Shown here in pieces: positions 1-64,000 of a stretch of DNA of 64,000 nucleotides (position 1 is the first letter of the stretch; each line of letters begins with the position of its first letter). The notes under the pieces were generated by a model. The model had not been told where the DNA came from and ran no database searches. It saw only the letters and a program-made list of their open reading frames with translations. The position numbers and the translations under genes are program-made. The DNA comes from Candidatus Altimarinota bacterium. GTDB lineage: Bacteria > Patescibacteriota > Gracilibacteria > JAUYGZ01. The stretch lies in contig JARGOK010000001.1 of NCBI GenBank assembly GCA_029233985.1, forward strand, positions 805,096 through 869,095, in the 5' to 3' direction.

Positions 1-259
1 CGGTGAAATCTACATGGCCAGGAGTGTCGATAATATTAATTTGATGATCATTCCAGAAGCAAGTTGTTGCAGCTGAAGTAATAGTGATTCCTCGTTCTCG
101 TTCTTGTTCCATCCAATCCATAGTAGCCTCTCCTTCATGTACTTCTCCTATTTTATGAGTTATTCCTGTATAAAGAAGGACACGTTCGGTACATGTGGTT
201 TTACCAGCATCAATATGGGCAATAATACCAATATTACGGACTTTTGAGAGATCTGACAT
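1..259 (-). CDS. fusA: Elongation factor G, N-terminal part (runs off the left edge)
   Basis: The minus-strand reading starts [20 protein letters not shown] and contains the G1 P-loop (AHIDAGKTT), the switch I segment ending RGITITSA and the G3 box DTPGH. This is the GTP-binding domain of the translocase that moves tRNA and mRNA through the ribosome in the cytoplasm. About 86 residues are inside the window and the rest lies to the left. EF-G is favoured over the related RF3, LepA and TypA because of the pattern [20 protein letters not shown]. No Shine-Dalgarno sequence precedes the ATG; the upstream stretch is pyrimidine-rich (CCCTTCTCCTC). It diverges from the VanW gene. Confidence 0.96.
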
Positions 260-407
260 GAGGAGAAGGGTTAGGGTGTAGGTTGTAGTGTATTCACTTT
301 TTGAGAGTTGAATGCTTTTTTTTGAATTTTAGCACGCAAGCTAGAAGAGTGTATGGACTTTGTGGCTTTTCGTCAAGGGAGAGGGCTTTCCTGTGCTTTT
401 GGCTGTA

Positions 408-455
408 TTGACAAAAATCTATAATGTTTGACAATAGTTAAAAACTATGTAATAA
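408..455 (+). promoter_or_regulatory. Candidate promoter of the VanW gene with duplicated TTGACA
   Basis: TTGACA occurs twice on the plus strand, at 408-413 and 428-433, 20 bp apart. The second copy is followed after 16 bp by TAATAA (450-455), an acceptable -10. The start codon follows at 487. The first copy has no -10 at normal spacing, so it may be part of an operator or coincidence in AT-rich DNA. Confidence 0.45.
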
Positions 456-486
456 TAATATGATATGTCAATAACCCACCTTTCTT

Positions 487-2337
487 ATGAAACGAGGAGC
501 CGCCAGCCGCTTTGTAGATGGCCTTTGGCCACAGAGAAGTGTCCATAATGTTGGGTTTTCGAGCTCTATAACGGGCTTGGGAAATATGGTTTATCTTTTA
601 GCAATAGCTGTTGCGCTGTTTTTTTTAGGCGTTTTTACTTTTCGATTTTACTCGCAACATTATTCACCATTACCTGTTGGAACGACCTTTATGGGTACGG
701 ATCTTTCAGGAATGGTTCGAGATGATTTAGAGGCTACAGTTGAGGGACTTTTGGCGCAGAAAGCTTTTCCAGATGTTCAAGTAGTGGTTGATTATGCTGA
801 TCGGCAGATTGTCTTTCCGTTTGATATGGAGAACTTAGGTTTTTCTTATGATGTGCGAGCTTCGGTCGACCAAATACTTTTAGAAGAAAGATCATTTTTA
901 GCAAGTGTGATTACCGATAAGCTCCATAAATCAGCCTTTGAACCAATTTTGATGCATGATGGAGCATTTTTAGAAGATGTTTTTGAGAAAATCACAAGGC
1001 TAGAGCAACCTATGAGACAGGCTTTGATTGATTTTGATGATGACTGGTTTGTTGTTCCAGAACAAATTGGTCTTGAATTTACACAATCTCAACAGCAGGA
1101 GCTCTATCAGCAACTTCTTCGACTTCAAGACCGCTTGAATGAAGAGTTTATACAAATCCCTGTTGAACTTGAACAAACGACACCGAGAATAACAGAACCT
1201 GAAGTTATGGCTTTATTTACTGAATTGCAGTTGGTTTCTCAGAGATCTGTGGAGTGGACACTGGATGGCGAGCGCTCAATATTGCGGTTATCAGAAAACC
1301 CTGACCTCTTGAGAATTGATATGGAGAAGAGAGAAGTTGTTTTGGATGAAGGAAAGTTGACCCTGTATGTGCAAGCGTTTGCTCGATCTTTTGATCGCGA
1401 ACCTGGCGAAGTATTGATTTCTGCTCCAGTAAAACAAGAAAAGGGACATTTTCAGAGCACTTTTGATGGCGATTTTCATGAAGGACGATCTGTTGATCAG
1501 AATCTGATGTATGAACAACTCTGGAAGGCTTTTTCTACTGATATGCCTTATCAGATAGTAGAACTGGCTTTTTCTACAGCACCTGTGAATATGGAAATGG
1601 CTGATCTTGGGCAGCTTTCACTTTTGTCGAAAGGACAGTCGAGTTTTGTATTGAGCCACAGTGAAGACCGAACCTTTAATGTGAAGAAAGGATTGGGGAA
1701 ATATAATGGAGTGGTTATACCGCAAGGATCAGAGTTTAGTTTCAATGATATTTTGGGGTATGTCCGGTATAAAGATGGTTGGAAGCCTGCTCTAGCGATA
1801 TTTGGTGGTGGTGGTGTTCAGCCTGTTCCGGGAGGGGGACTGTGTCAAGTATCGACAACGACGTATCGTGCTGCCATTCATGCTGGACTGCAGATTACTC
1901 AGAGAAAACCGCATAGCTTGGATGTATCGTATTATAGAGCATATGGAGATGGGATCGATTCAACGATTTACCCTCCAGAAGATATCGATCTACGGTTTGT
2001 AAATGATACACCAGGCCCGATCTTTGTTCGTACTTATACCGATGATGATGCTAAGGAGGCGTTTGTAGAGTTTTATGGAGTGGATGATGGGAGACGAGTG
2101 GAATTAAAACAGTTGGTAAATCGTCCCGTGAATCTAGAGCGTGAAGTTTTGTATACTGATGAGCTTCCTGAAGGTATTACTGAAGAGACTAAGCCGCGAC
2201 AGGGAAGGTATGTAGAATGGGAGTGGAAGATTTCACGTGGAGAAGAAGAGGAATATCGGAAAATTGAAACCTTGTATCCTGCACGAAAGCGAACTATTCG
2301 TATAGGAACGGGGCCTGCTCAACTGTCTTACCAATAA
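487..2337 (+). CDS. VanW-family membrane-anchored protein
   Basis: The 616-residue protein has one membrane segment near residues 31-55 and an extracellular remainder. The central part (about 60-380) looks like the putative peptidoglycan-binding repeats that commonly precede VanW domains. The VanW domain itself spans about 395-545 and is marked by GKYNGVVIPQGSEFSFND and by PGGGLCQVSTTTYRAA, the family's glycine-rich and Cys-containing core. A Glu/Arg-rich tail follows. VanW proteins have no established reaction; they occur with peptidoglycan and vancomycin-resistance genes in some bacteria and are common in Patescibacteria. A cell-envelope role is therefore inferred. The ATG at 487 follows a CCTTTCTT tract rather than a Shine-Dalgarno sequence. 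Confidence 0.9.
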   Translation: MKRGAASRFVDGLWPQRSVHNVGFSSSITGLGNMVYLLAIAVALFFLGVFTFRFYSQHYSPLPVGTTFMGTDLSGMVRDDLEATVEGLLAQKAFPDVQVVVDYADRQIVFPFDMENLGFSYDVRASVDQILLEERSFLASVITDKLHKSAFEPILMHDGAFLEDVFEKITRLEQPMRQALIDFDDDWFVVPEQIGLEFTQSQQQELYQQLLRLQDRLNEEFIQIPVELEQTTPRITEPEVMALFTELQLVSQRSVEWTLDGERSILRLSENPDLLRIDMEKREVVLDEGKLTLYVQAFARSFDREPGEVLISAPVKQEKGHFQSTFDGDFHEGRSVDQNLMYEQLWKAFSTDMPYQIVELAFSTAPVNMEMADLGQLSLLSKGQSSFVLSHSEDRTFNVKKGLGKYNGVVIPQGSEFSFNDILGYVRYKDGWKPALAIFGGGGVQPVPGGGLCQVSTTTYRAAIHAGLQITQRKPHSLDVSYYRAYGDGIDSTIYPPEDIDLRFVNDTPGPIFVRTYTDDDAKEAFVEFYGVDDGRRVELKQLVNRPVNLEREVLYTDELPEGITEETKPRQGRYVEWEWKISRGEEEEYRKIETLYPARKRTIRIGTGPAQLSYQ

Positions 2338-2540
2338 GAATTACTTCGTATTTTTTTACTGTTTGTTGCGATGGAAAACGATTTCTTTGATTTTTTGTAG
2401 GGGGATCAATGTCGCCCCAACTTTATCCGATCCCAGCCCTTAAATGAGGAACCACACATCAATACCCCGAATGACTAGAATATTCGTGTCATTCAGATGG
2501 GAAGGGTTCTTGAGTGTGGGATTCGGATCGATATTCGTTT
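2338..2540. other. Intergenic region between convergent genes
   Basis: This 203-bp gap separates the converging VanW and flavodoxin-fold genes. It contains an imperfect hairpin with arms GAATGAC (2469-2475) and GTCATTC (2488-2494). No U-tract follows on either strand, so I do not call it a terminator. No convincing coding sequence is present. Confidence 0.5.
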
Positions 2541-3194
2541 TTATGCTTTTTTACAGAGTAACTCTACTTTTTCGAGGTATTTTTTGTGGTCTGATTCGGA
2601 AAATTCTCGCTTGTCGATGTTGTAGAGCTCGTGAGTGGTGATATTTGTCAGGCCGCAAAAACGGAGGATATTTTGTTCAAGGACTTTGTGAGCACCGTTT
2701 CCAAAGACTCGTCGGCCGAGGGCTGGACCACCGTAGGTGCGGAAGATAAGGGCTTTTTTATCCCTTAAGTGACCATTTGCTGAATAAGGCTGCATCAGGT
2801 ATCGAAGCCCTGGTATGAAAGAAAGGATGTTGGCACCCCAAAGTTGCCAAGAAGGGACAGGCTTGAAGTTGTATGCGAATCCTGGAGTGAAGACGCGATC
2901 CATGAAGCCTTTGAGTCGTCCTGGCATGTTGTACCACCAGGTAGGGTAAATGAAGATCAGGGTTTTGGCTTTTTTGATTTTTTCCTGCATTTTCAAGACA
3001 TCTTTGTCTGTTTCATGAATACGTTCGCGGATACGGTTGTACTCGACTGGAGACAGGCAGGCGCTGAAGTTTTGTTTGTAGAGATCGATCACTTCAAAGT
3101 CCTTTCGCTTCTTTTTTAGGGTTTCGGTGATTCTGTTGAGTGTTTCACCGTTATGAGACTGGTGAGATGGGTGGCAAAAAATGATAACGATCAT
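2541..3194 (-). CDS. Flavodoxin-fold NAD(P)H oxidoreductase (quinone reductase / KefF-like)
   Basis: The 217-residue protein begins MIVIIFCHPSHQSHNGETL, a Rossmann-like first strand and FMN phosphate loop. It contains FIYPTWWYNMPGRLKGFMDR, the flavin-binding and dimer motif of the Flavodoxin_2 (NQO1/MdaB/KefF) family. The expected activity is two-electron reduction of quinones or related electrophiles with NAD(P)H in the cytoplasm. The reading frame extends upstream to an ATG at 3236, but family alignment and a T-rich tract directly before 3194 favour the internal start. It lies 113 bp downstream of the thioredoxin-like gene in the same direction. Substrate cannot be told from sequence. Confidence 0.88.
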   Translation of the reverse strand: MIVIIFCHPSHQSHNGETLNRITETLKKKRKDFEVIDLYKQNFSACLSPVEYNRIRERIHETDKDVLKMQEKIKKAKTLIFIYPTWWYNMPGRLKGFMDRVFTPGFAYNFKPVPSWQLWGANILSFIPGLRYLMQPYSANGHLRDKKALIFRTYGGPALGRRVFGNGAHKVLEQNILRFCGLTNITTHELYNIDKREFSESDHKKYLEKVELLCKKA

Positions 3195-3307
3195 AATTTT
3201 AAAAAAGGATAGTTTTAAGAGGATGGAGGCCTTCATTCTTTATCTTATTCCTTCTCCTTTAAGATGCCAGTAAAGGGGCTGTAGGACAGAGGTGCATTGT
3301 GTTTTGG

Positions 3308-3856
3308 TTATTTCCACTTGATGGAGCATCCTATCGACGGGTGTTGTTCTGAAGAGGGTGTTTCGCTGTTTAATAGTGCATCTATTGCTTCTTTGAGCTC
3401 TTCTTTTGTGACGTTTTCAGGTTCTTTCCAGTTGTCGTCTACGCGACCGTGATATGCTAATTTTTGGTTTTCATCAAAAACGTAGATGTCGGGAGTGCAT
3501 TGGGCTTGGTAGGCTTTTCCCACTGCTTGGTCTTCGTCGATGAGGTAGGGAAAGTTGATTCCCCATTCTTTGATAGTTGTCTTCATCATCTCGGGGCTGT
3601 CTTCTGGGTATTCTGCTGCGTCATTTGAATTGATTCCGATGAGTTGGACTTTGGAATTCTCATAATTGGCCTGGAGTGCAATGAGGCGTTCTTGGATGGC
3701 TTTGATGTATGGACAATGATTGCACATAAAGATAACGACAAGGGCTTTTCGGTCTTTGTAGTCTGATGAATCGTGTTGGTTTCCATCTGGATCAGGTAGA
3801 GAAAAAGGAATGAGATCTGAACCAAGTGGGAGGGAGAGTGATTCGAGGAGTGCCAT
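3308..3856 (-). CDS. Thioredoxin-like redoxin (AhpC/TSA-type fold, PRX_like1 group)
   Basis: The 182-residue cytoplasmic protein has a redoxin fold with the active-site motif CNHCPYIK (CxxC) near residues 45-52, and the cis-Pro region CTPDIYVFD. It ends GCSIKWK, a conserved tail of this redoxin group. It probably works as a thiol-disulfide oxidoreductase or peroxide-responsive redoxin; the partner is unknown. No signal peptide is visible, unlike TlpA/ResA-type periplasmic relatives. It appears to lead a two-gene unit with the flavodoxin-fold gene, and a promoter-like pair lies upstream. The ATG is preceded by CATTTTTTCCC, not a Shine-Dalgarno sequence. Confidence 0.88.
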   Translation of the reverse strand: MALLESLSLPLGSDLIPFSLPDPDGNQHDSSDYKDRKALVVIFMCNHCPYIKAIQERLIALQANYENSKVQLIGINSNDAAEYPEDSPEMMKTTIKEWGINFPYLIDEDQAVGKAYQAQCTPDIYVFDENQKLAYHGRVDDNWKEPENVTKEELKEAIDALLNSETPSSEQHPSIGCSIKWK

Positions 3857-3894
3857 GGGAAAAAATGTAAAACATAAAAGATGAAGGTGTTTTT

Positions 3895-3922
3895 ACTATA
3901 GGCTTGGTAGGAGAATTATCAA
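3895..3922 (-). promoter_or_regulatory. Candidate promoter of the thioredoxin-like gene
   Basis: On the minus strand TTGATA (3922-3917) is followed after 16 bp by TATAGT (3900-3895). Transcription would begin near 3888, about 30 nt before the ATG at 3856. Confidence 0.5.
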
Positions 3923-3952
3923 ATTTCAATTCTTGAATGAGCTATTGTTTTG

Positions 3953-4152
3953 TTGTGCAAAAGTAGAAAAGCTAGAGAGTTCCTAGTGATCCGGTGTTTT
4001 TATGAATCTTTGAGCATATGTATTGTGCAAAACTTGTTGATAAACTTGTTCCTGGGGTTTATTAATGTCCTGTTAAAATGAATATTCTGGCTTATATGTA
4101 AGTATATAAGGCTTTAGTAATAACTTTTTGTTTTGAACAATGTTCTGCACAA
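3953..4152. promoter_or_regulatory. Regulatory region of the SOUL-photolyase operon: repeats and dyads
   Basis: This non-coding stretch has several repeated elements. TTGTGCAAAA occurs at 3953-3962 and again at 4023-4032, exactly 70 bp apart, and the inverted core TGCACAA is at 4146-4152. A 20-bp dyad with 7-bp arms, CTTATAT-N6-ATATAAG, lies at 4091-4110. An 11-bp palindrome GAACAATGTTC lies at 4135-4145. A possible promoter is TTGATA (4037-4042), 17 bp, TATTAA (4060-4065). The dyads lie between this promoter and the start codon at 4202, where a repressor could act. The regulator is unknown. Confidence 0.4.
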
Positions 4153-4201
4153 TGAGTGATCCATGGAGGTGTGTTACACTCGAATTACCTTATTTTTTCT
4201 T

Positions 4202-4894
4202 ATGAAATTTTTTCAATTTTCAGTTTCAACCTTTATGGCTTTAGGAGTTTTTATTGGAATTCTTGCTGTCTTTTGGATTGCTTGGGGGTATTTTTCTATT
4301 CTTAATATTGAGATGCCGAAATATACAGTCCTTGAACAACGTGATGGATATGAAATTCGAGAATATGATGCCTATATCATTGCTGAAACAACTATTGATG
4401 GTGATTTTGAAAAGGGAATGAATAGTGGATTTATGGTGGTGGCTGATTATATCTTTGGGAATAATAAGAAAAATGAGTCGATATCGATGACAAGTCCTGT
4501 GAGTTCTGATGTTTCTGAAAGTATTGCTATGACTTCACCTGTCACCTCTGATTTGCTTGAGAATATTGCGATGACATCGCCTGTAGTCTCTGGAGAAACG
4601 GAAGGGAAACGGACGACAGCTTTTGTTATGCCTTCAAAATATTCTCTTGAAACACTACCTATTCCCAATAATGATGCGGTGAAAATTCGAGAAATTCCAC
4701 AACGAAAAGTCGCTGTCTATTCTTTTGGAGGGTGGTATCGGGCGAATTCTGTAGAGCAACGTCGTCAAGAGTTATTGAGTCTTTTGGATCGAGATGGTTT
4801 GAAGTATGGAAAGGTTTCATTTGCTGGATACAATCCTCCTTGGACACCCCCTTTTATGATGAGGAATGAAATTTGGGCTGAATTAGTTGATTAG
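4202..4894 (+). CDS. SOUL-family haem-binding-like protein, membrane anchored
   Basis: The 230-residue protein starts MKFFQFSVST with a hydrophobic segment at about 8-28, then the SOUL domain: MPKYTVLEQRDGYEIREYD, GDFEKGMNSGFMVVADYIFG, MTSPV motifs, FVMPSKYSLETLP and a C-terminal GYNPPWTPPFMMRNEIW. SOUL/HBP proteins bind haem or other tetrapyrroles; bacterial members have little direct functional evidence. The MTSPV segment, normally single, is present three times as tandem 14-residue units. An upstream ATG at 4163 is possible, but the ATG at 4202 sits after TATTTTTTCTT, the local start context, and gives a normal anchor. The photolyase gene follows after 9 nt, implying co-transcription. Confidence 0.87.
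   Translation: MKFFQFSVSTFMALGVFIGILAVFWIAWGYFSILNIEMPKYTVLEQRDGYEIREYDAYIIAETTIDGDFEKGMNSGFMVVADYIFGNNKKNESISMTSPVSSDVSESIAMTSPVTSDLLENIAMTSPVVSGETEGKRTTAFVMPSKYSLETLPIPNNDAVKIREIPQRKVAVYSFGGWYRANSVEQRRQELLSLLDRDGLKYGKVSFAGYNPPWTPPFMMRNEIWAELVD
4475..4600 (+). repeat. Three tandem 42-bp repeats inside the SOUL gene
   Basis: Three consecutive 14-codon units encode ESISMTSPVSSDVS, ESIAMTSPVTSDLL and ENIAMTSPVVSGET. The units share the protein core but differ at many third positions, so the expansion is old or maintained by selection rather than a fresh slippage event. Confidence 0.85.
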
Positions 4895-4903
4895 TGATTT
4901 TTT

Positions 4904-6265
4904 ATGATTTCATCACGAGTTCGAGACCTTAATAAAAAAGAAAAAGGAAATGGACCAGTGCTATTTTGGATGGATCGTGAACGACGCATGAGAGATAACT
5001 GGGCTTTGGTGAGAGCACAGCAATTAGCATTGGAGCTTGAGCGACCTTTGTTGGTGGTTTATGTTTTGCCGGCAGTTTTTTTGGATTCTGCATGGAGACA
5101 ACATCACTTTATGATAGAAGGCTTAAAGGAAGTTGAAATTGATTTGAAAAAGAAGCAGATTCCTTTTTCTGCAGTTCTTGGTGACCCTTCAGAACTGATA
5201 CCTGCTCTTGCTAAGAAACTTGATGCTGCAGCTGTGATTACAGACTTTTCTCCACTACGCGTGCCTCGAAAATGGAGAAGTCAGATTGCAAGACACTTAG
5301 CAGTTCGCTTTGAAGAAGTTGATGCCCGAAACATTGTTCCTTGTTGGCTCGCTTCTCCTAAACAAGAATATGGAGCGTATACTCTCCGTCCAAAAATCCA
5401 TAGAGCCTTGGAAGAATATTTAGATGATCTACAAACCGTAAAAAAACATCCATTTATTTGGTCTGGAAGGTTTGTTCGGACAGATTGGGATAAAATTGTG
5501 TCTGGTTTGCAGGTTGATAGAACAGTTGAGCCAATTGATTGGTTGAAGCCTGGTGAAAAAGCTGCTGTAAAAGTACTGAAGGTGTTTTTAGAAGAAAAGA
5601 AAAAAAACTACTCAATAAAGAGGAATGATCCTACTCAAGATGCTCTTTCCAATTTGTCGCCATATCTGCATTTTGGGATGATCAGTGCTCAACGCATAGC
5701 ACTTATGGCTGAGGGAATGGATGATTTTCTCGAAGAATTGATAGTTCGACGTGAGCTTGCTGACAACTATTGTTTTTATCAGCCATTTTATGATTCATTT
5801 AAAGGATTTCCAGAATGGGCACAAAAATCACTGAATGAGCATAGAGCTGATGAGAGGTCCCATGTCTATAGTGTGGAGCAATGGGAAAATGCTGATACTC
5901 ATGATGATCTGTGGAATGCTGCTCAGATGGAAATGGTGAGAACCGGAAAAATGCACGGCTACATGCGAATGTACTGGTGTAAAAAAATCTTAGAGTGGAC
6001 AAAAACACCTGAAGAAGCGCAAAAAATTGCGATTTATTTGAATGATAAGTATGAGCTTGATGGCAGAGACTCCAGTGGTTATGTGGGTATTGCTTGGAGT
6101 ATTGGTGGGTTGCACGATCGAGCGTGGACAGAGCGTGAAGTGTACGGGAAGGTCCGGTATATGAATGCTAATGGCTGTAAGCGAAAGTTTGATGTGAAGG
6201 CTTATATACAAAAGCACTTAGGTTCAGATCAAGCAGAGTTGTTTAAGCCAGATTTATGTAAGTAA
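4904..6265 (+). CDS. phr: Class II cyclobutane pyrimidine dimer photolyase
   Basis: This 453-residue flavoprotein repairs UV-induced cyclobutane dimers using blue light. Class II features are visible: the N-terminal VLFWMDRERRMRDNWAL block, DFSPLRVPRKW, and the C-terminal FAD domain with MHGYMRMYWCKKILEW and NDKYELDGRDSSGYVGIAW. The length fits the family. It is the second gene of the SOUL operon, starting 9 nt after the SOUL stop codon. Its last 23 bp overlap the convergent 87-aa membrane-protein gene. No antenna-binding claim can be made from sequence alone. The start follows GTGATTTTT, with no Shine-Dalgarno sequence. Confidence 0.95.
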   Translation: MISSRVRDLNKKEKGNGPVLFWMDRERRMRDNWALVRAQQLALELERPLLVVYVLPAVFLDSAWRQHHFMIEGLKEVEIDLKKKQIPFSAVLGDPSELIPALAKKLDAAAVITDFSPLRVPRKWRSQIARHLAVRFEEVDARNIVPCWLASPKQEYGAYTLRPKIHRALEEYLDDLQTVKKHPFIWSGRFVRTDWDKIVSGLQVDRTVEPIDWLKPGEKAAVKVLKVFLEEKKKNYSIKRNDPTQDALSNLSPYLHFGMISAQRIALMAEGMDDFLEELIVRRELADNYCFYQPFYDSFKGFPEWAQKSLNEHRADERSHVYSVEQWENADTHDDLWNAAQMEMVRTGKMHGYMRMYWCKKILEWTKTPEEAQKIAIYLNDKYELDGRDSSGYVGIAWSIGGLHDRAWTEREVYGKVRYMNANGCKRKFDVKAYIQKHLGSDQAELFKPDLCK

Positions 6266-6506
6266 AGAAGAGGCTGAGATAGACAATAAGGTAAAAGTTG
6301 TAGAAGGTTCTCATTTCTAAATATTCTTTGTCTTTTGGATAGATCTTTGTAAAAAGAGCCCATACTTCTTTAAAGAAAATGGGATTGATATTTATCCAAG
6401 CAGAGTCTGTTTTGTAGACTTTTTTTCTAAATCGGCTACGGAGTTGTGTGAGAGGAAGCCCCCATAAAAGAAGGCAAATGAGCAGGAACGTTTCGAAAGT
6501 CATCAT
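6243..6506 (-). CDS. Small two-segment membrane protein, function unknown
   Basis: The 87-residue protein begins [18 protein letters not shown] and has a second hydrophobic helix near its C-terminus ([17 protein letters not shown]), with a charged middle containing RSRFRKK and [13 protein letters not shown]. Its start ATG (6506-6504) overlaps the DUF1295 stop TGA (6505-6503) in an ATGA arrangement, which suggests translational coupling and supports it as a real gene. A much longer frame upstream exists but would run inside the methyltransferase gene and is not credible. The 3' end overlaps the photolyase gene by 23 bp. I recognise no family. Confidence 0.65.
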
Positions 6507-7264
6507 GAAAGTGGCCAGGGAGTAAAAATAGGGGTTTTTTTTGCATATTTTTGAAAAGCTTTGTTGTTTTTGTATTTCTCTTCGAGAAGAGGCACACCGG
6601 AGACATATCTGACGAGAAGTGTAATAGTGAGCGGTCCAATAACGACAGCAGGGTGACTCCCTGCAGAAAGAGCCATCAGAAATATTCCCCACCATAAAAC
6701 AGCTTCACCAAAGTAGTTTGGGTGTCGAGAATATTTCCACAGCCCTGTGGTCATGATTTCTCCTTCTTTTTTTGTTTTTACAAAATTTTTGAGTTGATAG
6801 TCCGCAATACTCTCAAACAGCCATCCTGTTGTCCATAACACAAGCCCTCCCCACATAAGTAGGGGATACTCGAGAGTCCTTGAGCTGTTTGTAGCTATAA
6901 TAGGAAGTGCTACGACAAGCATCAGAAAGCCTTGGAGCATGAAAACTTGAAAAAAACTTCTGAGGGTGAAGTGTTTCCAAGTCTTTCTCCAATTGGCATA
7001 TCGCCAATCCTCTGGTTTTCCAATATTTCGTTTTCCAATATGAACAGCCAGTCGCAGCCCCCAAAGACAGACAAGAGCCGTCGTGAGGGTTTGATGAAAG
7101 AGTTGTTCAGAGGCCCAATAACTCGAAAGAGCTATAATGATGAATCCAAGCCCCCAGCCAACATCTACAATACTGTTGTTTTTTATGATTTGAGCAATAA
7201 TAAATATTCCTGTCATATACAAAAAAATAATGACAGAGGACTGTAGTAAGGTTTCGAAAAACAT
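6503..7264 (-). CDS. DUF1295 / isoprenylcysteine-methyltransferase-like membrane protein
   Basis: The 253-residue polytopic membrane protein shows the DUF1295 (steroid 5-alpha-reductase-like C-terminal) signature [14 protein letters not shown] and an N-terminal segment [13 protein letters not shown], with several hydrophobic helices between. Related proteins include 3-oxo-5-alpha-steroid reductases and ICMT-type methyltransferases; the actual substrate is unknown but is probably a lipid. The start at 7264 ([10 protein letters not shown]) lies 11 nt after the upstream photolyase-family gene; the in-frame extension to 7432 would overlap that gene and is rejected. This is the only gene in the window that ends in TGA, as part of the overlap with the next gene. 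Confidence 0.87.
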
Positions 7265-7275
7265 TGTACAAAAGA

Positions 7276-8760
7276 TTAGAGGTTTGAAAAATACTGCTTG
7301 GCATGCTTCAGATGTGTTTTGAGTTTTTGATTGTCCATTTTTTTTATGAGGGAGGTCATCATATTCCATCGAGGGTTTTTCGACAGTTTTTTGGCATGTT
7401 TCTGGATAAAATACCAATACAGACCATCCCAAGTGTCACACCAAGACCCTTTGGAGTAGTGGCTCATTTTGAGGATATAGTTGGATCCGCTGAAATAGGG
7501 TTTTGTGGTAATGAGGCCTCCAGCACTGTTTTGGCTCATGGCATAGACATTAGGGACCATCACCCAGTCATAGCTGTCTACAAAACACTCTGTAAACCAA
7601 CGATATAATTCTTTTGGATCTATTTCTGAAAGAAAAAAGATATTCCCTAGAACCATCAATCGTTCGATGTGATGGCAATATCCTGTTTTTAAAACGCGTT
7701 TGATTGTGTTGTCTACAGGCTTTATGCCTGTTGTTCCTTGGTAAAATGATGGAGGTAATTTGCGTTGGTGGCCCCAGTGATTCGCATTTCTCATGTGTGT
7801 ACCGTAAGATATGTAGCTTGCTCTAATAAATTCTCTCCAGCCGATGATTTGACGAAGAAACCCTTCAGTAGATGCAATAGGTGTTTTGTGTTTGGCGGTA
7901 TATTCAAGTGTTTCATTGATGATTTGTTGAGGCGAAAGGAGGCCAATATTAAGAGCCGGTGTCAGGACACTATGAAATATCCAAGATTCGTTTGGTACTA
8001 GAGCGTCTTCGTAAGGGCCAAAATGTGTGATGCGTTCCTTTAAGAATTTTTTCAACCAGTTTTTGGCTTGAATATGAGTAATGGGGTATGGGAAAGTCTC
8101 TACTGATCCTGTGGCGTGTGGGAAGTGTTTTGTAATATATTTTTTTGCTTCTTTTATCTCCTCACTTTTGTGTTCTTTGAGTAGATTTGGAAGTGAGCTG
8201 ACCATCTTTTTTGGGAGTTTTTTTCGGTTTTCACTATCAAAACTCCATTTTCCCTCTTTTGGAGTTCCATTTGCGTTCATCAGGATGCCCAGACGTTTTC
8301 TTTGGTACTGATAAAAGGTTTTCATGAAGGGTTTTTTGTCTTTTTGAAAAAAGGAATGATTGTCTTCGTGAGTATTGAGGAAATTTTGAGAGGGGAGGAG
8401 TGTTAGTTTCATATGAAGAATTCTTGCCTGTGTTTTTAATCGCACTAGGAGAACGTGGTCTGTCGGGTCGTAAGTCACGATTTCTGTGACCCTGTTTTTT
8501 TTGAGTTTTTGGAAGAGTTTTTTGAGGTTCGCGTTTTTGGCTTCGATGTAGTGGACAGAATACGTGTTTTTTAGACGCTTTTCGTAAGCTTTCATGCTGG
8601 CACGATGAAGTACGAGTTTTTGAGCATGCATGTTGCAGGGGTACTTGTCATCATTTCCAAAATAAAGCTGGTCTTCGATGAGATACACAGGTGTCTTGTC
8701 TGATATTGAGGAGTGTTGATTGTAGAGTTGATGGGGAAAGATAAGCGCTGCTTTCTGCAT
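7276..8760 (-). CDS. Cryptochrome/photolyase-related protein (DPRP / FeS-BCP family)
   Basis: The 494-residue protein belongs to the deoxyribodipyrimidine photolyase-related (prokaryotic (6-4) photolyase, PhrB/CryB) family. It begins ALIFPHQLY and carries [31 protein letters not shown] and [16 protein letters not shown] of the FAD domain. As I recall them, characterised members bind a 4Fe-4S cluster with four Cys, one in GYCHH, two in a YCxGC motif and one shortly after. Here Cys362 and Cys441 fit the first and last, but the YCxGC site reads YSKGS (Ser436, Ser439). Light-driven repair or photoreception is expected, but the cluster is doubtful. It is the second gene of a four-gene operon. Confidence 0.88.
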
Positions 8761-8769
8761 GAAATGAGG

Positions 8770-9291
8770 TTAGAAGACACCAATCTCTGCGCCTAGAATA
8801 AGGAGAAGAGCCAAGCTGTTGCCTACAAGGAAAATAAAGTAGCTCTTTTTTAGCATGTCGTATTTTGGTGTGACGATGATTCTACTGATGTGATAGAGGT
8901 CTTGAATCATCAATTCAGTGAGTTTATTTGGTGTTTTGGTCATTTTCTTCATTTCTTCCATATACTTTGCTTCGGACATGCTGGCAATTTTTCGAAAGTG
9001 AAGGAGGTCAGGAGTTTTACTCTCATGCGTGTGTTGGTAAGAGCGGGGATAGAGAGAAAAAATAGCGGTTGCGATACTCAAAATAGCTGTCAAGACCACA
9101 ATGATTGCTCCTGCCTTGAACATGGGGTTGTTGAGGCCATTGAGAGAAAGTGGAATGAGGATAGCATTAATGGTAATGATTCCTTGGGCTCGTTTGTCTG
9201 CTAGCCCAATATATGCGACATGCTTGTTGATGGTGGTTCCGAGGATTGAGCCCCGGAAGATGCCTTCGAATTTTTGTTGAGTTGAGGCCAT
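8770..9291 (-). CDS. Pycsar-effector-like two-helix membrane protein (PycTM, formerly DUF5706)
   Basis: The 173-residue protein has a cytoplasmic N-terminus, a motif AYIGLADKRAQGIITINAIL leading into a first hairpin of membrane helices (about 36-80), a soluble stretch with HFRKIASMSEAKYMEEM, then KYDMLKKSYFIFLVGNSLALLLIL as a final helix. This order matches the PycTM/DUF5706 family, whose phage-defence members disrupt the membrane after sensing cyclic cCMP or cUMP. No pyrimidine cyclase gene is nearby. Instead it leads an operon with a photolyase-family gene, starting 9 nt upstream of that gene. A housekeeping membrane role is equally possible. Family assignment is by recognition of the motif pattern only. 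Confidence 0.7.
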   Translation of the reverse strand: MASTQQKFEGIFRGSILGTTINKHVAYIGLADKRAQGIITINAILIPLSLNGLNNPMFKAGAIIVVLTAILSIATAIFSLYPRSYQHTHESKTPDLLHFRKIASMSEAKYMEEMKKMTKTPNKLTELMIQDLYHISRIIVTPKYDMLKKSYFIFLVGNSLALLLILGAEIGVF

Positions 9292-9364
9292 AGTTTGTTA
9301 TTGATGAGAATAAGCTGGTGGGCTTAGAATAGCTGAAGGGGAGGGGGGAGGATATTGGTGAGGA

Positions 9365-9393
9365 TTGACTTTTTGGCTTCTGGCTCTTATAAT
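9365..9393 (+). promoter_or_regulatory. Strong consensus promoter for tmRNA
   Basis: TTGACT (9365-9370), a 17-bp spacer and a perfect TATAAT (9388-9393) are followed by the tmRNA gene. Transcription would start near 9400, giving a leader of about 80 nt removed from the mature 5' end at 9483, presumably by RNase P. Confidence 0.8.
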
Positions 9394-9482
9394 GGGATAT
9401 GCTCTTTGAAACTGTTCACCGTCATTCTTGACAGTCCCCACAAGAAAATATTTTGGTTTTTGTATTTGAATATTTTTTTCTA

Positions 9483-9913
9483 GGGGTTGTACTGGATTCG
9501 ATAGGGAGAACTCTCGGTATTTTCAGTGCCATGTCGGGGTTGCGCTGTCCCCCGGTAGATCCGTCAGCGTAAAACTAAGTGCTAATAACACTACTGATGG
9601 CGAGATGACTATGGTCGCTCGTCTGAAGGCTTTGATGCCTTCTGCAACTACAGCTATGCCTGTTTTTGCATAAATCATCTGACTATACTCGGATGTCGCT
9701 TCGCCTTTGACCTCTTCTAGAAGGAGTGGAGCGTAACTTAGAAGGGTAAGGAATTGAGTGTGTTCGCCTCAGTTTTCGAAAAATGAGAACTAAGCTTGGT
9801 TGGTTTTTTGTTTGTCCTTTATCAACGGAGTCGAAAATTTAGGATACAACTGTCATGGGAGATCTGAGGTATCGACTCTCTACACGTGGGTTCGACTCCC
9901 ACCAACTCCACCA
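9483..9913 (+). ncRNA. ssrA: tmRNA (transfer-messenger RNA)
   Basis: The tRNA-like ends are clear: 5' GGGGTTG (9483-9489) pairs with CAACTCC (9903-9909), followed by A and an encoded CCA (9911-9913). The T arm GGGTTCGACTCCC and a 5' segment CTGGATTCGAT match other tmRNAs. The resume codon is GCT at 9581. The tag frame runs 30 codons to TAA at 9671-9673, starting ANNTTDGE and ending TTAMPVFA, a typical hydrophobic degron ending. tmRNA rescues ribosomes stalled on broken mRNAs and tags the products for proteolysis. At about 431 nt it is a one-piece form. The tag is long compared with the common 8-15 residues. Confidence 0.95.
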
Positions 9914-10520
9914 GCCTACGCTTGTGTAAGAACCGCAACATATTGCCGTAAAGAGTGATTGTACCCTCCAGGCTACGGATCGGTAGGTCATCGCTTTGTA
10001 TGTGAAGGATGTATATATCGAAGCTCTAGCGTATGACGGCAGCTTGTGTGTTGTGCTCTCCTTTGTATTATTTCCGTTGTTGCTCTCTGCTAGGCCAATA
10101 TTCTCAGAAGCTTGAAATTATTTAACAATGCCTTCGGCAAAAGCTCTTCGTTATGCGAGGTTTATTAAAATACCAGGAGGATACATGTGGCAATCATTTC
10201 AATGGTCTTGTTTGTGGCTCATTAAAACAGGGGAGATGTGAAATGATTATAATATGTGTTTCTAGTGAAGTCTGATGATTTTTGATTTTAGGTGATTTTT
10301 ATTTTTTAATCATCTTTTTTGTGTGAGGATTTTTTTGACCTGCTTGTTTGTTTTTTGGCTTTCTTCTCATTAAATTGACGACTTGCATTATCTTCATGTC
10401 CCTTTGTTGTATTTGATTGTGTTGAGAAATATTTTTTAATGTATGAATCCGACTTCTGTTGCGCGTTTTGCACATATTGGTTGGCAATATATATTTTGCT
10501 CAACGGAGAATGTCTACTAG
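9914..10520. other. Largely unassigned 600-bp gap
   Basis: Between tmRNA and the giant gene I see no recognised gene. Noted elements are an 18-codon Trp-rich frame at 10185-10241 behind AGGAGG, an inverted repeat GATGATT (10274-10280) / AATCATC (10308-10314) followed by six T that could be a weak terminator, and a minus-strand Lys/Gln-rich frame at 10306-10503. Confidence 0.6.
10306..10503 (-). CDS. Possible small basic protein, unknown
   Basis: A 65-codon frame with a TTG start encodes a hydrophilic Lys/Gln/Ser-rich peptide with a basic C-terminal half (KAKKQTSRSKKSSHKKDD). It has no membrane segment and no family I recognise. It would diverge from the giant gene and share its upstream region. 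Support is weak: the start is non-ATG, and AT-rich DNA readily gives such Lys-rich frames. Confidence 0.28.
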   Translation of the reverse strand: MSKIYIANQYVQNAQQKSDSYIKKYFSTQSNTTKGHEDNASRQFNEKKAKKQTSRSKKSSHKKDD

Positions 10521-10529
10521 TGATATAAT
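10521..10529 (+). promoter_or_regulatory. Extended -10 promoter of the giant gene
   Basis: TGATATAAT matches an extended -10 element (TG, one base, then a perfect TATAAT at 10524-10529). There is no good -35 at normal distance, as is usual for extended -10 promoters. Transcription would begin near 10536, about 25 nt upstream of the TTG start codon. Confidence 0.6.
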
Positions 10530-10561
10530 TAAATGAAATAAAAAAATAAACACAAAAACCT

Positions 10562-13500
10562 TTGAGTGATAACTTGTCGACATTGCGGACGGTGCTGGTG
10601 ATCTCTTCCCTCTCTATGCTTTTTTTGATGGGAGTGATTATGATGGTGTTTATAGGTGGTGGTGGTTTGCCTTCCTCTCTTTATGCTTCGGTCACTGATC
10701 AAGATATGAAAGAGGTCGATTGGATGCAATACCCAGCTTTTGCTGATTTGAAACAGCAGTACTTGCCTTTGAATACTGAGGCTGATTTAGATCTCTACCG
10801 TATTCAAGAAACAGATCGTTCTTATCTCTATGGAAATTATGATCAAGAATTTTTGAGACAACAGAATGAAGTGATTGATCGAGTAAAAAATCCTGCGAAA
10901 TATTCTCTAGAAGAAGAAGTGGTTGTTCCAGTTGCTCCAGCGTCAGTTGAACCTCAGGTTGCTCCAGTCGTTCCTCAAGACCTTCCTGTTGAAGAAGAAG
11001 AAGAAGAAGTGATTGATCCTGAAGTTGAGCAAGAAGACGAGGTAGAAGAAGTTGTGGTTCCGTCTGAGGATGACTTGGCAGGAGCTGCGCCCGAGAGTGA
11101 AGAAAGCGTATTAAGTACAGAAGACAGTAAGGAAGGAGTGAGTATTGAGCCAATTACGGAAGAAGATGAAGAAATAGAGGGCGAATTTTCAATAGAGGAG
11201 GAAAATTTTGTGGAAGAAGTTCAAACTGAAGAAGAAAATGTAGAAGAAGTATTGAGTGATGAAGCAGGACTTCCAGTAGAAGAAATATTAGAGGAAGTGC
11301 TTGATGAGGACCAATCTGGTCTTGATCAGGTTTTGAATGTTTTTTCATCAGCTTTTAGGTTTGCTGCTGCTCAGTTGCTTGATGTTGAGGGAGTGCAAGA
11401 GGAAGTGATAGGAGAAATTGAGATTACTGATGAAGAAAAAAGAATTCTAGATGAGAGTGCGACGGTCGAGGTGATTGATCCTGAAGTTGAGCAAGAAGAT
11501 GAGGTAGAAGAAGTTGTTCCAGCTGATCTTGAGGCAGACTTGGAGGTGACTGAAGAACCTCAAGCTATAGAGACTTTAGGGGAGGAGCAAATTGAAGACG
11601 AAGAGACATCTGCCCTTAGTGAAGAAGCAGAATCAAGAGAAATTGTTGATCCAGTTGTTGAAACCCCAGCTGCTCCAATTAATAAAAATACGGTGAGTGA
11701 TGATTATAGGAGGGATGGAGTTCTCAAGGATCCGAATGTTGTGAATGAAGTAGAGGAGGTTGCAGAAGTGATTTTGAGTCTAGATGAACAGTTCTCATTG
11801 CTTGAAACAGAGTATTTGGAACATGGTACAGAGCTCTCAAATGTCTTTAAGGATATAGCACAAAAAGCTGGTGAGGTATTTATCCAGGTGGGGAAAGATT
11901 TTTCTCTTCAATTTGATGTCTTTAGTCCTGAGTCTGCTCTTCGTATGTCATGGGCTGCTCAAGATGGAGTTGTTAATGGTTATCAGGATGGGTTAGCACA
12001 TTTTTGGGTTCCAGAGATCAATGAAGTGGTTTCTTTTCTATATGATGCTGAGCGAGAAACGCTTCAAGAGTGGATTTATCTCGAGCGTCCGATGGATGGG
12101 AAGTTTCAATTTGATCGGCAATTAGAAAATGCAGACTCGTTTTCTGTTCATCAAATCGCTGATCAGACATATGAATTTAATTCAATTGTGAGTCCTTTTG
12201 AACAACGATCTTTTGTGACTTCTCGACCTGTCCTTTGGGATGCGACTGGAAAAGTTGTTGATGATGCGGTTCATTCTTCTTATTACAAAGGACTGATGAG
12301 TCTTCAGGTGAAGGCTGCGCAAGAGTTAGCTTATCCAGTCTTGATTAAGAGAGACTGGGTAATGCCATCTTCTGAAAGTTTGCTTGCTGAAGAGGCTTTT
12401 AGTCCTTCTGAAATTGAAGACCTGAGGCAAGAACAGCTTTTTGATGCGTTTGAGAATCTTCCTGTGAGCTTTCAGAAGAATAGAGGAGCTTTTGATGAGA
12501 AAGTTTTATTTACTGCTGATCGAGCTCATCAACGATATTTCTTTCGTGAGAGAGAAATTATGAGCACGTGGTTTTTGTCATTGGAAAATGTTAATACCTA
12601 TGTTTCACTCTTGGATGGAGAGGCAGAAGATTCAGATCGATATGTGAGAAGTATTTTTGCACAAGATGAGAGTGGAGTGATTGATGGCGAAAATCAGATT
12701 GGCAATAATTCAAATGGTGACCTTGAATTTGAAGGTGGTCCACTCTTTGATAGTGCTGAAGGAAGAGTTTACGGGTACGATCTTGATCAGGATAGTTTTG
12801 AAGATGAAACCGTAAAAATGTGTGGTGATGATGCTTCTCTTATTAATCGATTGCTTGGTGCAGATCTTGATCCATATCATTTTGTTGGATTGACTCAGCA
12901 ATATTCTGTCACAGATAGTCAGGTGATGGTGACAGAGAGAGATGATAATGAGATACTCTCTCATCGTTATGGTGGCGCTAATGTTGATCAGTGGCAAGTA
13001 GGGCAAGGCGGATTTTCTTCTCTCAATTATGAGAATCTATATGAAAATATTGACTTGAAAATTAATGCAGATCAAGATCTCTTCGAACAAGAATATATTC
13101 TTCAGATTGGTGCAAATATTGGGTCAATCGCTTTTCGGTACCCAGAGGCAAATAGAGTTTTTGTTTCTGATGAAGGACTTTTGCAGATACAAACCGACTA
13201 CTGTCAGTTGGTTTTTGATAAGCCATATGCGTATCAGGTAGAAAATGATGAAGTGCATATTTTTGATATGAACTTTGTGGTAGACCGATCAGTGGTTTCG
13301 TTTCGAGGGGAGTCTTTCCCATTTTCTTCTGAAGGATTTGTTTCTGTCCGTGTTCTTCCACATTTGTCATCATGTATTACTCGAGAAGCAACTGCTGAAT
13401 ACATGAGTGTATTGACTGGTTCCGAAGATGATTATTATTTTGTGGGTGAGATGGCCAGTCCTGTTTCTTACCCAGTTGATCCTGCTCTTTATGCTTGCAA

Positions 13501-16500
13501 TACGCTTGATGTTTTTGACCCTGTTGCTGTGAAGGTTTCAGGAGAGTCATTCTCACAGATCTACCGAACAACATTTGGTGGGTCAGCTTTTGATGATGTT
13601 CGATTGATGACACTTCATTCTTTGAATATTATCGATGATGAGTCCAATACTGTAGAAGTTTTTGTTTCGGAATTTATTGATGATATTGATGTCCAAGACT
13701 CTCCAGACGATGCTCAGATTTCAAACAATGACATTGGTATTGCAGATGAGGATCAAGTAGAGAATGTCTCCTTGCTTGATATTCTTCTTTTTGATTCTTC
13801 GGAAGTACTTATTGTTGAAGGACTAACGAGCTCTGAAGACTTTCCAGGGCTTGAGTTTTTGAGAGATGATGTGGATCTCCAAGAGTCGTCTGTTGCTTTT
13901 GCTCTTGAGGTTTCACCAGTTGGATTGCTTTCGATCGACCAAGTTGACCTCTATAAAGCTGCTTCTCAGCTCGCTGAACGAAGACTTCAACAAGAACAAC
14001 AACGTGTGAACACTGAGATCCGTAAAATCCAAGAACAAATCTTTGAACAAGATGAATTGGGTGATGGTGAGAATGAAGAGCTGAGCGTTTTGGAGAAACA
14101 ATTAGAAGAATTGGTGTCTGATCAATTGTTGAGAGGAGCAGCACTCGAAGAAGATATTTTGCAAGAACAGTTGCAGGATGCTACCGCCTTGCTAGAAGAA
14201 GTTCAAAGATTGGAAGAAATACGTCTTGCAGAACTTGAAGCAATTCGACTCGAAGAAGAACTTCGGCTTGAGCAAGAAAGATTGGAGGAAGAGGCTCGGT
14301 TGGCTGAAGCAGCGCGAATTCAAGCTGAGGTGGGTGATGAGCGTACAGGTCTGGATGTAGAAGAAAGTTTGACTCGTGGTGAGTTTTTCTCTGGTTCGAT
14401 TAGTGAGGCTATTGTGACAGATTTGGGAGGTAGTTTTGAACTTCAGTTCATTGAATTAGATGGAGACTTTACTGAAGTTCGGTTTATTGAAAAAGAAACA
14501 GGGGTATTGAAAGGATCTTTGATTTTGGATCTTGTGGAATTGGAACGACAGTTGTTTGTTCAGTATGAAGAGCTTCAAGGAACGACATATGGTTCAGCAG
14601 AAGATGAGGAGCTAACTGAATTGGAAGGTGAAGAAGGCTCAGATCAAGCTTTCTTTCGATGGATAATGGAGTCTTATGCACAGGAAGATGATCTCCTTTC
14701 TAGTGATGATCTTGAGTCAGAACGGTCTACACTTGATAGTATTTCGTCAGAACTTACTCCGTTTAGAGAAGATTTATTTGAAGCGATCCGGTCTGGTCAG
14801 CTTTCTTTTGATCTTGATAGTTTGGGATTGGATATTCTTTCTGAAGAAGGAAAAGTATTGGTAAAACAAGACTCGGCTTTTGAATTGGTTTCACAAAAAG
14901 TCTTGTATCTTCCAAATACTAATAATGGAGCTGGGATTTTTGTTTGTCCTGTTGTAAGTACTAATTCTTTGGAACAAGTCAATGATTCTTGTGATGGACG
15001 GCTGGTTGTTGCATCGAATATGATTCGTGATGGGACCTCTACTGAAGAGGTGGGTGCTACTATAGGTGAGGTTCAGGTTTTTCTTGTGACTCAAGGTGGT
15101 GATCCCGGCACGTATGATGAGCTTCAAAATGACCCGACATCGTATTATAAGGTCCAGGGAAGGACCCTCGCGGCAGCGGGAATTTTTGGGTTTGCAAATC
15201 CTTCAGAATTACTGGGTTATGGTTTGCAAGATCAGGTTTTGCAAAGTGCATCAGATATTGTTGTTGTGGAAAGTGAGGGGCAGTTCTTTCAGGGAACTGT
15301 TGTTGAAGGACAATCTGAATCAGATTGGTTGGCGTATCGAAATGAAGCCCTCGGGTTTTTTGAATCATTCTTTGTCGATCCTGAATCAAAAAGTGGAGCT
15401 CTTGTTGCTTCTGATGAGTTTGGAAATACCATTCGTTTTCAAACACGTGAAAGTTCTTTTATGTGGGATCATAATAATGAGGAAGATGAATTTTCACTTC
15501 GTACTGAGCTAGGGCGACTGACTCGTATAAATGAAACGAGTCGGAATGCAATAAGTATTTCTCAGTATGTGGTTTCTGAAGCTCGTTATGAACAAGTCTT
15601 TTTGCTTCAAAATCGGCCGGCTGAAGATTTTGAAAAAGTTTTAGCTGTTGATTCTGAATCCGTGAGTGTAGTTCCTTTAGACAATGGAACTTTTCAATTG
15701 AGTCCAGTTGGGACGGAAGAAATATTTGTTTTGCAGTCTTTGCAATTGATTGACTCAGAAAGTGTAGATTATTCGGAATTGGTTTCCACGCAATATGAAG
15801 ATGGACAATTTACAGTACGCTTTCCAGTTGATGAAATGAGCTTTCCAATCGCCTTGGGATTGAACCTTGATTTTCCTGAGAGTGTCAGTTCGCAGGTTTC
15901 TGAGGTGATATCATCAGATGAATTGGAGTTTGTTTATGGGTATGATTTACCGATTGATCTTGTTGAGGCGAATCAGATTATTGAGACAACTCAATCCGTT
16001 GTAGACCTTGCTGATATAGATATTCAAGGAATTGTTGATGCGACTACTGCTGAAATGGTTCGAATTAGTGGAGATGTATCGGTTAGTGGTGAGCTTCGAC
16101 TAGGTGATGCTCAACTTGTGTTTGTTTCAAATAATAGCGATGGTAATGAGTTTGTTTCGGATACTTTTATTACTGTCCAATCTGTTCGATTTGAATCTCC
16201 TGCTGTTGGAGAGTCTGGTGGTTTTGCTCTAGAAGCGTCATTAAGAGTAGAGGGAGATGTGGTTTTAGAACCTGGAACAACTGTTTCTCTTGATGGTGAT
16301 TTGTATGTTGCTCAAAATCTTGTTTTGGAAGGATCTGCACAATTGGAATTGAATTCGGCAGGCTTCTTTGACACGAGCCAGACGGAGCTGAGTATTGGTG
16401 GTGATTTTGAAGTGGCTTCAGATGCAGATTTTAAGCCAGGTACTTCAGTGATTCGTTTTGTGGATAGTGAGCAATCGACAACTGTTGCTCAGGATATGGT

Positions 16501-19500
16501 TTTTTATGATTTAGATGTCACCGTGCCGGGGAAGCAAGTCTTTTTTGCTGCAGGGCAAGAGCAAACTGTTTTGAATGATTTTGTTGTAAAGGGGCGAAAA
16601 TTTGAATTGGTTGAGCTACGATCTACAGATCTGGAGTCTGTTGTGATAGCTGAGAATGGTGAAGAGGTGGTGATTGCGCCTGAGCAATGGCAAGTGAATG
16701 TTGGAGGTGAAGCAGAGTTGAGTTTTGTTCACCTGGGTGATGCACAGAATCTTTCTGGATATGATCTAAAGGCACGACCTTCAAATAGTTTTGGAAATAA
16801 TGAAGGATTTGATCTTGACCCGGTGTGGGATGGTGGAGGGTCAACAAATAACTGGTCTGAAGATGCGAACTGGGATAGTGGTCTCGCTCCTGGAGGAGCT
16901 GATACGGCGACCTTTGATGGGACGTCTACGAAGAATGCTAATGTCGATGTGAGTTTTGGAGGGACGATTAATGTACTCAATATAAATAGTGGATATACGG
17001 GGACGATTACTTTAGAGCGATCGCTGACGGTTAATAGTGCTACGACATTTGTTGATGGGATACTTGATTTTAATGATGAAGACTTTACTAGTCTGTCTCT
17101 TAGTATTAGTGGGACTAATACTCGAACGCTTAGTATGGGGTCTGGAGCGGTCACTCTGACGGGAACAGGTACTGTCTGGAATAGTTCTACGACTACTAAT
17201 TTGACATTGAATGAGGAGACGTCGACTATTTCTATTACCGATACTTCTGCAACTGACAAGACCTTCAATGGAGGTGATGAAACTTTTTATGATGTGACAT
17301 TTGATGGAACTGGGACTGGAGATCTGATTGTCTTGGGTGGGAATACGATGAATACTTTCTTGGTAAATAATGGGTCTTCAGCTACTGATATTCAGTTTGA
17401 AGCGAGTGAAACACACACCTTTACGACTTTAAATATTCAGGGAAGTTCAGCTCAGCTTGTAGATATCTTAAGTGATTCTGGCAGTACAGCTCACACGATT
17501 AGTGTTGCAGATGAAAGTAATATTTTAGTAGCTTTTGTGAATGTTACTGACAGTTCATTGAATCCCCCGATTGGAAATGCAGGTTATGACGGAACTGGAA
17601 ATAGTATGACGAATGGAGGGAATACGATTAATTGGTTTGATGGTGCAGCGTTGATATTGAATTCAGGGACGACGACTCTTGATGTAGGAGTTGACCTTGA
17701 AACGACTGTGACTGGACTTGGAACTCAAACTGGAGTTCATCAATGGGATGTCGATAGCGCTTCATTAATGGCTCTTAACATGCCGTTTGATAGTGGAAGT
17801 ACTCAGGCTGATTACACAAATGGAACGGTCAATAATGGAACGACTCAAGGAGATGCTGTCTACTCAACGTCTGGTCAAGTAGGAGGATCCCTAGTGCTTG
17901 ATGGTACTGGAGATTATCTCAGTATTCCTGCTAGCTCAGACTTGGATATGGGAGCTTCGGATGTTTCTATCTCTATTTGGGTGAATTCAAGTGCGAGTTA
18001 TAGTGGCGAAAGAATTATCGTGGAACACGCGGTTTTCCCTGCTACTGACATGTACCAATTAACGACTGTAGATGATGATACCTTCCGAGTGAATGGTACT
18101 AATATGAATAGCACAGATGGCCCACTTGATTATACTGTGGACTTTACTGATGGGGATTGGCATCACATGGTAGCAGTTATGGATGATACCAATAACATGG
18201 CTTATCTCTACTATGATGGGGTTGAAGTTGCTAGCAAGACGATGAATTCTTCAATTACTGCAGGAAGTGGAGTGACCTATCTCGGATCACGGGGAGGAAG
18301 TAGTTTGTTTTTTGAAGGGTCATTGGATGAATTCCAAATTTACCCAAGTGCGCTTTCTGCCGAACAAATATCACAACTTTATAATGACGGATCTGCAAAC
18401 ATTGCTGGGCCAACAACTATTGTGAGTCAAGAAACAAGCCTTACAGAAGTATGGGACCTTGATATTACTCCTCTTACTCTTGCTGGAGTTGCTGCTGGTT
18501 CCGTGATTTCGGACGCGAACAAAGATCCAGATAATGGTGTGACTATTGGTGATAACTTTTCATCTGCTACGGTTTGTTTGAGAGGAGACACAAACACTGA
18601 TTGTGGGTCTCCTGCGTTGCCAACTACGCTAGAGGCTTCAGATGACATTGTTTCACTTATAGATTTTGGTGCTACTACGGGAATGCCTACGGGAAGTATT
18701 GGAGTGTATAAGTGGAAGGTGGATAATGCGCCTTTTGCAATATTAAATCTGCCATTTGACAATGGTACTACCACCCAAACGGATTTCAGTACAAATGGAC
18801 TGGATGCCACTATGGTCGGAAATATCGCTCATACATCAACAGGATGTAAAGTGGGAGGATGTTTGACTTTGGACGGAGCAGGTGATTACTTGAATGTAGC
18901 TGGTGATTTGGGTGATCCAACTGAGATGACGGTTATGTTGTGGTGGAAGCGTGCGAATATTAATGGAGGTCTGGAATACTTGATGGATGCTCGAAGTGGA
19001 GGAAACTGGTGGATGCTTCAGGATTATGTCAGTGGGGCATGTGCTGATGCGAATGGAAACGTGTGTTTCAACGGTTTGGTGGAAACGCCTGCAACAAACT
19101 TTGCAAATGATACTTGGGGGCATATTGCTTTTACTGCTAATTCTACTGAGACGAAAGCTTATGCAAATGGGACTTTGGTCGATACAGGGGCGGGTCTTGA
19201 TCCTGATTTAGGAACAAATTTTCGCGTTGCAACTCGTTTTACTACAGCTGATGAATTTACTGGTCAATTAGATGAGATAGCTCTCTTTGACAGAGTTTTG
19301 ACTGTTGAGCAGATTGCTCAAATTTATGCTGATAATAATGCCGGGGATGGAGGGCCTACACAGATTGTTTCTGAAGAGATAAGCTTGAGTGAAGTGTGGT
19401 CTTTGCCGAGTTCAATTCAACGTCTGACAAATTCTGGGGTTATTCTTTCTTCTGTTGCTTCGACTAACTCAGTAACGGTTCAAGATAGTTTTGGGCAGAA

Positions 19501-22500
19501 TGCTACGGCTTGTTTGAAATTTGGATCTGAAGCTGCTCTCGATGGATGTACTTCGACAAACATTTCTGAAGGTGGTGGAGGAACGAGTGATATTTATAGT
19601 CATGTCCAACAGGCTACAGCTACAGCTGGTTTCCCAGCGGGAACAACAGGTGTTTATGAATGGGATTACCAGAGTGGAGTGCCATTCATGGTTGGAAATT
19701 GGCCTGGAGATGAAGAGTCAGATGGAGTAAAAGACTTTAGTGGGCAGTCACCAGCTAATGATGGAACTGCTAGCGGGAATGCAGCTTACACTTCAACAGG
19801 GTGTAAAGTTGGAGGGTGTTTCACATTTGATGGTACTGATGATTATATCGATATGGGAGCTGGTACGAGCTTGAAATTCACTTTGGCGAATTCATTCTCT
19901 GTGGAAGCTTGGGTGAAGATTGCGACCGGTACGAGTGGAGATAGAACGATTATGGGAAATACTTCCGGAACGGATGCTGGGTATCAGATGCGAGTGCTTA
20001 CCGATGACAGTATTCGATTTATCTTGGTGCAAAATGGATCTAACTTTACTTACTCTGACACCTCGGTGTTGACTGAGGATGTTTGGTATCACGTTGTTGG
20101 GACCTGGGATGGTTCTACTGTAAGGACCTATGTCAATGGAGCGCTTGACTCAACGACAGGTTCTGGCGGTACTGTTACAACTATAACGAGTACGAATAAT
20201 TTTCTCATTGGTTCGCAGCCAAATGGTTCGAATGATTTTAACGGTCAAACTGATGAACATCGTGTTTATGGTAGGGCATTGAGTCTTGCACAAATTGCTC
20301 TTAATGATACTGATGGTGATAATGGAAGAGGTGGGCCAACCATTATCGATAGTGCTGAAACAACCTTCGCTGATCAGTGGTCTTTCCCCAATTCAGTAAC
20401 TATTATTACGACTTCTACTGGTGCGATTGGAGGATCGGTTTCATCGTCTAACTCGGCTTCTATTATTGGAGAGATTACGGGGACAGAGGTTGCACTAGCG
20501 AGTAGTTCAGTGAATCCGCTTGCCGATATTAGTTCTGCTTTCACTGAGCCTGGTACTTGGACAGGAGGTTTGGCTTATCAATGGCAAGTGAATAGCGGTT
20601 CGGGATACGTGAATTATGCTGGCTTGGTGCTGCCTGGAGATGCTGGACCGACTGATTTTAGTGGTCAAAATAATGATGGAACTTTTGTAAATGATGCCGC
20701 TTTTACTACTACAGGATGTCAGGTAGAAGGATGCTTTGTTTTTGATGGAACGACAGATTACATTAATATGTCTGATAAGGATGATTTTACTATTACAAAT
20801 AGTGGCTTTAGTGTTTCTGGTTGGATAAACCCTGATGTATTGCCTCCTGCTAGCTCATCAAATAGAATGTGGGTTGCTATTAAAGGGGCTCCATCAAACT
20901 GGGAGTGGGCTATTTCTATCAATGACAACAGTACTGAGTTTGGAAAATTAGTGATGCAAAAATTTAGTAGTGCTGGATCTGGAGGTATTATGAGAGCTTC
21001 GAATACTAGTATTTCAGCTTCAACATGGACTCACTTTACTTATGTATGGTCTGACGCGACTACTTTGCCTGATGTGTATATCAATGGAGTCTTAGATAAT
21101 GGTGGATCTTCTTACACTTCTCAGCCGCTTTTCAACGGTACGGGACCACTTTATATCGGTGAACATAATACGGCTAATGAATTAGAATTTGATGGAAAAA
21201 TCGATGAATTTCAAATCTACCCGCGAGCCTTAAGCTCTAATCAGGTAGCACAATTTTATACGGATGGATCAAATGTTGATGCTGATGATAGGGCTAGTCC
21301 GACTATTATTCATGCTGAAGAGCATGATGGAGGTGAACTATGGAAGCAGTTTTACACAGAAATCACTTCTGCTGGTAGTGCTGGAGCTGCTTTTGAAGCG
21401 ACTAATTCTCCAGTAACGATTACTACGCCAACGGTGACTATTGCTCATGTAGCGCCAAGTCTCAACTCGCAAGAGAGTGGTACGGTAGCGGTTAGTCTGA
21501 CTTGTACAAGTACTGATGATTTAAATGTGAACATTGAGATTTCTCATAATGCGTCAGGATCTTATGATGGGGATCTGAGTATCTCAAACCTTCTCGTAAA
21601 TACAGGAGCTCATAGCATCACGATAGATCAGCAGGCTGATAAGACTCTTTTGACGAATGTGCCTTGTGATGACACGACAGCTGACAGTATTACTTTTGAC
21701 TGGGCTTCTAGTACAGATGGTGTTGGTGCTTTCTCTGCTGCTGATGATATGTCTCTTCGCTATAGAGTCCCGTTTGGTGTTCCTCAAGACACCATTTCTC
21801 TGACCTTTGATGTGAGCAATCCCGTTGATTTCACTTTAAATGGAGGGACAGGAACCCTTGATATTGCAAATGATCTCACGGTGGTGCCTTTTGGTTTGGG
21901 AACGGCTGCTGCGGGGTATCAATGGCAATACACACCTTCTGGAGGATCAGCTACAAATTTTATGGTGCTTAATATGCCAATGAATGCTGGAGCTTCTATT
22001 AAAGACTTTAGTGATGGTCTTGATGGGACTAATTCACATAATGGATCCCTAGTAGGGAATACCGTTTACACGACTTCTGGTCGTGTTGGTGGAGCGATGG
22101 AATTTGATGGGAATGGAGATTATATAGATCTGACTTTTGGTGAAGATCTGAGAGACTCAGGGACTATTTCTCTTTGGGTAAAACCAGACACTGTTATCAG
22201 TGATGATTATTTCATTTGGTATGGAAACAGTGGGGTAACTGGTCAGACTCGAGCAATGAGGATTACCTCGAGTTCATTTAACTTTGTTGGTTGGAATGCA
22301 GATTCAAATACCATTGGTACAGCAGTAGCTGGAGATTGGCATCATGTGGCTTATAGCTGGGATGAAGATCATATTAGAATATACATAGATGGAATACTAG
22401 AAAGAGATGCTAGTGTGAGCGCTCTTACTGAGCCCGCTGCTGATAATTTTCGAATTGGAAATCATCTTACCTCTACCACCGCTGGTTTAGATGGGGTTTT

Positions 22501-25500
22501 GGATGAAGTTCAGGTGTTTGATAGAGTCCTTACTCCAGAGATGCTTGCTCAAATTTGTAAGGATGGAAATGGTGGAGTGACGTGTAATGGTCATGGAACC
22601 ATTAATCAAAGTGCTAGTGCAGTAGCTGCACCTACTTCAATTGTTGCTGAAGAAATTCAATACGGTGATGTATGGGATCTCAACATGACTCCGATTGAAG
22701 CGGATGGAACGGTAGGGGGTGAAATTGATGATAGTCCGGATACGAATGTAACCATCACAGATAGTTTTGTGACTTCTGGTGTGGTGTGTTTGGGAGTAGG
22801 TTCTGCGCCAGGGACTTGTACTGGTGTTTCAGATATAGTGCCTGATCTTGATGAATCAATAGCTTCTCGAATTGAAGGAATGCCGATTGGAAGCAAGCCT
22901 GTTTATCAATGGGCTAATGATCCTGATGGAGCTGGTGGCTCTGCTCGTGAAAATTATTCTACGGTGCAGGTTCCATTTAATGTGGGGGGAGCGCAGCAAG
23001 ACTTTAGTGGAAATGATTATGATGGTGAAACTGAGGGTGCGATCTTTACTTCTGATGGAAAAGTAGGAGGAGGGGTGGAATTTGATGGGACCGCTGATTT
23101 CATCGATTTTGGGACTATCACTGACATCGACCAAACTGGTTCAGTCTCTTTCTGGATGAATGCTGATACTATATCTGGAACAGGGTATCCAGTCTTTTAT
23201 GGTGTGAATGCTACTGGCCAATCTCGTTCTATGCGTCGTACTGGATCTACTCTTATCTTTACTGGATGGGGTACTGATTCTCCAGGAGTCGGGACTATTG
23301 TGGCTGACACTTGGCATCATGTGGTATATACCTGGACTGGAGAAGATGCTGTTGAGATCTGGCTTGATGGTGACCTTGTTTGGTATGGAACGCTTTCTCT
23401 CAATCAAGTGGGTACACATAATTTGAGAATGGGTCGACGGATAGATAATGTAGACGCTTTTGACGGAACCCTCGATGAGCTTCATGTTTATGATCATGTG
23501 ATCGATGATGAGTATATTGCTACTCTTTATGCTCAAGGGACTGCTGGAGATCAAGCGCCAATTACTATTGATGTGGAAGAATACACGGCTATTGGCGAGC
23601 TCCTTGAAATTCCTACAGGTGTTTACCGTCTTACTGATAGTGGAATCATTGGGGGCCCAAAGACGACTTCTAATATTGCGACCATAAGCGATGACTTCTC
23701 TGCTGGTGTGCTTTGTTTAGGAGAAAACAGCTCTCCTACTTGTCCGAATGTTGACACTTCTCTGGAGCTCGGTGCGAGTATTACTTCTCAGATTGATTTC
23801 CCTACCAATGGGGGAGGAGGTCTCGGATGGGAAGTGGATGCAGCTCCTCATCTATTGGTGAATTTTCCAATGAATAAAGGGGCGACTCTTGAAGATGTCA
23901 GTGGAAATGATGCTGACGGGTCTGTGGTCGGAGGTGTGCGTTATACTTCTGATGGAAAAGTTGGAGGAGCTTTGAGATTTAGTGGAGGGAACAGTTATGT
24001 GACGGCTACGGCAAATATGCCTGCAGTCGACACTTCTACTGGAGGGACTTTAAGTTTCTGGATGAAGCCGACTGACTTGAGTGTTGACCAGCAAATTATT
24101 TCTTTTGGAGCAAGTAGTTCTACTGGTCGAGCTAGAAACTTGATTTTGAATAGTACTGCTGCGGGAGTTGCAAATCTCTTCTTTCAGGGATGGTCTGCAG
24201 ATGAAGACATCTCAACGGCAAGCTTTACTATTGATGAATGGCATCACATTGCATACAGCTGGAATAGTGACTTTGTTCGTGTGTTTATGGACGGTGTTCA
24301 AGTGCTTGAGCATACTGAAGCTGGTTTAATTCCTATTCCGACTGTTCCACATCAATTTGTCTTGGGTGAGAGAGGGGACCTTGGAGGGACGAATTATGAA
24401 GGTTATCTGGATGAGGTGCAGGCGTATGCTGTAGTGCTCAGTGAGGCTCAAATCGGACAATTGTGTGCGGACGGAAATAATGGAGTGACTTGTAATGGTC
24501 ACGGAACGATTAGCCAAATAGCACAAGGAGTGCCTGGTCCATCAGTTATTTTAGATGGAAACTATGCGGATACAGAGGTTTGGAGTTTAGATGTGACACG
24601 TATTTCAGGTGGAGGAATTGTGGCAGCTGCCGCACGAACGACAGGGAATACGATGACGATTGATGATAGTTTTGATACAGCTGGGCGAGTTTGTCTTGGT
24701 GCTGATAGTGCGCCAGCTGACTGTACTGTGGTAACAGATGTGGGTGTTGATTTTGATTCAGCTGAAGATGTGGTGGCGAAGATTGAAAACCTAACAGGAG
24801 GAGATGCTGGTGCATACCAATGGAAAGTAGATGGAGTGGATTACATGAATATTAATGTTCCATTTAATCGTGGAGATTTACAAAACTATGGAGGAGTTGC
24901 TACGACAGCTGTTCCTAATGGTGGGTCATTTATTGAAGCAGGAACGGACTGTAAAGTGGGAAGTTGTTTCAATGCTGGAGGCTCTGAGTCTTGGTCTTTA
25001 GGAGATGTCGATAGTTTCCAAGGAGTTCAAAACTTTACCGTTTCGCTGTGGATGAAGCCGAGAAACTCAGTGGATAATACGTTCTATCGTGCTGTTTCTG
25101 AAGAGAATGTTGCACTTATAGGTCGATATGGAGATGTAGGTGGGACTAGTACTGTTGCATTTTATGCAGATGACAATGCCAGTGGATGGTCACATTCTAC
25201 GACAGATATTTCGAGTGGAGGATTTAGTATGTCTGATGATGATTGGTATCATGTGGTGTGGGTCAAAGAAGGAACCGAAGGGCGTGTGTACGTAGATGGA
25301 GATCCTACTCCTATTGGAACAATGGCTTTACCTTTGAATTTGGGGAATACTACTCGACCGCTGTGTATTGGTGGATATGAGTCATCTGCTGGAGGGCCGT
25401 GTGATAACGGACAGTTTTTCCTTGGTCATCTTGATGAAATTCAGATTTATCCAAATGTACTGAGTACAGATCAAATTACTCAGCTGTGTACAGATGGAAA

Positions 25501-28500
25501 CAATGGTACGACTTGTGACGGTATTCACGCCACTATTGGGCAAAGTACTCCTGGAAACCCTGCTCCTTCTCGGATTCATACTTCTGAAGTAAATGTGGGA
25601 GAAGTGTGGACCTTGCCATCGTCATTTAATAATATTTCTGATGGAGGGTCTCTTGGAGCGAGTCGCTCTTCAGAAAACACCGTTACTATTCAGGATGGAT
25701 TTGCATTGAATGGTGAAGCTTGTTTGGGTACTGGATCTGGATCTGCTGCGAAGCCTGGAAGTTGTAGTTCTAATGCAAACACTACGGAAGCCAAGTCATT
25801 AGGAAATGATATTGGAGTGAGAGTAGAACAGCTGGGAGGAAGCCAGCAGGCAGCTTATGCTTGGGAATTCAAACCGGGAGAGAAAATGATGAGTTTGAAC
25901 CTTTCAATGAATGATGGAAACCTGCTGACTGATTTGAGTGGAAACGATCGTGACTTTACTCGTTTGGGAGACCCGACGTACACGGCTTCTGGGCAGGTAG
26001 GAGGAGCGATTGATTTTGATGGGACAGGTGATTACTATCTTTATACTGGTGACGAAGATTTTAATCGATCTGAATTTACGATTTCTTTCTGGGTGAATCG
26101 AACGGCTACTGGAACTGACAATCGGATCATGGATATGACTAGTAATCAGTTCATCGTTGAGTTGGGTGATACTCTTCGAGTATATGATGGTTCTTGGAGA
26201 GATAGTGGATGGGATCCAGGAAACAGTACATGGACTCATGTGGTTCTCGTGAAGGATAAGGCTAACTTGGTGAGCCTTTATGTGGATGGAAATACTACCC
26301 CTCAGTGGACTCAATCTGTGAATAGAGGTATGGACGCTGATTCGATCTACATCGGCTGTTCTCTATCAGGAACAGCATGTTTCAATGGTCTTATTGATGA
26401 ATTTCAGATCTATCGAAGAGCTTTGAGTACGGCTCAAATTGCTTTCCTTTATACAGATACCGGTACAAACAGCGTCGCTGGTCCAACGGTGATTGCTGAA
26501 GAAGAAATTGTGTTTGGAGATGTGTGGAGTCTGCCAGCTTCTGTTTATGCTATTAATAATACTCTGGGAACGGTGGGAGGTTCGGTTGTTTCTGATAATA
26601 CCGTTTCATACACTGGAGAAGTGGTAGCTGGAAACTTTGATATTTCAAATAGTAGTTTTGATGGAGGTGACGGACGATATGAAATTGCTGAAGATATTCA
26701 GATTGATTCTACATTTGCAGGTTCTCTGACGAACTCTTCTGTTGCTTACAACTGGAATCGAGATACTGGCTCAGGAGCGACCTCATCTGCCTTGATTAAT
26801 CTTCCTGGAGATTTGGGACCAAGTGACATTACTGGGAATGGTCATCAAGTACAGTTTTATAATAACGCTACTGCGGTGAGTGGAGGCAATAGTGGCTATG
26901 CTTTTGATTTTAGCGCGAGTTCGACGGCTTATGTAAACGTGAGTCATGATGTTTCAATGACTGTCACTGATGAAATTTCGTATTCAGCTTGGGTAAAAGG
27001 CGCCGGTGCAGGTCAAGATCAGACGATCGTTGCTAAGGGGACGGGGTGTTTGACTACTGGTGCAGTGATGTGGTTGAACAATAATAATACTGTTCCAGGT
27101 CGACCTGATTTCTTTGTAGCTGGGACGACTTGGGTTCAGGCTCCAAGCTCTGTGACCATTCAAGATGGTGAATGGCATCATATTGTCACGACTTATGATG
27201 GAAATACGGCGCAAATTTTCTTTGATGGAGCTATAGTGACTTCACAAGTAGTGGGAGCAGGTACACCAGCTAGTACAGGACCATTCCAAGTGGGTGAAAG
27301 CACTTTCTGTGGAGGAGCATATGCTGGATTGATCGATGATGTTCAGATGTATGGTGTTTCTCTGAGTGAGGAGCAAGTGGAGCAACTCTATACTGATGGA
27401 ACTGTTGGTACTGCTGCACTTCAGTCAACTCTACAAGAAATTGAACCACAAGAGCATGTTTTTGAGGAAACTTGGAATCTAAACGGTTTCGAAATTGATT
27501 CAAACGGTTCTCTTAGTCAGCCTTTTGCTGCTGACAATGCTCCAGTGACGATTGATATCGAGGCTGCTGCAACGACTTTGGCAGTAACGACTCCTGGAGT
27601 AACGATGGGAACTTCGGATTATTTCCAGTTTAGTTGTACCAATACTGATAGCAATGCTCGTGATATAAGTATTTATTATACGACAGATGGATCAGCCCCA
27701 ACTCAGGCAAGTTCTGTTCCAACTTTGACTTTTGCTCGAAATGCGACGACTTTCGAAGACTATTTTATTCATGATGGAAATCAGATTCAAAATGTTGCTT
27801 GTGCTTCTGGTTCACCAACAACTATTGAGTTTCAATGGGACTTTTTAACGGATGGAGTTGGGACTGGAGGTGCCACTCAATCAAACATAAGATGGGCTGC
27901 TGTAGCTGAGGTATATGATAAAGATTTTGATGCGCTTGGAGGTGAGCCAGTTGATGAAAGTGGAACCTTCTCGGTTGTTGGACCGTTGGTCATTACCCAA
28001 TCTACAGGTTCGAATACTTGTGATGGTGGGTTTACGATTGCCTCTGGGAACTCAACGTTTGATAATTTAGAAATTGTTTGTGAGTGTACGAATTCTTCTA
28101 CACCTATCACTATTGATGGTGCTCATACTTTTAAGTCTTTGACGCTTAAAAATAGCTGTCGACTTACGCAAACAGCTAGCGCTACGACGACTATTGAACG
28201 AACTGAGCTAACAATTACTGAAGATTTTGTTCTTCAAGATACGGCTGAAGTGTATTTCTTGGGGACTGGACTTGATATTGGATACACGATTGATCCAGAT
28301 ACTGGATTGGCAACCAATAATGCGGGAGATACGGCAGTAGCTACTGGTGATGCTGGAGGAGCTCATGGTGGGTATGGTTCTGGAGATGGTGTTAATACGC
28401 ATCCATTAGTTTATGGTTCGATTCAAACACCTAACTTTCCTGGTGGAGGAGGAACCGTTTCTAAGGGGGGAGGGTTTATCTCACTTGATGTGGGTGGAAG

Positions 28501-31500
28501 CTTCACTCATACTTCAACGAGCTCAAATGCTTTTACTGCGAAAGGTGCTTCAGCGAGTAATAGTACTCTCGGGACTGGGGCTGGAGGAGGTATTTTGATC
28601 GATGTGGATGGGGAACTTTTTGGAAACGGTACGATTGCAGCTATTGGAGGAGATCAAGCGAGTAATAGTGGAGGATCTGGAGGAGGGGGTCGAATTGCTT
28701 TCAAGTACAAGACGGCTGGTACTGGTGTAGAAAATAATGCAGTAGAAAGCTTTCCTTATACTTTCTTTGCAAATACAGAGACTTCTAGTGGACGACGTGC
28801 TGGTGCTGGAACGGTGTATATCGAAGATAAAGATACCCATACAGTAGACGAGGGAAGATTGATTATTGATAATAATGGACAGACTCCTGCTTCATCTACC
28901 TTCGAAGGAGAGGTGGAACATACGGAAATTCCTGATAACTCAACTTTTGATTCGATTTTGATTCAAGGTCAGGCTCAAGTGGAAGCGAGAAACCTTACCG
29001 TTGACTCTGCCTTGGAAATTTATACAGGAGCTTTCTTGACTCATGAAGAACATAACGGTGGGACATCTCCTGCTGATGTGGGATACTTGGATATCGATGC
29101 TTCGACAGCTACGGTAACGATTGGCCCAGCTGGTTCTATTTATACTCAAAACCGTGGGTTTATCGTGGGCTATACTTCTGATGGAGCTCTTGGGGCGACG
29201 ACGACTGGGATTCCAACTGGTGACCATGGTGGTTCACATGCTGGTATTGGAGGAAATGGTGGAGGGACTGCTGGAGTGACTCATGGAAGCATCACTGATC
29301 CAACTGATCCAGGAGGGGCAGGTACGGCTTCTGCTGGTGGAGGAGTGATAAAATTAGAGGCTCTTAATCTCGTGCTCAATGGAGACATCGATGCCATCGG
29401 AGGAGATTGTAATAATTCAACGCTTGGATGTGGAGCAGGAGGATCGATTCATTTGATCATTGGAAATGAATGGACGACGACTGAGGTTACCGCTCCTTTC
29501 ATTCAGGCCAATGGTGGAGATAATGGAAGTAATAGTGGAGGAAATGGAGGAGGAGGACGTGTAGCGATTGAATATGACTCTTCAGTGGCTGGTAATCTTG
29601 ATATCGATGATGTGATGGGAAACCGTGGAGGGACACAAAGCTTCCAGGTAGAAGCTGGTTCAGAAACGTCTTCTGGAATTCGAGCGAGTGCCGGGACGAT
29701 ATACATCGAAGACACGAATGTGCATACAGCGAATCAAGGACGTTTGGTGATGAACAATAATGATCAGAATGGACAGTATTCGACAGTGGAAGGAACGCTT
29801 ACCTTTGCGGATATCATTGTAGAAGAGTTGGCCGAAGTGCTCATGGAAACTCTTAATGTTTCAAATGTTCTTGATATCAGAGATAATGCGCGAATTGGAC
29901 ACCCATCACATGATGGATTATCTGGTACGAGTGGATATAAACCTTTGATCATTAATGCTGCTGGTGCGAGTGTGACTATCGACGCTACTTCAGATATTGA
30001 TGTCAGTGGACGTGGATATCCGGCAGGATGTACTGGAGATGGGGCTGGAGTGGCAGATTGTAGTGGTGGGGCAAGTGTTGCGACACTAGATAATGGTGGT
30101 GCACATGCAGGATATGGAAATGGGAATGATAGTGGACGTGTTAGCGGTGATACTTATGGAAGCTATAGTGATCCAGTCGACTTTGGAATGGGGGGGGGAA
30201 ATAGTGGGTCTCCTGGTGGAGGATATGTCAAAATGACGACTGCGAACCTGACTTTGAATGGTGATATTCTTGCAAATGGAACTCTTGAAACTACGAGTTG
30301 TAATAGTTCAATAGCAGGATGTGGAGCAGGAGGATCGATCCATTTGATTATCACAAATCAATTTACTGAGTCTGAAGTAACCGCTCCTCAGATTGTGGCT
30401 AATGGAGGATTTAATTCAAGTAATTCTGGTGGTAGTGGAGGAGGAGGACGTGTGGCGATTGAATACAGTACTGCTGTGGGAGGAAATCAATCACTTGATG
30501 ATTTGATGGGAAGCCGAGGAGGAACTGAAACCTTCCAAGTCCAAGCTGGAGCAGAATCTGCTACTGGAATTGAAGGAGGAGTGGGGACCGTTTACTTAGA
30601 AGATATCAGTGTTCATACTAATGCTCAGGGACGGATTGTCTTTAATAATAACTCTCTCAATGGACCTGATACACCTTTTGAATCTAACCTTACCTTTGCA
30701 GATGTCTTACTAGCAGAAAATGCTGATGTACAAATGGAAACGATTACAATTACAAATCTTTTGGATATTCGAGATACGAATACTTCTCTTAAACAGATTC
30801 CTACGACAGCTACTGTTGTGAAAAAATTAAATATTATTGGTACTGGTGCTGATGTCTTTGTTGGATCTGGATCTTTTATTGATGTCGACAGCCAGGGTTT
30901 CCTTCCATCATATACTTATGATGTAGGAGCGCCGTTGGTGCCAACTGTAACTGATGCTGCTACAGAAGATGCCGGAGGATCATATGGAGGACGAGGAGGA
31001 GATGGAGATGATACTGGATCGTCAGGAAATGTTCCAAACAGCTATGGAAGTTTCACAGAACCAAATGAACCAGGAGGTGGAGGAGGAGACTCAACAGACG
31101 GAGTCGCTCACACCCATATTGGATTGACTGGTGGTGGAGTGGTCAAGATCGTTGCTGATTCGTTGGAACTGAATGGAACCATTAGAGCAACTGGAGGAGC
31201 TACTACAAATACTGGTCTTGGTACAGGAGCTGGAGGTGCAGTATGGATTGATTTGACTGGCGCTTTCACGAGTTCTGGAGGAAGTCCGATTATTTCAGCG
31301 AATGGAGGAACAGGTAGCAATGTCAATGGGCGTGGAGGAGGAGGAAGAATTGCTCTTTACTACGGATCTGGAACAGCGCCAGACGCTACCTATTCTGTTC
31401 AGGCTTACAGTCTTGGTGGTAATGGTGATGAAGGAGGGGTAGGAACGGTTTATGTTCAGGATGATGCACTAGTGCCAGGAACCTATGCTGAAGGAGAAGG

Positions 31501-34500
31501 ACGATTGATTCTTTCAAGTGGAGGTGTTTTAAATAATTCACTGTACCCGACAACTATTGAGAATAATGATCGATTCTATGAGATCACGGTTGATAATGAT
31601 GCACGAGTAGAGTTTGAAACAGTGACGATTGATAATACTTTCACGGTAACGGGAAATAGTATTGTTCATCCAGTTCGGACAACAGCTACAGCAGTTGGAA
31701 AGATGAATTTGTTAGGAACAGCTGCTATCACTATTGATGATGGATCATTGATTGACGCGACTAGCCTTGGTTTTTTGCCATCATATACTTATGATCCGGC
31801 TGCTCCATTGGTGCCGACAGTCATAGATGCATCTACCGAAGATGCAGGAGGTTCATATGGAGGACGAGGTGCAGATGGTGATGATAATGGTGGAGGAAAT
31901 TCACCGGCAGCTTATGGAAACCTCCAACAGCCAAATGAACCAGGTTCTGGTGGAGGTGACTCGACTGATGGTGCTCCTCATACTCATGCTGGAGTGAATG
32001 GTGGAGGAGTTGTTAAAATCACAGCGACATCATTGGAGCTTAATGGTGATATTCAGTCTAATGGTGCTAATACTACAAACACTGGGTTTGGAACAGGAGC
32101 TGGAGGATCCGTTTGGGTGACTTTGACGGGTGCTTTCACAAGTACTGGAGGGACGCCAAGTATTACGGCTAATGGAGGAACAGGTGCTAATATTAATGGA
32201 AAGGGAGGGGGGGGACGTGTGGCCTTGTACTATGGTGCGGGATCTAATCCTAGCTCAACTTATACTGTCGATGCTTATAGTGTTGGAACGGCTGGTGAAG
32301 AAGGTGCTGCAGGTACTGTCTATACTGAGGCGACGGCTAGCCAGACTGCTGGAGAAGGAAACTTGATCATTGATAATCAAGCGAGTTCAAACACAGCTTT
32401 CTTTACACCGCTCTTTACGACCAACAATACTGGTCCATATATTTTTGATAGTCTCACAGTTCTTGGAAACGCTGATTTAGATGTTGATGCTCCTGGAGTA
32501 TCTGATATGGATCAACCAAACAATCAAGTAGCTTTGATCGTGAAGGGAACAGTGACCGTTTCTGAAACGGGTTCTACAGTGGTTCGGAATCTTGAAGAGT
32601 TTGATAGTCAGGTAGAGACTGGACTGATCCATTCAATGGATAGAGTCCATACGTATTCAAATATTCCTGCTGGTATTTTCCTTTCAAATAATCCAGCTGC
32701 TACATCTAGTGATGCTCAGCCATCTCTTAGTTCATTTAAACTGGATCGTAATCTTGTTCATGATTCGTCGAACCGTCTTGCTGCCTTTGTTCATTCGGAT
32801 TTGGATTATGGGACTGGCGCAACGACAGATATTGACCTGACGAATCTGGTAGTGGATGCAAACTCTGGAAAATCAGTGATCGATACTTCATCAGTTGCTG
32901 ATGCAGAGTTGGCTGGTGTTCATGGGCTCTATGTTCCAAACATCAACAACGGTGGAGGAGTATATATCTGCCCTGATGCAACGACCTTGGCGGCTGTTAC
33001 GACACTTTGTTCAAATGTTGCAGTAGTTACTAGTACCGAGGTGGAGAATGAAACGGCAGTCAATGTAGGTGCTACCGACGCGGTGAGAGTTCGCCTCGTG
33101 ACTTCTACTGGTGCTGATGATACTTTTGCTAATCTTGAAAATGATAGCACCGCACTTTACCGAATCTTTGGGTTGAGTAGTTCAGGTGCAGGGGTGACTG
33201 CTATAGATATCTCTGGTACTTGTCATACTGATGACGCACAGGCAACGCCTTGTGATGGTTCAACTGATATCACTGTTGCTGTAAATGGTGTAGATCAAGC
33301 GACTGGTATCAATCCAGACGGTTCTGGTGATTGGTCGACTTCTCTTGGACTTGCTGCTGATGATATTGTGACGGTGTATATCGAAGAAGCTGGAGAAACT
33401 GGTGAAGCAGTAGCTGTGGGACAATTCAGTGCTGGATTGCAGATGACTGGAATGCGCTTAGTGCATCAGCAATTGGCTCTGGGTAGTAGTCAAGGGTCTA
33501 CTATTACGAGTGCTGAATTAGATGCAGCTGAGGTAACCGATGAAGATGTTTTCTTTGCTGTTGATGGTAGTAGTATCCTGACGGTAGATGATGAAGGTGG
33601 ACATGATGAAAAACTTATCATTCTCGATAATGCTACTTTCAATCCGAGTGCTGCTTTTATTACCAATGATCTTGAGATCCAGGCTGACGTGGATGTCACT
33701 GGACAGGCTGGAGGGAGTCTTGATGCTAATGTTGTGATTACGATTGAAGGATCTTGGACTAATGCTGGTCTGATGACCACTGTTGGTGGAACGACGTTTA
33801 CCTCTACGGGAGCTGAAACGATTACGAGTGGAGGAGGAAGTTTTGGTTCAACGGTTACCTTTAATGGAGCAGCTGGTGAATGGGATCTTCAAGATGCATT
33901 GACTGTGACAGGAACTCTTGGAGTGAGTGCAGGTACGCTGGATATGAATGGCCAAAATATGACAGCTTCAGCGATGGATTTCCAAACTACTGCAGCAAAG
34001 AGCTTGGCAATGGGAACCGGTACTCTTGAGCTCACGAGTGTTGGTGGATTCCTCTGGAATAACCAAGCTACCAGTAATCTCACAGTTGTAGGTGCGACCT
34101 CTACCTTGTTGATCGATAGTGCGACGAGTTTGGTAGTCTTTAATAATGGTGGTGATACTGTTGGATTGAATAATCTGACATTCAATGCTGCAGATAATAA
34201 TGCTGACCTTCGAATCTTGGGGAGCAATACATTTAATGGGACTTTCTTGGTGAGTAATGGTGATGGAAATACTGATATTGAATTTGAATCTGGTGAAACG
34301 AATACTTTTGAAGGAGGTTTTGATGTGCGAGGATCTGCTGGAGAAATCGTTGATATTCTCAGTACTAGTGCTGCTTCAGAATCGACTATGACGGTTTCAA
34401 ATATTTCAAGCTTGCTCGTGTCTTATGCAACTATTACAGATAATTTTTTAAATCCTCCAGCCCTTAATGTTGGATATATAGGATCTCTAAATAATCTCAC

Positions 34501-37500
34501 TGATGGAGGGAACACCGTGAATTGGTTTGATGCAATAGATATCTCTTTGAATGGAGGAGTTTCTTCACTTGGTTCAGGAGTTGACTTGAGTTCAGTTGTG
34601 AATGCCTTTGGAACACAGACAGCAGTGTATGAATGGACCGTCGATCCTGATGGTGCTGGAGCGAATCCAGTTGAAAACTTTATGGTCTTGAACTACCCAG
34701 GCTCTACGACTGCTACAGATTTTAGTGGAAATGGTCTGGACGGGAGTTTTGTAGGAGATGCGAGCTATATAGCTGGTGGTCAAGTAGGTGGAGCCTTTAC
34801 TTTTGATGGAGCGAATGATTCTATTGATATTCCCGATGATAATGCTCTTGACCTGACTTCGTACCTCACGATTTCCTCATGGGTGAAAGTAGATCAAGCA
34901 GCTATGAATGGTAATCTTGGAATGATGATTGCTAAAAATGATGGATCGAGTGCTGCGAGAGGGTTCAATTTCTTTTATGATGATCGAAATATTGCCAATG
35001 ATTTCCGTGTGAATCATATGGGTTTTGCTTATATGCAATCAAGCGGACAGTTTTGCCAGATTGGGACGAATAATAATTTGACTGACAGTGACTGGCATCA
35101 TTGGGTGGGGACGTTTGATACTGATACCAATGAAATGAAGGTGTATCGGGATGGAGTTCTTTTGGAGACAGACACTTGTACCCTTGATATTGGAGTGAAT
35201 ACTTTGCCGGTATCGATTGGTAGTGATTCGGGAACGAATAACTTCCATTTTGCCGGAGAGCTTGATGAAGTGCAGTTGTATTCGCAAGCCCTCTCAGCAG
35301 AACAAATAACTCAGATCTACAATGATGGGAATACTGGGATTGGTGGACCGACGGTCATTGTTTCTGAAGAGTCTGCGATCAACGAACTGTGGGATTTGGA
35401 AGTGACAACTATTTCATCATCAGGAGTGATTGGATCTACAACTGCTTCTAGCAATACTGTGACGATCTTGGGGCCGTCTGCTGTGCTGAATACAGGAGTG
35501 ACCACTCTTGATATTGCTTCTGATTTGACTTCTACAGTTTCGAATTTTGTTCCTTATGAAGGGATCTATACATGGGCATTCAATCCTGATGGAGGAGCTG
35601 TATCTGATGAAGACCCAGGAGTATTAGAAATGCCATTTAACAATGGCACGCCTCAGGTGGACCTGAGTGGTAATGGAAACGATGGAACGCTTAATGCGGG
35701 AGCAAGTATTTCGCTTTCTGGTTACACTGGAGTAGCTCTTGATGTGGATGCTACCTCTAATGGATACCTTACTATTCCAAATGACTCGAGTTTAGAGCCT
35801 GTTCAGAATATTACGGTCTCTACATGGGCTCGAGTGGAGGGTGATGGTTCTCGTTCTGATGGAGTTGAACTTCTCTCAAAAGGACGAGCTGGGAGTAATC
35901 CTTTCCTGAGTTATTCGATTGGATATTTACCAAGTGCCGATACTTTCAACTGTGCTCTCGGTGCAGGTGGAAGTCAGGTTCGTATTCAGAGTACTTCTAC
36001 TTTTAATAGTTCTACGCTTGAATGGGTACATCTTGCTTGTACTTATGACGGTGCGAATCTTCGCTTGTATGTGAATGGTGTTGAGGAAAATAGTCTGGCA
36101 AAAACGGGAAATATTAATTATGGATTGTCAGGAAGTAATGATTTGACCATTGGAAAGTGGGACCAAAGTGGATTTCTCCGTTCTTTCGATGGAAAAATCG
36201 ATGAAGTGCAAATCTTCGATACTCCTTTGACTGCTTCTCAAGTAGGAGATCTCTTCAGTAATGGAGTGGCTTCAGGTGTGAGCAATAGCCAACCATTGAT
36301 GATTGGTAACTATCCATTTGTAAATGGTTCTCCAGAAACAGATTACTCTGGTAGTGAAAATGATGGAAGTTTGATAGGAAATGCGGTTTATTCTACTGCT
36401 GATTGTCAGGTGCAAGGATGTATGGAATTCGATGGAAGTGGAGATATATATCGAATCGATGGTGTGCTGGATGATATGACTCCTATGAGAGGTACGGTAG
36501 AAGGATGGATTCGTACGGATGTCTTGAGTGATTTTAGCTATATGTTTGCTCACTTTAGTACAAACAATCGTATTTACCTCTACAGTCACACTGATGGATC
36601 TCTTCGGACGAGTTTGGGAAGTAATCTGAATGTTGGGATTTCTAGCACGCTGATGACAGTGGGAGTGTGGTATCACGCTGCGGTAGTTTGGGAAGATGGT
36701 GACTTTAGCCTCTACTTAAATGGTGTTGAAGAAGATTCTGGGACTTATAGTGGATTGACTGGTTTTGGATCGATAGCAGGTCTTGGAGGGCAAGCCGCAG
36801 GTGGTCAATACTTGAATGGAGCAGTAGATGAGGTACATGTTTACAATCGAGCTCTTCCAGCTGATGCGATTTTGGAATCTTATAATAACGGTCTTGCTCA
36901 AGAAGGAGGACCACAGGATATCGATAGCCTTGTGACGAATGGTGGAGAAGTGTGGAGTCTGGATATTACACCTATAGATAGTGCTGGAGATACTCTTGCG
37001 ACGATTACTGCGGCAAACACGGTGACGATTACTGATGCTTTTAATACAGCTGGTATTGCTTGTATCGATGCAGAACTTTCCCCTACGGACCCTCGACCAG
37101 CTAATTGTGTGGGAACAGAAATAGATGTCTCTGTTGATTTGGCAAATGATATTGGAGCAACGATTACCAATCTGCCGGTAGGAAGTCAGGCAGTGTACGA
37201 ATGGGAACGTGAGTCTGGAGAGCCATTGATGATCATGAATCTTGCGATGGATAGCTTGACTGATGGGTATATTCAGGATTTTAGTGGAAGTGCAAATCAT
37301 GCATCTCCAGTAGGGAATGCTACCTACACCACTTCTGGTCGAGTTGGTGGAGCGATTGATCTTGATGGATCTGCTGATTATTTGAGATTCCCGAATCCAG
37401 GTACTCTGGATGCTGTAACGGTGAGTGTCTGGGCGTATCCAGAATCTGTTTCGGGGAACAGAACGCTCTTTATGATTCCGAGTGATAACGGTACCAGTAA

Positions 37501-40500
37501 CAATGAGCTCTTTATGGGGCAATCAACTGCTGGTGGTGACTTCAGGATTGTTTTGAACCATACAACGACTCATGACACTGGAGTCGACCTTGATCTGAAT
37601 CAATGGAATCATATGGTGTTGACTTGGGATGGTACTCTTGCTCGGGTCTACAAAAATGGAACTGAGGTGAGTTCATTTGGATATACTGGTCAGCTGAGCT
37701 TTGATACTTGTGAAGGAGTGATTGGTATGGACCTTGATAATGGATGTACCGGTAGTCCTGGTGATTATTTCATTGGTCAGATCGATGAAGTACAAATGTA
37801 TCCTTTTGCTCTTGATCCGAATACGATTGCTGAAATGTTCACCGTGAACGCTGCAGGTGATGCTGGGCCGGACTTTATCTCAAGAGATGCGAACCGTGTG
37901 GCTGATGAATGGGTCTTACCTGGATCGGTCCATGCTATCGACAATGCTACAGGAGTAGTTGGTGGTGAAACTGCCTCTGTGAACACTATAACGATTATTG
38001 ATGATTTCTCGACTAATGGTATTGCTTGTTTGAGTGCAGCTGAATCTCCGACAGACCCTCGACCAGTGACTTGTACTGGTTCAGAAGCAAATATCGCTGC
38101 GAATTCTAATTCGGATGTTGGACTCAAAGTCACTAATCTTCCAGTAGGAAGTCAGGCGGCTTACCAGTGGAATAGTGCAGTTGCTACGCCATTGATGGAG
38201 GTCTATTTCCCAATGGATAGTCTTGCTGATGGTGAGCTTGATGATTTTAGTGGAAATGCTGCTAATGGTACTCCAGAAGGGGATGTTAGCTATGTGAGTA
38301 ATGGTTTAGTGGGAGGAGCCTTGAGTTTTGATGGATCAGGTGATTATGTTTCATTCCCTGTTTCAGATACCTTGGATAGACTTACGATGAGTGTCTCGTT
38401 TTTCCCGACAAGTTTTGCTGGAACTCCTGCGGTGGTGATGATGCCGAATAATGCAGGGGGAAGTAATAACGAGTTTGTGGTGTTTGTTCTTCCTTCGGGT
38501 GAGTTACGGGTGAGGATGAATGAGTCTACCACTCAAGATACTGGAGTTTTTGCTGACCTTAATCTTTGGAATCATTTAGTGGTTTCATGGGACGGTACGA
38601 CGGCACGTGTTTACAAGAATGGTGCGCTTGGAGATAGTTTCGCTTACTCTGGTCAATTAGACTTTGATACTTGTGATGCTTTACTTGGGATGGATACTGA
38701 TAGTGGATGTATAGGTACTCCAGGCAACTACTTCTCGGGTCGTATAGATGAATTCCAGCTCTATGATCTTGCTTTGGATGCAGATACGATTTCTGCGATG
38801 TACACGACTCTCGATGCTGGTAATGCAGCTCCTGATTTTATTGATAGCTCCCAAGTCAGCATCAGTAGTGATCTCTCTGTTGTTGTTCATCGAATACATG
38901 ATGGTACTGGTGAAACGATCTCAAATATTAGTTCTGTGAATTCTGTTTTGATTACAGGCCAACTTAGTACTGGTGATATTGATATTACCAACTCAGTAGG
39001 TGGGAATGTTCAGGAAGATGAGAGTATTGTGTCTGCATTCACTGAACCATCTCCATGGACAGGAGGACTGGGTTACCAATGGCAAGTCGATTCAGGAAGT
39101 GGTTATGAAAATATTATGCTTTTGAATCTCCCGGGTGATATCAATGCTACTGATATTAGTGGAGAAGGGAACAACGCTAGTTTTGTAGGAAATGCTGCTT
39201 ATATTGATGGATGTCAGATTGAGGGATGTTTTACTTTTGATGGTACAGGAGATGCACTTAGTAGTCCGGCAACTGGACTTACAGGCGTAGTTGGCTCTGT
39301 GAGTACTTGGATCAAGACTGCTACTGATGGTGATATTTATAATACTCATAGTGCTTCTGCAAATCAAAATACGCTATGGATTACGGGAGGTACTTTGACC
39401 TATCGACAATGTGGAGGAGGCTCTTGCACTGATCTGACTGCTACTGGAGTATCTGATGATGCTTGGCATATGATTACAACGACGTGGGTTGCTGGTGGAG
39501 ATCGCAAACTCTATGTAGATGGGGTGTTGGTCGATACAGAATCATCAACTCCTACTTTCACAAAGGGAGTCAATTTTGAAATCGGGCAAAAATCATGGGG
39601 AGCAGACTTCTTTGATGGAGAAATTGATGAGTTTCAAATGTATGCTCGTGAGTTGAGCTCTGTTCAGATTGCTCAATTGTATACTGATGGGACAAATGTC
39701 GATGTGAATGATCGAGGAGGGCCTACTCAGATTGTTGCTCGAGAACACAGTTTTGGAGAACAATGGAAGCTCTTTAACTATGAAATCTCAGCAGCTGGTG
39801 CTGGAGTGAGTGGTGCTGTGGAAGCAACTAATTCGCCAGTGACGATCAGCGATGCTGCGGTGACGACGCTTGATTTCGTGACGGATGCGAGTAGTTCCTT
39901 TAATCCAGATGCTGTTTCTCAAGAAATGAGAGTGAGTGATCGGGTCAGCTTTACGTGTACGAATACTGACAGTAATGTTCGAGATATCCTTGTGGAATAC
40001 AATATCAATGGAGCTGGTTTCTTGCCGGCGACACTTGAGAGTGCAACGGTAGTCGGAGGGTCTGCTTTGACGGTGTCTGGTAACTCCATCTTGGATGCTG
40101 ATTGTGGTAGTTCGCCAGATACTATTGGTTTTGTGTGGGATTTCGTCACTGATGGTTTGACTTCATCTCAAAGTAATGTGGTGTTGCGAGTGACGGCTGA
40201 TATTAACGCCCAACCGAATGATTCGACACTTGATTTCGACCTTGTTCCTCCGATCATTATTACTGTATGTACAGGGCAAGATTTGAGTACGCTAGGTGCT
40301 AGTCCTATAGATGATATCGTCTGTAATTGTGCTTCTGGCACTATTACTGCTGATACAACAGGACCGCTCTTTACAGCACAAACATATCGGAGCCTTACTT
40401 TGAATAATTCTTGTAGCTTGACGCAAACAGCTACTGGGTCTGGATCTATTGTGAAGACCAAACTCATTCTTACTGAACATGTGACTATTGGAGCTTCTGC

Positions 40501-43500
40501 ATCGATCAATATGGATGCTCGAGGAGCAGCAGCTGGTTATCATATTGACCCTGCAGTGAGTGAGACAGATGCTCAGGTAGGTGGGCGAGGAGCTTATGGA
40601 GGTTTGCCCGCTGGAGATCAAACGAATGTTGATTGGGCATATGGAAGTATTACTACTCCAGATCATCCTGGTTCGGGAGGGAATGATCTTTCATCAGGAG
40701 GATATGTTTCTTTGGATATTGGTGGATCCTTTATCCATGATGGGACGATTTCTGCTACTGGTTCTTCGAATGGACTCTTTTCTGACAGGGCTGGCTCGGG
40801 AGGTGGAGTATTGATTGAAGTAGATGGTGAGTATTCTGGTGATGGAGTGATCCGTGCGAATGGTGGATTTAATAATTTTGTTGGTCTGTCTGCTGGTGGA
40901 GGACGTATTGCCTTCAAATATACGACTGCTGGAAGTATTAATGCAACGGCTCCAGAAGACACTTTTACAATAGAGAGTTATTCTCTTTCTGGTGGGACAA
41001 GTTCTGGAGGTTCGGGGACGATTTATATTGAGGATGTGAATACTCACACTGCAGATGAAGGGATCTTGATCTTGGATAACAAACGATCTAATGCTGGTAC
41101 ACAAGGAGCAGGGAATGGGACAGGATCGTATGGTGCTCCTCTTCCAAATGGATCGACTTTCGAAGAAGTACGTATTACCGATGGAGGAAGAGCCCTTGCT
41201 GAAATTTTGAATGTCAAATCACTAATGAGCATGACGAATTTTGCTGTAATGTCACATGAGTCGCATGATGGGACCGTTGGTGCAACAGGTGTGAAGACCT
41301 TGTTTATCGATGGGCGAGTAGGTGGAATTCCAACGGCTGATGTGGTTATTGATGCGACTTCTGAAATTGATATTGATTCGCGAGGTTATGCTTCAGAGTA
41401 TCGAGGTGATGGAAGTGGTGCAGCTGTTCTGAAAGCAGTTTCAGGTGAGGCGGGTGCTTATGGAGGGAGAGGCGGGAACAATGATGGAGAGGTTTATGGA
41501 AGTATTATAGCTCCAGTTGGTCCTGGTTCAGGAGGGTTTGGAGTAAGTGGCGGGGGAGCTGTACGGATGTTTGTGAATGATTTTAGTTTTGATGGATTGA
41601 TTTCAGCTAATTCTGCAGGCGGAAACACTTCTTTTGAGCCGGGTTCAGGAGGAGCCGTTTATATTCAAGCAACAGGTGCTTTGTCTGGTGCAGGGACGAT
41701 TACTACCAATGGAGGATTGGATAATACGACTTTGGGAGTTTCTGGTAGTGGAGGGCGTGTAGCATTTTATTATGATAGTGATGTGAATGATGACATAACT
41801 CCTGATAATACGTCTCCTGAAGTTCTCTACACCATTGAATCGGCATCTGATAGTGGGACTCTTATTGGAGGACCTGGAACCATTTATATTGAAGATGATG
41901 ATGTGGCCTTGGGGGATGTAGATGGTGAGGGTGATTTGATCGTCAATGGACGAAATGGCAGTACCAATTATGGAGGCCAATCAACGCCATTGTTTGTTCC
42001 TGTTGGTAGAGGTGGTGATACGCAGTATACTTTTGAGAATGTTACGGTGATAAACAGTGCAAACTTGCTAGTAGATGCCCCTGGGGTTTGTGACTTGAAT
42101 GGAAGCTCTGATCAGAATGCCTTGGTGATAAAAGGAGCAGTAACAACTACAGGTGTCACCAATGGATCATTTACGAGAACTCTAGAGGAGGAAAATATCC
42201 ATTGTATGGATCGTTCTCATACGTACACCAATATTCCTGCTGGGTTTTATATGAATGATACAGTTGGTAGCTCGATCACGATTCAGCCTGATGTTGATAG
42301 CTTTCTTCTGGATAAGAAAATTACTAATGGAACTCGGTTCTTTGCAGCGCTTCGGTCTGACTTACTGTACACCGAAGGAGCAAGTGTCAGTATTGATCTG
42401 ACTGGAGTCAGTATCGATGGTGATGCAACTCGAACAGTGATTGATGCACCTGCGACAACTCATATGGCTGAATACCATACGATTTATATTCCAAATAGTA
42501 ATTCATCAAATGGAGTTTATATTTGTCCTGATGCGACACAACTGTCTCATGTGGTTGACGGTGGAGCCAACTGTGGGACTCCTGCTTACTTCTCTAGTGT
42601 TGAGGTAGATGGACAAACAAACAAAGTGGTAGGGACTGTGACTCCTTCCCCAGCTGTGAAGGTGACCTTGGTAAATGCTGATGATGATGGTGGAGCTCTA
42701 GCAGGAAATAGTACTGATCAATACAAGGTTGAGAACCTCTTTGGGTCTGGAGGAGGACCTATCACGACGACGGTAGAAGGAACTTGTAAAAGAAACGATG
42801 AGTCTACGAACTGTGCTGATACCGATACAATTCAGTTAGTGATCAATGGTGCACTTGATAACACAACAACTCCTTCATCAGGGAATTGGAGCATCAGTCC
42901 GAGTATTTCTATCGTAGCGACTGATGTGATTAGTGTCTTTATTGATGGAGCGATTGAAGCTGATGAGGCTGTAGCGGTGACGGTTTATGATGGGACAGGT
43001 GATTTGACGAGTATGCAATTGATAGGCGAACGCCTTACTGTTGGATCTGATAATAGTCTGACTGTGACGAATACTTCATTGAGTGATTTTGATAACTCAG
43101 TTTCTTCAGATGAAGATGTTTTCCATGATGTGAATGCTGGAGCTCTTACTGAGGTCGGAGGTCATGATGAAGAGTTAGTTATACTTGCTTCAAATACTTA
43201 TCAGCCTGGTGGGGCGGTGACGGTGCATGATGTACAGATTGATGGGATTCTTACTGCAGATGCTAATACGATTACGGTGAGTGGGTCGTGGGAAAATAGT
43301 AGTACTTTCAATGAAGATACTAGTACGGTTCTGTTCACTTCTACTAATTCTGAACTGATCACATTAAGTGCAGCTGAAACTTTCTACAATCTGACTTTTG
43401 ACGGAGCGGCTGGAGTTTGGACTGCTGATCAAGACATTATAGTTACAAATACAACGGATATAGAAGCCGCTACTACTCTGAATGCTGGTACAAATGCATT

Positions 43501-46500
43501 GACCTTTAATGGTTCGATTACGAATACTGCGGTTCTCTTTAATGACCTGGAGCTGATTTCAGATGATATCGATTTCTTAGGTGGTGCTGGTACTGTGACA
43601 GTAGGTGCGAATACTGGAGGTACGTTCACGATCAAGGGTGCTACGGATTCTACGAGTATTGGTATGGGAACTGGAGCTGCTGGAACGCTTTTGATTGATG
43701 ATACGGATATTGCAGCATTTGCTGCTTCTGCTAATGGAGACTTGGTGATTGGTTATCCTACTGGTACTGCGGTGCTGGATATAGATGATGTGGATCTTTC
43801 GGCAGTCCAAACTGACTTTACTCTTCAAGGTGGAAATATTTCTCTTCAAGAAATTTCGCTTGATACTCAGAGTACGTTTAGTGTGGTTGCAAATGGAGCC
43901 ATTACTGATGGAAATGGTGCTGCTAATAATGTGGTGACAGGGGGGATTCCGAATAGTATTCTCTTCGATGCTGATACGGGTATCGGTACCTTGGCTGATC
44001 CAATTGAATTTGGAAATTCAGTAAATGATACATTAGCTGCTCGAACGAGAAGTTTGACGACTGATAATGGTATATTCCTTGACCATGTAGGAACTTCTAT
44101 GACCTTTGGAACAGTTGGGTCTGTAATTGGTGTGAGTACATCAAATGATGGTGATATTGATATTAACGCAGCAAATGTTATTACTGCCTTTACGGTCGCA
44201 GTCGCAGCGAATGGGGCGGGTGACCTGACTATTGATGCGCTGGGAGACTTTCCGATTGGAGGAGCGATTAGTTCTGGAACGGGAAATATTGTACTGACTA
44301 GTGATGATGGTATTACGTTGGCTGCTACAGGAAGTATTGCGACTGCAGGAACGGTTATTATCGATACTGATACAAATGATATTGGTTCTGCTAGCCTTGA
44401 TTTCGAATTGATTGATGGAGGAGTTATTTCAGTGACTGATAACGATATTGAAATTATTGCAGGTGGGATTATCCTTGGAAGCACTTCCGAGACGGCTGTT
44501 TCAGCAGGTACAGGAGATATTACTTTGAGGCCCTCGGTCATTAATAGTTCTATTGGTGTGGGAACTGGTTCAGGATCCTTTAGTGTCTCAGATGCAGAAT
44601 TCGATGACTTGTCTTCTACAGGTACGATCACTATTGGTGTGGGAGGTGGAACTGGTTTTGTGGATATCAATACTACTGATATCTCTGATGAAGCGTATAG
44701 CCTTACTGTTCTTGGAGGAGCGATGTCAGTAGATGAACTGACTTTGGTAGATGATGCTACTTTACAATTGATCTCGACTGCGAATATTCAAAGTAATATT
44801 GGAACGAGTACCAATGTTGTTATAGGAGGAACAACTGGTTCAGCACTCTTTGACGCTGCTACTGGTGTAACGAATATGGGGGTTGATACAGACATTGTAG
44901 CTGCTCGTTCTACGACTTCAAATGCTGTGCAAATCCAAAATACTGCTACCGATGGAATACTTGATATTGGTTCTGTTGGAGGCGTGAATGGTTTATCAGC
45001 TCTTGGTGGAAGTCCTATTAGCGTAGAAGCGACTGTTGGTACAAGTTCTTCCTTGACTGTTTCACAACCAATCACGGCTGCTAGTGGAAATATTTCACTC
45101 ATAGCTGATAATGGTGTCAGTTTGAATGCTGCAGGTGCTGATATCAGTACTTCAGGAACTCTTAGTATCGACGCTGATTTCGATAATAGTGGTGCTGGTA
45201 CCTTTATACAGAGTGATGCGGGATCATTAGTTGATATTGATGATAATGTCATTACGGTAGTGGCTGCGACTGTCGATATGTCTGCTGGAACACTTGATAG
45301 TGGGTCTGGAGCGATCAACTTTGAGCCAGTAACTCTTACAGATACTGTTGGCCTTGGTAGTGGATCTACTGGAACCTTCAACCTGACCGAAATAGAGCTC
45401 GAAAATATTACGAGTACTGGTACAGTTACCGTTGGTTTGGCGACTGGTACGGGTGCGATTGATATTCATGATACTGGTGATGATAATCTTGATCTTTCGG
45501 GAGAAACTTTCAGTATGACTTTGCAGGGAGGAGAGATCACAGTTAATCGTATTACTATGCCAGATGATACGACTCTCCAGTTGCTCGTGAAGGATAATGT
45601 TTCTGACATTATTAATGATAATGGCGCAGTGACAAATAATGTCACTATCGGTGGGACATCTGGATCGCTTGCAATGGAATCAAATGAAGTCTGCGGTACA
45701 GCAGCTACTGGATTTCAAATTGCAGTTGATAATTTTGCACTAGACTGTGACTCGATGGTTATCAATCAAACTGGTGATCTTACTATTTCTACGGTAGGAA
45801 GTGTCACAGGTATTAGTCTTCAGGGGGGAGGAGTCCCTAGCTCTAGTATTATTGTTGATGGAGGTGGTTTGACTATTAATGAGGCTGTGACTGACACTAA
45901 TTCTGGAACACTTGGGTTGGTCTCAGATAATGGAATCTTAATCAATGCGGATATATCGAATAACGGATTGATTTCTCTTGATTCTGATTGGGATAATAGT
46001 GGAACTGGAGCCATTACGACTACTGGAAGTCGAACAATGACTTCTACTACTGATAGTATTGCTTTTGTTTCAGCTGGAATTTCTAGCCTTCCTGCGCTCG
46101 TTTCTTCACTTAATGAAAACGTTTCCCTTGGTTCTTCTACTGCATCAGCGACGATATTTACTGCTACTGGAGACCTTGCTGGGATGACAGCTGATCTGAC
46201 GATTGGATCGAATGTGACGCTTGTCTTGGGTGGTAATGATATTACTATGGGTGATATTTCTAATGATGGAGTGCTTGAGCTACAAGGTGATGAAACAGTG
46301 GTGATCACGAGTGGAGTCAATGATACAAACTCAGGGGCTTGGAGGTATGTAGGAGATGGAGATGGGAATGCTGATGTTTATTTGATGCCTGACTTTGGGT
46401 TTTCTGATTATTATGACCTTGAAATCAATGATGCTGGCGTGACATCTGACACCTTTAGCTTTGGTACTGGGGGTCTTCAGATCGTAAATGATGTGACGAT

Positions 46501-49500
46501 TGCTGATGGGACTTTGACGGGAACAACGGGACTTTTGAGGATATTTGGAAACCTTAGTATGGCTGCAACTGGAGTCTTCAATGATAACGGAGGAACGGTT
46601 GAACTTGGTGGTGTAACGCAAAATGTCTCTGGAGACTTTACCTTCAATAACCTCACAAAAGTGGTAGCAGTTGCTGATACGCTGACTATTGCTGATGATT
46701 CGACGATTACTACTAATGGTCTTCTCAATCTCCAAGGAGCTTCAGGAAACCTCTTGACCATCCGATCCAATCCAGATGCTGGAACGACTCAATGGGATAT
46801 TAATCACCAGGGAACTGAAACGGTCTCATTTATCGATCTCAAGGATGGTGGGTGTACGGTTGCTCCTGCGAGTACTGAAATCTTTGTGAGTGATGGTGTG
46901 GATAGTGGAAACAATGATAGCTGTTGGGTCTTTGGAAATCTTATCGATATTTCTGGTACGGTTTATACTGATAAGGGAATTACGAATATCGGTTCTGGAA
47001 AGACTGTAGCTGTTTCTATTAATGGTGGATCAGCAGCAACGTACTTTGCAGATACGACTGCTGGTGGAGCCTTTACTATTAGTAATGTGCCAATTATTAC
47101 TGATGATGTCTTGACAGTCTTTATTGAAAACGAGACGGAAAATGCTGTAGCAATAACGAAAACAAATGGGGCTAATATTACAGGTCTTGACCTGTACCAA
47201 AACTACTTTATCGTGCGAAACGATGCTGCTGGTCAGACGACGAGCGATGATATCGATACTGGGAATAATTTAGGTGATAATGATTTTACGTCGCTGATTG
47301 CTATCGATGGAAGTGATAATGTTACTTCTTCTGGACTTGGTATTGTTGTCCCAAATGGCGAATGGCAGTCTGGAGCAAATGTTACAATTGGGGGAGGAGA
47401 TGAGCTTGATGTTCGTGGAGGTACGTTGACTATGGACGCTAATGTATTGACCGTGAATGGAACGTACCGGCAGTCGTCAGGGACCTTTAATGGAGGATCA
47501 GGTGCTCACACCTCAAATGCTTCTCTCTTTGAACTGAGCGGAGGTACATATAACTCTTCGACAGGAACGACCACAGTGAATACAGGAATCTTTAGCTCTG
47601 CTACCTTTGATATTCTTGGAGGAACCTTCAATCACAGTAATGGGAAGTACTTCTTCTTTAGTCGAGGAACACAAAATCTCAATCCTGGAGGAGCAGTTTT
47701 CTATGATGTGGATACAGAAGTGATCAGTGGAGGAAGTCTGCAGTCTATTCTTCTGGAATCAGATATGACTGTTGATGGTACACTCGTTACTGGAGGAGCA
47801 GGAAATGCTAATTCTGGATTCTTTTCTGATTCAACTTCAAATGTGCGTACCATTACTTTGAATGGTAACTATGCTGCGACTATTGCTGGTAATGCTATCT
47901 TCGGAGATGATGAATTGGAAGTGGTCTTTGCAGGTGATACCACTCATACGCTGACTCGAACTGCGAGTGATGTTTCGGCTGTCTTTAAATTTGATAACAC
48001 AGGTGAAACGGTAAATCTTGCGACCGACTTCCTGATGGCCGGAGGATCGATTGAGTTTACTGCAGGTGCTGGAACTTCATCGTTGAATACGAATGATAAT
48101 GATTTAACTTTTAGTTCTGCTGACTATGTTCAAGCAGGAGGAGTCTTTAATGGGGGAAGTGACACGCTTCTCTTTAACGGTACGAGTTCTACCTTTACTT
48201 TGAGTGGAGGGACGTTTAACGCTTCTAGTGGAACGACCACTTTTGCTCCGACTTCATTCCAAAATGCGAACCTCACTATCTCTGGTGGGACCTTTAATCA
48301 CTTAGGAGGATTATTGAATCTAGCTGGGCAGGGAACTATTGATTTTAATCCTGGTGGAGTAATATTTAACGACGTGACCTTTGATGTAACTGATGTAGGA
48401 GGTGGTCACCCAACAAGACTCGGTGGAAACATGACCGTCGATGGAGATATTCTCTTCTCACACAATAATGGTGGGGCTAGTGACGGTCTGGTCTCAGATG
48501 CTACAGCTACTGATTATACGATTACCTTGAATGGAAACTATACTTCAGATAACTCATCTGGATTTGGAGATGAAGATATTACTTTGCTCGTTGCTGGTGC
48601 CACTGATACTACTTTCACACAGACTAATGGTGCGTTTGATGGAAATATCGATGTGGCTAAAACAGGTTCTGCGAGATTTACACTGACGACAAATATGAGC
48701 TTTGCTGGAGATACTTTCGATGTCAGCTCGGGTATCTTTGACCTCGAAGGATTCGATTGGGATCTGAATTCAGCGACTTTCAGTAATGATTCAATCGTTG
48801 AATTCCATGGTGATGAAACGATTTCTGATGTGGTTCAGGATACCAATTCTGGTCTCTTCCGAGTGACTGGAGATGGTGCTGGACAGGGATCGACAAGCTT
48901 TGCTCTTGATAATATTGCTACGGGAGTGAGTCTTGATTTCTATGACTTTGAAGTAGCGATGGATACTGCTACTGAAACTCTTACTCTTCTTGGAGAAATG
49001 GTGGTTGAGAATGATATGACTATTACATCTGGTACTTACCAAGGTGCTGGGGTAGCTGGAGGATTTACTACTACTGTCAATGGTTTGAACACCTTTACTC
49101 TGAATGGTGGAACCTTCAACCAAGGAGATGCTGATCATATCGTAGTTGGAAACATGGTCATCAATAGCGGTACGTACAATGGATCGACGGATACGAATAG
49201 CCGAAAGATTGATGTGGGAGGAGATTTTGATCAAAACGGTGGTACTTTCACTTCTACAGATTTTGAGTTGCAGGTAGCTGGAGACTTTGATCGAGCTGGT
49301 GGTGGAACCTTCACTCATGGTGGAACTGGTTCGGCAGTGGTCTTGGATACTGCTGCAAGTACTCAAGTTTTGGGGGCTTCTACCTTTATGGACTTGAAGA
49401 TCGAGACGCCTGCTAAAAATGTTGAGTTTGAAGCTGGTGTGTTGCAGACCATTGCTACTGGAGGAGATTTGATCGTGACTGGTACTGCTGGAAATGAGAT

Positions 49501-50614: not shown

Positions 50615-50778
50615 GGTGGACATGACTTACTTGCTAGCTCCCATAAGTAGAAAAGCAGCCTGCCTCTTCGTTCCTTGCTCTCACTAAAGAACTCGAGACA
50701 AGTAAATGAGATCTTCCGTGAATTGATAATCTGAAAATTTCATAAGTTCCATTTTAAAACTTACTCCTAACTAATCCT

Positions 50779-51780
50779 ATGAAACATTTTGCCCGATTCT
50801 TATCTTTTGCTTTCTCTTTGGTGATCTTCACGGCTTTCGTGCCCATGAGTCTTGCTCAAGGAGGGATCAGTCTCACACCATTGATTTCGGATATGGAGTT
50901 GGAGCGAGGAATGAGTTACCAAAGGAACGTGAAGGTTCGGAGTGTTGATTCTCTTGGCTTGGAGCTGAACTTGGAGATATATGATGTTTTGGTAGACCCC
51001 AAAACACATGCCGTATCTTTTTTGCCAGATGAATCAAAGAAAAATACTCAAAAATCTTTAGCTTCATGGATTGAGCCTCTTGGAGAAGGGGAATTCTCTT
51101 TGGTGGCAGGGACTGAAAATATCGTGTCGTATCAGATTACGGTTCCAGAAGATGCTCCACTTGGGAATTATTACGCGAGTTTGAATTTTTATTATTCTGC
51201 AGCTGAAAAAGCTGAACTTGGAAATGTTCAGGTGAGACAAAGTATAGGAAGCTTGGTATTGGTGAATATTGTAGGCGATACTACGGAAGTGTCTTCTGGA
51301 TCTGAAGAGAGTGAAGATTATGAAATTTCTGATATTGTTTTGAGTCCAAATGGTAAAGAAACTACGGTGTGGGTTGATTTTACAAATAATACGCTTCGGT
51401 ATGTGCACTTGAAGCCTCAGTTGACTATTTCTGATGTGAAAGGGGAAGTGTATTATCAAAAGCAAGGGAAGTCGAAACGGGTCTTTCCTGGCGAATCCTT
51501 TTCATTTCGAGAAGCCTTCCCGAATAGTTATATGGAAGCTGTAGAAAACCTTGAGCTTGAATATGCACTTTGGGACAAGCAACAGGATGAAAAATATTAT
51601 TCACAACAGATTTCTTTGGGAGGCCTTGGTGGAGAGTTTAGCTTGTTTTGGTCGCAGATGGCATGGTGGGTCAAGGTTGTATTGGGGGTGATTACGTTGG
51701 TAGTGTTGGGTGTAGCTGTTTTGATTCGTAGGAGACGTGATGGGGCAGTGAGCAAAAAGAAAAGGATGAAAAAGAAGTAG
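50779..51780 (+). CDS. DUF916-type (WxL-interacting-protein-like) membrane-anchored surface protein
   Basis: The 333-residue protein has a signal peptide (about 1-26, cut after SLAQ), an extracellular domain with GISLTPLISDMELERGMSYQ, SWIEPLGEGEFSLVAGTEN and TVPEDAPLGNYYASLNFYY, then IGSLVLVNIVGD, a second beta domain, and a C-terminal membrane helix (about 293-315) with a basic RRRRDGAVSKKKRMKKK tail. The first domain matches the DUF916 family, which in Firmicutes forms part of WxL-interacting proteins that bind peptidoglycan and WxL proteins. It begins 164 bp after the giant gene and is followed by a strong terminator. A role in holding the giant protein is inferred. Confidence 0.82.
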   Translation: MKHFARFLSFAFSLVIFTAFVPMSLAQGGISLTPLISDMELERGMSYQRNVKVRSVDSLGLELNLEIYDVLVDPKTHAVSFLPDESKKNTQKSLASWIEPLGEGEFSLVAGTENIVSYQITVPEDAPLGNYYASLNFYYSAAEKAELGNVQVRQSIGSLVLVNIVGDTTEVSSGSEESEDYEISDIVLSPNGKETTVWVDFTNNTLRYVHLKPQLTISDVKGEVYYQKQGKSKRVFPGESFSFREAFPNSYMEAVENLELEYALWDKQQDEKYYSQQISLGGLGGEFSLFWSQMAWWVKVVLGVITLVVLGVAVLIRRRRDGAVSKKKRMKKK

Positions 51781-51790
51781 CTTTGCACAA

Positions 51791-51821
51791 AAAAAGCCTC
51801 ATTTTAAAATGAGGCTTTTTT
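51791..51821. terminator. Bidirectional intrinsic terminator
   Basis: A perfect 30-bp palindrome with 15-bp arms (AAAAAGCCTCATTTT and its complement) has an A tract on one side and a T tract on the other. It lies between the converging DUF916 gene (ending 51780) and the lipoprotein gene (ending 51844), so it can serve both. Confidence 0.92.
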
Positions 51822-51843
51822 GTTTGAATGTGCCAATGAGTAA

Positions 51844-52089
51844 TTATTTTACTTCGACATTGATTTGAGTATCTACAGCTGCTTCTGTTGTTCCTTCTTC
51901 TGATACTTCATCGGTTACTTCGACATTAATTTCTGATGAAGCTGAGTCAGAATCAGAAATTGATGGGTCTTTTACTTCAACGTTGATTTCTGATGCTGTA
52001 GAGGTTTCTTCTTCAGAAGACCACCAGCTGCAAGCTGAGAGCGAAGAGATCAACATGATTGCGAAGGTGATAGAAAGTGCTTTTTTCAT
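51844..52089 (-). CDS. Small acidic lipoprotein with INVEV repeats
   Basis: The 81-residue protein starts MKKALSITFAIMLISSLSAC, a signal peptide ending in a lipobox (LSAC), so Cys20 is probably lipidated. The mature part is acidic, rich in Ser and Glu, with three spaced copies of the strand INVEV(K/T); the last copy is the C-terminus. I recognise no family. It is convergent with the DUF916 gene and diverges from the exported 248-aa protein gene. Such a short, repetitive, surface lipoprotein could be a spacer or ligand for a beta-domain partner, but that is speculation. It has no Shine-Dalgarno sequence (TTTATTTTTCCT precedes ATG). Confidence 0.8.
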   Translation of the reverse strand: MKKALSITFAIMLISSLSACSWWSSEEETSTASEINVEVKDPSISDSDSASSEINVEVTDEVSEEGTTEAAVDTQINVEVK

Positions 52090-52324
52090 AGGAAAAATAA
52101 AAGATTATTCACAGATCACTTTTGCACTTTAGTGCTTCTTTGTAAAGGTGGCATCTCGTATTAGACGTCTTTTTGAGAGCTGTTGTCATCTTAGTATTCT
52201 TTTGTGTCATTGATGGAGTTTTTTGGAAAAAGGTATACTCTACGATTTGATTCCCTCCTGGCAACGAATACCAGTATGCAGGAACGAAATACTTTGGTAC
52301 AAATATTGTGATCAAGGTTTGTGC
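52090..52324. other. Divergent intergenic region, no gene seen
   Basis: This stretch separates the lipoprotein gene from the promoter of the exported protein. It contains a GCACTTTAGTGC palindrome and AT-rich sequence. I see no convincing coding frame. Confidence 0.5.
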
Positions 52325-52353
52325 TTGATATATTAGTCTGCTTGGTGTATACT
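52325..52353 (+). promoter_or_regulatory. Strong promoter of the exported 248-aa protein
   Basis: TTGATA (52325-52330), a 17-bp spacer and TATACT (52348-52353), with a TG two bases earlier in the spacer. The predicted start near 52360 gives an 80-nt leader ending in a long U-rich tract before the ATG at 52442. Confidence 0.7.
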
Positions 52354-52441
52354 AGTATGAAGGGTTTTTGGAGAGGGGAGATCTTTGATAATACCGATTT
52401 TTTTCTATTTTTCTATTTTTCTATTTTTTCATTTTTTTCTT

Positions 52442-53188
52442 ATGTATAAGAAATATATGTCTTTGGTAGCTGGGATTTCTATGCTCGCTATCGCTACAGT
52501 TGTTCCAGTAATGGCTCAAACGTCTGATACTGCGAACGTCAATGTAGATGTTCAAGATTTTTTCACCATTGATCTCGCAACTGATGCGGATGGTGTTGGA
52601 GCTGATGGGGGGAGTCCTTGTGCTGGATCTGCTGCTAATGCTGAAGATCTGACGCCTGCTATCTCAGGAATTGTCTCTATTACTTGTTCAGCTGAAGTTG
52701 ATCTTTTGGTTGATTCTAATTCAAATGGTGGATTTCAAGTAACGAACTATTTTGATGATAATGCTGGAGCACGTCTTGGTGTTCTTGTTATCTCTGGTGG
52801 TACTGAAACAGTAGCTGCTGATGTTATTGCAGATAGTGGAACAGTTATTCCTGATTCACAAGCTGCAAATCAAGATATCACTTCTAGTACTGCAACTGGT
52901 GTGAACATCACTGTTGTTGAGGCTAATACAACTGCTGCAATGTACGGTGCAGATGAAGTAACCCAGTGGGGTGCTCAAGCTGGTGGAGCTACCTTAGCGA
53001 GTAACGATACTCTCTATGGTGAGCCTATCGGAAATAGTATTGCTGCTGCAGGTCGAGTGATCTCAGATACTGATACTCTTCAGACTTCACAAATGTCTGT
53101 TAATGTACAGGTTGTTGTTGGAGCTGCAGATGATCAAAGAACTGGAGTTTACTCTGGAGTACTGATCTTTAGTGGTTCAGTATTGTAA
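52442..53188 (+). CDS. Exported beta-rich surface protein, resembles the giant protein's C-terminus
   Basis: The 248-residue protein has a signal peptide (MYKKYMSLVAG..., cut after VMAQ). The mature part is rich in Ala, Asp, Ser, Thr and Val with two Cys about 25 residues apart. It ends SVNVQVVVG...TGVYSGVLIFSGSVL, similar in pattern to the giant protein's QVEVNVEQEAGTYTGTIDIN end; both also have an NxxxGxQV/QM motif and an aromatic WG...Y segment upstream. This is the type of C-terminal domain seen in WxL and related non-covalently attached surface proteins, but the literal WxL motifs are absent. Its own promoter and terminator suggest a separately and perhaps highly expressed structural protein. 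Confidence 0.75.
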   Translation: MYKKYMSLVAGISMLAIATVVPVMAQTSDTANVNVDVQDFFTIDLATDADGVGADGGSPCAGSAANAEDLTPAISGIVSITCSAEVDLLVDSNSNGGFQVTNYFDDNAGARLGVLVISGGTETVAADVIADSGTVIPDSQAANQDITSSTATGVNITVVEANTTAAMYGADEVTQWGAQAGGATLASNDTLYGEPIGNSIAAAGRVISDTDTLQTSQMSVNVQVVVGAADDQRTGVYSGVLIFSGSVL

Positions 53189-53210
53189 TCATTTGATGAA
53201 TACATCTTTT

Positions 53211-53242
53211 AAAAGGAGTCCTATGTTTAGGACTCCTTTTTT
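53211..53242 (+). terminator. Intrinsic terminator after the exported protein gene
   Basis: A 13-bp perfect stem, AAAAGGAGTCCTA (53211-53223) with TAGGACTCCTTTT (53228-53240), a TGTT loop and a run of T. It ends the transcript of the 248-aa protein and shows that the next gene must start downstream, at 53280. Confidence 0.92.
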
Positions 53243-53279
53243 GATATCTTACTTTTGTTTTTTCTTTTTTTCTTTTTCT

Positions 53280-54221
53280 ATGAAAAGCTTCATTCATTTT
53301 TGTTTTGCCTTTTTGATCGCCTGTACTCTTTCTGGAGCAGGGGGTTTTGACTTGATTCCATCTGCTTTTGCATCAGAAACAGTTTCTCCTTCTAAAATTG
53401 CTTTCTCTGTGGATGAAGGGGAAGAGTTTTCTTTTGACCTTTCGTTTTTGACAGACGTTGCTGGAGACTTTTCTTTGCATGTAACGCCTTTCGTTTATGA
53501 CGAAAAAGGAGGAAAAGTTTTCACTCCCGAAGTTGATCATTTTCTTTCTTTTCCAACTCCTGTTTTTTCTGCTGAAGCTGGAGTTCAGCAATATGTTCCC
53601 ATTACAGTTGTTGTTCCTCGAGACTTGTCTCAGCTTGGGTATTATCAAACAATCTCTCTTAGAAGAGTGGTAGAGGGGGCTGCGAGAGCTACTTTTCAAT
53701 TAGATGTCCCGGTGTTTTTTGGGGTTAATGATGCTTTTGAACGAAAAGGAGAAATTCAGAATGTTTCTTTTGTAAACAATGACACTGGAGACTTGCGAGA
53801 TATAAAGATGATATTTGAAAATCAGTCTTTGCGTTATTTTGAAGCGAGTTTTCGATTAGAATTTGTAAATACAGATGGGGACATTGTTTCTACAATGGGC
53901 CCTTATGAGCGTTTGGTTTTTCCTGAGTTTCAGAGGTCACTTGCTCTGCAAAATGTTTATCAAAAAGATTTTTCTTTGGATGATAGAATGTCTGTTGTTC
54001 GATTGGTGGTGAGTGATGACTTGGGTGTTGATATTGATAGCCAGATAATACCTTTTCCACGTGATGTTCGTTTTGAGTACTTAGAAAGAAAAGACAGTCC
54101 TGTTCGCCAGGCTCGTTTTCGGAAATCATATAAGTTTTTGTATAACCCCATATTTCAGGGAATAGCCATCCTGATTGGTTTGACACTTGTTGGGTATTCT
54201 CTGTTTAATAAGAAGGATTAA
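53280..54221 (+). CDS. Divergent DUF916-like membrane-anchored surface protein
   Basis: The 313-residue protein starts MKSFIHFCFAFLIACTLSG with a signal peptide (cut near AFAS). The extracellular part shows SPSKIAFSVDEGEEFSFDLSF, VPITVVVPRDLSQLGYYQTI and a second beta domain, and a C-terminal membrane helix (about 288-305) ends in NKKD. The layout and the VVxPxDLxxxGYY motif match the DUF916 proteins on both sides, but divergence is greater and it lacks the SWI segment. The frame extends upstream to 53172, but that would cross a terminator, so the ATG at 53280 after a T-rich tract is chosen. The next gene follows after 13 nt. Confidence 0.78.
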   Translation: MKSFIHFCFAFLIACTLSGAGGFDLIPSAFASETVSPSKIAFSVDEGEEFSFDLSFLTDVAGDFSLHVTPFVYDEKGGKVFTPEVDHFLSFPTPVFSAEAGVQQYVPITVVVPRDLSQLGYYQTISLRRVVEGAARATFQLDVPVFFGVNDAFERKGEIQNVSFVNNDTGDLRDIKMIFENQSLRYFEASFRLEFVNTDGDIVSTMGPYERLVFPEFQRSLALQNVYQKDFSLDDRMSVVRLVVSDDLGVDIDSQIIPFPRDVRFEYLERKDSPVRQARFRKSYKFLYNPIFQGIAILIGLTLVGYSLFNKKD

Positions 54222-54234
54222 TTATTTCTCATTT

Positions 54235-55269
54235 ATGAAAATCTCTTCATTGTTTTCTCAGGCTTCCTTGGTGTCTTCTGTGCTGGTATTGTTTTTGTTT
54301 AGCATGGGGTTTTCATTTGTCCCTTCGGTTTCAGCTTTTACTTTAACTGTCTCTCCTGCAAAAAAAGTTTTTGAGGTGGAGAGAGGTGGGGTTATTGAAT
54401 ACGATATTAGTTTTACGAGTGGTGAGTCAACTGAGTATATGCTCAGAGCTCTGAGTTATGTTCACAAGAGCGATGGGTTTAGAGATTATATCAATCCATT
54501 AGAAATTGATGACCCAAATAAGACGATTGGGGAATGGATTACAACAAGTAAAACAGGAGCGGTAGTGGCTGGTAAACCGACAAAGTTTCCTATTCGGATC
54601 GTTGTTCCAGATGATGCTCCTTATGGAGATCACTTTGCTATGATTCATTTTGAGAAATCAAGAGACCAAACAGGATTTTCTGGGCAGATTGGTGTTTCTG
54701 GATCTATTGGTTCTATTATTGCCTTGAAAGTCTTGGGAGGTGAGACGTACAAAGAAGGTTCTTTGGCGAACTTTACTGTTGAGACAAGAGAGAGGGCAAA
54801 AAATACGGCTAATGTGAATTTTTCTTTTAGAAATTCTGGTACAGAGTTTTTTGACGTTTATGCTGAAGTTTTAGTTTTTGAAACGGAAGAAGATGTGACA
54901 CCAATAAAGAGTTTTTCTCGAGAATTTACTGTACTGCCAAATGTGTTGAGGAAAGTTGATATTCCGATTGGGGCATTGCCAGATGATTTTTCTGAAGGAC
55001 AGTATTTTGTTCAGTTGAAATTATACGAATATTATGATGGAAAGAAAATCAAAGAGTTTGCTGATACGACTAAGCCTTTTGATTACTTTATACCTCTAGG
55101 AGGAACAAATGAGAATAATGCTCCTCAGATTATTGAGAGGGAGGTTGTTGTTCAAAGTCCTCTTGTAGATATTGTGAGAGAACTTGGGATATATATTGGA
55201 GGCTTTATCTTGGTTCTTATTGTTATGATTAAAGTTCTTTTCTTTGGAGGAGACCGATCCAAGAAATAG
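54235..55269 (+). CDS. DUF916-type membrane-anchored surface protein
   Basis: The 344-residue protein has a signal peptide (about 1-37, cut after VSA), then FTLTVSPAKKVFEVERGG, GEWITTSKTGAVVAGKPTKF, RIVVPDDAPYGDHFAMIHF and SGSIGSIIALKVLGG, the core motifs of the DUF916 domain. A second Ig-like domain follows, then a membrane helix (about 313-335) and GGDRSKK. It is the third such protein in 5 kb and probably shares a transcript with the gene upstream (13-nt gap). The start at 54235 is used because the signal peptide begins there. Function is inferred from the family as anchoring other surface proteins to membrane or wall. Confidence 0.83.
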   Translation: MKISSLFSQASLVSSVLVLFLFSMGFSFVPSVSAFTLTVSPAKKVFEVERGGVIEYDISFTSGESTEYMLRALSYVHKSDGFRDYINPLEIDDPNKTIGEWITTSKTGAVVAGKPTKFPIRIVVPDDAPYGDHFAMIHFEKSRDQTGFSGQIGVSGSIGSIIALKVLGGETYKEGSLANFTVETRERAKNTANVNFSFRNSGTEFFDVYAEVLVFETEEDVTPIKSFSREFTVLPNVLRKVDIPIGALPDDFSEGQYFVQLKLYEYYDGKKIKEFADTTKPFDYFIPLGGTNENNAPQIIEREVVVQSPLVDIVRELGIYIGGFILVLIVMIKVLFFGGDRSKK

Positions 55270-55309
55270 ATCTGAGGTGTTTCCTTTCTGTTGAATAAGA
55301 TCTTTTATA

Positions 55310-57589
55310 GTGATTAAACGATATGTTACAAAACGATTAGGAGGTCTGTTGTTTGTTATGGCCCTGCTTATTTCTGCACTGTTTGTTTCAGATGTTCTTG
55401 CTCAACCAACATCTTCAAAAATCAATATTCAAATTAAAACAGCTGTCCCTGTTTTGTCATGGACGGCACTTTCTTCAGATTCGTTGCAGGTGACTTGGCA
55501 CTGGGATTTTGTTTCAATTGGGTATGTTCCCCCTCCAGTATCTGTGGTAGAGGTGGAGCTGTCTTCTGATGGGATAAACTATGGCGCTTTGCAGAGTTAT
55601 CTTCCTTCAGATTTTAATGGTACTTTTTCTGGCTTAGCTCCAGGAACCTACTTTGCTCGGGTCACTATTGTTGATGGAAATGACTTTGATTATGTTGTTG
55701 GTCCTCAGACATTGACAGTTGGAGGTGGTGGAAATCCACCTGGAGGAGGAGGACCAGGTCCAACCCCTACAACTAATGTTGTCTTGGAAGGTTTGGCTTA
55801 TCCAACACAACAATCGGGAGTTATCTTTACATTAGATGGGAATTTTGTTGCAAACCTTGATCCTGATGATGATGGAGTCTTTCAGTACCCATCGACGTCT
55901 TTGCCTTCAGGTGTGCACACTTTTTCCTTTACTGCTGAAGACCCAAATGGAGTACTTTCTGCTCCTTTAAGCTTTGACTATGATATTACAACCGGTGCTC
56001 AGCAAACTATTTCAAATTTGAATCTTGCACCTACGACGGTTATGTCTGCATCTACTGCTACTTTAGGAGAGGTAGTCGTCTTTAGTGGGTATGGATATAA
56101 GAGAGGGGCTGTTACCGTAAATGTTAATGGGCCGTCGTCTTCAGCCTACCTTGTTCAAACAGATAATCTCGGGAGCTGGACTTTGGATATTGATACGAGT
56201 GGTTTTTCAGCTGGTGACTACGATGTATTTGCTTATGCTGTAAATGAACAGGGGACTTTGGTGAGCCCAGATTCCCTAACTACAGTTCTGCAGATTCTCC
56301 CTGCTGCTGGCGCGCCTCCTGTATGTGGAAATGGAGTGGTTGAATTGCCTGAAGAATGTGACGATGGAGGGAGATTTCCTGGAGATGGATGTGATTTCTT
56401 TTGTCAGGTGGAGTTTGGAGCTTCAGGAGGAATATGTGGTGATGGAACAGTAGATGTTGGAGAGTTTTGCGATGATGGGAATACTGTAGCTGGAGATGGA
56501 TGTAGTGCTGCTTGTGTAGTGGAAGTAGTTGTTGCTGCTTGTGGCGATGGAAACCTCGATGGAAGCGAAGAGTGTGATGATGGAGATACATTGCCAGGAG
56601 ATGGATGTGATGAGAACTGTGTTTTAGAGTCAATTTGTGGGAATGGGGTTAGAGAGGGGATAGAGGCTTGTGATGATGGAAATACTCTGAGTGGTGATGG
56701 ATGTAATGGTGTGTGTGTTTTGGAGACGCTCTGTGGAAATGGATCTCTGAATCCAGGAGAAGCTTGTGACGATGGGAATACTACGAGTTTTGATGGGTGT
56801 AGTTTGTCCTGTGTTGTGGAATCCTTGCCAGTGACGGGTATAAGTGAAGTGGTTGCTGGTGATTCTGCTACTTTGCAGTACAATGTGGTGAGTGTTCCAA
56901 ATGGTCCAGTTGCCTCGGCTCAATTGTATTATTCTCTAGATGGAGCCACTATTCAGTTGTACTCAGAGGCCTTTGTTGGTGATACGTTATTGATGACAGG
57001 GTTGTCAGATGGAGAGTATAGAGTCCATTCGGTAGCAACTGATACTGCTGGATATGTTGAGGAGATTGTTTTAGGTGTACCTGATGCTATTTTTACAATA
57101 AATATGACCGATGATTTTGCTTTGAAGGCATGGCCAGAAAAGCGTCTACCAGCCACAGGGAATTGGGAACACGACGGGAAGCTTTCTCTCTATGAGACCG
57201 GTTCGACAAATCTGGTGAAAACTTGGGATGTAGTAATGAACGATGGAGGACAAAACCGACAGACTATTGATGATGTTGCTCTTGGTCCATACAAAGCTCT
57301 CTATAAAGGAATGGCTCATTTGAGCCGGCGATTGGATGTGGTTGATTTTACAAACCTCGATGATTTGATGGTTGATTTTACTGAGGGAGGAGCACAATAC
57401 TTACTCGGGGGAGATGCTCATGTTTCTCAAGATGACTATGTAAATGGTTTGGATATCTCTGCGCTTGTAACACAGCTTTATGGTCCAGACAGGATCGCTG
57501 ATCTGAATGCTGATGGAATGGTTAATTCTCTGGACATGAGTATGATGTTGGTTAATTTATATAGGAGTGGTGAGGGAGTTGAAGAGTAG
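55310..57589 (+). CDS. Secreted protein with FN3-like domains, five Cys-rich repeats and a C-terminal dockerin
   Basis: The 759-residue protein starts at GTG and has a signal peptide cut near VLAQ. Next are a fibronectin-III-like domain (about 45-135), a Gly/Pro linker, and two Ig-like domains. Five DUF4215 (myxobacterial-type) repeats follow, with pattern CGNGxxxxxEECDDGNxxxGDGCxxxC (about 339-505), likely disulfide-rich. The C-terminus has a short carboxypeptidase-regulatory-like segment ending in a dockerin: GGDAHVSQDDYVNGLDISAL and ADLNADGMVNSLDMS, two calcium-binding-type loops. Dockerins bind cohesin domains, and the next gene encodes a cohesin. It starts 40 nt after the third DUF916 gene. 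Confidence 0.85.
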   Translation: MIKRYVTKRLGGLLFVMALLISALFVSDVLAQPTSSKINIQIKTAVPVLSWTALSSDSLQVTWHWDFVSIGYVPPPVSVVEVELSSDGINYGALQSYLPSDFNGTFSGLAPGTYFARVTIVDGNDFDYVVGPQTLTVGGGGNPPGGGGPGPTPTTNVVLEGLAYPTQQSGVIFTLDGNFVANLDPDDDGVFQYPSTSLPSGVHTFSFTAEDPNGVLSAPLSFDYDITTGAQQTISNLNLAPTTVMSASTATLGEVVVFSGYGYKRGAVTVNVNGPSSSAYLVQTDNLGSWTLDIDTSGFSAGDYDVFAYAVNEQGTLVSPDSLTTVLQILPAAGAPPVCGNGVVELPEECDDGGRFPGDGCDFFCQVEFGASGGICGDGTVDVGEFCDDGNTVAGDGCSAACVVEVVVAACGDGNLDGSEECDDGDTLPGDGCDENCVLESICGNGVREGIEACDDGNTLSGDGCNGVCVLETLCGNGSLNPGEACDDGNTTSFDGCSLSCVVESLPVTGISEVVAGDSATLQYNVVSVPNGPVASAQLYYSLDGATIQLYSEAFVGDTLLMTGLSDGEYRVHSVATDTAGYVEEIVLGVPDAIFTINMTDDFALKAWPEKRLPATGNWEHDGKLSLYETGSTNLVKTWDVVMNDGGQNRQTIDDVALGPYKALYKGMAHLSRRLDVVDFTNLDDLMVDFTEGGAQYLLGGDAHVSQDDYVNGLDISALVTQLYGPDRIADLNADGMVNSLDMSMMLVNLYRSGEGVEE

Positions 57590-57729
57590 GAAGAAGATGA
57601 TCAATTGTCGTCCTTAACGTTTGATGTTGGGCATGTTATCGCGGGTTTATTTGTCTGCTTGTCTAGCTTCTTTTCTTTGTGTGGTTCGGCTCAGCATTTA
57701 TTCTGAGTTGGTTCGGGTAAAATTTTTTT

Positions 57730-60700
57730 ATGAGTCCTTTTGTTTCGGTTTTGAGAATATTGAAAGTGTGCCAAAAAATGTCTCTGATGGCATTCTTTTT
57801 TGCTCTGTTGATAGTAGCTTTTTCTGGTTCTGCTCAAGCAGCTACTTTTGCCCTTTCTCCTAGTTCAGGTTCTTTCACACAAGGTTGTGATGTGAGCTTG
57901 GATATTTTAATCGATACTCAAGGTATTAGCTCTAATGCAGCTGATGCAATTCTTTTTTATGATCCAAATGATGTAGAGTTTATTGATCAGGACGCAAACA
58001 TGCCACAGACTCAGGTGAGTAAGGGAAACGTTTATCAGATCTATGCTGGGAATATAGCTGATGATGCTGAAGGAAAGGTTTTGTTGACAGGGTTTAATGT
58101 ATTGGGCGGATTTAATGGGTCAGGGATTTATGGATCTCTTGTTTTTCGAAGTAAGCCAGGAGTGACCAATACTCAATTTACATTTGATTTTACTCCTGGA
58201 GGATCAACTGATAGTAATATCGCTGATATGACGAGTTCTGATGTGTTATCAGGAGTAACCAGTGGCAGCTATACTTTTAGTCCAGGGTCTTGTGTTCCAG
58301 ATACTCAAGCTCCACAAATAACACAGTTTTTACCTGCTTTCGGTGCAGATGATGTTCCTTTGAGTACCAATTTGAGTTTTCATGTAACTGATGATCAATC
58401 AGGAGTGGATATGAATACACTCTCTGTTATCGCTCATAATACGACTTTTACCAATGGAAGCCCTGAAATGACAGTTACGGGTACAGCTTTGGATTTTACA
58501 GTAGTGATCAACCCTGCGAATGACTTTCCTTTTAATACAGAGATTGTTACGACAATTGGCGTACGAGATGTTTCTGGGAATATCATGCCCCAAAGAGTGT
58601 TTCGATTTAATGCTCCAGATGCACAGCCACCGAATATTATTAATGTGAACCCAGCCAATGGTGCACGTGATATTCCTCTTGCTTCCAATGTGAATTTTCG
58701 ACTGACTGATAACGATACGGGAATTGATACCAGCACGCTTTCTCTGACATTAAATGGGGAGTCTTTTTCAAACACGAGCCCTCAAGTTTCTATTTCTGGT
58801 ACTCCTCTCAGTCAAGATGTTGTTGTAAATCCTGATGATGATTTCCCTTTTAATACCCAGATCACTTTAGTTGTTTCAGTTTCAGATTTAGGAGGGAATG
58901 TGATGACTCCCAAAACATTCTCTTTTAATGCTCCAGATCAAGTAGCACCTAGTGTGATCAATATGAGTCCAGCAAATGGAGCTGGAGGAATTGCTCTTGA
59001 TAGCAGTTTTACTTTTAATTTGGTTGATAATGATACGGGAGTGGATCTCACAACTGTTCTTTTGAACCTTCAAGGAGCAGATTTTGGGCCAAGTAGCCCA
59101 TTGGTAGGAGTGAGTGGTACTAATTTGAATTATGCGATTACGCTTAATCCTTCTACAGACTTTCTTTTTGGGCAAAATATTACCCTGAGGATCTCTGCTG
59201 CTGATCTGGGTGGGAACCTGATGATTCCACAAACATTTACTTTTAATACTGGGGCTGCACCTCCGGTATGTGGAAATGCTGTTACTGAATCTGGGGAGGC
59301 ATGTGATGATGGAAATGCTATTGAAACAGATGGCTGCTTGGCAGACTGTACTCGAGGAGCACTATGTGGAGATAAAAGAGTAGAAGGAACAGAGCAATGT
59401 GAACCTCCTGGGTCTTTGGTTTGTGATGAAGCTTGTAATATTGTTTTTGAATCTTGCTTGGTAGCGAGTGCTCCTACTTTTAGTAGTGGAGGAGGTGGTT
59501 CTGTTGTTTTTACTCCTCTTGCAAACCAGATTTCTAAGGCTGAAAAGACGGTTTCAGATCAATTGAGTGAAATCAGTATGTCAATTGGTTTGAAAAAAGC
59601 TCCGGCAGTAGTTGGTGGAGTAGAGTTAAATACTATTAAGACATCTACTTTAGTTTGTGCTGATTCAGAACTCTTACGAGAAATTCGTGAGGAATCGATT
59701 TCTGTTCCATATGACCCTCCAGAGGGGTTTAGTGTTATAGGAAAACCTTTTTCTATTGCTTGTGTAGATGGTGTAGAGAATACTACCTTGTCTGTTCCTC
59801 AAAATTATTTAGATGTTGAAGCTTTTCGATGTACTGATGGGGAATGTTTTTCTACCGAGATTCAAAAGACCGAAGTCGTTACTTGTGGAGATGAGCTCTT
59901 GTCCCAAACAGTTACTCGTGAACGGTTTGATGGAATTGTTGATATTGGCAAGCTTGATCTTCCTCGAGAGCTGAGTCAATACTCTGCAATTGTTGAGGAT
60001 CGTTATCTGAGTGTTTCTCTTTTTGAAGATGGATTTGATGTTCCTTTGCATCCATCGCTTGTTATGGTGAGTTCTCCAGTAGTAATAGCAAGTGCAGATG
60101 ATATGAGTTTGGTTCAACTAAGTTTTCCTGCCGTGACTGATCCTCGTATCAATGAAGAATCTTTGCAGTTATATGCTTACCTGTCGGGTACTGACAAATG
60201 GCAGTTGGTTGATGGACAGGTGGAGCTTCAGCGTGATGGAGACCAAATATCTGTATCGGGTGATCTTACTCAGTATCAAGACGATAACTCTACGATGAAA
60301 TTAGTTTTGATGGGCTTGAAGTGTGTCAATAAATGTAAAGAAAGGAGCTTTGAAAAAGTTTACGAACCATTCCGTACTACGCGTGCCGCTATTGTTCTGG
60401 TTCATGGACTTGGTTCGGATAATAGTTCTTGGGGAAGTTTTATCGATCAAATACGGCGGACTCAACAACCTTTTCAAGTTTGGACGTATCATTACCCAGT
60501 TGAGGATTCTCTCAATATAAACGGAAGTGACTTGGCTTCTCAGTTGGAAAATTCTGCTGATGAGTATGATGCTCTTTATATAGTAGGGCATTATACTGGA
60601 GGTTTGGTCGCACAAGAGGCGATTAATACTGCTTTTCGTCAGAATTTAATTGTTCCTGAAACCTACCGATTTATTCCGAAGATCAATCATGTGATTACCT

Positions 60701-61506
60701 TAGGGACCCCAGAAAAAAGTTATGATTCTGAAGCTCCTTTATTGACCTTGTATGAAGAATTGATGGAGTTGGATGAGGCAAATCTTTTCTACCTCAGTGA
60801 TGATTTAAAGAAGGACTTGATTGGAAAACGCTTTTTTTACCCGCAGCTTCCAACGGTAGATTATTCAAAAATTATTGTTTCTGAGAGAGATGATATATCT
60901 CAAAATGCTCCTATACCAAAATGGTATGAGAGTTTATCTTCTCTTGAGCCTCAAGAGACGGTGTTTGAGGTACCAACTTCTCAGATAAATATGTTGAGTG
61001 ACCCATTGTCCCAAAAGATGCTTGGGCAGCTTATTTCTCGAGATATTCGAGAGTATATTACGGATCAAGCGTTGCTTGGGTATGAACAGTATTACAATCT
61101 TCGACTCTCTGACTGTGCTCCGAGTGATCAGGTGATATTGATTGGTCGAAAGGTTGATCCGTTGTACATGAATGATGGTGTTGGGATGTCTTGTGGTAAT
61201 GGATACTGTGGGCTTGATGAGTCAAGCGACAGTTGTCCTATAGACTGTGCTCGTTTTTTCCGAAAAGAAAACACCTCATATTTGTTGTTTTTCTTGCTGG
61301 TTCTCTTTACGGCAGGGTTTGGGTTTGCCATGAGAAAATCCTGGGCAAGGTACCAAAACTTTCAATTAGAATCTGAAATGAAGCCTTATCAAAAACTTTC
61401 TTCTTTCCAAAAATTTATGTTTTTTGTTCGAGCAATGGGAGTTTGGGGTGTTGCTTGTTTGCTCTTTACTATTGTATTGGTGTATTTGGTGATGCTTGTC
61501 TTTTAG
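57730..61506 (+). CDS. Membrane-anchored protein with cohesin, three Big-like domains, Cys-rich repeat and lipase-like domain
   Basis: The 1,258-residue protein has a signal peptide cut after SAQA. A cohesin domain (about 38-185) shows FALSPSSGSFTQGCDVSLD, NAADAILFYDPNDVEF and GSGIYGSLVFRSK. Three Big_5-like Ig domains (about 195-515) each repeat a PANGAxxIPLxS...NDTGxD pattern. A DUF4215-type Cys-rich segment follows (about 517-575), then an uncharacterised beta region. An alpha/beta-hydrolase domain has VLVHGLGSDNSSW and VGHYTGGLVAQEA; the usual nucleophile Ser of GHSxGG is Tyr955. After CGNGYCGLDESSDSCPIDC there are two C-terminal membrane helices. It may be a membrane scaffold for the dockerin protein. 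Hydrolase activity is doubtful. Confidence 0.83.
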   Translation: MSPFVSVLRILKVCQKMSLMAFFFALLIVAFSGSAQAATFALSPSSGSFTQGCDVSLDILIDTQGISSNAADAILFYDPNDVEFIDQDANMPQTQVSKGNVYQIYAGNIADDAEGKVLLTGFNVLGGFNGSGIYGSLVFRSKPGVTNTQFTFDFTPGGSTDSNIADMTSSDVLSGVTSGSYTFSPGSCVPDTQAPQITQFLPAFGADDVPLSTNLSFHVTDDQSGVDMNTLSVIAHNTTFTNGSPEMTVTGTALDFTVVINPANDFPFNTEIVTTIGVRDVSGNIMPQRVFRFNAPDAQPPNIINVNPANGARDIPLASNVNFRLTDNDTGIDTSTLSLTLNGESFSNTSPQVSISGTPLSQDVVVNPDDDFPFNTQITLVVSVSDLGGNVMTPKTFSFNAPDQVAPSVINMSPANGAGGIALDSSFTFNLVDNDTGVDLTTVLLNLQGADFGPSSPLVGVSGTNLNYAITLNPSTDFLFGQNITLRISAADLGGNLMIPQTFTFNTGAAPPVCGNAVTESGEACDDGNAIETDGCLADCTRGALCGDKRVEGTEQCEPPGSLVCDEACNIVFESCLVASAPTFSSGGGGSVVFTPLANQISKAEKTVSDQLSEISMSIGLKKAPAVVGGVELNTIKTSTLVCADSELLREIREESISVPYDPPEGFSVIGKPFSIACVDGVENTTLSVPQNYLDVEAFRCTDGECFSTEIQKTEVVTCGDELLSQTVTRERFDGIVDIGKLDLPRELSQYSAIVEDRYLSVSLFEDGFDVPLHPSLVMVSSPVVIASADDMSLVQLSFPAVTDPRINEESLQLYAYLSGTDKWQLVDGQVELQRDGDQISVSGDLTQYQDDNSTMKLVLMGLKCVNKCKERSFEKVYEPFRTTRAAIVLVHGLGSDNSSWGSFIDQIRRTQQPFQVWTYHYPVEDSLNINGSDLASQLENSADEYDALYIVGHYTGGLVAQEAINTAFRQNLIVPETYRFIPKINHVITLGTPEKSYDSEAPLLTLYEELMELDEANLFYLSDDLKKDLIGKRFFYPQLPTVDYSKIIVSERDDISQNAPIPKWYESLSSLEPQETVFEVPTSQINMLSDPLSQKMLGQLISRDIREYITDQALLGYEQYYNLRLSDCAPSDQVILIGRKVDPLYMNDGVGMSCGNGYCGLDESSDSCPIDCARFFRKENTSYLLFFLLVLFTAGFGFAMRKSWARYQNFQLESEMKPYQKLSSFQKFMFFVRAMGVWGVACLLFTIVLVYLVMLVF

Positions 61507-61749
61507 AAACAGAGACGGGTTTAAAAAAAAGGTTGATTATGGTTTGTAGAGCTTGTTTTGTGTCGTGGGATTTTTGTACAATCTAAGAACTTATTATTTT
61601 GATACAATGAGAATCTATTTGGATACTTGTTATTTCAATTGGTGTTTCCAATGCAATAGACTGAGTAGTATGTTCCTTGTTTGTCTCTAGGGTTCTTTGA
61701 GTATTCTGGATGAAAGAAGAGGTAGGACTGTGATGAATCATGACTAACA
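61507..61749. other. Intergenic region before adk
   Basis: About 240 bp of AT-rich sequence with no convincing gene. TGATACAAT (extended -10 like) is present but lacks a -35 partner at normal spacing. Confidence 0.5.
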
Positions 61750-61777
61750 TTGCAATTTTGATCGTTATTGCTATGAT
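61750..61777 (+). promoter_or_regulatory. Candidate promoter of the adk-map block
   Basis: TTGCAA (61750-61755), a 16-bp spacer and TATGAT (61772-61777). Transcription would start near 61784, just before the start codons at 61800 or 61812. Confidence 0.5.
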
Positions 61778-61799
61778 TTGACCGTCTTTAGATGATTAC

Positions 61800-62438
61800 A
61801 TGCAATTATATATGAAAGATTTAATACTTTTTGGAGTGCAGGGTTGTGGAAAGGGGACTCAGGGGCGAATTTTAGCTGAAAGAAAAGGGTATAAGGTGTT
61901 TGAAACAGGAAAGGAATTGCGCGCGCTTGTCGCTGGAGGTTCTGAGTTGGGAAAGAAAATTAAAGATATTATCGAAGCAGGGAACTTGGTTCCTGATGAA
62001 GTGGTGATCGAAATTGTGGCTCATTTCTTGGAGAATACTGAAGCTGATCAAGCGATCATCTTTGATGGACTACCTCGGAAAGAGTCTCAACGAGTTTTAT
62101 TTGAAGAAGTCGTGAACAAGTTTGCACGTATGCCGGTGGGGATTCTTATACATATTGCTGACGAAGTATCTTTGAAGCGATTAGGAGATCGTCATATGTC
62201 AAAGTCTACCGGTAAGATTTACCCAAACAAAGATGCTGCTTTGGCTGAATGTGATGAAGAAGATGTATATCAACGTACAGATGATGTTCCAGAAGCTATT
62301 AAGACTCGTTTAGAGACATATCATGCTGAAACCCAGCCGGTGATAGATTGGTACACGTCCGAGGGAAGAATGTTTGAGTTTGATGGAGAAAGAACTGTCG
62401 AAGAAGTTACGGCAGAGTTATTGGAAAAATTGGTGTAA
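61800..62438 (+). CDS. adk: Adenylate kinase
   Basis: The 212-residue cytosolic enzyme interconverts ATP + AMP and 2 ADP. The P-loop GVQGCGKGTQG, the AMP-site DGLPRKESQ, and the LID segment DRHMSKSTGKIYPN followed by YQRTDDVPEAIKTRL are visible. The LID lacks zinc-binding Cys. Two starts are possible: ATG at 61800 and ATG at 61812; the second (MKDLILFG) fits the family better. It heads the adk-map-infA-rpmJ-rpsM order usual at the end of the spc and start of the alpha ribosomal operons, but the gene that usually precedes it (secY) is not in the window. Confidence 0.95.
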   Translation: MQLYMKDLILFGVQGCGKGTQGRILAERKGYKVFETGKELRALVAGGSELGKKIKDIIEAGNLVPDEVVIEIVAHFLENTEADQAIIFDGLPRKESQRVLFEEVVNKFARMPVGILIHIADEVSLKRLGDRHMSKSTGKIYPNKDAALAECDEEDVYQRTDDVPEAIKTRLETYHAETQPVIDWYTSEGRMFEFDGERTVEEVTAELLEKLV

Positions 62439-62476
62439 TTATTGAGTTTTTAGAATTATCAGATTATTACAAGTTT

Positions 62477-63238
62477 ATGTCTAAAGGAGTTATTCACATT
62501 AAGTCACCAGAAGAAATTTTACTACTTCGTGAAGGAGGGAAGATTTTACATGAAATCCTTCACAAAACAGCTGCACAAGTGAAGCCTGGTGTGTCTACTG
62601 GTGAGCTGAACGAGTACGCAGAGAAATTACTTGATGAACGAGGAGTCGTTGGGGCTTTCAAGGGATATCATGGGTTTCCTGCAGCGATGTGTATTTCCGT
62701 TAATGAAGCTTGTGTGCATGGTATTCCTTCTTATGAGTATATCCTGAATGAAGGTGATATTGTGGGATTAGACTTTGGAGTGATTTTCGAAAAATTGATC
62801 ACGGATAGTGCTATTACCGTTGCGGTAGGAGAAGTGAGCTTGGAAACAAGGCATTTGATGGATACAACGAAAAAAGCTCTTAAAGAGGGGATTAAGCAGG
62901 CCCAAATTGGGAATCATGTGGGAGCTATTGGATCAGAAGTCCAAAAACTTGTTGAGGCTCAGGGCTATTCTGTAGTTCGTGAGTTGATTGGACATGGAGT
63001 AGGATATGAGGTGCATGAGGCACCTGAAGTGCCGAATTTTGGACATAAGAATGATGGACCTTTGCTGAGGGAAGGGATGGTGATTGCTATTGAGCCTATT
63101 GTGAATAGAGGACATTATGCTGTTAAGACTTTGAAGGATAATTGGACAATTGTTTCAAGTGATGGGTCTTTGTCTGCTCATTATGAGCACTCAATTGCGA
63201 TTACGAAAGATGGACCAGTAGTGTTGACGGCGGAGTAG
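62477..63238 (+). CDS. map: Methionine aminopeptidase, type I
   Basis: The 253-residue metalloprotease removes the initiator Met from new proteins. Expected metal ligands are visible: Asp in GLDFGVIFEKLITDSAIT (two Asp), His in GHGVGYEVHEAPEVP, Glu in IAIEPIVNRG and Glu in HYEHSIAIT, with substrate His in CVHGIPSYE. There is no N-terminal zinc-finger extension, so it is a type Ia-like core. It lies 38 nt downstream of adk. Confidence 0.96.
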   Translation: MSKGVIHIKSPEEILLLREGGKILHEILHKTAAQVKPGVSTGELNEYAEKLLDERGVVGAFKGYHGFPAAMCISVNEACVHGIPSYEYILNEGDIVGLDFGVIFEKLITDSAITVAVGEVSLETRHLMDTTKKALKEGIKQAQIGNHVGAIGSEVQKLVEAQGYSVVRELIGHGVGYEVHEAPEVPNFGHKNDGPLLREGMVIAIEPIVNRGHYAVKTLKDNWTIVSSDGSLSAHYEHSIAITKDGPVVLTAE

Positions 63239-63307
63239 TGTAAAGTTTTTTATTGCAATAATAATTTATTTTGTCAAGTTAACCTTTGGCTTTGCAAAAA
63301 AATACAC

Positions 63308-63336
63308 TTGTGTTCTTTTACCTTCTCTCATAAGAT
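63308..63336 (+). promoter_or_regulatory. Possible promoter before infA
   Basis: TTGTGT (63308-63313), 17 bp, TAAGAT (63331-63336). The 131-bp gap between map and infA would fit a separate transcript start; the match is moderate. Confidence 0.35.
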
Positions 63337-63369
63337 TGTTTAGCTCTGTGTTTAGATAACTTTTTTTAC

Positions 63370-63738
63370 GTGGCGAAACAAGAAAATATACGGGTTGCTG
63401 GGGTAGTGGTAGAAGCCCTCCCTAATGCTCATTTTACTGTTCGTATCGCGGATGAAGGGTATGAAGGACACCAAGTCAACGCACATATCTCAGGAAAGAT
63501 GCGCTTGAATTATATCAAGATCTTGCCAGGAGATGATGTGATACTCGAATTAACGCCTTTTGATCTCACTAAAGGACGAATCGTTTACCGCGGTAAGGAA
63601 AAGAAAGTTGAAGTACAGCCACAGGCTGAAGTCAGCGAAGCGGTAGAAGAATCAGCCATATCAGATAGTGAAGGAGGGAGTCCTGAAACACCAAATGAGT
63701 CCTCTGCGGATTCAAGTGATCAGACTGAGGCTGCTTAA
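63370..63738 (+). CDS. infA: Translation initiation factor IF-1 with an acidic C-terminal tail
   Basis: Residues 1-76 are a standard IF-1 OB fold: [33 protein letters not shown] and [18 protein letters not shown]-1 binds the 30S A site during initiation. Beyond that, about 46 residues rich in Glu, Ser, Asp and Ala follow, which typical IF-1 (about 72 residues) does not have. The start is GTG after a TTTTTTTAC tract, and no Shine-Dalgarno sequence is present. rpmJ follows 28 nt downstream. Confidence 0.94.
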
Positions 63739-63766
63739 TTCATTTCGTCTCTTATTTTTTTGTATT

Positions 63767-63913
63767 ATGAAGAATCGAGCATCAGTAAAAACTATTTGTG
63801 AGCATTGTTTTCTTATTATTCGACGCTCTAAAGGAGGAAACAAAGGAACCATGAAGCCCCGGCGGCGCATTGGTTGTTCGCGAAATCCTCGACATAAACA
63901 AGTTCAAGGTTAA
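63767..63913 (+). CDS. rpmJ: Ribosomal protein bL36, enlarged
   Basis: The 48-residue protein starts MKNRASVKTICEHC and ends GCSRNPRHKQVQG, the two ends of bL36 with zinc ligands Cys11, Cys14, Cys37 and His43. Standard bL36 has 37-38 residues; here about ten basic residues are inserted in the middle (SKGGNKGTMKPRR), and one extra residue separates the last Cys and His. A longer frame from 63668 is not used because this ATG matches the family start. Confidence 0.93.
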   Translation: MKNRASVKTICEHCFLIIRRSKGGNKGTMKPRRRIGCSRNPRHKQVQG

Positions 63914-63940
63914 TCATTATAAATTTTTTACTAGACTTCT

Positions 63941-64000
63941 ATGGCTCGTATAGCTGGTGTAAATATTCCTGGAGATAAGCGGATTGAAATTTCATTGACC
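63941..64000 (+). CDS. rpsM: Ribosomal protein uS13, N-terminal 20 residues (runs off the right edge)
   Basis: The frame reads MARIAGVNIPGDKRIEISLT, the conserved start of uS13, a 30S head protein. It lies 27 nt after rpmJ in the usual rpmJ-rpsM order. The sequence before ATG is CTAGACTTCT, without a Shine-Dalgarno sequence. Confidence 0.95.
   Translation, partial: MARIAGVNIPGDKRIEISLT

Follow-up and report, generated by a model that had tools for sequence, protein, structure and literature searches.

The gene at positions 10562..50614 (plus strand) of the 64,000-nucleotide stretch of Gracilibacteria DNA analysed here (the window) encodes a protein of 13,350 amino acids. This protein is probably an adhesive fibre of the cell surface that is anchored without sortase, its C-terminus being held by membrane-bound WxLIP-like partners. 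We are dealing with a real, uninterrupted single gene, since the ORF list gives one open frame with the start codon TTG, and our own translation of 10562-50614 contained one stop codon, the terminal one. A mass of 1.39 MDa and a pI of 4.05 were computed from this translation, and at the base composition of the window the chance of 13,350 stop-free codons is about 10^-388.

Domain organization of the giant protein

The protein, all features of which are encoded on the plus strand, starts with a hydrophobic segment that may serve as a signal peptide or as a signal anchor (amino acids ~8-38; 10583..10675). This is the only segment with a 19-residue KD mean above 1.65, and the same scan revealed no other convincing transmembrane segment in the giant and none at its C-terminus. 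By eye, no strong AxA cleavage site was seen in the giant or in its homologue in G001, a genome from another genus of the same family. An acidic region rich in Glu, Val and Pro was recognised by its composition (amino acids ~101-400; 10862..11761), the net charge of the first 500 amino acids being -113. The N-terminal module that follows (amino acids 334-1202; 11561..14167) is conserved in G001 and in a paralogue on contig C5 of the host's own genome, and it contains a DUF7948 domain (PF25778) at amino acids 784-915 with a Pfam E-value of 4.9e-23. Reading of the sequence predicts a coiled-coil linker thereafter (amino acids ~1124-1265; 13931..14356).

The larger part of the protein is taken up by two super-blocks. 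Super-block 1 (amino acids ~2131-7790; 16952..33931) comprises ten LamG (Laminin_G_3) domains identified with Pfam (17900..27379) and five Gly-rich units (28019..32371) with GGGGR(V/I)A motifs at amino acids 6040, 6329, 6626, 6925 and 7215. Super-block 2 (amino acids ~7760-10970; 33839..43471) is a shorter copy, in which six LamG domains, likewise identified with Pfam (34805..39673), are followed by fewer Gly-rich units than in super-block 1. The two super-blocks are colinear at 37-41% identity, which points to the second being an old segmental duplicate. Altogether, 16 LamG domains (PF13385) score above the curated cut-off, and they represent all but one of the 17 LamG domains of the whole genome. 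No enzyme domain was detected in the giant above the Pfam cut-off.

Super-block 2 leads into a tail rich in Ser, Thr, Gly and Asn (amino acids ~10880-13040; 43199..49681), which by eye looks like a beta-helix and part of which aligns to the G001 homologue. Pfam gave no match over amino acids 10,301-13,350, and a comparison of the tail with the PDB gave no credible one. A filamentous haemagglutinin was considered and rejected, since these searches of Pfam and the PDB yielded neither FHA repeats nor a TPS domain. An earlier note on this DNA, made by reading the letters, had listed an acidic N-terminus, a DUF7948-like region, a coiled coil, two super-blocks with LamG domains and a haemagglutinin-like helix. 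The first two and the super-blocks are borne out by the present data. The coiled coil stands as a prediction, but it is not conserved, the equivalent region of G001 being rich in Pro and Glu; the haemagglutinin-like helix comes down to a resemblance by eye.

Two further proteins of the same genome carry the DUF7948 module at their N-terminus; other giants of this genome were sought by homology alone. The C5 paralogue is a 3,991-residue open frame (G000:C5:243871-255843, minus strand), in which the module is combined with Calx-beta repeats and a dockerin domain that scores above the cut-off (40.7 bits). It adjoins a frame of 711 amino acids with an N-terminus that resembles cohesin as well as the N-terminus of the protein encoded by 57730-61506 in the window. 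The second is a protein of 2,809 amino acids with SBBP and Kelch repeats (G000:C3 ~1000647-1009076, plus strand). Thus, these secreted DUF7948 (PF25778) proteins have the N-terminal module in common with the giant, but they differ from it in having Calx-beta repeats and dockerin, or SBBP and Kelch repeats, and in lacking its LamG blocks.

The downstream gene cluster encodes WxLIP-like proteins

Six genes for secreted or membrane-anchored products lie directly 3' of the giant gene, all on the plus strand, and their order is kept in G001. The first (50779..51780) specifies a WxLIP-like protein with a signal peptide, a WxLIP-type beta domain and a C-terminal transmembrane segment, as judged from an iterated profile, PDB matches and a structural model. 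It is followed by a gene for a small secreted protein, probably starting at the ATG at 52442 (52442..53188), which occupies the position of a small WxL protein and has an orthologue in G001 with 32% identity. This small protein matched no family in Pfam, PF13731 (WxL) included; hhalign gave no profile link for it, and no significant alignment between it and the giant. Two more WxLIP-like proteins were recognised with the iterated profile (53172..54221 and 54187..55269). The fifth gene (55310..57589) encodes a secreted DUF4215 protein (PF13948, 7.5e-27) with a weak dockerin-like segment at its C-terminus, the PF00404 match of which (E 0.0028, 18.3 bits) is below the cut-off of 22.9. The sixth (57730..61506) encodes a secreted protein with Big_5 domains (PF13205, 3.4e-18), a C-terminal transmembrane segment, a weak alpha/beta-hydrolase match and, by eye, a cohesin-like N-terminus; it has an orthologue in G001. 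Cohesin is unproven in this last protein, as PF00963 was not matched, and a cohesin-dockerin pair among the window's neighbours was rejected because neither PF00404 nor PF00963 scored above the cut-off.

The proteins encoded at 50779, 53172 and 54187 form one family with homologues throughout the class, as found by iterated profile searches. In these class homologues, the same residues are matched by PF06030 (WxLIP_PGBD), in several cases above the curated cut-off, and this cut-off is exceeded in 54 of the 353 class genomes; PF06030 did not match the window's own proteins at an E-value of 0.01. When a profile built exclusively from proteins of the window and of G001 was compared with the PDB, the top matches were 9i25_C (E 0.0055) and 9i1y_A (E 0.0067), both of which are WxLIP entries from E. 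faecium, and the next match had an E-value of 0.68. An AlphaFold model of a WxLIP-like protein was of low confidence (pLDDT 44). Strands predominated in its first domain and a helix lay at the C-terminus, the confidence for the second domain being insufficient, and Foldseek returned the WxLIP structures 9i25 and 9i1y for it among many other Ig-like folds in a ranking that was not specific. The chain of iterated profiles and the identity of the top PDB matches support, at the level of sequence comparison, the assignment of the three downstream neighbours to the WxLIP (DUF916) superfamily.

Dense clusters of WxL and WxLIP genes were also seen in other genomes of the class (G304:C5 and G301:C32), and in family f30 a single genome may have as many as nine WxLIP matches. 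Some of the WxLIP-like proteins in these clusters have a C-terminal LysM domain after the WxLIP domain.

A candidate WxL-like anchor at the C-terminus

The giant ends in a domain of ~204 amino acids (50000..50611) that shows 52% identity to the G001 copy and that we regard as a candidate WxL-like anchor. It is not a WxL domain by sequence, since PF13731 found no match at an E-value of 10 in the giant or in the whole genome and W-x-L motifs are absent from this domain. PF13731 itself scores above the cut-off in 4 of the 353 class genomes, and in some of these its matches lie near WxLIP genes. The WxL-like character of the domain is suggested by its position and by remote similarity: hhalign aligned it, at a probability of 84%, with a group of small secreted proteins from other families of the class, the genes of which neighbour WxLIP-like genes, while 16 control segments of the same giant reached at most 0.5%. 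The templates were picked partly by a C-terminal motif, so that alignments at the C-terminus may be inflated, but it is a different part of the domain that gives the 84% match. The similarity to the PF13731-positive proteins of the class is weak (10%), and the group of small secreted proteins is linked to the latter more weakly than to the domain, at 51% and over the last strands only. An iterated HMM of the C-terminal domain retrieved only two orthologues from the class loci, and PDB searches with the alignments of this domain and of the small proteins found nothing. An AlphaFold run on the C-terminal 305 amino acids as a single sequence failed (pLDDT 33) and was not used.

The attachment-like end proposed previously is therefore supported in a modified form, namely as a WxL-like domain with WxLIP-like neighbours, which the earlier note had not identified. 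A sortase-anchored surface protein, which should end in an LPxTG motif, a hydrophobic stretch and a positive tail, was rejected as a candidate: although the genome does encode a sortase, the giant has neither an LPxTG motif nor a C-terminal transmembrane segment.

Proposed function of the giant

The export signal, the 16 LamG domains, the lack of an enzyme domain and the cluster of surface genes downstream together argue for a secreted fibre or adhesin, which is the best reading of the data and agrees in this respect with the earlier proposal of a long fibre for contact with a host or surface; a role in host contact is plausible. In the model that we infer, a strongly acidic fibre of ~1.39 MDa would be exported through its N-terminal signal, and the two LamG/Gly-rich blocks and the long beta-helix-like tail would project from the cell. 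Anchoring would be achieved by docking of the C-terminal WxL-like domain to the ectodomains of the WxLIP-like proteins encoded directly downstream, the C-terminal helices of which would hold them in the membrane. The most likely ligands of the LamG domains are sugars or proteins of a matrix or of another cell, and the Gly-rich blocks may contribute to binding glycans or proteins on such a partner. The giant would then serve a bacterium with a small genome as an adhesive organelle, an assembly that could be decorated or reinforced by the DUF4215/dockerin-like protein and the cohesin-like one.

Instead of adhering to partner cells, the giant might coat the cell that produces it, or degrade or remodel polysaccharides for nutrient capture. 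We consider this unlikely, since the giant itself is without an enzyme domain above the cut-off, even though LamG is a member of the concanavalin-like lectin/glucanase superfamily and the cluster offers the weak alpha/beta-hydrolase match together with dockerin- and cohesin-like segments. There is also a precedent: for the 39,678-residue protein of V. archaeovorus, both the degradation of surface polysaccharides and the formation of a coat have been proposed (PMC10066038).

Attachment of the giant through its N-terminus is also conceivable, though unlikely. The hydrophobic segment, which is clear and for which no strong AxA site was seen in either genus, would then be an uncleaved signal anchor and the C-terminus the distal tip of the fibre, with the WxLIP-like neighbours serving another protein, for example the small secreted one (52442-53188). 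Against such an arrangement stands the match between the C-terminal domain and small proteins beside WxLIP-like genes, and the G001 giant, too, is directly followed by a WxLIP-like gene. Moreover, known large WxL proteins have their WxL domain at the C-terminus (PMC10599100). These observations favour anchoring of the giant through its C-terminal domain.

Integrity of the gene and its conservation in the class

The host genome consists of 1,658,297 bp in 5 contigs, with 96.7% completeness and 0.07% contamination. The giant gene makes up 2.4% of it, so that the previous figure of about 4% was an overestimate. No sign of a chimera or a collapsed repeat was found in the frame. This view is supported by the absence of N from the window, by a longest exact direct repeat within the frame of only 29 bp, located in the acidic Glu/Val/Pro-rich region, and by a GC3 that stays at 0.26-0.32 over nearly the entire length (0.38 in the last 350 codons) and resembles that of the adjacent surface genes.

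In G001, contig C18 carries a frame of 10,041 amino acids that is homologous from the giant's N-terminus onwards and runs off the contig end, and contig C8 carries a frame of 1,182 amino acids that is homologous at the giant's C-terminus and also runs off the contig end. A VanW gene upstream of the giant is common to the window and C18, and downstream of the frame on C8 the genes of the window at 50779-61506 recur in unchanged order. The edges of C18 and C8 have no k-mers in common, and C18 ends inside a local repeat, a common cause of contig termination. The simplest reading is that the two frames are parts of a single orthologue with a length of at least 11,200 amino acids. False giant ORFs usually stem from repeats, but with internal copies as strongly diverged as these (60% amino acid identity for the best pair, less for the super-blocks), with no N, no long exact repeat and a uniform GC3, and with an orthologue of the giant in another genus that has the same neighbours upstream and downstream, it is extremely improbable that assembly fused shorter genes or expanded repeats into this frame, and the single frame described previously is thereby confirmed.

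The C-terminal domain is rare, being detected in 3 of the 353 class genomes at an E-value of 0.001, and the N-terminal module was detected in 5. No match to the giant's C-terminus was found in the family's third genome, which is fragmented, and no relatives were found in viral contigs. In several genomes of the class, homologues are broken by TGA only. In the NCBI code 25 (SR1 and Gracilibacteria), TGA is a sense codon. The window reads normally with TGA as a stop. Taken together, the host would seem to belong to a lineage of Gracilibacteria (Patescibacteria) with the standard genetic code.

Other families of the class likewise have LamG giants encoded next to WxLIP-like genes. One of these, in G144, has 7,077 amino acids; another, of ~5,400 amino acids in G147, has an open frame only with TGA as a sense codon (code 25). 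The latter frame (G147:C31, 12903-29102 in locus numbering, minus strand) lies beside genes for small WxL-like and WxLIP-like proteins. In G146 and G279, the large neighbours that occupy this position (at least 3,610 and 2,772 amino acids, respectively) gave no LamG match. As the association recurs in this way, it is not a peculiarity of a single genome. Whether it reflects a general principle is, in our judgement, evenly poised: members of the class may generally rely on a divergent WxL/WxLIP system to anchor LamG fibres of megadalton size without sortase. In these fibres, the N-terminal DUF7948 module and the C-terminal anchor would be kept and the adhesive middle would have grown by block duplication.

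Relation to known systems

WxL clusters of Gram-positive bacteria typically combine a WxLIP with two WxL proteins, a small and a large one (PMC10599100). The large protein ends in a WxL domain (PF13731) with two W-x-L motifs, and the WxLIP consists of DUF916 (PGBD), DUF3324 (HBD) and a C-terminal transmembrane segment, with a signal peptide. Binding of WxL to WxLIP and to peptidoglycan is a further mark of these clusters. The interaction has been solved in E. faecium, PDB entry 9i25 being entitled as a WxLIP bound to a long WxL. The present cluster is alike in having a large secreted protein with an anchor-like C-terminus, a small secreted protein and WxLIP-like proteins with a signal peptide and a C-terminal transmembrane segment, all adjacent on one strand, with the giant taking the position of the large WxL protein. 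It differs in probably belonging to Gracilibacteria, in a C-terminal domain without W-x-L motifs and PF13731, in having three WxLIP-like genes and a large partner of 13,350 amino acids, and in the extra genes for dockerin-like and cohesin-like proteins.

Giant ORFs of up to 39,678 amino acids (V. archaeovorus) are known from Omnitrophota, and smaller ones have been mentioned for Patescibacteria (PMC10066038). As described there, the Omnitrophota giants likewise are very long secreted proteins of reduced genomes with a proposed role in cell contact; they have few recognised domains, and the V. archaeovorus protein has 42 predicted transmembrane helices (PMC10066038), whereas a single hydrophobic segment and 16 LamG domains are seen in the giant described here, for which there is also a likely partner in anchoring. 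Giant1-5 of Apilactobacillus kunkeei (3,000-8,000 amino acids) are also giant extracellular proteins that take up a notable share of a genome of ~1.5 Mb, but they come from a different phylum and are encoded by five consecutive genes rather than by one giant gene with accessory genes; the paper makes no mention of LamG or WxL (PMC12863079).

Giant adhesin-like ORFs in reduced genomes and WxL clusters are thus already known, but the literature searched did not describe, for this class, a megadalton protein combined with a plausible anchoring partner, and no paper in it mentioned Gracilibacteria together with WxL. The findings bear on the question of how Patescibacteria attach to their partner cells, and the giant ORFs of small genomes have usually been left as unexplained adhesins. 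Since relatives of the giant's conserved accessory genes have a solved structure with ligand, the anchoring step is directly testable. In addition, the genomic signature of a LamG giant, a WxL-like domain and a WxLIP-like transmembrane protein can be used to find the equivalent organelle throughout the class, including the lineages in which TGA encodes Gly.

Lastly, a tmRNA gene lies directly upstream of the giant gene (9483-9913, plus strand; Rfam RF00023, 97.6 bits), and its predicted tag peptide is unusually long with 30 residues. Further upstream, two genes that by eye are photolyase/cryptochrome-like (4904-6265, plus strand, and 7276-8760, minus strand) are located less than 4 kb apart.
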